This document shows positions 1 to 27,403 of a DNA stretch of 27,403 nt, piece after piece (positions within the stretch are counted from its first letter, which is position 1; each line of letters opens with the position of its first letter). A model generated the notes under the pieces. That model was not told where the DNA came from. It was given only the letters and a program-made list of their open reading frames with translations, and did not search any database. Made by a program: the position numbers and the translations under genes. The stretch comes from a virus: positions 1 through 27,403 of IMG/VR virus record IMGVR_UViG_3300022222_000017. The stretch is one strand, 5' to 3'.

Positions 1-3000
1 AAATGCCGCCGCCGCCTGTGCCTTGTCGAATGCCGCCGCCGCCGCTTGCTGACTAGCCTGAAATGCCTGCTCTGATGATTGTTGGGCATTCTTAAAGACG
101 GTTTCGCCAGCCTTTTGAGCGTCATCAAACGCTTTAGCTTTAGTCTGTTGCTCTAACTGAAAAGCCGCTTCAGCTATTTTCTGCCCATCGTCAAACGCCT
201 TTTGTTGCGCCTGCTGTGTGGCTTCAAAGGCAACCTCACCCGCCTTCTTTGTCTCTTCAAATGCCTGGTCAGCCGCTTGCTGAGTTGCCTTAAACGTCGC
301 TTCTTTGGCTGCCTTCTCAGCTTCAAACGCCGCCTCATCCGCCTTTAGCTGTACTTCTAATTCAGCTTTCCTAGCCGCGATCGCATCTTCACGGGCAAAC
401 TGTTCCTGTAGTTTCTTCTGTTCAGCCGGGTCCTTAGCAAACTCACTTTGCAACTGGCGATCGATGCCCTTACGCCGTTCGTCAAAGCCGAGTTTCGCCG
501 CCTCATCCGCTTGTCGTTGCGACTCGTTAAACGCCAGTTCCTGTGCCTGTTGCCGCTGTTCAAATTGTTCCGATCGCTGTTCCTGTTGCCGGGAAAACTG
601 ATCCGCCGCCTGCTGTTGCTTGGATGCAAATGCAGTTTTGCTGCTCTCTAAACTGGCTTGAAAACTTGATTCAATGGCTTGCTGTCTAGCGTCAAAGGCT
701 GCCGATCGCGCCTCTTGACCTTGCTGGAAATTAGCCGCCGCCGCTTCAGCCGATTTGCTAAACGAAGCCGCCGCCGCTTGCTGCTGTTTTGCGAAGCCGT
801 CCTTTGCTGACTGTTGACCCGCTTGGAATGCTTTATCATCCGCTTGCTGGGCTTTTTGGAATGCCTTATCATCCGCTTGCTCGTTTGTTTTGAATGCCTT
901 CTCATCTGCACTTTGCCGCGCTTTGAGGCTTTCACTTTCTGCATTCTGGCGATCGTCTACCGCCTGTTTCGTAGCATTCTGCTGATCACTAAACTGCTTT
1001 TCTTTAGCTGATTGCCCATCGCTAAACTTTTGTTCCCGCCCTGCCTTCGCCGCGTCAAAAGTATCTTGCTTGGCTTGCTGGGCATTGTCAAAAGTTTCTT
1101 GCTTTGCCGCTTGGCTATCGTTGAACGCCGCCTGATCCGCTTGCTGAGATTCCTGGAAAGCTTGCTCTTTAGCCCGTTCGCCATCGTTGAACGCCTGCTC
1201 ATCCGCTTGCTTTGCGTCGTTGAACGCCTGCTCTTTTTGCTGCTGTTGATCGCTGAAGGTATCCTCTGACTGTTGCTTTGCATCGTCGTTGGTACGGGCG
1301 ATCGCGGTTTCAGCATCGTCAAACTTATTTTTAGCCAGTTCCTTGAGAACATCCGCTTTATCTTTGAGCGCCTTCGTTTCGTCTATAGTGGCATCAGCCG
1401 CCGCCCCCGATAGCCCCGCGCTCTTTCCTAGTGCCGTGTTTTGCTTATCCAGTGCCTTGATTGTGGTTTCAAGTTGCGCCGTAAGATTCGCCTTAGACTG
1501 CCGTTGGGCATCGTCAACAGCAGGCGCTTTTTTAGCCTCTTCTAGTTGCGCCTTTAGCCCCGCTAGTCGAAAGTTATTGGCATCAAATAATCGTTTAGCG
1601 TCAGCAATTTCCTTCTCTGTTAACTTGCTGCCATCTTCCTTCGACTTGTTGAGAATAGCGATCGCAGCTTTAGTTCGCTCCGCAGCCGCAAACGCCTCGT
1701 TAGCCCCCGCCTCTACCCCAATCTGTAACGCCCCGATCGCATCGTTTGCCTTCTCCAGTTCAACGGTATAGGCAGCAATGCCCACGATCGCCAGCGCCGC
1801 CGCCAAAAGTGCCAACGGTGCCAACGTTAGAGCGATCGCCCCCGCCTGTGCTAGTTGCGCTGCTGTAGCAGTACCCACAGCCACAGCATAGGCAAGTTCT
1901 ACAGTCGCTCCGACCGTCTTAGCTGCCGTGTTCAGAACAGTGGCGATCGTGTTCTTAATTTGACCCGCAGCCGCTGCCGTTTGAGCAAAGACGTTAGATT
2001 CTAAAGCAATATTGTAGGCTGCCAAAACTAATACAGCCGCCCCTAATGCCCCCGCAACTGCCGTAATACCAAACGCCACAGCCTGAACAGGCGCGGGTAA
2101 TGATAGGAAGGATTGCACCAAAGCCGCCGCCGCCGCGATCGCTGGTTTGACTCCGACCTGTGCAAAGTTAAAAAAGTTTTGACTAACCTGATCGGTTGTA
2201 TCTTGCAAGTTGGATAGCTGCCCGTTTAGCGTTGCCGATTGGGTCGCCATTGCACCCGTAACGCCTTGCAATTCTCCAAGGCTAAGGATCGCCGCTTGGA
2301 TTGCAGCGGGTGTATTTTGAACGGTTTGGTTCACGCCCTTAAATGAAAGCGTCACGTCGTCGCCACTCTTTTTGGCTTGAATACCAAACTCTTTTAACCG
2401 CTCAAATTCACCCGTCTGAGCATCTAAGACCGCTTCGACTAACTGATCGAAGTCCTTTGCCTGAGACGATGCTAGATCCCCTAGCTTCGTTAGCTCTTGA
2501 TTAGTCGGATTGAACCCACGGTTAACCAACTTAATAAAAGAACCTGTCAGGGCATCGACCTGGAAAGGCGTATCTTTTGCAAACTGTTGGATCCTCTCAA
2601 ACGTTTTAGCGCCCTCAGTCGCACCCAATGCGTTATTCAAAGCGCCTTGCAACTGCTCAAACGCTGCGCCAGTTTTAATAGCCCCAAGCCCTAACGCTCC
2701 AATAGTGGCAACTAAAGCACCCGCCCCGATCGCTAGATTGTTATAGCCAGAGGCTGTAAGCTGCTGTTGCGTGGCAATGTCTTTTAGGTTTTGTTTTGCC
2801 TGTTTGAGAGCATTGTTAGACAAGGCGATCGCCGCCGCTTGCTGCTTAAATTCCTCAGCAACCTTCTGTTTTGTGAGAGCCGCCTGCTCTTTCACTAATG
2901 CCTTAGCCGCCGCCGCCTGCTTGTTAAATTCCTCAGCTACCCGCTGTTTTGTTAGTGCTGAATTTGATTTGAACAATTGATCCGCAGCTTTAGCCGCCGC

Positions 3001-3108
3001 CGCTACCTCTTTTTGCGCCTGCCGTAATGCTTCGTTATTCGCTTTAAGTGCATTGACAACTTGCTCCGATCCTTTGGTTTGAAACTCGTAAACAATCGGA
3101 TCAGCCAT
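1..3108 (-). CDS. Tail tape measure protein, 3' end beyond the window
   Basis: At least 1036 residues are open from the ATG at 3108 to the window edge, with no stop in frame. Tape measure proteins set tail length and are ejected with the DNA. The N-terminal third is Ala/Gln/Lys-rich helix. Hydrophobic stretches lie near residues 117-136, 336-366 and 413-446, as is usual in the family for membrane-active segments. From about residue 618 to the edge the protein is an 11-residue repeat marked by Phe (for example FNDGERAKEQA and FNDSQAAKQET). The start has an AGGAG-type ribosome site and lies one base after the stop of the gene at 3110. It follows tail-tube and chaperone-position genes, the standard siphophage order. 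Identification is by length, composition and position; no enzymatic domain is seen in the visible part. Confidence 0.93.
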   Translation of the reverse strand, partial: MADPIVYEFQTKGSEQVVNALKANNEALRQAQKEVAAAAKAADQLFKSNSALTKQRVAEEFNKQAAAAKALVKEQAALTKQKVAEEFKQQAAAIALSNNALKQAKQNLKDIATQQQLTASGYNNLAIGAGALVATIGALGLGAIKTGAAFEQLQGALNNALGATEGAKTFERIQQFAKDTPFQVDALTGSFIKLVNRGFNPTNQELTKLGDLASSQAKDFDQLVEAVLDAQTGEFERLKEFGIQAKKSGDDVTLSFKGVNQTVQNTPAAIQAAILSLGELQGVTGAMATQSATLNGQLSNLQDTTDQVSQNFFNFAQVGVKPAIAAAAALVQSFLSLPAPVQAVAFGITAVAGALGAAVLVLAAYNIALESNVFAQTAAAAGQIKNTIATVLNTAAKTVGATVELAYAVAVGTATAAQLAQAGAIALTLAPLALLAAALAIVGIAAYTVELEKANDAIGALQIGVEAGANEAFAAAERTKAAIAILNKSKEDGSKLTEKEIADAKRLFDANNFRLAGLKAQLEEAKKAPAVDDAQRQSKANLTAQLETTIKALDKQNTALGKSAGLSGAAADATIDETKALKDKADVLKELAKNKFDDAETAIARTNDDAKQQSEDTFSDQQQQKEQAFNDAKQADEQAFNDGERAKEQAFQESQQADQAAFNDSQAAKQETFDNAQQAKQDTFDAAKAGREQKFSDGQSAKEKQFSDQQNATKQAVDDRQNAESESLKARQSADEKAFKTNEQADDKAFQKAQQADDKAFQAGQQSAKDGFAKQQQAAAASFSKSAEAAAANFQQGQEARSAAFDARQQAIESSFQASLESSKTAFASKQQQAADQFSRQQEQRSEQFEQRQQAQELAFNESQRQADEAAKLGFDERRKGIDRQLQSEFAKDPAEQKKLQEQFAREDAIAARKAELEVQLKADEAAFEAEKAAKEATFKATQQAADQAFEETKKAGEVAFEATQQAQQKAFDDGQKIAEAAFQLEQQTKAKAFDDAQKAGETVFKNAQQSSEQAFQASQQAAAAAFDKAQAAAAF

Positions 3109-3109
3109 C

Positions 3110-3772
3110 TTAAAGCGCTCCTAATGATGCAAAATCAATTGGCATAGCAGACAAGTTAAAGCCGCTCATATCAAGCAACGGATTAGGTTTACCCGCCTTA
3201 GTCTCACTGTTCACCTCATCTACTAGATCCGCGATCGCCGCCTTCTCTTCAGACTTCGGATCTAATGCCTTCACCCGTTCCTCAATGAGTACCTGTAATT
3301 GATCCGCGCTCGTTCGTTCCATGATCGCCCACGCCGTTGCAAAGTCTGAAGCTAGCCCCGTACTGATTAAGGCACTCACTAGACTCGCCTGCCGTTGCTC
3401 CCATGTGACTTGACGCGCCGCTTTAGTTGCCGCCGCCTGTTCTATGGGGAACGAAATTTCTTCTAACAAACCAGGCTGAAAAGTGCCCTCGCGTTCGTAT
3501 GGCAGTACAAATTCCCTAATCATGGTGAGCGTTAGCCATTGCGGATCTACGCTGTTGAGTGACAAGGCGCGATCGCACACTTGACGAAAGAATATAGATT
3601 CTCGGTAGAGGCTGGTAAATGTTGCCAGTTCATCAGCCCCGTCTACTTCCCTTTGTATTAGGTCTAAGAGCGACCTTAATTCAACGATTTGAGCTTCAGG
3701 GCATCCATAAACCAGTCTCAGGATGCCCTGTGCATCCATGAAGGCAATACCCCGAAACTCATGTTTCCTCAT
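3110..3772 (-). CDS. Probable tail assembly chaperone
   Basis: 220 residues, mostly helical, without recognisable catalytic motifs. The call comes from position: this is the only gene between the tail-tube gene (stop 2 bp upstream) and the tape measure (start 1 bp downstream), where siphophages encode the G/GT-type chaperones that coat the tape measure before tube polymerisation. Such loci often make a second, longer product by ribosomal frameshifting. Here no slippery heptamer was seen near the 3' end and there is no second overlapping frame before the tape measure, so a single product is expected. The C-terminus is Leu/Met/Phe-rich. One copy of the iterated 11-mer lies at 3439-3449 and is read as Pro-Ile-Glu. 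Function is inferred mainly from context. Confidence 0.6.
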   Translation of the reverse strand: MRKHEFRGIAFMDAQGILRLVYGCPEAQIVELRSLLDLIQREVDGADELATFTSLYRESIFFRQVCDRALSLNSVDPQWLTLTMIREFVLPYEREGTFQPGLLEEISFPIEQAAATKAARQVTWEQRQASLVSALISTGLASDFATAWAIMERTSADQLQVLIEERVKALDPKSEEKAAIADLVDEVNSETKAGKPNPLLDMSGFNLSAMPIDFASLGAL

Positions 3773-3774
3773 GC

Positions 3775-4512
3775 TTAGGCAGCATTCCAGATAGCGTATG
3801 GTTTAGACCATCCGGCAGGCGTTAGGCACTTATAGGAAAGTTCAGCCGCTTCTACTGATCCGCTAACTCCTAAAGTTTTATCGCCTGTGCGAGTGATGCG
3901 GGGGATAAAGATCCGCTTACGCATCCGGGTTCCTTTGAGAATGCCTGAAAAACTCATCTCCCCATAGCTGCTGTCTGGATTTGTACCGCCGATCATGGGC
4001 AATGCCGTCTCAGTCTTTGTATACCAAACTGCAACGGACGCACCCACCGCGCCGCTATGGAAAATCAACTTACCCGCTGTTACTTGGAACTCATTCGCAG
4101 CAGCGGGGGCGATCGCCACTCGCTTTAAATAAACCGGGGCTGTGTCGCTTAGAATCGTTGCGACAACATCCTGATCAAGTGTGAGGGCGGCGATCGTTAC
4201 TTCAAACGGAGTAGCAGGAACGAGGACTTTTGTAATTGTGGGGACGGCGATCGATGCCACAATCGCCTCTTTTTGATCTAAAACCATCGATAGATCCAAC
4301 TTGTCTAGACTCTCTTGAGTCAAGTTTAATGTAGTGGTTTCCTTAATGATGGCACTGTCTAAAACTTGGATCGGGCCCTCATCAAACTGAAAGCCTGATG
4401 CTTCAATTTCCTCTGTAGTTGTTTCCAAATTTGCCGACACTGGCTTAAAAACGTGCAAGACCGAGTTAGCGCCGCTAGTCCGTGCGACCATCTGACCGAG
4501 AATATAAAGCAT
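3775..4512 (-). CDS. Major tail (tube) protein
   Basis: 245 residues, rich in beta-forming and Thr/Val/Ala stretches. The start at 4512 has a purine-rich site (AAGGTGAG) at good spacing. Length, composition and position (after a terminator-like gene, before the chaperone and tape measure) fit a tail-tube monomer of the lambda gpV/HK97 gp6-type beta-sandwich class. The middle (about residues 85-165) looks like an extra beta domain, and the C-terminal part includes a basic loop (KGTRMRKRIF, about residue 193). No sheath gene follows, which favours a non-contractile tail. I did not recognise a specific family from sequence alone, so the assignment is by context and general character. Confidence 0.7.
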   Translation of the reverse strand: MLYILGQMVARTSGANSVLHVFKPVSANLETTTEEIEASGFQFDEGPIQVLDSAIIKETTTLNLTQESLDKLDLSMVLDQKEAIVASIAVPTITKVLVPATPFEVTIAALTLDQDVVATILSDTAPVYLKRVAIAPAAANEFQVTAGKLIFHSGAVGASVAVWYTKTETALPMIGGTNPDSSYGEMSFSGILKGTRMRKRIFIPRITRTGDKTLGVSGSVEAAELSYKCLTPAGWSKPYAIWNAA

Positions 4513-4603
4513 TGCTCACCTTGAGTCTGTTAGGGTTGCCGCCTCAAGTTTAACTGAGTCGGCTGCTTTAGATTACCCAAGCCCAGCAATTCACCCAACG
4601 CTG

Positions 4604-5107
4604 TCAACCTTCCCACTGATCAAGCCTTATTTGTTCAATCACAAAACTGTATTTTCCCAACACGTACCCCACAAAAGCGCTATCACCGATCGCCTGCCCT
4701 TGCGAATTGTCTCGGCTTGGGTAGCCCATCCGTTCTATGGGGTGAATCCCGCCGCAAGCTTTATTCAAAGCAACGCCCCGATAAGTGCCCGTAATGCCGT
4801 TCTCTCTTAGTTTCTTCATGGCAGTAGCGAGAGCCGCGCCCCAATCTTTGAGCAGTCTGTAGCCTTGCACAGCGTTGTTATGGGCAACGATTAGGCGCAC
4901 TTCCGCGATCGCCTCTACCGTTCGCATATTGCCCGTGATGATCTCGTTAGAGCTAACAATTCTTACGATCCCTTTAGGGCTATCGGTTGGCTCGGTTGCC
5001 CATTCTGGGTAGTTCATGGGGAAACCTAGCTGTGTGGCGAGATAGGCATTAATCGCCTCTTCATGGGCAGCTTCTACGGATTGCGAAGGCGGGGGAATAA
5101 TCGGCAT
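4604..5107 (-). CDS. Probable tail terminator/completion protein
   Basis: 167 residues from the ATG at 5107. A longer frame begins at 5182, but its first 25 residues (Pro/Gln-rich) would overlap the divergent plus-strand gene, so the internal Met is preferred. The protein has an alpha/beta pattern: a first helix with EEAINAYLATQLGF, an RIV strand, a VRLIVAHNN strand followed by a long helix (LLKDWGAALATAMKKL), and a closing strand that ends FVIEQIRLDQWEG. This matches the size and layout of the lambda gpU/HK97 gp10 class of tail terminators, which cap the tube and join it to the head. It lies directly upstream of the tube gene. Its start is only 17 bp from the start of the opposite-strand gene at 5125, so it must be transcribed through that gene in antisense. 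Confidence 0.5.
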   Translation of the reverse strand: MPIIPPPSQSVEAAHEEAINAYLATQLGFPMNYPEWATEPTDSPKGIVRIVSSNEIITGNMRTVEAIAEVRLIVAHNNAVQGYRLLKDWGAALATAMKKLRENGITGTYRGVALNKACGGIHPIERMGYPSRDNSQGQAIGDSAFVGYVLGKYSFVIEQIRLDQWEG

Positions 5108-5124
5108 ACAAAAGGGGGTTTGTT

Positions 5125-5403
5125 GTGGACTTTGGACAGGCGATCGCTTTGGCGGGTGGAGTAGGTGGACTGATTGCAACACTATGGAAGGTGTTCAATG
5201 TGATCCGTCAACTGGAGAGGCAAATAGATAAGATTGCCAACGAGCAAGAAGTGCAAGAATTGACGGTTAACGGTACCCGCGAACGGTTGGAACATACCCG
5301 CGATCGCCTGCTGTTAGAGCTAGACATAACACGCGATCGGCTTAACTGTGTTGAGAATTGGCTAAATAAGCACACAGAATTCGAGTCGCACCATAAAAGA
5401 TAG
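5125..5403 (+). CDS. Small membrane-anchored coiled-coil protein (moron candidate)
   Basis: 92 residues on the plus strand, opposite to the late genes. It starts at a GTG with an AGGGGG ribosome site 7 bp upstream. The N-terminus is a short glycine-rich hydrophobic segment (about residues 4-26, IALAGGVGGLIATLW), followed by a long charged helix with coiled-coil character (ERQIDKIANEQEV, then RERLEHTRDRLLLELDITRD). A rho-independent terminator lies 43 bp after the stop in the same direction, so this is a self-contained transcription unit inside the minus-strand late operon. The shape (one N-terminal TM, coiled-coil body) resembles small lysis accessory proteins such as XhlA-like or Rz-like products, and also superinfection-exclusion proteins. 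I cannot choose between these. Confidence 0.72.
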   Translation: MDFGQAIALAGGVGGLIATLWKVFNVIRQLERQIDKIANEQEVQELTVNGTRERLEHTRDRLLLELDITRDRLNCVENWLNKHTEFESHHKR

Positions 5404-5446
5404 GGTATTTTTGTGGGATAACGAGATATGCAGACGCACTGCATTA

Positions 5447-5475
5447 GGCGGCTATCGCTCTAGCCGTCTTTTCTT
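5447..5475 (+). terminator. Rho-independent terminator for the gene at 5125
   Basis: An 8-bp stem, GGCGGCTA at 5447-5454 paired with TAGCCGTC at 5461-5468 with one G-U pair, encloses a 6-base loop and is followed by TTTTCTT. There is no T-run on the other strand, so it acts on plus-strand transcripts. Confidence 0.82.
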
Positions 5476-5483
5476 CGCCTTTG

Positions 5484-5696
5484 TTAATTCTGTTTGATGC
5501 GGGCGATCGCCTCTGCTTCAGTAGTGAAGTAGAAATTCTCCTCTCCTATCACTGCTACCCATTCGCCATCCAACTCGGTAACAAAGCGATCGCTGTCGAG
5601 CTGATTGAATGCATCTGCGTCAGCCTGCATGAATGCATTAATCTTCTGAAGTTCTGATGGGCTGAATATATCCAAGTCGGTTAGGGTTATGGTCAT
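5484..5696 (-). CDS. Small acidic protein, unknown function
   Basis: 70 residues from the ATG at 5696, which has an AAGGA site about 9 bp upstream. A longer frame to 5735 has no ribosome site and would cross a terminator hairpin, so it is rejected. The protein is acidic, with a helical first half (SPSELQKINAFMQADADAF) and a second half that looks like a small beta-hairpin-plus-helix unit (GEWVAVIGEENFYFTTEAE, ending AIARIKQN). That second half resembles the short W-x-A-V domain of small bacterial antitoxin-like or stand-alone proteins, but this is a weak resemblance. It converges with the plus-strand gene at 5125. No function is assigned. Confidence 0.65.
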   Translation of the reverse strand: MTITLTDLDIFSPSELQKINAFMQADADAFNQLDSDRFVTELDGEWVAVIGEENFYFTTEAEAIARIKQN

Positions 5697-5733
5697 CTGA
5701 AAATCCTTTGAATTGCGTATGTACGTACTCACC

Positions 5734-5757
5734 AAAAAACCACCTCGGGGGTGGTTT
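5734..5757 (-). terminator. Rho-independent terminator of the small minus-strand unit
   Basis: Read on the minus strand, an 8-bp perfect stem (AAACCACC / GGTGGTTT, 5757-5737) with a 5-base loop runs directly into six T residues (5739-5734). It stops transcripts from the -10 box at 5965-5960 about 200 nt after initiation, before the gene at 5696. It could act as an attenuator for that gene. Confidence 0.8.
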
Positions 5758-5813
5758 CGGTTCCCATCGATCTCATGGGAGGAGATGACATATTGTTGCG
5801 GTATCCGATGTCA

Positions 5814-5948
5814 TTACCCGTCATCTTTTAGGCGGATGTACCTGACGACTTCCCCCGGCTCGTTCACGCACCGTATGAGGACGACTGGCGGAAGTGGTGC
5901 ATATCCTTTCGAGATCTCAACACCAATGGGAATTTCCGTCCCCTTCAC
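5814..5948 (-). CDS. Candidate 44-residue small protein
   Basis: A GTG-initiated frame of 44 codons with ordinary codon use. It contains the segments IPIGVEISKGYAPLPP and VVRYIRLKDDG, a Pro-rich turn followed by a plausible beta hairpin. It ends TAATGA and is followed by two hairpins, the second a clear terminator. A TATAAT box ends only 12 bp before the GTG, so the transcript would be almost leaderless; the only Shine-Dalgarno-like bases (GAG) touch the GTG. The opposite strand also has an open frame over this stretch, but that one has no credible start signals. The alternative is a non-coding RNA of about 200 nt. I recognise no family. Confidence 0.4.
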   Translation of the reverse strand: MKGTEIPIGVEISKGYAPLPPVVLIRCVNEPGEVVRYIRLKDDG

Positions 5949-5959
5949 CTCATATGCCT

Positions 5960-5965
5960 ATTATA
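5960..5965 (-). promoter_or_regulatory. -10 box of the small minus-strand unit
   Basis: A perfect TATAAT on the minus strand sits next to ATACGGTAT, which repeats the arrangement at the plus-strand promoter near 6288. No convincing -35 hexamer lies 16-18 bp upstream, so an activator or a non-standard sigma factor may be needed. Confidence 0.5.
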
Positions 5966-6295
5966 TACCGTATGGATAGGAATAAAGTGTCATTTTGTGC
6001 GTACTACAGTGTAGTTGTGCCAGTTTGTTCTTATCGGATGGCGTTTATTTATCCCTCCAGACTTATATCTGTACGGTTATCCGACCAAAAATGTATAACC
6101 CAGCCTATTGACAGGTACTTTCATAAATTTACCGTAAAGAATTGTACCAATAAACAGTAGTACAAAGCCCTTTTTCTTTACGGTAAGTTTATGAAGTTCA
6201 AATAAACTACAGCCGGAATTATAAAGAGTTAAAGTGTCACACTACCGCATACTACAAGGGGCTATGGGCTTGCATTCTCTCTAATCTATACGGTA
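5966..6295. promoter_or_regulatory. Cluster of TACCGTA-type operator candidates
   Basis: The 7-mer TACCGTA or its complement TACGGTA occurs at 5966-5972, 6130-6136, 6179-6185 and 6289-6295. Six-base forms lie at 6072-6077 and, inside the 44-codon frame, at 5870-5875. The two outermost full copies touch the -10 boxes of opposing promoters, and the two central ones lie in the arms of a long inverted repeat. AAAGTGTCA is also repeated (5984-5992 and 6231-6239). The stretch 5949-6269 has no other gene. It is AT-rich compared with its surroundings. Confidence 0.55.
6120..6195. repeat. Long inverted repeat (22-bp arms)
   Basis: The left arm at 6120-6141 and the right arm at 6174-6195 match at 21 of 22 positions; in RNA the single mismatch is a U-G pair. 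A second, inner inverted pair (TTGTAC at 6142-6147, GTACAA at 6160-6165) follows directly. Each arm carries one TACCGTA site. It may be a cruciform or looping operator, or a mini-element. There is no flanking T-run, so it is not a terminator. Confidence 0.8.
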
Positions 6296-6299
6296 TAAT
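6270..6299 (+). promoter_or_regulatory. Promoter of the gene at 6326
   Basis: TTGCAT (6270-6275) is followed after 18 bp by a perfect TATAAT (6294-6299). Transcription would start about 20 bp before the ATG at 6326. An ATACGGTAT operator candidate (6288-6296) overlaps the -10 box, so the gene is probably repressed through that site. Confidence 0.65.
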
Positions 6300-6325
6300 T
6301 TCATGATCTAACTATTGAGGATGCC

Positions 6326-6541
6326 ATGCCGACGCGAAAAATAAACCCTAAGAGCCTTCAGAACCTTGAGAAGCGAGGGCGATCGCCGGACTGGGATGAG
6401 CCGAAAGAGCGGCGTTATTTATCCGTTACCGATCTGGGCTTTGATGGGTCGTTGCGAATTGCGCGATCGCTGGGATGCGTTTCAGTGAGTGATCTACTGG
6501 AAAAGATTGGGAGAGGCGCGATCGTTGCTGCAAAAACTTAA
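6326..6541 (+). CDS. Small basic protein, possible regulator (moron)
   Basis: 71 residues, plus strand. The ATG has GAGG 5 bp upstream and its own promoter. The N-terminus is basic and polar (TRKINPKSLQNLEKRGRSP), the middle has RRYLSVTDLGFDGSLRIARSLG, and the end has SVSDLLEKIGRGAIV. Short cyanobacterial proteins with this LSVT-G-S-LLE-IGRG pattern are, in my recollection, common and uncharacterised; the second half could be a small helical DNA-binding fold. It converges with the neck gene, and the two stop codons share the bases TTAA (6538-6541). As the only nearby gene under the TACCGTA sites with a good promoter, it is a candidate autoregulator. That is inference. Confidence 0.72.
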   Translation: MPTRKINPKSLQNLEKRGRSPDWDEPKERRYLSVTDLGFDGSLRIARSLGCVSVSDLLEKIGRGAIVAAKT

Positions 6542-7014
6542 AGCTTGATTCTACGCAGCCGATCAGCCAGCCGCTTACTAGCCTGGTCAATGATGCCGCC
6601 CTTTTGAGCAGAGCCGTCTGGTTTGATGCCTGCAAAATTCTTTTGATCTCTAAATCGTTGTGTCCCATTCCGCGCGATCGCCCTCGCCAAAAGGAACGGA
6701 GGAATATCGTACTTCGCAGCCCACGCCGCCAGATCACTGCCCTTACCCCATGGCGGCATCTTGCCAGCCTTACGCCCTCTAATCCTGAATAGGGCGTTGT
6801 CTGCTGAGTTAGTGATCAGTAGGGATAGGTCGCTTTTTATCTGCACATCCCACCCGCGCTTTAAATCACCCGTCGCACCTTCAGGGGATGCCTCTTGTAA
6901 ATCTGAACCCAACTCAAGGGCAGTATCTTCGATCGCCCCTCTCACTTGACCTCTAAAACCTTGCTCTAACTGAGTCGCTTTAATGTCGGGAACCTTGAGA
7001 GAAATGTTAAACAT
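6538..7014 (-). CDS. gp10-like neck / tail completion protein
   Basis: 158 residues, basic. An N-terminal helix (GFRGQVRGAIEDTALELGSDL) is followed by SPEGATGDLKRGW, a strand (VQIKSDLSLLITNSADNALF), and a C-terminal section with DLAAWAAKYDIPPFLLARAIARNG and a basic helix (RLADRLRRIKL). The order 'helix, S-P-x-x-T-G-x-L-x-x-x-W, strand, asymmetric DLAAW and A-R-A-I-x-x-x-G-T' is typical of the HK97 gp10 family of head-tail joining proteins. It overlaps the upstream gene by 8 bp, which indicates coupling. It is the last minus-strand gene before the moron island. Confidence 0.72.
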   Translation of the reverse strand: MFNISLKVPDIKATQLEQGFRGQVRGAIEDTALELGSDLQEASPEGATGDLKRGWDVQIKSDLSLLITNSADNALFRIRGRKAGKMPPWGKGSDLAAWAAKYDIPPFLLARAIARNGTQRFRDQKNFAGIKPDGSAQKGGIIDQASKRLADRLRRIKL

Positions 7015-7375
7015 ATCTTTGTTCCTCTAGGTAGGCAAGCCAGTAAAGCCCCTGAGACGTACCCTCACGAATGGGAGGGAGTAATCTCATGGGCGATCGC
7101 GTTGCGCCCTTATCGAAACTAATTCCCCACGGCTTATCTGGCAAAATTAACGCAGCATTGATTCCAAGCTTAACGATCCTCACTTCGTAAACTAGACCTA
7201 ACACCCTGTCAGTAGCGATCGCCAGTTGATCAGCTTTGATGGGGTCTACCTGCCGTATGCGCGGGTTCGTGCCGTTCGCCTGCCTTAATAGCACGTTGTC
7301 GATATAAAGCTGCCACGGACGGCGCTCTCTAGCGTCCTCGGCAAGTAAGAGTTCAGCATTGCTAATCGGCATCAT
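7007..7375 (-). CDS. Head-tail connector region protein, unknown
   Basis: 122 residues beginning MMPISNAELLLAEDARE, followed by beta-rich sequence (WQLYIDNVLL, YEVRIVKLGINAALIL). Its position next to the gp10-like gene suggests a head-closure or stopper role, or a small structural protein. The start codon has no Shine-Dalgarno; instead the iterated 11-mer in the form CCCCATAGAAC directly precedes the ATG. A second ATG follows at once. It is probably translated by reinitiation from the gene upstream. No domain is recognised. Confidence 0.7.
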   Translation of the reverse strand: MMPISNAELLLAEDARERRPWQLYIDNVLLRQANGTNPRIRQVDPIKADQLAIATDRVLGLVYEVRIVKLGINAALILPDKPWGISFDKGATRSPMRLLPPIREGTSQGLYWLAYLEEQRYV

Positions 7376-7386
7376 GTTCTATGGGG
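7376..7386 (+). repeat. Iterated 11-mer GTTCTATGGGG
   Basis: Exact copy in the short gap between two minus-strand genes, directly abutting the start codon at 7375. See the finding on this word. Confidence 0.85.
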
Positions 7387-7395
7387 TGATTGTAA

Positions 7396-7641
7396 CTAGG
7401 CAGGTTTTTGATCAACGAAACCCGATGATCCTAACGTTCCCAACCCAAGCACGGGTGATTGAACAGGGGCAGAATTAGACAAGAAGCGCCCATATTCCAC
7501 TCCTCCGTCTGATGTTTCTAGTTTTCTGTTGCCAGTGCGATCGCTCCTCGATTTATACAAAGCAATGGCGATCGGGTTTGTGCCCTTACTGTTGAGTGTG
7601 GCGAGGTATCGAGAGTAGTTTTTGATTCTGGTTTCAAGCAT
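7396..7641 (-). CDS. Small structural-block protein, unknown
   Basis: 81 residues. The start overlaps the stop of the 463-aa gene as TAATG at 7641. The N-terminus is basic (LETRIKNYSRYL) with a helix-strand beginning (NPIAIALYKSRSDRTG). The C-terminus is Gly/Ser/Pro-rich (GLGTLGSSGFVDQKPA). It is the last gene of the coupled fibre and appendage block. Its size and coupling suggest a small virion or assembly protein acting with the 463-aa product; this is context only. Confidence 0.65.
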   Translation of the reverse strand: MLETRIKNYSRYLATLNSKGTNPIAIALYKSRSDRTGNRKLETSDGGVEYGRFLSNSAPVQSPVLGLGTLGSSGFVDQKPA

Positions 7642-9032
7642 TAGTAGAGTAAAAATTTAGGGTTAAGTAAATTGAGTTTTCTTGGATTGGTACCCGCATA
7701 AGAAAACCTCTCTTCAAAAGAAGTTAGACCAAACTCAGTAGGGTCATAGGCGATCGCTTTAAACTTTTTAAATTGCACTACAGACGGTTGCCCATAATCA
7801 ATCTGATAGACGAAGTGATTTGTCTCTAGTGGTCTAAGGGAGAACGGGAACGGATACCCACCCGCAAAGAACCCTTTATCGTCTTGCACGTAGCTGAAGA
7901 AGATCCTGTTTGGTGTTGCAATGTTAACAACCGTAGCTAAACTGTCAAAGGTAATTAGGTCGCCTGTATTTTGAAAGCTAGGAAAACTGAAACCCTCAAT
8001 AAAAGGTAATAGCAGCAAGTTTTCTTGTACACCCGCTGGAAAAAAGTTATACCAGACTGGGCTTGCGTGTACTGCCGAATCATAATAAAAAGGCAAGTCA
8101 GACGGGTTATATTCTCCAGGCTTATAGAAATGATAAAAAGTCGTTGGGATGAATTGAGCGAATCTCTCATACTCAGCAGCTAGATCAGGCGCGGGTAGAT
8201 AGGCACTGGCGATCGGTTCCTGCTCTGCTATGCGGGTTGATGTGTTTCCGGCAATATAATAAGCCAGATATCCATAAATAAAACCGCCAAAAGAGCCGGG
8301 GTTGTTTCTTCTAATCCTGATAACTGCGATCGCTTCTGATGCCCCTATCAAAAAGAAGTCATGCAAAAAGAATGCGTTAAACGTATCATCTCTAATCGGA
8401 TCACTGGCTAAATCACAGAATATAAATGCTGGGAGGAATTCAAACTTAACCCAGAACTTTAGAGCGGGTGAAAGCAAACCCTCAACTATCTCATAGCCGC
8501 CGATCGCAGCATAGGCATAGGTCGCCTTAAGCGTTGCCACAGGACTATCCCAAATCTGCCCTCTAGAGTATCCTAGCTCGTTCCCAAGATGTGACGGCAA
8601 CGGCTCGACGGCGTTCAGAATTGTATTCCCTTTGTTGTCTATATCAATAGCGGCAAACGAGTCGCCGCCTTTGCTTAACGGGCTAATTATTGTTTCTAAT
8701 GGCGTTCCTTTAGTCGCGATCGCCTCTTCTTCTAACTCTCCAAACTTAGGCTTTAAATCTGCCGTTTGCCCTTGCAAGTAAAGCTGCCCAGACTGACCTT
8801 TAAGCGATCGCACTGCATTCCCATCGGGTACAGAATTATCAATCTTCACCCCAAAGACTTTAGAGCCGTCCGGTTCGGATGCTTCATAGTTGCCAGTAGT
8901 TTGAGAGCGATCGCCTATTACCGCAGCCCCCTGGTTCCGCTTGGCATCTACTACCGCCTGATATTCCAAGCGGTTAAGCAGTCGTCTGGATTCAATGCGA
9001 CCCCTTGCGGGTATCTCGGAGAGCGCGCCCAT
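7641..9032 (-). CDS. Large structural protein, likely tail or head appendage
   Basis: 463 residues, unusually rich in Phe and Tyr in its C-terminal two thirds (FCDLASDPIRDDTFNAFF, TTFYHFYKPGEYNPSDLPFY, FSYVQDDKGFFAGGYPFPF). The first 100 residues are polar and helical, with RIESRRLLNRLEYQAVVDAK and then a Ser/Gly-rich linker. No enzymatic motif is seen. It is coupled by TAATG at both ends (9032 and 7641), so it is co-translated with its neighbours. Aromatic-rich beta sequence of this kind fits a receptor-facing virion protein. I do not recognise a family. Confidence 0.7.
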   Translation of the reverse strand: MGALSEIPARGRIESRRLLNRLEYQAVVDAKRNQGAAVIGDRSQTTGNYEASEPDGSKVFGVKIDNSVPDGNAVRSLKGQSGQLYLQGQTADLKPKFGELEEEAIATKGTPLETIISPLSKGGDSFAAIDIDNKGNTILNAVEPLPSHLGNELGYSRGQIWDSPVATLKATYAYAAIGGYEIVEGLLSPALKFWVKFEFLPAFIFCDLASDPIRDDTFNAFFLHDFFLIGASEAIAVIRIRRNNPGSFGGFIYGYLAYYIAGNTSTRIAEQEPIASAYLPAPDLAAEYERFAQFIPTTFYHFYKPGEYNPSDLPFYYDSAVHASPVWYNFFPAGVQENLLLLPFIEGFSFPSFQNTGDLITFDSLATVVNIATPNRIFFSYVQDDKGFFAGGYPFPFSLRPLETNHFVYQIDYGQPSVVQFKKFKAIAYDPTEFGLTSFEERFSYAGTNPRKLNLLNPKFLLY

Positions 9033-9730
9033 TAAAGATTCTTACCTGCGAACTGCAAAATATAGCTTTTAGAGTTACCCGCCGCGATCGTGATGGGAGC
9101 GCCCAAAACATCTAGAAAATCAATAGTTCCAGTCACACTCCCAATAGTGGCGACACCATCCTTCAGAGTGAGGACATACCCAAAAACGATATCAGGGTTC
9201 GGGGCGTTTGCTGTGAGAGTCCAAGCGCTTGTGTTTTTCCTAGCCTCACTACCAGACGTAAACGCTGCGCCCATGCCTGCTAGTTCCTTCCTGAAGTAGT
9301 CCGGGTGGGTTAGTTCGTGGTTAACCATAACCGCGATCGCATCTTCAGAATTTAACGCCTGCTCATTGATCCGCAATGTTCCAGAGCCGCCGTCGGTAAA
9401 GTTGATAGGGGATGTAGAGGCGATCGCATCGGCTAGGGTTGTATACAACTTTAGGGTTGTCGCAGTCAGTACCCCGACAAAATAATCAACCGCGCCGCTT
9501 AAGGTTCCTGATGGTGAGATACCAGGCTGCGCTACGGTAGTGGTCACTCGGATCCTAGTGCCTGTTACTAGCCCATGCGCCGCCGTGGTTAGTTCGTCGG
9601 TAGAAAAATCAACGGTATAAGTCAAGTTAGTAAGCAGCAAACTATTCAGCAGCGCAGCATATCCAAATGTTCCAGATACGGGATAGTCGGTGTTTAGTTT
9701 GCTCTTTAGAGCGGCGATCGAATAAGGCAT
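9032..9730 (-). CDS. Structural protein with a TAHGL-type beta insert
   Basis: 232 residues. Residues about 37-122 carry a beta module with the landmarks VDFSTDELTTAAHGLVTGT and a YFV strand, ending DGGSGTLRI. This resembles a beta repeat seen widely in phage tail and fibre proteins (H-G-L-x-x-G-x-x-h near the start, Y-[FY]-V in the middle). It appears inserted between an N-terminal helix (IAALKSKLNTDY) and a C-terminal part (MVNHELTHPDYFRKELAGM, then beta sequence). The HELTH string resembles a zinc-protease HExxH motif only partly: its fourth residue is Thr and the fifth is His, giving H-E-L-T-H, but no downstream ligand or protease context is evident. Probably a virion component coupled to the next gene by TAATG. 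Confidence 0.65.
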   Translation of the reverse strand: MPYSIAALKSKLNTDYPVSGTFGYAALLNSLLLTNLTYTVDFSTDELTTAAHGLVTGTRIRVTTTVAQPGISPSGTLSGAVDYFVGVLTATTLKLYTTLADAIASTSPINFTDGGSGTLRINEQALNSEDAIAVMVNHELTHPDYFRKELAGMGAAFTSGSEARKNTSAWTLTANAPNPDIVFGYVLTLKDGVATIGSVTGTIDFLDVLGAPITIAAGNSKSYILQFAGKNL

Positions 9731-9736
9731 AGAGTC

Positions 9737-12556
9737 CTAGTTGTAAAAATAAACGTCATCAAACTTGCATCGTCTACCGCTGATCTGAAACTCGCCAGCG
9801 CCTGCACCAATAACAAACGGGGTCACGGTTAAGGGCGTTGTGTTAGTCACACCGTCAACAGTTAGTTTTAACTGGGATGCGGTTACCTCAGCAAAAACAA
9901 TCTGCCATCGGGTATCGGTAACTTCATTAGAAGCGAAAACAACATCGCTGCTAATTGACGATTCAAACACCCTCAGAGAAATTACACCCCCAATAATGGA
10001 TAGTTCCCACTCTAAGTCCCCTGTGTTTGGATCATGCCGTCGCACCCGTCCACCGTTGAAGGATGCGTTTCGTTGGAACTTTAGCGATAGAACCCATGGG
10101 GCATTGTGCCTGAATACGTCTGAAGTGTTGCTTAAAGTATTGGAGAATGTCGAGCCGCCGCCAAATTCAGCAGCATTTCCGACGCGCCCCGCCACGCTGA
10201 TCACGCTGCCGATTTTTGTTAGAGTGCGACCCCCGATCGCATCCAACCAAGCTGTAGTGTTTAAAGTCCAATGCGATCGCGCCGTTCCCGCGATCGTGCC
10301 TGTAGCCGTCTCTATCAACTCAGCAGCCCTAACAGCAGAGTAATTCCCTAGAATGTCTACCTCTAAGATTGACCCAGCCCGAACGATCGCGTCGGCTAGT
10401 AAAATCTCAGGCGGCGGCTGTTCAATGAATGCCATCGACCTAACCACGGTAGACATAAACAGCGGTACTTCGATTAGTTCTACCGACCTTTCAACGGTTG
10501 GTAGGCTTAGGATTGATAGCTGTACCAGCCTTGCTTCACGCTCTATTGTGGCGATCGTGGGTAATAGCTCTATCAACTGAAGCGATCGCACTATTGCCGC
10601 CTGCCGTTCCAAAACTTCGATCGCCACTGGAGTGATGGGAGAAATTAGCGGGGTAGTGTTGAGAACTTTTGGGACACTGCCCAGGCGTTCGCCAGTGAAG
10701 CTGAAAACCAATGTAGTGCCCTTCATTTCAATAATTGGGGCATCAATCATCACAGCGTCAGTGTCAAGATAAGCCGTTGCGAATGGTGGACACCCCGCAG
10801 ATACCCACTCAATAGGCAAGGGCATCTCAACGATTAGCCCATCACGCCGCGCTATTTCTCTGAAGGCAATTCTAGAGGCTAGTGAGTTTGCTGTGCCTTG
10901 AGAGGGCAGAAAACCAACGTTCTCAACTTGCACTTTTGACACAAATGGATTCCAGCCGATTGATTGAATTAAGGCAACGCCCTTGAATGATTCTGTGATC
11001 AATTCAACTTCGGGTGATTCTACCTTTTCCTCAGGTTCTACAGGGCGTTCGTATCGTGCCGTGATTCCCGTCTTGGGGCTGGTAAATTTAACCTTTGCGG
11101 CAACTAAATCAGCCTTTAAAGATTTGAGCTTGACCTCAGCAGCTTCTACTTCCTTCTCTTGTGTGGTGACGGAGATAATTTTTGAGCCAATTTCTGTTAG
11201 TGGCAATCCGCCCGTAATGGTTTCTTCACTTGAAACAATCAAAGAGGCGCGGCGTCCCCTTCCATCGTCTGAATATGTAACATTCTCTTCTCTCCAGTTT
11301 GGGGTCACAACTCCTAGTGGTTGCCATACCGTTTTCTTGGTTATTGATTCATCGACAATAGACGATGTGATCAGGCTAGCATCTGGCGCTAGGTCTGGAA
11401 AAATAACGCCCCTTGGCTCCTTAACGACAATAACGGTTCTGTATAGCGCTGAATTAAATCCCTCAATAGGTTGCGGTTGAGTGTTGCCAGCCACTTCAGG
11501 CGGTAAAACTGCTGTGTTGGGTTCGGATGCATCTCGATAATAATTATTTATCGACTTCTCTTGTGATACGACTAAATTTAAATATTTCTGTGTTGGAAAC
11601 AAAGCCGCCAAAGGCTTGCGACTGGTTACCGTTGTTTTGACAGCCCTTCCCTTTTCGTCTAGCTGCTTAACAGTGACTTGCTCTCTAAAATCTGGCTGCT
11701 CAACTAAAATCTTTTCAACCGCAGCCTTCGCATTCTTTGCCGCCGCTGCGATAAATTTGAACTTGGTTTCAGCCTTCTTTATGTCTGCTTTGATGAGCGC
11801 GATCGCCTCTACCTCATCCTCTTCTGTCGTTTCATACGGTTTTGCGATTTCATGACTCCCCGCCACAATCACCTTCTCAGCAGCGAAATGAATCGCATCC
11901 TCATCAGGTACTGCCTCAAATTGCCCACTAGGACGAACGAACAACGGCATAGGCGAACCTTGCCTGCTATTTACCCGGATCACCCCATTAACATCGGTGT
12001 ATAACCATTGCCAATAAACGCCGCAAAGCTTCTGAGCATCGGCAATGGGAGTACGTGTGGTTAGTTCTCCGTCTAACGCAGCATCGGGTAAGAATGCCCC
12101 TAGGTCGAATGATGTGCCCGTACCGCCGATCGCATGAGTGAGCAGAGCCGCGATCGCCGTTCCGACCCGCTGCCCACCATAGCTAAAGTCCCCAATCTCT
12201 TCAGAGGGGCGATCGAACTCTACCAGGTCTAGTACTTGGGTTAGTTTCCCGCTGCCCTTACCGTTGTAATAGCGGTAAGAGTCTATCCGCAGTCGAAGGG
12301 CAGGCAAGCCAAAGAAATTAAGTTGAATCTGGGCCACGCCGCGCCGCCATCTAGCAGGCGTTGCAAATTCTGAAAAATCATTATCAGTGAGTGGACAATT
12401 CTGGGTCCTGACTATCTCAAAATCGCCACGCCAGACTAAAGGCGTTGTGATATCTGAGTTACCACTGCTGACAGACAACGAAGTTAAGTAAGGGGAAAAG
12501 TCTACACCCCCTACCAGGAAATCAAAGTCTTTAACAGAGTAGTCAAGGGTAGTCAT
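9737..12556 (-). CDS. Baseplate/tail-tip hub-like protein with C-terminal LamG-type domain
   Basis: 939 residues. The first 240 look like a tail-hub or Tal/Dit-type beta domain (VGGVDFSPYLTSLSVSSG, then ADAQKLCGVYWQWLYTDVNGVIRV). Lys/Glu/Ala-rich helical segments lie near 270-310 and 470-500. Residues about 643-759 are a degenerate 16-20-residue repeat with R-[SA]-x-x-L-I-E cores at about 657, 690, 706, 726 and 743. Residues about 760-939 form a concanavalin/LamG-like jelly roll (HWTLNTTAWLDAIGG at its start, WQIVFAEVTASQLKLTVDG before the end), a fold used by phages to bind surface glycans. The likely role is host adhesion at a tail tip or head-tail appendage. It is coupled to the 169-aa gene by TAATG. 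Confidence 0.7.
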   Translation of the reverse strand: MTTLDYSVKDFDFLVGGVDFSPYLTSLSVSSGNSDITTPLVWRGDFEIVRTQNCPLTDNDFSEFATPARWRRGVAQIQLNFFGLPALRLRIDSYRYYNGKGSGKLTQVLDLVEFDRPSEEIGDFSYGGQRVGTAIAALLTHAIGGTGTSFDLGAFLPDAALDGELTTRTPIADAQKLCGVYWQWLYTDVNGVIRVNSRQGSPMPLFVRPSGQFEAVPDEDAIHFAAEKVIVAGSHEIAKPYETTEEDEVEAIALIKADIKKAETKFKFIAAAAKNAKAAVEKILVEQPDFREQVTVKQLDEKGRAVKTTVTSRKPLAALFPTQKYLNLVVSQEKSINNYYRDASEPNTAVLPPEVAGNTQPQPIEGFNSALYRTVIVVKEPRGVIFPDLAPDASLITSSIVDESITKKTVWQPLGVVTPNWREENVTYSDDGRGRRASLIVSSEETITGGLPLTEIGSKIISVTTQEKEVEAAEVKLKSLKADLVAAKVKFTSPKTGITARYERPVEPEEKVESPEVELITESFKGVALIQSIGWNPFVSKVQVENVGFLPSQGTANSLASRIAFREIARRDGLIVEMPLPIEWVSAGCPPFATAYLDTDAVMIDAPIIEMKGTTLVFSFTGERLGSVPKVLNTTPLISPITPVAIEVLERQAAIVRSLQLIELLPTIATIEREARLVQLSILSLPTVERSVELIEVPLFMSTVVRSMAFIEQPPPEILLADAIVRAGSILEVDILGNYSAVRAAELIETATGTIAGTARSHWTLNTTAWLDAIGGRTLTKIGSVISVAGRVGNAAEFGGGSTFSNTLSNTSDVFRHNAPWVLSLKFQRNASFNGGRVRRHDPNTGDLEWELSIIGGVISLRVFESSISSDVVFASNEVTDTRWQIVFAEVTASQLKLTVDGVTNTTPLTVTPFVIGAGAGEFQISGRRCKFDDVYFYN

Positions 12557-13065
12557 TAAGGTGCCCAGCCTCTAGAAAAGTCGTATTCTAGGACTTGCTC
12601 TATCGTTGTATAGGCGGCAACGGTGCGATAGTGAAAGGCTCTATTTCCTAGCACGTAAGAGGTATAGAGTTTTAGAGCCGTCGCTTTGTCTATCACAATA
12701 GTGGCGATCGCACTTAAAGGGATACCCGCAGCTTCAGCTTCTATCGAAAGATAAGGGGCATCGTTCGGATCGTTGCTGGCTTTATATTTAATTGACTCAG
12801 ATTCCTTCCCGAACCAGGTATCTCGTTCAACGGATGAATAACCCTCTACCGCAGCCTCTAGCAGAAATAAGGCATGATTTTGGATCGCTGTTTGAGTTTG
12901 CGCGATCGCCCGTTCTAACGTCATTATCGGCTCGGTTGGGTTTAGATATGCCGTCACCCTCAGATCGTCTTCATCCACTCTGATCCACCATTCAACCTCA
13001 GCAGTGGGAGGGGCGATCGCGTAGCCGATAGCTTTGCCGTTTTCGTCTTGTCTGATGTAAGGCAT
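12556..13065 (-). CDS. Tail-fibre-associated protein, possibly assembly factor
   Basis: 169 residues. The N-terminus (MPYIRQDENGKAIGYAIAPP) resembles the short 'question-type' N-termini of phage tail fibre assembly and DUF4376-like proteins. The rest is helical: TLERAIAQTQTAIQNHALFL, then a GKESESIKYKAS segment and DKATALKLYTSYVL. It sits exactly between fibre-like genes and the hub gene, with 0 bp and 1-bp overlaps to its neighbours, as expected for a fibre chaperone. No catalytic residues are recognised. Confidence 0.6.
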   Translation of the reverse strand: MPYIRQDENGKAIGYAIAPPTAEVEWWIRVDEDDLRVTAYLNPTEPIMTLERAIAQTQTAIQNHALFLLEAAVEGYSSVERDTWFGKESESIKYKASNDPNDAPYLSIEAEAAGIPLSAIATIVIDKATALKLYTSYVLGNRAFHYRTVAAYTTIEQVLEYDFSRGWAP

Positions 13066-13950
13066 TTAATAAGCCCCCCTAGGATGGATAAAGCCTCTAG
13101 TCCAAAAAACGCCCGTTATGTTGGCAGCCGATGCATAGAAGCGGATCTGAGCTGAGGTATTAGTTTGGATTCCAGTTAGACTCCAAACGCCTGCAAGGGC
13201 TGCAAACAAGATATCTGCATCAACGCCAGGGAATCCACCCAATATGTTGCCCACCGCTCCACTCGCTGCTAATCGTCCGATGGCAATCACATTAAGCCCG
13301 GTCGGAACTGTAAGCGTTATCAAATTACTTGTCGTCGTCGTCGTATTGGCATTATTAAAATCCTGTATAGCCGCCGTCCACTCAAAGCGGTCGCCCGTCT
13401 GTACAAAGTTGCGAATATTGCTAGATGCATCAGTCATAAATGATCCGATGATCCGCCCAACCCAACCGCTCGGAATATTGGCACCTGACACAGACGAATC
13501 AAAACCCGCATCAACCGCGCCTGTCGTTGTATTGCGAATGAGAAATACGTGCCATGTCTGGTTTGCCCCCACCGCAGCGGCACCCGTGAACCGACCAGTG
13601 CCCGCCCCCTCACTCCATAAGCTAGAGAGGTTTTTGTTTCCCGAACTACCCCAAACTGCGATCGCCCGATTCCCCGCCGTTGCAATCACAGCCCGACCCG
13701 CGCCTATGGCGATTACGCTGCTAGTAACATAGCTGAGTGTCAACCCTTCAGGCGATCCGATTGGCTCATCTCCGACCAGTTGCACAGTTCCACTTGTATT
13801 AGGCAGCAGAATTGTCCTTGCTGCCGTGGGGTTCCAGGTCAAATCCCCCTGAAATCCATTCTTGAATCTCAGAGTTCTTGCCCCGGTGCCACCAATCCCG
13901 ATTTGGAAGGTGTTGGCGATCGTGCCTAGTAAATCAGTGAGCTTACTCAT
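13066..13950 (-). CDS. Fibre/appendage protein with MSK-GT-IGG N-terminal module
   Basis: 294 residues, Gly/Ala/Thr-rich beta protein without Cys. The N-terminus MSKLTDLLGTIANTFQIGIG matches that of the next gene (13950-14636) at most positions; such short modules commonly attach a fibre to the virion. It continues with a phage-fibre-like WNPTAARTILLPNTSGTVQL strand, then a long beta body ending in RGFIHPRGAY. It overlaps its neighbour as TGATG at 13950. The likely role is a trimeric fibre or head/tail decoration; receptor specificity cannot be read. Confidence 0.72.
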   Translation of the reverse strand: MSKLTDLLGTIANTFQIGIGGTGARTLRFKNGFQGDLTWNPTAARTILLPNTSGTVQLVGDEPIGSPEGLTLSYVTSSVIAIGAGRAVIATAGNRAIAVWGSSGNKNLSSLWSEGAGTGRFTGAAAVGANQTWHVFLIRNTTTGAVDAGFDSSVSGANIPSGWVGRIIGSFMTDASSNIRNFVQTGDRFEWTAAIQDFNNANTTTTTSNLITLTVPTGLNVIAIGRLAASGAVGNILGGFPGVDADILFAALAGVWSLTGIQTNTSAQIRFYASAANITGVFWTRGFIHPRGAY

Positions 13951-14636
13951 CAGCTAGGGACTACGTAATCTATCTCAATCCTTGCAGCCCCCGCGTTTGC
14001 AGCCCCCGCAGAATAAGTGGCGATCAACGCTTCAGTTGTGCCGATCGCTGCCCGACCGGGATAGACTTCAAAAATAGTGGTAGCTACTGCCGTTAAGTCG
14101 ACCTGAGTAGAAGCCATGTATTTGCTAGTCGTGCCAGTAATGCCAATCGATAGCGAGGGCGTACCGTTGAAAGCAGTATCAACCGTGACGCTCACAGCCT
14201 CTACCACTGCATTTATAGGCAGGGTGAACAGGGTCAAGGGTGAAGCCGTGCCAAAGGCTAGGTTGGTGGTATCGCTCGAAATCTTATCAGCACCCGCCGC
14301 GATCGTAATCCATGAGGTATTGCCCGATCCGTCCGTTGATTGCACTTGCCCCGGTGAACCCGCACTAATCGGCAGTGTGTAAGTGTAGTTTGCCGTCATG
14401 CCCGTGGGCGATCGCCTAAAGGTAACAGCCCAGTCGGCTCCACTAGCAGCAGCATCAGAGTTTAAGACAATTTGATCGCCAGAGTTATTAAGCTGTGAGG
14501 CTGTGATCGCTGCGTCGGCTGCGTCGTTTGTACTTCTGACAAGTAGGTTACCGCTGCTATTTTTCAGCAAAACCCCGCCGATCGCAATCTTAAAAGATGC
14601 TGCGGTAGTTCCAATAAAATCTAAAAACTTTGACAC
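13950..14636 (-). CDS. Fibre/appendage protein, paralogue at the N-terminus of its neighbour
   Basis: 228 residues. Residues 1-21 (MSKFLDFIGTTAASFKIAIG) are paralogous to the start of the 294-aa protein. Residues about 80-112 (YTYTLPISAGSPGQVQSTDG) are typical fibre-shaft sequence. Residues about 126-228 form a second beta domain that resembles the C-terminus of the connector gene's product (shared landmarks LPIN, FNG, then G-T and a terminal A-x-I-E-x strand). The gene therefore looks like a mosaic of one module shared with each neighbour. It begins 2 bp after the connector gene. Confidence 0.72.
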   Translation of the reverse strand: MSKFLDFIGTTAASFKIAIGGVLLKNSSGNLLVRSTNDAADAAITASQLNNSGDQIVLNSDAAASGADWAVTFRRSPTGMTANYTYTLPISAGSPGQVQSTDGSGNTSWITIAAGADKISSDTTNLAFGTASPLTLFTLPINAVVEAVSVTVDTAFNGTPSLSIGITGTTSKYMASTQVDLTAVATTIFEVYPGRAAIGTTEALIATYSAGAANAGAARIEIDYVVPS

Positions 14637-14638
14637 GA

Positions 14639-15607
14639 TTAAACCTCAATAAGAACAAATCCTGAACCTTGAGTGCAACCGCTGCCGGGTGTGATGCTTA
14701 AGTTAACCTGAGTCTCGGTTGTGTAAGAGTGCCCTGGATTAGTTTCGTACTCAGCTATCTCGAATGGGTCATTCTGAATTGCGGTAATTAGGCGATCGGG
14801 CGTTCCCGCATCACCTAACCTCAGCATTGACCCCACGCCATTGAACGGTACTTGGATCACAATCGTGGCAGTGAATACCGTTGAATTGATTGGGAGCAGG
14901 GCGATCGCTTTAGGTGAAGCATCCCCAAAACTAAAGGGCACGGTGATAATATGCGCCGCGCCTGTATCTGTAGGCTCTGAGTCAGAGTCGATAAGCGGCT
15001 GATAGCTGCCGGGTTTGTACCGGGCAAAGGGAGATAGGAAGGCTTCAGGCAAGATACCCGAACCCGCGCCCGTATTACCATAGTTAACGCTGTACTCTTT
15101 ATCTACCGAGCGGCTGGCAATGCCACTGAAGAGATCAGACTGGCTATAGTCCAAGGCAGCCCCTAACGCTGCTTTGAGCCGTCGCAATTCTGGAGTATCC
15201 ACCAATGGATCAACGCCGGAAAAGTATCTTACTCGGATCTCAGTAATCGGGTAAGATAACCCGCCCTTGATCTCGATTCGACCGGAGCGATCGCACAAAT
15301 ATTCAGCCCGTCGAATGGGCTTCCATTCACCACGTTTCATCTTGCGATAAGTGCGACTTAGCCCACCGCCAAAACGCCCTTCGACAATGGGAGCGGGGCT
15401 TAAAACGATGGGCGTATAGAGCAACTGGCAAGCGTCAAACGACTCAGAGAGCCGCTTGGTTTCGCTATACTGCCGACGCTCTAGCGGTCGCTTTATCGTC
15501 GCTTCTACCAAACCTTGCACTGACGCGATCGCCATATCCAACGCCGCCCCGGTTAACGAGACGGAGGGGAAGTAGAGAGTTTTGTCAGCAGCGGTTATCA
15601 GTGCCAT
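14639..15607 (-). CDS. Head-tail connector (gp6-like) fused to a fibre-type beta domain
   Basis: 322 residues. Residues 1-200 have the features of the helical head-tail adaptor (HK97 gp6/SPP1 gp15 class): an N-terminal helix with LDMAIASVQGLVEATI, an R-P-L-E-R-R segment, strands, then LRRLKAALGAALDYSQ. Residues about 217-322 are a separate beta domain resembling the C-terminus of the adjacent 228-aa protein. Adaptors are normally 90-200 residues, so the extra domain makes this one long. The start lacks a Shine-Dalgarno and follows the upstream stop as TAG-AAC-ATG inside the iterated 11-mer, which suggests reinitiation. Confidence 0.65.
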   Translation of the reverse strand: MALITAADKTLYFPSVSLTGAALDMAIASVQGLVEATIKRPLERRQYSETKRLSESFDACQLLYTPIVLSPAPIVEGRFGGGLSRTYRKMKRGEWKPIRRAEYLCDRSGRIEIKGGLSYPITEIRVRYFSGVDPLVDTPELRRLKAALGAALDYSQSDLFSGIASRSVDKEYSVNYGNTGAGSGILPEAFLSPFARYKPGSYQPLIDSDSEPTDTGAAHIITVPFSFGDASPKAIALLPINSTVFTATIVIQVPFNGVGSMLRLGDAGTPDRLITAIQNDPFEIAEYETNPGHSYTTETQVNLSITPGSGCTQGSGFVLIEV

Positions 15608-15618
15608 GTTCTATGGGG
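15608..15618 (+). repeat. Iterated 11-mer GTTCTATGGGG
   Basis: Exact copy covering the stop of the 81-aa gene (TAG at 15613-15611) and abutting the connector ATG at 15607. Confidence 0.85.
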
Positions 15619-15856
15619 TGATATTGCGAGGGCATCCAACGAGGGCGATCGGGCAGATCGGCTGACCAAAAAGCCCAGAGAGGATTTTATGATCACAGTT
15701 AGGGCAATAGTTACCCGCGATCGCCTGTAATTCCGGCGTATGTTCTATGGGAGAATCACCGCTTAATTCTGCTAGTACCGTGTCGGCATCCTCAAGGGGT
15801 GGGCTGTCGGCATCCTCAATAGGTGGGATGGGTGGTAGGGGCTTGTTTCTAGTCAT
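15611..15856 (-). CDS. Small acidic protein with a Cys cluster
   Basis: 81 residues; TAGGAA lies about 4 bp before the ATG. The first 45 residues are Pro/Asp/Glu-rich (IPPIEDADSPPLEDAD) and probably disordered. The C-terminus carries four Cys in the pattern CPNC, then a CPIALVGC segment, which could bind zinc as a small ribbon. It lies between capsid and connector. Possible roles are capsid decoration or assembly; no family is recognised. A ten-base copy of the iterated word at 15742-15751 is read as Ser-Pro-Ile-Glu-His. Confidence 0.7.
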   Translation of the reverse strand: MTRNKPLPPIPPIEDADSPPLEDADTVLAELSGDSPIEHTPELQAIAGNYCPNCDHKILSGLFGQPICPIALVGCPRNITP

Positions 15857-15862
15857 AAATTC

Positions 15863-17608
15863 CTAGAGTGCGACTGCGGTTGTGTGGACTTCGATAACCC
15901 GTAATTGCTGAGGGACTGTAGAAGAATCACTGTACCCCGTTGGGTCAACGTCAACAGCTACAAAACCCTCCTCACTAAACCACGCATACCGCCCAATTCT
16001 GCCGAAATCGTCGTTATTGTCACGCCGGATCGTCATGGGCGATCCAATGCCACGCCCGATCGTGTTGGCTCCGAAGGCGTAAGAGGTTCGGGTTAACCGA
16101 GAAACAGCGGCGATCGTTTCGTTTTGCGCTCCGTCAGTACCCGCAGCGCCGCATCCGAAAGCGTTGGTTTCAAACAGATGAAAGTTATTAAACATCCCCA
16201 AGTATCCTGAAGCCCGATCCATTTCCCCGCCGCTGGAAAGGTTCAGGATGTTGGTTACATCTTGAATCTGTTGGGAGTTTGCTGGGGCGTACTTATCTAA
16301 TGAGTTTTTGTACTGCGCCGCTGCCAATGTGTTGATCGCCATTCCGTAGCAGCCATCGGCGTACGTCGGGATCTGGATTGCCCTCATGTAAGCATAAAGA
16401 TTGTTCAGAAAATCATCCGTCATGGTGCCTCCGTCACTGACAGCAAGATCGCCTATAGTTGCAGTCACAGCCCCGTTATCGTTATAAACTACCCGCGATG
16501 TTGGCTCCCATAGTTTGCGAATGATTAGATCCTCAAACTGGTAATAATTCTGGATGAGATTGCGATCGAGGATCGCCATTAGGTTAAGCATTGAGTACGC
16601 TGCAACAAACTCAGGAATGCCGATCGGTGCCGTTGCTGCCGTTTTGCCCATGCCGTATTCTTGAACCATACATTGCACAATGCCAGTCAAAATCGTGCGA
16701 TTAATCAGGCTGGTGGCAACATAAGTGCCCGATCCACTCAACTGATAATCAGCCGGATCGGTAACAGGTGCAAAGAATGCAGCCCGTGGGATATCGATCG
16801 TATCACCGCGCCCTTTGGTGAAGTTGACGGCAACATCGGGGAACTGATGAAAGATAAAGTTAGGTCGGTTGTTTTGTCGCATTACTGCCGACAACTGATC
16901 CAGAAAACCACCAGGCAGATCGGAACGAACTACCGCAGCGTCAAGGCTGACAACCCCATTGCCATTGAATAGCCCGTTAGCTTTTCCCCAAGATTCCAGA
17001 TCCTTAATTACTTGGGGTTTGTTCTGACGAACAAAGCGATCTAGTTCCCGTGTGTCGTATGCAGCAAACTGACTGCCATCCTTAGCCCTCTTAACTAGCT
17101 TGGGAGCGCGATCGATAATGCTCATTATGTCAGCACAGGCTCCGACCGGGCGATCGCCATTCATCGTGGTAGTTAAGCCAGTCGAAGCGGGTGCCGGGTT
17201 GCCAGTCATTCTGTCCAGTCCAAAAGTTTTAATCAGCCCTTGACGCGCCTGCTCTTCTGCCGTCGCCTTAGCCGTTGCCGCTGCTGTTGCCGCTGTTGCC
17301 GTGTCTAGCTGCCCTTGCAATTCTGCTTTTTGAGCGTCTAACTCAGCTTTGTGATCTGCCTTCTGTGAAGCTAAAGCAGCCGCGATCGTGTCTTTGATTT
17401 GCTCCAAGGTAATGCCCACAGGCGCGATCGCTTCAGGTGCCGTTGCTTCAGAGTCTTGAACTCTAACGACTGTAGAGCCGCCCTGTTCGGTAATGGCTTG
17501 GGTGTCTTTGCCTGTCTTGGCTTTGACTAAGGCTTGAAGGCGATCGCCCTCTGTCATTGTTTGAACGTCTAAAACTTTGTGCTGAGGCTTGGGTTGCAGT
17601 GCGGTCAT
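15863..17608 (-). CDS. Major capsid protein with N-terminal scaffold-like region
   Basis: 581 residues. Residues 1-130 are polar and helical, with a coiled coil around 75-125 (HKAELDAQKAELQGQLDTA followed by an Ala/Thr-rich helix), as in HK97-fold capsid genes that carry their scaffold (delta domain) as an N-terminal extension removed by the maturation protease. The body has capsid-like features: AAFFAPVTDPADYQ, a long region of helices and strands, and a final strand with FSEEGFVAVDVDPTG. It is the first gene after a strong terminator and has its own -10 box, consistent with high late expression. The 750-bp gene just upstream is the protease candidate, which fits the head maturation pathway. 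Confidence 0.82.
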   Translation of the reverse strand: MTALQPKPQHKVLDVQTMTEGDRLQALVKAKTGKDTQAITEQGGSTVVRVQDSEATAPEAIAPVGITLEQIKDTIAAALASQKADHKAELDAQKAELQGQLDTATAATAAATAKATAEEQARQGLIKTFGLDRMTGNPAPASTGLTTTMNGDRPVGACADIMSIIDRAPKLVKRAKDGSQFAAYDTRELDRFVRQNKPQVIKDLESWGKANGLFNGNGVVSLDAAVVRSDLPGGFLDQLSAVMRQNNRPNFIFHQFPDVAVNFTKGRGDTIDIPRAAFFAPVTDPADYQLSGSGTYVATSLINRTILTGIVQCMVQEYGMGKTAATAPIGIPEFVAAYSMLNLMAILDRNLIQNYYQFEDLIIRKLWEPTSRVVYNDNGAVTATIGDLAVSDGGTMTDDFLNNLYAYMRAIQIPTYADGCYGMAINTLAAAQYKNSLDKYAPANSQQIQDVTNILNLSSGGEMDRASGYLGMFNNFHLFETNAFGCGAAGTDGAQNETIAAVSRLTRTSYAFGANTIGRGIGSPMTIRRDNNDDFGRIGRYAWFSEEGFVAVDVDPTGYSDSSTVPQQLRVIEVHTTAVAL

Positions 17609-17657
17609 GCGGCTTCCGAGTTAATGAACAATACGGATATATATTACCCGCGCAGTC

Positions 17658-17663
17658 ATTATA
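17658..17663 (-). promoter_or_regulatory. -10 box for the capsid operon
   Basis: A perfect TATAAT on the minus strand lies about 50 bp before the capsid ATG and downstream of the terminator. No good -35 hexamer was seen, so a phage activator is likely. The stretch 17609-17954 holds only this, the terminator, a GATAC-CA-GTATC palindrome (17882-17893) and one 11-mer copy. Confidence 0.5.
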
Positions 17664-17707
17664 GGCTTCATGCCCTACCGCTGGCGCATTTTGAGCCTAG
17701 AGCCTAC

Positions 17708-17742
17708 AAAAAAGCCGATCGCTACACGCGATCGGCTTTTTT
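17708..17742. terminator. Strong bidirectional terminator
   Basis: Perfect 15-bp arms (AAAAAAGCCGATCGC at 17708-17722 and its complement at 17728-17742) enclose a 5-base loop, with A and T runs on both sides. It ends the packaging operon after the protease candidate and isolates the capsid gene. Confidence 0.9.
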
Positions 17743-17941
17743 GTGAGTTTTAACTATGCGCTCGGTGTTCAAACCTTTGATGGCAACTGCATAACAAGCG
17801 GCAAACCTTGACTCCCTTTCAGTTTGCAAAGCACGAAAACAGTGACCAACTCGAAAGATAGGTGTATTCAGGGGAGCGCTTCGATACCAGTATCATATCA
17901 CTTTGATCTGGAAATTCCGTGCCCGCAGTCAAAAGCGATCG

Positions 17942-17952
17942 CCCCATAGAAC
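17942..17952 (-). repeat. Iterated 11-mer GTTCTATGGGG
   Basis: Exact copy on the minus strand, 2 bp after the stop of the protease candidate and fused to a HIP1 octamer. Confidence 0.85.
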
Positions 17953-17954
17953 AA

Positions 17955-18704
17955 TCAACCCCTCAGAACCTCAGCACCGGGTAGGTTGCCGCTAACTACT
18001 AGCGATACTTCTATCCCTGTATGGAACCCTTGCCTCACGTAATAAGGCGCAAAGTTCATATCTGGGTCATTGCCATAAAGATGCAAAAGCATGGGGTGGG
18101 GTGGAATGTGTGGGCAGTTGGCATCCTCAAAACTTAGCTCACACAATGGACACCCATACTCCCCTGAAGTCAGCCCCCCCGTACTAATTCCCCGCGCTCT
18201 GGATTGCGCGATCGCATCTACAGCAGCGCTTTCAATAGGAAAAGCCGCCATGATAATCAACCCTATAAACCCGTCCTTTGCCACAATTTGACGGTTGATA
18301 TCAAAGAAGTCGGCAGCATTAAGGATATGAGTAGGGGCATCCATCGATCGCAATAGGAAGGCATCGTAAATCAGCCCTATAGAATCTTGAACGTCGTCCC
18401 AATTGTGATTCAGTTGCGCTGGCTTGCCAGGGAATTGCCGTGCCATTGCTTCAAGGCTATCGGTATCCCACACGCCGTTAGAATAGCTCATCAGGTTATG
18501 CGATGCCATGATGGGCACTGATACAAAGCGATCGGCGGTGTAGTTTATGCCCTTTGGTGCATGAGCCTGAACCTTTGCCAGTTGATCAGCGTTCGGGGTT
18601 CCCATGCCGGGAACTTGAGCGATCGCCTGTGCATAGCTAAGGCGTGTGAATGTAGCGTTGGTAAATACCATCTGTTCTATGGGGCGAATGGGAAGCGATT
18701 TCAT
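17955..18704 (-). CDS. Prohead maturation protease candidate with a Cys/His cluster
   Basis: 249 residues. Features fitting a capsid-maturation serine protease are His100 in AQLNHNWDDVQDSIGLIYDA, Ser174 in RARGISTGG, and a late strand GIEVSLVVSG that resembles the E-V-S-L-V strand common near the end of such proteases. Between them is an unusual metal-site candidate: Cys185 and Cys188 (CPLC) with Cys197 and His199 (CPH). It precedes the capsid gene, where these proteases are usually found, and the capsid has a removable-looking N-terminal region. A start-proximal copy of the 11-mer is read as Arg-Pro-Ile-Glu-Gln. The protease call is inference from motifs and position. Confidence 0.55.
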   Translation of the reverse strand: MKSLPIRPIEQMVFTNATFTRLSYAQAIAQVPGMGTPNADQLAKVQAHAPKGINYTADRFVSVPIMASHNLMSYSNGVWDTDSLEAMARQFPGKPAQLNHNWDDVQDSIGLIYDAFLLRSMDAPTHILNAADFFDINRQIVAKDGFIGLIIMAAFPIESAAVDAIAQSRARGISTGGLTSGEYGCPLCELSFEDANCPHIPPHPMLLHLYGNDPDMNFAPYYVRQGFHTGIEVSLVVSGNLPGAEVLRG

Positions 18705-18716
18705 ACCAGAATACCC

Positions 18717-19616
18717 TTAACTGAAAAATGCCAATTGTTCCAACCGTGCCAGCTTACCCAAGTCTGACCTAATGCCACTAGAACGATCGCACACCCAAAG
18801 CACTTCAGTACGAGCGCGATCGCCCATCTCTTCCTCTGTCCTCATCTTGCCTCTGTCCACCCCGACCCGACCCTTACCACTGGCAGTACAAAGCGTAGAC
18901 ACTTCGATTCTTTGCTGCGCTGATTGGGGTTCTATCGCTTGTGGGTAGCAACTGAGGACGTAAGACGATTTGCAATTATCCAGGGCATCACAAAGGTTTT
19001 CCCAGTCGTCGGTAGTGTAGCCAGCATAATGCCCTTGGTTTGTGCTGATATATGGCGGATCGACAAAATAAAGTGTATGGGCTGAATTCCAGCGCTCTAT
19101 ACATCGCAAGGCATCCTCACTGGAAATATGAACATCTGCCAATCTATCAAGGGCAGCTTCGAGCGATCGCTTTTTGTTGTTCCAGAGGGCGGCTGAGTTC
19201 TTACCAATAACGCTACTACCCCACCCTGCAAGAAGTTTATTCGCAAAACTCATCTGCACTTGCACATAGAGCGCCCATGCAATCGTTAGATCGTCATGCT
19301 CCACAGAAGCCTTGAGGATGTCCTTTGCCTTGCTGTAGTCGCTTTGACTGTACAGAGTTGCATCAATCAACCGCAGCAAATCATCCTTCTGTAACTTGGC
19401 AACACGGTAAAAAGTGATCACCCAATCATTTGTATCATTGATGATTTCTCGATAGTCGTCATTATTACCCACCGATCGCCTTCCCTTGGCAAACAGCACA
19501 GCAGCCCCACCGCAAAACGGTTCACAGAAAACCGTATGAGGGATTTCGTTGAGCAAAGGGATAATGTGTTGGGTCAACTTTTGTTTGCCACCGTAATACG
19601 AAAAGGCGCTTTTCAT
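18717..19616 (-). CDS. D12-class DNA N6-adenine methyltransferase
   Basis: 299 residues. The family motifs are clear: FSYYGGKQKL (residues 5-14), the AdoMet loop CEPFCGGAAVLF (31-42), an NDTND segment (60-64) and the catalytic DPPY (186-189), in the order of alpha-group (Dam-like) enzymes. It transfers a methyl group from S-adenosylmethionine to N6 of adenine. Specificity cannot be read directly; GATC is plausible because HIP1 (GCGATCGC) fills the window and contains it. It overlaps the minor head gene by 4 bp (ATGA) and sits 12 bp before the protease gene, an odd place for a methylase inside a head operon. The role is probably protection from host restriction or regulation. Confidence 0.93.
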   Translation of the reverse strand: MKSAFSYYGGKQKLTQHIIPLLNEIPHTVFCEPFCGGAAVLFAKGRRSVGNNDDYREIINDTNDWVITFYRVAKLQKDDLLRLIDATLYSQSDYSKAKDILKASVEHDDLTIAWALYVQVQMSFANKLLAGWGSSVIGKNSAALWNNKKRSLEAALDRLADVHISSEDALRCIERWNSAHTLYFVDPPYISTNQGHYAGYTTDDWENLCDALDNCKSSYVLSCYPQAIEPQSAQQRIEVSTLCTASGKGRVGVDRGKMRTEEEMGDRARTEVLWVCDRSSGIRSDLGKLARLEQLAFFS

Positions 19617-20320
19617 TGTTTCAAAGTAGTGGTTAATCCTTGCCTCAAGCCATGATCAGTCCATCCCCACGATCGCAGCATTGAATCGGTAGGCTTAGTC
19701 AGTTCTTTGCTAAAACTTTTAGAGCAACGGCAACGCGATCGGCATCGACAGCGATCGCCTGGATTCGGCAGCGTACCCAACGGCATCCACCCTTGACCCT
19801 GGTATCGGATGCAGTCGGCACAGGATTCAGATGAATGGAGCGATCGCTTTTCCCAAATGTAGCCAGCCGCTCTATGCCCTTCTAATGCCCCAAGTTCCCG
19901 ACTGCCGTGCAATGCATCCGCATACATTGACAGGCGCGATCGGATTTGATCGGGTGATAACTTACCTTGCAGGATCTCTTGAGAGAAGTTCCGAAGGTAT
20001 TGGTACTCCTTCTTAAGCTCCGCGCCCATGATGCCATAATCACGCTGGGTCAACTGCTTAACGCCGCCCTTGCCTAGTGCGTAGCTGTTTATGTGTGCTT
20101 CCTTCAGTTGCGTTGCTACAGCCCTCTCAAAGGTCGAAACATTGATCGCCTTACTCAGCAGCAAATCGGCTAGGTCGCTTATCTTATCTTTGCTTCGACC
20201 AATGTACTTTTCTGTCAGTGCTTCAACCTGTGCTTTGCTGGCAAACTGCCCAGCGCTGGGCCCAGATGTAAATCGGTAACGTTGGCTTGTGGCATTCCAT
20301 GAGAACTCGTTAACTGGCAT
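19613..20320 (-). CDS. Minor head protein, Mu F / SPP1 gp7 family
   Basis: 235 residues. The helical N-terminal two thirds include RLSMYADALHGSRELGALEGHR. The family signature follows: WEKRSLHSSESCADCIRYQG with Cys167 and Cys170, then LPNPGDRCRCRSRCRC with Cys191 and Cys193, a zinc-binding arrangement seen in head morphogenesis proteins. Members bind the portal and help load or eject DNA. Two further Cys (197, 199) extend the cluster beyond the usual four. It is located two short genes after the portal and overlaps the methyltransferase start by 4 bp and the two-TM gene by 11 bp. Confidence 0.82.
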   Translation of the reverse strand: MPVNEFSWNATSQRYRFTSGPSAGQFASKAQVEALTEKYIGRSKDKISDLADLLLSKAINVSTFERAVATQLKEAHINSYALGKGGVKQLTQRDYGIMGAELKKEYQYLRNFSQEILQGKLSPDQIRSRLSMYADALHGSRELGALEGHRAAGYIWEKRSLHSSESCADCIRYQGQGWMPLGTLPNPGDRCRCRSRCRCSKSFSKELTKPTDSMLRSWGWTDHGLRQGLTTTLKQ

Positions 20321-20501
20321 CGGCTTTTATCCACACAAAAGAGACGAAAAGAAGCAAGCCCATGAGCAGCCCCGCGATGTACCAAGGTAAGGCGCGATCG
20401 TCTCCCATCTGTGCCGCCCAAGCAAATAGAACGGCAAACACAACGATCGCCATACGAGCCAATAGAACTAGGGTTTTGAACAGCAGATCATCAAGTCTCA
20501 T
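20310..20501 (-). CDS. Small two-TM membrane protein, holin candidate
   Basis: 63 residues. Two hydrophobic segments (about residues 11-29, LVLLARMAIVVFAVLFAWA, and 40-57, WYIAGLLMGLLLFVSFVW) are joined by a charged turn (QMGDDRALP), with a short charged N-terminus (MRLDDLLFK) and a Lys/Asp tail. This is the topology of class II holins, but no lysin is found in the window and the gene sits inside the head operon. It overlaps its neighbours by 11 bp on both sides. Alternatively it may be a membrane moron. Confidence 0.7.
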   Translation of the reverse strand: MRLDDLLFKTLVLLARMAIVVFAVLFAWAAQMGDDRALPWYIAGLLMGLLLFVSFVWIKADAS

Positions 20502-20658
20502 TGTCTGCTCTCAGAATGCCCTCAAACTTTGGATCGGGTGGATCACCTTCCCACGCATCTACAGCCCCTAAAACATCGTCGTCTGTAATAGTGGCGATCG
20601 CTATCAATTCAGCTAGGGGTGTCAGTGTCTCAGGATCAGGGGTGAATTTTTCAGCCAT
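20491..20658 (-). CDS. Small acidic protein, unknown
   Basis: 55 residues from the ATG at 20658, which overlaps the portal stop as ATGGCTGA (8 bp). An upstream Met at 20676 lies inside the portal gene and is less likely. The protein is acidic (ITDDDVLGAVDAWEGDPPDP) with Leu/Ala helices (LTPLAELIAIATI). It is tightly coupled to both portal and two-TM gene, so it is probably translated. No function is recognised. Confidence 0.6.
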   Translation of the reverse strand: MAEKFTPDPETLTPLAELIAIATITDDDVLGAVDAWEGDPPDPKFEGILRADNET

Positions 20659-21931
20659 GATTGCGCCCATTCCCATTCAAATTCAAGATAGGCAAGCGAT
20701 CGCCCGTCTCATCCTTCTCTGTGTCAGTGATACCAGGCGCGTTACTCTCAGCTAATGCCGTGTCCTTACCCTCGAATACATTGACAGCAATCTTAGGATA
20801 GGTGAGCTTTAACCGCCCTCGCCATCTCTCTTCAGGGATGCCCAGCAAGGCGAACTGAGTATAGAGCATTTGAACAATGCCCTCAGTTACACAACCTCTA
20901 ATGCTGTTGATATGACGGGCAAACTCTAAGGCGGGTTGACCTGATATCTCTTTCGCTCCCAATGATGGCAAACCCAAAAGATAGGGAGGAACGCCGCTCA
21001 ACATGATTAGGCGCGATCGCCACAGACTGACGCTGTCAGCCATCGCTTTCAAATCTGGGTTACTGCTGAGACGTTGCACCATGCCAGAGGGAAGCATGAA
21101 GTAGTCAGTAATAATCCCATCGGTGCGCTTCCTTTCCTGATCGTCTTTGTACGCCTCAAGGTAGGCTTCGTCAGCGTCTTCAGGCATGATATGCAAGTCA
21201 GCCGCGATCGAACTTTCAGAAGCGAACAATAGAGCCTCTGTTGCCCTCTTCAGTCGTCCCCAATCTTCTAACCCTTCGTTGTAAAGCGATCGCCCATACA
21301 AATTCTTGCGACGATAGCGCCAGTGGATAATCTTGGCAGGTGGGAAACTCACAGCGGGGTTCTCTTCATAGAGCCGCCGCCGTTGATCGAAGCGTTGCAG
21401 TTCGCCTTGCACTTCGACCCTAAACATTTCCCAAGTGGGCAAAAACATCAGCCCATTAATTTGATTCGCTCTTTCATCGATTGAGATTTCTGCAAAGCAA
21501 TCGCCATAGCTGAGGATGCGTTCGGTTGCCATCATGAGGGAACTGAGGGGTAAGACACGGGCGATCGCAGCCATCCCAATCTCATAGACCATTGCATCTA
21601 AGGGCGTGCCATCGTTGCAAGTATCCGACAGGGTAACGCCCTGGTCATCCCCATCAGCACTAGAGAATGCTGAGGACACTAGCACTTGGGTAGCCTTCGC
21701 AGCTTCAGGGCAATACTCCGTTAGCTCCAATAGTTCCCGCGCCTTTTCGCAGTCTCTAACGGGATGCTCACTTATCTCTAGGTCGAAGTTTCGCCCTCTG
21801 ACTGTGACATGATCCTGCCGCTGGAATTGCGCGGCGGCTAGAGGGCGTTGAGAACCTTGAAAGAGCAACTTAAAAGCGCCTGTGATTCTAGCCCACAGGT
21901 TTTCTACTTTACGGCTTGGCTTGGTTTGCAT
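20651..21931 (-). CDS. Portal protein
   Basis: 426 residues. Portal-like features include an N-terminal helix with a basic stretch (ENLWARITGAFKLLFQ), AKATQVLVSSAF, the segment FPPAKIIHWRYRRKNLYGRSLYNE (P-x-x-K-I-I-H and Y-G-x-S-x-x; split here as FPPAKIIHWRY and RKNLYGRSLY), a stem region with DGIITDYFMLPSGM, and LIMLSGVPPYLLGLPS before the wing/crown helices. It forms the dodecameric ring at the packaging vertex and docks TerL. Placement after TerL and before the minor head protein is canonical. The C-terminus is short (NLNGNGRNHG). Confidence 0.85.
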   Translation of the reverse strand: MQTKPSRKVENLWARITGAFKLLFQGSQRPLAAAQFQRQDHVTVRGRNFDLEISEHPVRDCEKARELLELTEYCPEAAKATQVLVSSAFSSADGDDQGVTLSDTCNDGTPLDAMVYEIGMAAIARVLPLSSLMMATERILSYGDCFAEISIDERANQINGLMFLPTWEMFRVEVQGELQRFDQRRRLYEENPAVSFPPAKIIHWRYRRKNLYGRSLYNEGLEDWGRLKRATEALLFASESSIAADLHIMPEDADEAYLEAYKDDQERKRTDGIITDYFMLPSGMVQRLSSNPDLKAMADSVSLWRSRLIMLSGVPPYLLGLPSLGAKEISGQPALEFARHINSIRGCVTEGIVQMLYTQFALLGIPEERWRGRLKLTYPKIAVNVFEGKDTALAESNAPGITDTEKDETGDRLPILNLNGNGRNHG

Positions 21932-21991
21932 GATGATGGTTTGAGATTACCTGAATTTTACCCGTCGCTCAAAACTAAGATCTAAAATTCT

Positions 21992-22264
21992 ATGACTCAG
22001 TACAGAATTGCAACGAATGGCGATCGCTATCGCATTGAAAAGAGAGGGTTCCTAGGACGTTGGGAAAGAGTCTCATCTGAGAGAGTGCTGTGTCCATCTG
22101 GGTCTGAAGCTATCCTGCCAGCACACTACATGGGTTACATGAGTGAGACAAACAGTTTGTGGGATCATCGAGATCTAAACCAGACACAAGACGTTCTTAG
22201 GCTAGTAATTGAGTTTGATACCTGGACAAAACATCAGAGATCTAGGAAATGGCGATCGCTCTAA
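21992..22264 (+). CDS. Small protein between portal and TerL (moron candidate)
   Basis: 90 residues on the plus strand, against the operon. It starts TQYRIATNGDRYRIEKRGF, is rich in Arg, Trp and Tyr (LGRWERVSSERVL, FDTWTKHQRSRKWRSL), and is basic at both ends. Its stop shares CTAA (22261-22264) with the TerL stop, the same fitting of stop codons as at 6538-6541. The ribosome site is weak. The sequence suggests a small nucleic-acid- or protein-binding cargo gene. No family is recognised. Confidence 0.62.
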   Translation: MTQYRIATNGDRYRIEKRGFLGRWERVSSERVLCPSGSEAILPAHYMGYMSETNSLWDHRDLNQTQDVLRLVIEFDTWTKHQRSRKWRSL

Positions 22265-23817
22265 CGCCGCCTAGTCGAAGCGTGGGAAGTGTACCGCAGT
22301 GGAACAGGGCGTGGGTTGAATAAATAAGCCAACATATCCGCATAGTCAGGCGAACCGATGCCCCGCGATCGCATTTCATCTTTACTCTCTATCAACATCT
22401 TGCCAGTGCTGGCGAACTTACGCTTAGGGCTAGAGATTTGAGCGATCAAAGTGGCGTGGCTAGGAATGCTGATCAACTCATCTAGGGGGTGTTCCGCAAT
22501 CCCATTTACAAAGTCATAAGTCTTTTTGAATCGCTCATGCAAACATCCCCACCATTCAGCACGGGCATTGTAGAACTTTTCCTTGCTCGTTTTGCCCTCA
22601 CCATCCCACTTTCGATCGCTTGGAGAGGATGAGCCGTGCAGTGCTGTAAATCTGAATTCAATATCAGGGATACTCGCCAGCGTTCCTGCTACACCCGCGC
22701 CCACCCCATCCGCATCAAAGAATAAATGAGTTAAGCCATTAGCCCTCATCAGCTCCACTACCTTAAAGCTCGTTTGAGTGGTATCAATGCCCTGCCAGCT
22801 ATCCATAAAGGTAACGTTTGAGCCTTGCCTGATACCAAACACGTTGCTATTTTTCCCAGTAGTCGCTACGTCTAAAGCAGCAATGCGATCGCCCATCGTC
22901 GGCAGTTCTAACCCGATCGCAGCGTCCACCCATTCAGCCGGAATATAGATACCCTCGACTGATGCCCCGTAGTCAATATCTACTTCAGATGCGATCGTCA
23001 CTGGGTCATACTTCACCTTCATTCCCGCATACCAATCGGCATCTTTGCGCGGGTCTTCTTTCCAGTGCATTCTAAAGATCCATTCCTTCGGGTAGTTCAT
23101 CCGCTTCTGATAAAAGAAGTTCATCCCGTTAACCGAGCTAGTGTAGAAAACTACCTCAGTGTTATTTGACAACGCAGCATCTACCTTTTGAGGGCGTTCT
23201 ATAAATGCTGCTTCATCCAAATCGTAGAGCGTCGATCGCCCACCCCGTCCGATATTATCGCCGCCCTCACCTGTGATAGATGAGCCGTTGCTAGGGTTAA
23301 GCAGCTTACAAAAGTTATCGTGCTTACTCCAATCGAAGTCTAGTGGTAGCATCCATTTAGGCAGATACCGCAGCAAGATCCTAATCTTCTCAAAAATACT
23401 ATCTGGGTCACCAATGCGATCAACCAAATCTTCTTTACGACTACCGAACGCGCCCTTGTAGCCGTCCTCATATAGCCAACAGTGAACCTGGGAACAAACG
23501 TTTAACCAACTGATTCCCATATCACGCGATTTTTCGATCAGACCGTTCTCTCCCATAGAACGCCTTTTCGATCGCCACTTCAAATATTCAGCTTGCTTAG
23601 GGAATAGCAGCATTGGCAACATAGAGGGCGATCGCCTGGGGTCGAATGTCCATACCCAATCATTGATCCAAGTGTTGATGTCGTGGCGGCAATGTTCCAT
23701 GACAAGCGCTTGCAACCTCACGTCAGCATTGCAAAGGATTAACCTATCCCAACGCTTCTCTATAACGACGGGATAGTTCGGCTGGTGAGGCTGTGGTGAT
23801 GCGATCGCGCTCTTCAT
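22261..23817 (-). CDS. Terminase large subunit
   Basis: 518 residues. The ATPase has a variant Walker A, EKSRDMGISW (95-104), which lacks the usual G-K, a known variant in some TerL groups (K-S-R-x-M-G-x-S), and a Walker B LYDLDEAAF (197-205). The RNase-H-like nuclease has Asp316 in AALDVATTG, Asp368/370 in HLFFDADGVGAG and Asp491/494 in SPDYADMLAY. It pumps DNA into the prohead through the portal and cuts it. The start at 23817 overlaps the TerS gene by 74 bp, longer than usual; a later GTG start is possible. Confidence 0.93.
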   Translation of the reverse strand: MKSAIASPQPHQPNYPVVIEKRWDRLILCNADVRLQALVMEHCRHDINTWINDWVWTFDPRRSPSMLPMLLFPKQAEYLKWRSKRRSMGENGLIEKSRDMGISWLNVCSQVHCWLYEDGYKGAFGSRKEDLVDRIGDPDSIFEKIRILLRYLPKWMLPLDFDWSKHDNFCKLLNPSNGSSITGEGGDNIGRGGRSTLYDLDEAAFIERPQKVDAALSNNTEVVFYTSSVNGMNFFYQKRMNYPKEWIFRMHWKEDPRKDADWYAGMKVKYDPVTIASEVDIDYGASVEGIYIPAEWVDAAIGLELPTMGDRIAALDVATTGKNSNVFGIRQGSNVTFMDSWQGIDTTQTSFKVVELMRANGLTHLFFDADGVGAGVAGTLASIPDIEFRFTALHGSSSPSDRKWDGEGKTSKEKFYNARAEWWGCLHERFKKTYDFVNGIAEHPLDELISIPSHATLIAQISSPKRKFASTGKMLIESKDEMRSRGIGSPDYADMLAYLFNPRPVPLRYTSHASTRRR

Positions 23818-24238
23818 TAATGCTGCTCTCTTCTATTTCATCAAGGATATGTTTAGGCAGTTCATATCGCATAGATACCATTCTGAGCAATCCTAGGGAC
23901 GCTTGCACCCTTACCCCGCCGCTCTCGTTTGAGTCCTTGGCAATGTTTCGTAGGGTTCGACGTGCTAGGGCATAGTCTGAGATGCCGCCTGACGTGCCAA
24001 TCGGACTGACGTTGGATGGGGGGGGCAAAACCTCGACAGTTGCTCTATGAGACGCTTGAGGTTCCCCCAATCCTTTCTCTAACTGTGGCTCTAAAGCTTT
24101 AACGGCTCGAAACCATGTGTAAATAGTTTTATAAGAAATATCTGGATAGGCGCGGGAAAGTTCAGATGCAGTCTTACCCGATCGCAACTGCTCACAAACC
24201 TCTTCTTTGTATTCCTGCCATTGCGATATACGCGACAT
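23744..24238 (-). CDS. Terminase small subunit
   Basis: 164 residues. An N-terminal helix-turn-helix (about residues 8-45, VCEQLRSGKTASELSRAYPD with a following YKTIYTWF) would bind the packaging site. A Pro-rich linker (LPPPSNVSPIGTSG) leads to a helical part (RRTLRNIAKDSNESG, ASLGLLRMV) that resembles the oligomerisation region of small terminases. It lies directly upstream of TerL and is overlapped by it. AGGAA directly adjoins the ATG, which is unusually close. Identification is by fold pattern and position. Confidence 0.8.
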   Translation of the reverse strand: MSRISQWQEYKEEVCEQLRSGKTASELSRAYPDISYKTIYTWFRAVKALEPQLEKGLGEPQASHRATVEVLPPPSNVSPIGTSGGISDYALARRTLRNIAKDSNESGGVRVQASLGLLRMVSMRYELPKHILDEIEESSINEERDRITTASPAELSRRYREALG

Positions 24239-24277
24239 TTCCTAGGCTTCAGAACTTTCCTAATGTTTCCCAATTTA

Positions 24278-24288
24278 CCCCATAGAAC
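24278..24288 (-). repeat. Iterated 11-mer GTTCTATGGGG
   Basis: Exact copy on the minus strand in the 66-bp gap between the zinc-protein gene and TerS. Confidence 0.85.
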
Positions 24289-24304
24289 AAAGACCGATCG
24301 CCCT

Positions 24305-24835
24305 TCACCAAAAAGCGATCGCGCTGTGGGTTTCTTTGGGTCGGTGTCTAGTGCAATAGCCCCCCGATCGCCTGGTTAGCTCATCGCATTGCTGCCCTTT
24401 GCGATCGCCTGTTTTCCAAATATGTTGACACTGCCTTAGTGCACTGTTCTTCCAAGTCTTAGGGCTTGACTGTTTTGGTGCCCATTCTACAAACTCAACT
24501 AGGCAATGGGCGATCGCCTCAAATGGCTCTTCTTGATGCTGTGAGGATAACATGACGTTGGACTTGACGGGCGCAGAGCTATACACCCAAGAAACGGAGA
24601 TATGAGGGTTCTGGTTCTGGCAAGGTAGCCAGTTCGGTATGATAGCTCGTAGCGCCTGATTTTCTCCATTCCAGGCTTCAGAGACAATGGCGATCGTCAC
24701 TGGTAGCCCAATGATGTCGGCATAGGGCGATCGCTCCACCCCATACGCCAGCGTTAGACGCTGGGCTTGTGTGTTTCTGTAGCGGGCTGGCACTGCGATC
24801 GGGGGGATGGGTGCCAGCCAGAGGATGCCTGTCAT
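24305..24835 (-). CDS. 2H-phosphoesterase-like domain with C-terminal Cys/His zinc motif
   Basis: 176 residues. The first 125 contain two landmarks placed as in 2H phosphoesterases (LigT and tRNA-ligase CPDase fold): QRLTLAYGV at 25-33 and PHISVS at 77-82, with VKSNVMLS after the second. In active members both are H-x-[ST]-h; here the first His is replaced by Arg26, so activity may be lost or altered. Residues 136-164 form a compact zinc site, C-x-H, K-G-x-x-C and G-G-Y-C-x-R-H (Cys136, Cys150, Cys161, His164). It overlaps the upstream gene by 4 bp (ATGA). The role may be RNA repair or binding, or a terminase accessory. The domain call is pattern-based. Confidence 0.55.
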   Translation of the reverse strand: MTGILWLAPIPPIAVPARYRNTQAQRLTLAYGVERSPYADIIGLPVTIAIVSEAWNGENQALRAIIPNWLPCQNQNPHISVSWVYSSAPVKSNVMLSSQHQEEPFEAIAHCLVEFVEWAPKQSSPKTWKNSALRQCQHIWKTGDRKGQQCDELTRRSGGYCTRHRPKETHSAIAFW

Positions 24836-25173
24836 GCTAGAGACACCGCCGATTCAGGGATGGGCAAGCTCGACCGTTCAATCCGGCGAATAAAATACCA
24901 TGGGTCTTGACCCTCGGAAACTATCCAGTTAGCCCCAAGAATCCATTCACGCAATTCGCCTTCCGAGACAGCGATCGTCATCAATGTGATGCCGTCGTCA
25001 ATCCTAATTAGGGTCGCTTCTTCAGGGGAAGCGGACACGAATTCTTCTCCACTTCCGTACTGCCCACCAGTGGACGTAAATTCCGAAAGGTTGCCGTCCC
25101 CTTTCGAGAAGTAACCCTTCGGGTTCCACTGGGTCACTTCCTCTATTTTCCCTAGCTTTACAGATACTTTCAT
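24832..25173 (-). CDS. Unknown protein, first gene of the packaging operon
   Basis: 113 residues. The start lies about 45 bp after the promoter at 25222-25250; no strong Shine-Dalgarno is seen. The N-terminus is beta-like (MKVSVKLGKIEEVTQW), followed by a Gly/Ser-rich loop (STGGQYGSGEEFVS) and an acidic alternation of strands (LIRIDDGITLMTIAV, EWILGANWIV). It has no Cys. It is coupled to the 2H-like gene by a 4-bp ATGA overlap, so the two may work together. No family is recognised. Confidence 0.72.
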   Translation of the reverse strand: MKVSVKLGKIEEVTQWNPKGYFSKGDGNLSEFTSTGGQYGSGEEFVSASPEEATLIRIDDGITLMTIAVSEGELREWILGANWIVSEGQDPWYFIRRIERSSLPIPESAVSLA

Positions 25174-25221
25174 TTGATTCGCAGCAGAGTGGTAATGGTT
25201 TTCTCTGCTCTCTTAAATACC

Positions 25222-25243
25222 AATCTACTACCAATCTACTACC
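25222..25243. repeat. Two perfect 11-bp tandem repeats over the promoter
   Basis: AATCTACTACC occurs twice without a gap. The 11-bp period puts both copies on the same face of the helix, and they cover the promoter spacer and -10. They are candidate sites for the regulator encoded just upstream (25283-25864). Confidence 0.75.
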
Positions 25244-25250
25244 ATGTCAA
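25222..25250 (-). promoter_or_regulatory. Packaging-operon promoter
   Basis: On the minus strand a perfect TTGACA (25250-25245) is followed after 17 bp by TAGATT (25227-25222). The spacer and -10 box are made of the 11-bp tandem repeat. This is the best sigma70-like promoter seen on the minus strand. Confidence 0.75.
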
Positions 25251-25257
25251 GCGATCG

Positions 25258-25268
25258 CCCCATAGAAC
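25258..25268 (-). repeat. Iterated 11-mer GTTCTATGGGG
   Basis: Exact copy joined to a HIP1 octamer, 8 bp upstream of the TTGACA box of the packaging promoter. Confidence 0.85.
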
Positions 25269-25282
25269 AGAACGCGATCGCC

Positions 25283-25864
25283 CTAATCGTTTCGACTCCA
25301 ATCTCTAGCCACATTCCGAGGGTTTGCAACCTTCCAAGCCGTCTCTCTACCATTTCTACCCACGCTCTCAAATCCAAAGCCGTGCCGGATGAATACTGCC
25401 CCCGTAGGATTGACCCCAATCAACGCCCTAACCTGACTTGTGCTGAGTAGCCAGCCATGAGCCGCAGCCCTCTCCAATGCCTCAAGGTTTGCCAGTGGAT
25501 CAACGGGTACAGCTATGGCAAGGGCGATCGCCTGCACTAACTCTATAAGCACAGGCGTACTAATATCATCAGTCGTCGGATTGTCGGACGATAGTTCTAC
25601 GGTGTGTTGATACGGGGAAAAATTGGCGATCGTCGCTCCCTTTATTTTGAGATGAGTATTCAGCCCATCTAGGGTGTCAATGTCTTCTCTGGAGTAGACA
25701 GGGTGTTTATCTGGGTTGATTGGAAAGCCGCGATCGCGCAGCTTCTTGATGCGATCGAAAACGGTGGAGCGGGTCACGGAGTAACGAGACTCTAGCCCTT
25801 CGAGGGTTAAGCCTGCGATCGTGGCGGTGGGGGTGTGCGTGATGTAGGCGGGTTCTGTTTCCAT
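25283..25864 (-). CDS. HTH transcription regulator
   Basis: 193 residues. The N-terminal part has a helix-turn-helix (LEGLESRYSVTRSTVFDRIK, about residues 20-41) and a wing-like YSREDIDTLDGLNTHLKIKG, which parallels LYNREDLQTLIRLISWLSRG in the MerR-type protein at 26944. The middle (about 85-140) is hydrophobic and helical. The C-terminus has a second HTH-like stretch (STSQVRALIGV, then FESVGRNGRETAWKVAN). It ends just before the packaging promoter, which carries tandem 11-bp sites, so a role as late activator or repressor is plausible. The start lacks a Shine-Dalgarno and follows the upstream stop as TAG-AAC-ATG. Confidence 0.7.
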   Translation of the reverse strand: METEPAYITHTPTATIAGLTLEGLESRYSVTRSTVFDRIKKLRDRGFPINPDKHPVYSREDIDTLDGLNTHLKIKGATIANFSPYQHTVELSSDNPTTDDISTPVLIELVQAIALAIAVPVDPLANLEALERAAAHGWLLSTSQVRALIGVNPTGAVFIRHGFGFESVGRNGRETAWKVANPRNVARDWSRND

Positions 25865-25875
25865 GTTCTATGGGG
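25865..25875 (+). repeat. Iterated 11-mer GTTCTATGGGG
   Basis: Exact copy holding the stop of the 68-aa gene and abutting the ATG at 25864. Confidence 0.85.
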
Positions 25876-26074
25876 TGGGGTTGAGGGATTCAATAGGAAA
25901 AATACGATCTAACTCTTGCAGCTCATCTGCGGTCATCTTCTGATATTCACCCTTCAGAACAAGCAGCCACATCTCCCCAAAGGTCACGCCCCTTTTATCC
26001 GCCAAATATTTAACCCGCTCTTTATAGATCCAAATCCGATAGGCAGTGGCAGACATCTTGGCTTCTTTTTCCAT
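25868..26074 (-). CDS. Small protein, unknown
   Basis: 68 residues (or 62 if the internal Met at 26056 is used). Charged helices dominate (YRIWIYKERVKYLADKRG, GEYQKMTADELQELDRIF). The C-terminus LNPTP is identical to that of the next gene upstream (26078-26401), because both end within the same junction sequence containing the iterated 11-mer. The start is preceded by TAG-AAC rather than a Shine-Dalgarno. No family is recognised. Confidence 0.65.
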   Translation of the reverse strand: MEKEAKMSATAYRIWIYKERVKYLADKRGVTFGEMWLLVLKGEYQKMTADELQELDRIFPIESLNPTP

Positions 26075-26085
26075 GTTCTATGGGG
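26075..26085 (+). repeat. Iterated 11-mer GTTCTATGGGG
   Basis: Exact copy holding the stop of the 107-aa gene and abutting the ATG at 26074. The bases following it match those at 25876-25887 as well, so junction and flank are repeated. Confidence 0.85.
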
Positions 26086-26401
26086 TGGGGTTGAGGGCAG
26101 CTTGGGCGATGATATCGAAGGCTTTGGTGAAGGCTGGATCACCCCCCGATCGCGGTCTGTTCTGGGCGATCGTGGCTTTGTACGCAGCTTGCTCTTGTGG
26201 GTTCATGTCCACAAACGCTTTTTCCACAGGACGCGCCGCAGCCGGAACAATTGCCCTCTCCTTTGACTCTTGAGATTGACGGTAAGCCTCATCCCAAAAT
26301 TGGCGATCGGTGTTGAGACATTTGAGCGCATAGGTAAGCTCTCTTTTCATTTGTCTCCACTCTTGATTCGTAATTCGATAGTGCAGCTCTGATGTTTTCA
26401 T
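26078..26401 (-). CDS. Small helical protein, unknown
   Basis: 107 residues from the ATG at 26401, which has GAGAG about 7 bp upstream. An alternative ATG at 26440 would overlap the upstream gene by 11 bp (as seen elsewhere in this operon) and add 13 residues; the choice is open. Mainly helical and charged (QEWRQMKRELTYALKCLN, FWDEAYRQSQESKERA), with a Pro/Ala linker (VPAAARPVEKAF) and a polar C-terminus ending LNPTP. No motif is recognised. It lies in the regulatory block before the packaging operon. Confidence 0.62.
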   Translation of the reverse strand: MKTSELHYRITNQEWRQMKRELTYALKCLNTDRQFWDEAYRQSQESKERAIVPAAARPVEKAFVDMNPQEQAAYKATIAQNRPRSGGDPAFTKAFDIIAQAALNPTP

Positions 26402-26429
26402 TTCAAATCTCTCATAGGAAAAATAACAT

Positions 26430-26690
26430 TCAGTCGTCATTCTCATCAGTCTCTTCAACTGGTTTAAAGCCAGCATCCTCTAGTAACTTTTGTTTGAGTG
26501 CTTCTACAGTGATGCCGATATCGTCGGCTCTGTCGGTGAGCATCAGCAATATTTGATCGTCATTCGCTTCAACTCTGGCTTGAAGCGTATTCTGAGCCAG
26601 CCCAGTCTTGCTGGTTCTCTTCATAGCAGCCCACCATATCAGGCGCTTCTCATGCCATGGGGGGAGGTTGATCGGGAATCTTTTAACCAT
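26430..26690 (-). CDS. Ribbon-helix-helix-like small protein
   Basis: 86 residues. It begins with a short strand (VKRFPINLPPWHEKRLIWW) followed by two helices (AAMKRTSKTGLAQNTLQARV), the general layout of CopG/Arc-type DNA-binding proteins (strand, helix, S/T turn, helix). The C-terminus is acidic (EALKQKLLEDAGFKPVEETD). The first gene on the minus side of the divergent control region, it may regulate that region. AGAG lies unusually close to the ATG. The RHH call is by pattern only. Confidence 0.6.
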   Translation of the reverse strand: MVKRFPINLPPWHEKRLIWWAAMKRTSKTGLAQNTLQARVEANDDQILLMLTDRADDIGITVEALKQKLLEDAGFKPVEETDENDD

Positions 26691-26772
26691 CTCTTATATG
26701 TCCATCCTGTAGCCAGATTTGTTTCATTAATCGTCTTCACCCATGATGCCTTGCCTGTTCTTCTTGAAGAAT

Positions 26773-26817
26773 ATTCTATCAATTAGAATCCTGAATAGGA
26801 TGTTTCTACGGATTCTA
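26773..26817. promoter_or_regulatory. Alternating ATTCTA operator candidates
   Basis: ATTCTA (26773-26778) faces TAGAAT (26784-26789); TAGAATCC (26784-26791) faces GGATTCTA (26810-26817); and ATCCT-GAAT-AGGAT (26788-26801) lies between. All fall between the divergent starts at 26690 and 26944, so this is a likely repressor or activator region. Confidence 0.6.
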
Positions 26818-26848
26818 TTTTGTATGCTATTCTGCAATCAGATCAGAC

Positions 26849-26926
26849 AGGCAACCCGCCAAGCAATGCCGCCGACTCTAGGCAGGCAATGCGACTAGGC
26901 AAACAAACAGGCAATGCCGCCGACTC
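26849..26926. repeat. AGGCAA / GCAATGCCGCCGACTC direct repeats
   Basis: The 16-mer GCAATGCCGCCGACTC is repeated exactly (26863-26878 and 26911-26926), and AGGCAA starts at 26849, 26884, 26897 and 26909. The array ends just before the MerR-type gene. It could be an iteron-like origin or an operator set. The stretch 26691-26943 contains no gene. Confidence 0.7.
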
Positions 26927-26943
26927 CCGATAGGTAACGGACT

Positions 26944-27225
26944 ATGCAAGTGATGGAAGAAAACTTTTTTAACTCCCGTGAATTGCGGTTAATTCTGGCA
27001 AAGCATCGTGGTAAAGCAGTCCCCGATCGCACTCTCAGGTTTTGGCGCAACGAGTTAAAGATTCGACCTGAGCCTGGGCATGGCAGTCTTTACAACCGCG
27101 AGGATTTGCAGACACTAATCCGGCTCATCAGTTGGCTTAGTCGAGGCGGGTCAATGCAAGGTTTTATTTACATCCTGAAATCTGAATACGAAGCACAGAA
27201 GGAACCCAGTCATGCCACAAGATAA
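26944..27225 (+). CDS. MerR-type HTH regulator
   Basis: 93 residues. After NSRELRLILAKHRGK the MerR-like DNA-binding core follows (VPDRTLRFWRNELKIRP, then the wing with LYNREDLQTLIRLISWL). There is no long coiled-coil or effector domain, so it is a minimal DNA-binding protein, like many phage and plasmid excisionase or repressor proteins. It starts at ATG 26944 (an internal ATG at 26953 is an alternative). The repeats just upstream are natural targets. Its 3' end overlaps the next gene by 14 bp, which indicates a plus-strand operon running off the window. Confidence 0.78.
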   Translation: MQVMEENFFNSRELRLILAKHRGKAVPDRTLRFWRNELKIRPEPGHGSLYNREDLQTLIRLISWLSRGGSMQGFIYILKSEYEAQKEPSHATR

Positions 27226-27403
27226 GAACGCTCTATTTAACGATCGCCCCGAACCCCAAGGCTTCACCCCCAAGGGTAAGACCGATCGCCCCTCCCAGCC
27301 CCAACCAAATAGCGCTATGCCCACGGCTCGGAATAACGCCGTATCGTTATCGACTCAATCGCATGAGGCAATGAGCGCTCTGCATGGTGCGGGTTTACAG
27401 AAT
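27212..27403 (+). CDS. Partial protein running off the right edge
   Basis: 64 codons are open from ATG 27212, with AAGGAA 8 bp upstream. It starts in a different frame within the end of the MerR-type gene. The visible part is Pro/Gln/Asn-rich and low-complexity (NDRPEPQGFTPKGKTDRPSQ), then SLSTQSHEAMSALHGAGLQN, where a domain may begin. HIP1-like sequence supplies the Asp-Arg-Pro repeats. The function cannot be told; it shares an operon with the regulator. Confidence 0.7.
   Translation, partial: MPQDKNALFNDRPEPQGFTPKGKTDRPSQPQPNSAMPTARNNAVSLSTQSHEAMSALHGAGLQN

Follow-up and report, generated by a model that had tools for sequence, protein, structure and literature searches.

An asymmetric 11-base word iterated on a phage is probably the landing site of an element-encoded two-part DNA-binding protein

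Introduction

The Nostoc cyanophages A-1 and N-1 carry asymmetric intergenic motifs that have been suggested to be promoters or stoperators (PMC4916379). The stoperators of cluster A mycobacteriophages (L5, TipsytheTRex) are dispersed asymmetric sites of ~13 bp in short intergenic gaps; the cognate protein has two DNA-binding domains, and the site sequence varies with the repressor (PMC9283540, PMC6550527). Cluster K Start-Associated Sequences are asymmetric repeats found a few bases upstream of the ATG, sometimes with the upstream stop inside (PMC3203893), and HIP1 (GCGATCGC) is a short, exact, high-density palindromic cyanobacterial word that occurs genome-wide in the host (PMC4390886).

Here we analyse the 11-mer GTTCTATGGGG, iterated in a 27,403-nt stretch of DNA from a cyanobacterial phage (‘the window’, the whole stretch analysed). 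Since near-identical words are found on other cyanobacterial phages and plasmids that encode a related protein, sequence comparison suggests that the word is probably the landing site of that protein, an element-encoded, two-part DNA-binding factor.

Results

The window contains 10 exact copies of GTTCTATGGGG on both strands, as compared to 0.009–0.039 copies expected for both strands under Markov models of orders 1–4 and ~0.013 under the uniform model, for which a sequence-only reading had put the figure at ~0.01. The ten-base core CCCATAGAAC (12 copies) tops the over-represented non-HIP1 10-mers of the window. The word ends are sharp: there are no internal one-mismatch copies, and the only one-mismatch copies are two partial ones that differ at the terminal G. 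Our counts bear out the claim of a second highly iterated, non-palindromic word distinct from HIP1, with all coordinates and strands of the 10 exact copies and two ten-base partials reproduced. An origin of all copies from one gene-junction cassette had been named as part of the outcome that would speak against the word. The copies at 25865 and 26075 are members of a 38-bp duplicated pair, and those at 17942 and 25258, both fused to HIP1, have in common a 21-bp match made up of word plus HIP1; there is no other longer duplication, and the flanks of the remaining copies are unrelated. The copies are therefore not duplicates of one cassette, an origin that fits the 25865/26075 pair only. Rfam and tRNA searches gave no match, and literature searches with the words themselves returned chance string matches only.

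The copies are placed far from randomly: 7/10 touch noncoding DNA (background 10%, P=1e-5), four adjoin an ATG in the form CCCCATAGAAC-ATG (P=1e-7), and two more have an in-frame ATG no more than 2 bases away. The gene-sense reading of the word is mostly CCCCATAGAAC, and orientation is 7:3 overall and 4:3 for intergenic copies. Two copies are buried in genes: 3439..3449 (+) inside ORF 3110-3772 (-), with the gene sense CCC ATA GAA C (P-I-E), and 4732..4742 (+) inside ORF 4604-5182 (-), with the gene sense CACCCCATAGAACGGATG (in-frame P-I-E). The intergenic copy 7376..7386 (+) adjoins the ATG of 7007-7375 (-) as CACCCCATAGAAC-ATG, and 15608..15618 (+) adjoins the ATG of 14639-15607 (-) and contains the TAG stop of 15611-15856 (-), an ORF that itself harbours the first ten word bases at 15742..15751 (+). 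The HIP1-fused copy 17942..17952 (-), opposite in orientation to most copies, is intergenic, directly past the stop of 17955-18704 (-). Near the 5' end of this ORF, 18674..18684 (+) reads CCCCATAGAACAGATG; if translation begins at the second ATG, this copy precedes the start. Three matches on the opposite strand are kept in the relative L011: the first ten word bases within the terminase large subunit gene (23552..23561, -), the oppositely oriented copy 24278..24288 (-) in the gap that separates 24305-24835 (-) from 23744-24238 (-), and the HIP1-fused intergenic copy 25258..25268 (-), 15 bp beyond the stop codon of the gene for the candidate reader (25283..25864, -). The ATG of this gene is adjoined by 25865..25875 (+), which contains the TAG stop of a small ORF (25868..26074, -, ~68 aa, ending in ...LNPTP) flanked by two word copies; the second, 26075..26085 (+), adjoins the small ORF’s ATG and contains the stop of 26078-26476 (-).

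Of the described systems, the Nostoc phage motifs resemble the word in being phage-specific, exact, asymmetric ~11-mers that start with CCCC, are enriched in gene gaps in both orientations and remain at background in hosts. On recounting, we found TGACTCCGGGG 75 times and TGATTCCGGGG 78 times in A-1/N-1, and motifs of this type also in YongM, YongM2, Elbi and Dfl-JY23. Unlike the window word, however, the A-1/N-1 motifs are ~3x denser, have a different sequence, are not start-bound and belong to myovirus-type phages; GTTCTATGGGG is absent from A-1 and N-1, and a family HMM found no member of the 25283-25864 protein family in either. The likeness to stoperators lies in the dispersed, asymmetric and exact copies with their bias towards noncoding DNA. 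Stoperators mainly have one orientation to transcription; the window word has 7/10 copies one way overall but 4:3 among the intergenic ones, a seemingly mixed orientation unlike that in L5. Its cousins also occur on plasmids, and the candidate reader is MerR-like and unmatched to L5-type immunity repressors. Similarly to Start-Associated Sequences, the asymmetric word stands upstream of ATGs and some copies contain the preceding gene’s stop, but those sequences are virtually all at starts as compared to 4/10 copies here, the AGGAG core is absent and some intergenic copies are inverted. As for the parallel drawn with HIP1 (69 sites in the window), short, exact, high-density iteration in the same DNA stands, whereas symmetry and genome-wide host occurrence do not: the word is asymmetric, element-specific and not genome-wide in the sampled hosts.

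Across 386 cyanobacterial genomes GTTCTATGGGG is at background level. In the two genomes with the highest counts, the copies are unrelated coding-like sequences (G143) or the ends of one repeated element (G243). The HIP1-fused word has 9 matches among 84,980 species genomes, each single and at chance level, with no genome carrying multiple copies, and on these two scans we rejected a host-wide word. The 16-mer CACCCCATAGAACATG has ten matches in IMG/VR, all single and unrelated, the major-capsid-protein relatives L012, L013 and Cr-LKS4 lack the word, and a portal search of cyanobacterial genomes gave no match. Cr-LKS4 and Lbo402-yong5 carry other repeated words.

Cousin words were detected by unsupervised word counts, and most elements that carry one encode a relative of the 25283-25864 protein. 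In a 117-kb viral contig (L133/G404) all 28 copies of GTTCTAGGGG lie at 59–113 kb, and this word-bearing half encodes a full-length homologue of the protein (phmmer E=2e-13); the first 58.9 kb have no copy, and that first half, with a truncated homologue at the contig start, shows no iterated word. Three of the G404 copies read CCCCTAGAAC-ATG, the other 25/28 are away from starts, and the intergenic bias is weak (P=0.06). The relative L177, with portal and tail homology to the window, has GTTCTAGTAG x7 in 13 kb; several of these copies are in-frame L-L-E codons. The one distant relative of the candidate reader found in IMG/VR led to L079, which has TTCTGGGGGC x11 in 20 kb and in which no further homology to the window could be detected. 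A word in L153 was rejected as a cousin, being a low-complexity coding repeat.

The same association extends to Synechocystis plasmids. On pSYSM of PCC 6803, TTACTAGGGG occurs 30 times (expected 0.3), with 20/30 copies intergenic (P=3e-8); most of these lie on either strand and are separated from starts by tens to hundreds of bases. In PCC 7338 the 45-kb homologue-bearing plasmid has 16 copies (354/Mb) vs 12 on the 3.7-Mb chromosome (3/Mb). Plasmids of the pSYSM host without the reader protein have none (pSYSG) or one (the first 50 kb of pSYSA), and pSYSX has 14 words in 50 kb with a weak and partial reader match only. With background counts and chance single matches in hosts and cousins on phages and plasmids, the host-versus-phage comparison proposed in the sequence-only reading favours an element feature. 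The association of the word with start codons and gaps, its cousins and the candidate reader protein go beyond that reading.

The candidate reader (193 aa) combines a MerR-like HTH N-terminus with a conserved C-terminal domain and belongs to a family present on cyanobacterial phages and plasmids, with homologues in G404, L079, pSYSM and the PCC 7338 plasmid. The pSYSM relative is SGL_RS19675, and this plasmid has a paralogue near 96,000. Against PDB sequences, the family profile weakly matches GlnR (7tec, E=0.016), RacA (5i41, E=0.07) and a sigma-54 fragment, with no match to an L5-type immunity repressor. A structure model built from three sequences is confident only at residues 124–184, a C-terminal domain, and matches no solved fold. 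Words cluster close to the reader gene, with 3/10 copies no more than 250 bp away from it in the window (P=0.006) and 3/30 on pSYSM (P=0.002), and the elements’ own words do likewise on PCC 6714 pSYLC (P=1e-4) and in Planktothrix (P=2e-7); L079 has none and G404 only one at this distance. Repeated local words scoring at least 14 are found at 11/30 homologue loci vs 4/60 control pieces (P=6.5e-4); at many homologue loci an iterated word is absent. Identity between readers of cousin-word elements is mostly only 25–35%, and word likeness tracks reader clades: the G001, G223 and G019 readers, 45–60% identical, have GTCCT(G/C)AG in common in their words, and the pSYSM, 7338 and G101 readers, 92–94% identical, all go with TTACTAGGGG.

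Discussion

We favour, with some confidence, a reading of the words as dispersed, stoperator-like operators for a DNA-binding protein with two domains that the element itself encodes and that is common to phages and plasmids. GTTCTATGGGG would be the asymmetric binding site of a phage-encoded protein, most likely the 193-aa one, whose MerR-like HTH and small C-terminal domain would each read one half of the word (GTTCTA + TGGGG). We infer both this binding in half-sites and its repressive effect. The protein may bind at start/stop junctions and gaps along the structural operon as well as around its own gene, most likely holding down or gating transcription of the element and autoregulating, by a logic akin to that of cluster A stoperators or dispersed plasmid operators. 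Members of the same family, each with its own cousin word, would do likewise elsewhere, both in further phages and in plasmids such as pSYSM.

Could the words instead organise DNA? Sites of a trans-acting factor for segregation, condensation, packaging or self-marking, like those of RacA, ParB/Noc and MatP, would suit the MerR-like N-terminus with its weak RacA and GlnR matches, the copies within genes and on both strands, and the evenly spread, strand-balanced words of the Nostoc phages. But the window words prefer gaps and start codons, pSYSM words prefer intergenic DNA, and words cluster at the reader’s own gene, so regulation fits better and an organising role seems unlikely. It is similarly doubtful that an unsampled phage protein reads the operators and that the 25283-25864 protein co-occurs incidentally. 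The window is part of a phage genome, other DNA-binding proteins may be encoded in the unsequenced rest, comparable words occur in A-1 and N-1, where this family was not found, and pSYSX pairs its words with only a partial homologue; however, it was the protein alone that led to the words of L079 and the Synechocystis plasmids, and the word alone that led to the G404 protein, which argues against incidental co-occurrence, and words cluster at the candidate gene in several elements.

An element of translation initiation, acting in the mRNA directly upstream of the ATG like Start-Associated Sequences, is very improbable: while the ATG-adjoining copies in the window (four) and G404 (three) suit it, 6/10 and 25/28 copies, respectively, adjoin no start, three window copies are inverted, a Shine-Dalgarno complement is absent, and intergenic pSYSM words mostly lie away from starts on either strand. 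Just as hard to sustain is the idea that the word belongs to a cyanobacterial host as yet unsequenced, be it as an uptake sequence, a Chi-like site or a second HIP, and that the phage mirrors it in the way it does HIP1. The richness in HIP1 (69 sites) suits this idea, and the exactness and loose orientation recall uptake sequences, but the word is at background or chance level in all genomes scanned, its cousins sit on phages and plasmids with the PCC 7338 chromosome nearly spared, and half of G404 lacks its word.

To return to operators read by the element’s own protein, a further and more speculative idea is that each asymmetric site is assembled from a pair of interchangeable halves, the first being GTTCTA or TTACTA and the second TGGGG, GGGG, GTAG or AGGG. 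Each element might then blanket itself with its own word, readers might silence or mark other elements, and the word that an incoming phage or plasmid carries might place it under the control of prophages and of resident plasmids such as pSYSM; we regard this as possible but distinctly less likely than the operator reading itself.

In the open literature searched we found no description of a genome-wide switch acting via this word. With this pairing, a phage repeat that lacked an explanation becomes a word and a reader open to testing, and a binding site and a target set are predicted for SGL_RS19675, an uncharacterised protein encoded on pSYSM in a cyanobacterium that has been studied intensively. 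If correct, stoperator-like global control would have arisen with an unrelated protein and would be common to phages and plasmids; the words could then serve to predict which elements are able to coexist and which exclude each other.

Word copies in the window

The sequence-only reading had placed ten exact copies of the asymmetric 11-mer and two ten-base partial copies in the window, and all twelve were recovered at its positions. The expected number of copies on both strands is 0.009–0.039 (Markov order 1–4), and CCCATAGAAC is the top-ranked non-HIP1 10-mer of the window (12 copies versus 0.085 expected). The ends of the word are sharp, and we found no internally mismatched copies in the window. 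This 27.4-kb IMG/VR virus fragment carries terminase, portal, MuF-like, capsid and tape-measure genes, almost all genes being on the minus strand (gene calls here and for the viral contig G404 are ORF-based). A D12-class adenine methyltransferase gene lies within the head gene cluster at 18717–19616 (−), in a phage with 69 HIP1 sites, which contain GATC.

Seven of the ten word copies touch noncoding DNA, versus a 10% background (P=1e-5); the other three lie within ORFs, in the frame P-I-E. Four copies directly adjoin a start codon, reading CCCCATAGAAC-ATG (P=1e-7), and in three of these four the TAG that ends the preceding gene lies within the word. Orientation is mixed across the window, with three intergenic copies inverted. 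L011, a 4.7-kb relative with 93–99% DNA identity to the window, keeps both exact copies in its stretch. Missing from L011 are a small plus-strand ORF, 21992–22264 (region 21965–22256), and a two-gene block, 24305–25173 (region 24305–25249), with the word-HIP1 site 25249 and the HIP1 site 24315–24322 at the junction.

Cousin words and relatives of protein 25283–25864

A search with the 193-aa window protein 25283–25864 (−) led to the viral locus L079, with 11 copies of TTCTGGGGGC in 20 kb; apart from its relative of this protein, no homology of L079 to the window was detectable. Independently of the protein search, an unsupervised word count across 109 viral loci flagged two HIP1-rich loci for their GTTCTA-words. 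L177 has GTTCTAGTAG 7 times in 13 kb, some copies being readable as in-frame codons, and is related to the window by portal and tail homology. In G404 (locus L133), all 28 copies of GTTCTAGGGG, with a weak intergenic preference, fall at 59–113 kb of the 117-kb contig; this word-bearing half encodes a 193-aa homologue (phmmer E=2e-13), and CCCCTAGAAC-ATG junctions occur in it three times. In the first half the word is absent, and the homologue lying at the contig end is truncated.

Of 386 cyanobacterial genomes, 40 encode members of the family, frequently on small replicons, and the members on named plasmids are annotated as hypothetical or MerR family. On plasmid pSYSM of Synechocystis PCC 6803, TTACTAGGGG is the top word (30 copies versus 0.3 expected); 20 of the 30 are intergenic (P=3e-8), and three lie at the homologue SGL_RS19675. 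pSYSM also has three small genes for HNH endonucleases (30281–30574, 66782–67072 and 95256–95549), each at or beside a copy. Among same-host plasmids, pSYSG (whole) lacks the protein and the word, pSYSA (first 50 kb) lacks the protein and has one copy, and pSYSX (first 50 kb) has 14 copies and a weak partial protein match. On a 45,216-bp plasmid that matches Synechocystis PCC 7338 there are 16 copies, versus 12 on the 3.7-Mb chromosome. Own words cluster at the homologue's gene on PCC 6714 pSYLC (ACTGGACAA, P=1e-4) and on a Planktothrix plasmid (ACTGGTAGA, P=2e-7). Of 30 homologue loci, 11 have repeated local 10-mers with a score of 14 or more, versus 4 of the 60 pieces that served as controls (P=6.5e-4); at several homologue loci no iterated word was found. 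Word sequence tracks the clade of the protein. In a 4-Mb draft genome, copies of TTACTAGGGG are gathered on a single 66-kb contig (G101 C41), probably an unassembled plasmid, which holds more than 20 of the genome's 57 TTACTARGGG sites.

The survey was sequential, and the hypothesis was formed on part of its own supporting data. The cleanest out-of-sample evidence comes from G404, which the word count turned up and which then proved to encode the protein; from the Synechocystis plasmids, which the protein search turned up and which then proved to carry the word; and from the controls on plasmids of the same host.

A parallel in Nostoc phages

Phage-specific, asymmetric, intergenic-enriched words have a known parallel in Nostoc phages A-1 and N-1, whose asymmetric intergenic motifs were reported as perhaps stoperators (PMC4916379). 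Our recount gave TGATTCCGGGG 78 times in N-1 and TGACTCCGGGG 75 times in A-1, two 11-mers one base apart, balanced between strands, at background counts in 88 cyanobacterial genomes and enriched in intergenic DNA (41 versus 12 expected in N-1, 32 versus 11 in A-1). Alignable DNA holds 26 N-1 words, and for 17 of these the A-1 word stands at the orthologous position with the identical T-to-C change, versus an overall T-to-C rate of 10%. A trans-acting reader whose specificity had shifted would leave such a pattern. A LuxR/GerE-type HTH protein (N-1 19288–19674), 34% identical to its A-1 counterpart where many other genes are at 60–90%, is a candidate reader. A second iterated sequence, AGAGTGACTC/AGAGTCACTC, is common to A-1, YongM, YongM2, Elbi and Dfl-JY23 (L070, L073–L076), and Leptolyngbya phage Lbo402-yong5 (L077) has another phage word, AAGTGGACAT (13 copies in 41 kb versus 0.1 expected).

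The candidate reader and alternative explanations

The family of 25283–25864 has a MerR-like N-terminus (Pfam MerR_1 in one homologue), and its profile weakly matches GlnR and RacA. The best-conserved part, the C-terminal ~60 residues, contains no named domain in Pfam or NCBIfam; it is modelled as helix-helix-three strands (pLDDT about 80), and a fold search with the model gave no match. A small MerR_1 protein at 26944–27225 (+), divergent to the structural operon, is a possible second regulator.

There are two main rivals: the same protein may read the word for DNA organisation, or a different protein may read it. Much less probably, the word is a feature of a host outside the sampled genomes; the count that the sequence-only reading had proposed gave background levels in 386 cyanobacterial genomes, and in these it is not a host word. 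The two genomes richest in it have 12 copies in 4.7 Mb and 11 in 4.1 Mb, against 10 in the 27 kb of the window; their copies are an element end in one and unrelated coding-like sequence in the other. The HIP1-fused form has nine matches, all single, among 84,980 genomes.

Most likely, the word is the site of a two-domain reader that controls transcription of its element, for which we infer binding, half-site reading and repression. Protein 25283–25864 would bind the two half-sites of the word at gene starts, in gaps and at its own gene, and once bound would control transcription of the element that carries it.

Follow-up and report, generated by a model that had tools for sequence, protein, structure and literature searches.

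A predicted ribbon-helix-helix regulatory cassette exchanged between viruses and inserted in a cyanophage late operon

The late operon of the virus described here is interrupted by a group of small genes and AT-rich DNA, which raises the question of whether this DNA is a single inserted system or an assemblage of unrelated parts. The window, i.e. the whole stretch of DNA that was analysed, is a linear IMG/VR virus record of 27,403 bases. It is a fragment, as are the two viral contigs with which it is compared, L024 (44.7 kb) and L025 (6.9 kb). The minus-strand late genes are split by four small open reading frames and an AT-rich control region, with one promoter-like element and a pair of hairpins that resemble terminators (Table 1). 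The initial annotation saw positions 5108–6541 as one moron-like island with its own regulatory circuit. Its genes, terminator, promoter and AT-rich control DNA are indeed present, as judged by the open reading frame list, hairpins, TATAAT elements, GC content and the number of TACSGTA words. The single block does not stand, as the DNA conserved elsewhere spans only 5962–6512. The best reading of the sequence is that about 5735–6541 constitutes a horizontally exchanged regulatory cassette inserted in a cyanophage late operon. The description as moron-like with its own circuit thus fits the right part of the island and not the genes at 5125 and 5484.

A cyanobacterial host is indicated by HIP1-type GCGATCGC words in the window and by cyanobacterial relatives of its proteins. 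The putative capsid protein has homologs in 10 of 388 cyanobacterial genomes (28–48% identity), and there is one more, weak match (E 9e-5, 26% identity). The terminase shows 37–39% identity to those of phages such as Pseudoalteromonas phage TW1, and scanning genome contigs with it yielded no relative. A D12-class adenine methyltransferase gene is situated among the head genes (18717–19616, minus strand; Pfam 4e-19).

Codon usage favours the four island reading frames. Log-odds are positive for those at 5125 (12.0), 5484 (14.5), 5814 (4.1) and 6326 (4.4) and negative for the frames that overlap them, and the alternatives are therefore disfavoured. The control DNA at 5941–6300 has a GC content of 28–43%, compared with 49.6% across the window. 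A search of Rfam found no RNA family in the island, and the minus-strand unit was rejected as a structured RNA on the basis of its fold z-score (−0.66).

Table 1. Features of the island and of the cassette within it, in order of position in the window
Feature	Position	Strand	Basis or remarks
92-aa protein	5125–5403	+	Hydrophobic N-terminal helix, followed by a coiled coil
Terminator of 5125 gene	5446–5469	+	Hairpin, −13.5 kcal/mol
70-aa open reading frame	5484–5696	−	Adjoins cassette; no relatives found
Putative intrinsic terminator of divergent unit	~5758–5735	−	Hairpin, −11.6 kcal/mol, behind 44-aa frame
44-aa divergent open reading frame, variable cargo of the window's copy	5814–5948	−	Codon usage; comparison with L024 and L025
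Predicted operator 1, CTATTATATACCGTATGGATAGG	5958–5980		16.6 bits; overlaps minus-strand −10 TATAAT; best match in the 27.4-kb window
Putative divergent promoter, −10 TATAAT	5965–5960	−	Sequence
GTACTACA box, resembles TrcR operator consensus ATACTACA	6001–6008	+	Inside invariant 10-mer
Large inverted repeat	6120–6195		22-nt arms, 95% complementary; fold z-score −6.9
Weaker operator-like site around TTTACCGTAAAG	6122–6144		Motif scan
Third TACTAC box	6157–6162	−	Found at the equivalent place in each of the three cassettes
Weaker operator-like site around CTTTACGGTAAG	6171–6193		Motif scan
ATACTACA box, exact reverse complement of TrcR 8-bp site TGTAGTAT	6249–6256	+	Inside invariant 12-mer
Putative RHH-gene promoter	−35 TTGCAT, 6270–6275 (weak); spacer 18; −10 TATAAT, 6294–6299 (perfect)	+	Sequence
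Predicted operator 2, CTAATCTATACGGTATAATTTCA	6281–6303		12.1 bits; overlaps RHH-promoter −10; second-best match in the window
71-aa ribbon-helix-helix (RHH)-type protein, probable repressor	6326–6541	+	Family relatives; structure model

The strongest evidence for a discrete cassette comes from other viruses. Viral contigs searched with the neck, tail-tube and 71-aa proteins singly yielded nothing; a probe based on an alignment led to L024 and L025, which carry the two viral copies known besides that of the window and are close to each other. Their RHH-type proteins are 72–74% identical to the 71-aa protein. At the DNA level, the control region together with the RHH gene (5962–6512) shows 67% identity to the two contigs (E 1e-33 for L024 and 2e-37 for L025). 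With each other, the two contigs agree at 91% over the stretch between the start codon of the divergent gene and the C-terminus of the RHH protein, and they also have a coiled-coil gene elsewhere in common. When the other proteins of the window were compared with the L024 contig at E 1e-3, only two had matches, a neck protein (6e-5) and, with 1e-21, an early-region protein of 86 aa. The latter (26430–26690, minus strand) has an N-terminal pattern that is RHH-like by eye, and its homolog in the L024 phage (L087, 3301–3074) shows 46% identity (E 1e-21).

The neighbours of the cassette differ. In L025 it follows a lambda-family portal gene (Pfam 9e-99), and in L024 it is beside a gene that weakly resembles a GH19 lysozyme. 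As the same switch with a different neighbour gene is found in two otherwise mostly unrelated viruses, the cassette appears to travel as a unit. Conservation of the non-coding DNA is high: in the comparison with L025, identity is 68% in the control region and 38% just left of the cassette, and it is 67, 84 and 46% at positions 1, 2 and 3 of the RHH codons. The control region is therefore as conserved as codon position 1 and more so than position 3.

Prophage L076 provides the view of a locus that lacks the insertion. Its homolog of the 6538–7014 neck gene overlaps the next gene by ATGA, and hence nothing is inserted behind that neck gene; homology of the next gene to the window's 4604–5107 gene could not be shown. 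The distribution is thus that of a moron, with presence in otherwise different phages and no insertion behind the homologous neck gene of L076. It supports the proposal that the late operon has received, by horizontal exchange, an insertion that would be under its own regulation, as two other virus contigs carry the cassette in other contexts. Comparison with related phages applies to the cassette, which is present as a unit in L024 and L025, and not to the whole of 5108–6541. A search for transposon ends and target duplications around the cassette found only 6-mers. It should be pointed out that minus-strand late transcripts from 6538–7014 would cross DNA antisense to the RHH gene and then the terminator at 5758–5735. 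The island is therefore a potential block in the late operon, unless antitermination or a new promoter acts before the tail-region gene at 5107.

The divergent gene is the variable part. The window's copy encodes a protein of 44 aa, that of L024 one of 69 aa and that of L025 one of 73 aa, and all three proteins are different; those of L024 and L025 have only a C-terminal DEEYFDPELHL segment in common. All three cassettes nevertheless keep the same format, a small monocistronic divergent gene with its own terminator. Since the gene differs from one cassette to the next, it can be looked at as exchangeable cargo, which may be functional and may be expressed in lysogens. The hairpin of the window's copy was missed by the terminator scanner, probably because its stem runs into the T run.

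What does the 71-aa protein do? Members of its family were found in 54 of 388 cyanobacterial genomes. Relatives, annotated as hypothetical proteins, are present on 13 cyanobacterial plasmids, the best being from Acaryochloris pREC1 (55% identity). In the alignment, the block shared at the N-terminus reads HPNSLANL..GRP, and [LI]SVT..GW and SVSELLEKIGRG come after it. In profile searches, family relatives match RelB antitoxin (2.7e-6), RHH_4 (4e-4) and RHH_1 (0.0084); the window's protein itself has no RHH profile match, and a PDB sequence search with it gave no informative match. The structure model has an extended stretch followed by helices at 36–48 and 54–63 (beta/helix/helix), with a pLDDT of about 88 in the helices and a mean of 72, which represents moderate confidence. 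Fold comparison of the model gave no match with Z of 2 or more, and the RHH assignment is thus taken from the family. On this basis we infer that the protein is of RHH type and belongs to a cyanobacterial plasmid and chromosome family that includes antitoxins paired with ParE/RelE toxins. At L023, L030 and other loci, the RHH module is N-terminal in proteins of about 300 aa that have a membrane segment and, by eye, a peptidase-like C-terminus.

RHH regulators commonly repress promoters through palindromes on −10 elements. The promoter-like and terminator-like sequences of the cassette are present and conserved, and the RHH-gene promoter is kept in L024 and L025 in a three-way alignment, although a strict promoter scan did not list it. 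Four of the five TACSGTA words of the window are in the control stretch, where 0.16 would be expected, and none of 5000 simulations reached four. Independently of the phage DNA, a 23-bp palindromic matrix (approximately CTATNTTATACCGTATAANATAG) was derived from the 200-nt upstream regions of 30 non-phage relatives, with the full-length ones taken. Its log-likelihood is 94.7, compared with 34–39 for shuffles. The two best matches of this matrix in the window fall on the two −10 elements of the cassette, and the best matches in L024 and L025 are at the position that corresponds to the window's. In dinucleotide shuffles of a 629-nt region, the best score has a P of 0.0007 and the second score was reached in none of 3000, but these values are inflated, as the training set includes sequences related to one another as well as promoters that are AT-rich, and part of the score comes from the −10 element. 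The hairpin at 6120–6195 contains two operator-like words; L024 and L025 lack the 3′ TACGGTA arm and retain the inner GTAC stem. In L024, direct repeats of a stretch with CATCTCTCCCATTGTATA...GTCAATCAA are found at 5190–5500 beside the lysozyme-like gene, and two of them (5200, 5298) are strong matches to the operator motif.

A simple mechanism can be proposed. The RHH-type protein most likely binds the 23-bp palindromes around TATACSGTATA, as a dimer or a pair of dimers. As the palindromes cover the −10 elements of both the RHH promoter and the divergent promoter, the bound protein would repress its own gene as well as the small cargo gene. The conserved DNA between the promoters carries the weaker sites and the TACTACA boxes, and one or more further proteins probably bind there. 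That an RHH-type autorepressor also controls the promoter of the divergent cargo, within an exchanged cassette, is in our estimation somewhat better than an even proposition. The regulatory circuit assigned to this DNA by the initial annotation is thus upheld as a prediction, i.e. an RHH-type regulator with operators on both promoters.

The TACTACA boxes raise the question of whether a host protein also participates. CGTACTACAG (6000–6009) and GCATACTACAAG (6247–6258) are among the longest invariant non-coding runs of the three cassettes, and every RTACTACA word present in the window and in the two other contigs falls in these two runs. TrcR is a cyanobacterial repressor that is relieved by translational stress; its footprinted operator is ATACTACACTTGTATTAC, with the 8-bp site overlapping −10 boxes (PMC10272220). 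Homologs of TrcR have been reported in two Nodularia phages (PMC10272220). The exact 18-bp TrcR operator is found in 17 of 116 cyanobacterial genomes, once in each, and a TrcR-like open reading frame is downstream of it in all 12 loci read. TrcR of Anabaena resembles what is predicted for the cassette regulator in being a cyanobacterial RHH autorepressor with a site that overlaps −10 elements (PMC10272220), and the TrcR consensus occurs in the phage control region. The two proteins, however, show no similarity by blastp or profile, and the operator predicted for the phage protein is different. The 71-aa protein was rejected as a TrcR, since TrcR-type proteins from 12 genomes match neither the protein nor the family profile. 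Perhaps the cassette is a portable two-input switch, with the phage RHH repressor on the TATACSGTATA palindromes and host TrcR on the invariant boxes. As TrcR repression is relieved by translational stress, cargo would then be expressed when host translation fails. This extension is tentative and on balance unlikely. Host TrcR binding is a lead only, because one exact 8-mer would not be surprising by chance in 27 kb, and the three cassettes are homologous to one another.

Other roles for the RHH-type protein can be considered. It might be a solitary antitoxin that neutralizes or misregulates host ParE/RelE toxins, ParE toxins being typical partners of RHH antitoxin-repressors. In three Acaryochloris plasmids, a ParE/RelE toxin gene follows the relative (Pfam ParE_toxin, 5e-7 to 6e-12). 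Loci L041 and L042, from genomes that were searched, are organized likewise, with an open reading frame of similar size behind the relative, and the NCBIfam model of the RelB antitoxin picks up three members of the family. These type II modules share the RHH family with the cassette and have a similar palindrome upstream; in this group, a conserved stretch with a terminator runs divergently from the RHH gene. They differ in that the phage side has neither a toxin gene, with no cognate one next to any of the three cassettes, nor the C-terminal tail: the phage protein stops just past the RHH helices and toxin-linked relatives are 110–120 aa. Most other relatives are also solitary, and an antitoxin role seems improbable. 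The divergent stretch of the plasmid-type loci, about 100 nt of conserved sequence (GGCATCGCCTTACGGTCGC...CAGGTGGTTGCTAGC) upstream of the RHH gene in L006, L012, L014 and L042, ends in a terminator-like hairpin; no conserved open reading frame was seen in it by eye, and three loci scanned gave nothing above Rfam gathering scores.

Plasmid-borne relatives and a long conserved non-coding region could also suggest that the virus is a phage-plasmid and that the cassette serves in its replication control or in partition of the centromere type, since ParG, ParR, omega and other RHH proteins bind to repeats and act as repressors of their own promoters. The best sites, however, are on promoters and not in a tandem array, and no ParA or ParM was recognized next to any of the three cassettes. 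There is perhaps a slight chance that this is correct.

The initial annotation suggested that the membrane coiled-coil protein, two small proteins and an operator cluster of 5108–6541 could be one functional system, and it named exclusion and defence as effects that morons often have on lysogens. The genes are adjacent, all four reading frames look coding, and morons often encode exclusion. Only the cassette travels, however: L024 and L025 carry it and have no relatives of the 5125 and 5484 genes, no high-ranking operator match is found near either gene in a scan of the window, and PADLOC gave no convincing match. The 92-aa protein retains its hydrophobic N-terminal helix and coiled coil from the earlier description, but phrog_1009 was rejected as its family label because this profile is unspecific and matches 12 of 14 control genomes. 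A single system, and with it the exclusion or defence role, is thus very doubtful, and the 92-aa and 70-aa genes are treated as neighbours of the cassette, not as parts of it. The 5125–5403 gene and the minus-strand 4604–5107 gene start 17 bp apart on opposite strands, and therefore their promoters would be inside each other's gene or farther off. Least favoured, and hardly to be expected, is the view that the late-region genes here are ordinary ones and that the promoter-like and palindromic DNA arose by chance: several small open reading frames without homologs are present, as is frequent in phage genomes, but the non-coding DNA is conserved in other viruses, the motif was predicted independently and the island is absent behind the homologous neck gene of the related prophage L076.

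The closest analogy for the exchanged repressor cassette is the immI region of P22 (mnt-arc-ant), which also has an RHH protein with a divergent promoter. By this analogy, the cassette is best read as an autoregulating repressor that would control a divergent cargo promoter, as with mnt/arc. It differs from immI in that no ant antirepressor gene was recognized beside it, the RHH protein is from another, cyanobacterial family, and the divergent gene is a short open reading frame swapped between phages.

The findings give a cyanophage moron that was otherwise anonymous a concrete candidate operator and a candidate repressor, and link phage cassettes to a plasmid RHH family that includes antitoxins. 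Promoter, operator and repressor appear to move together, and the gene they would control is exchanged. Should host TrcR bind to the TACTACA boxes, cyanophage gene expression would be tied to the translational stress of the host, and with both inputs in operation, phage decisions would be coupled to the status of the host ribosome.
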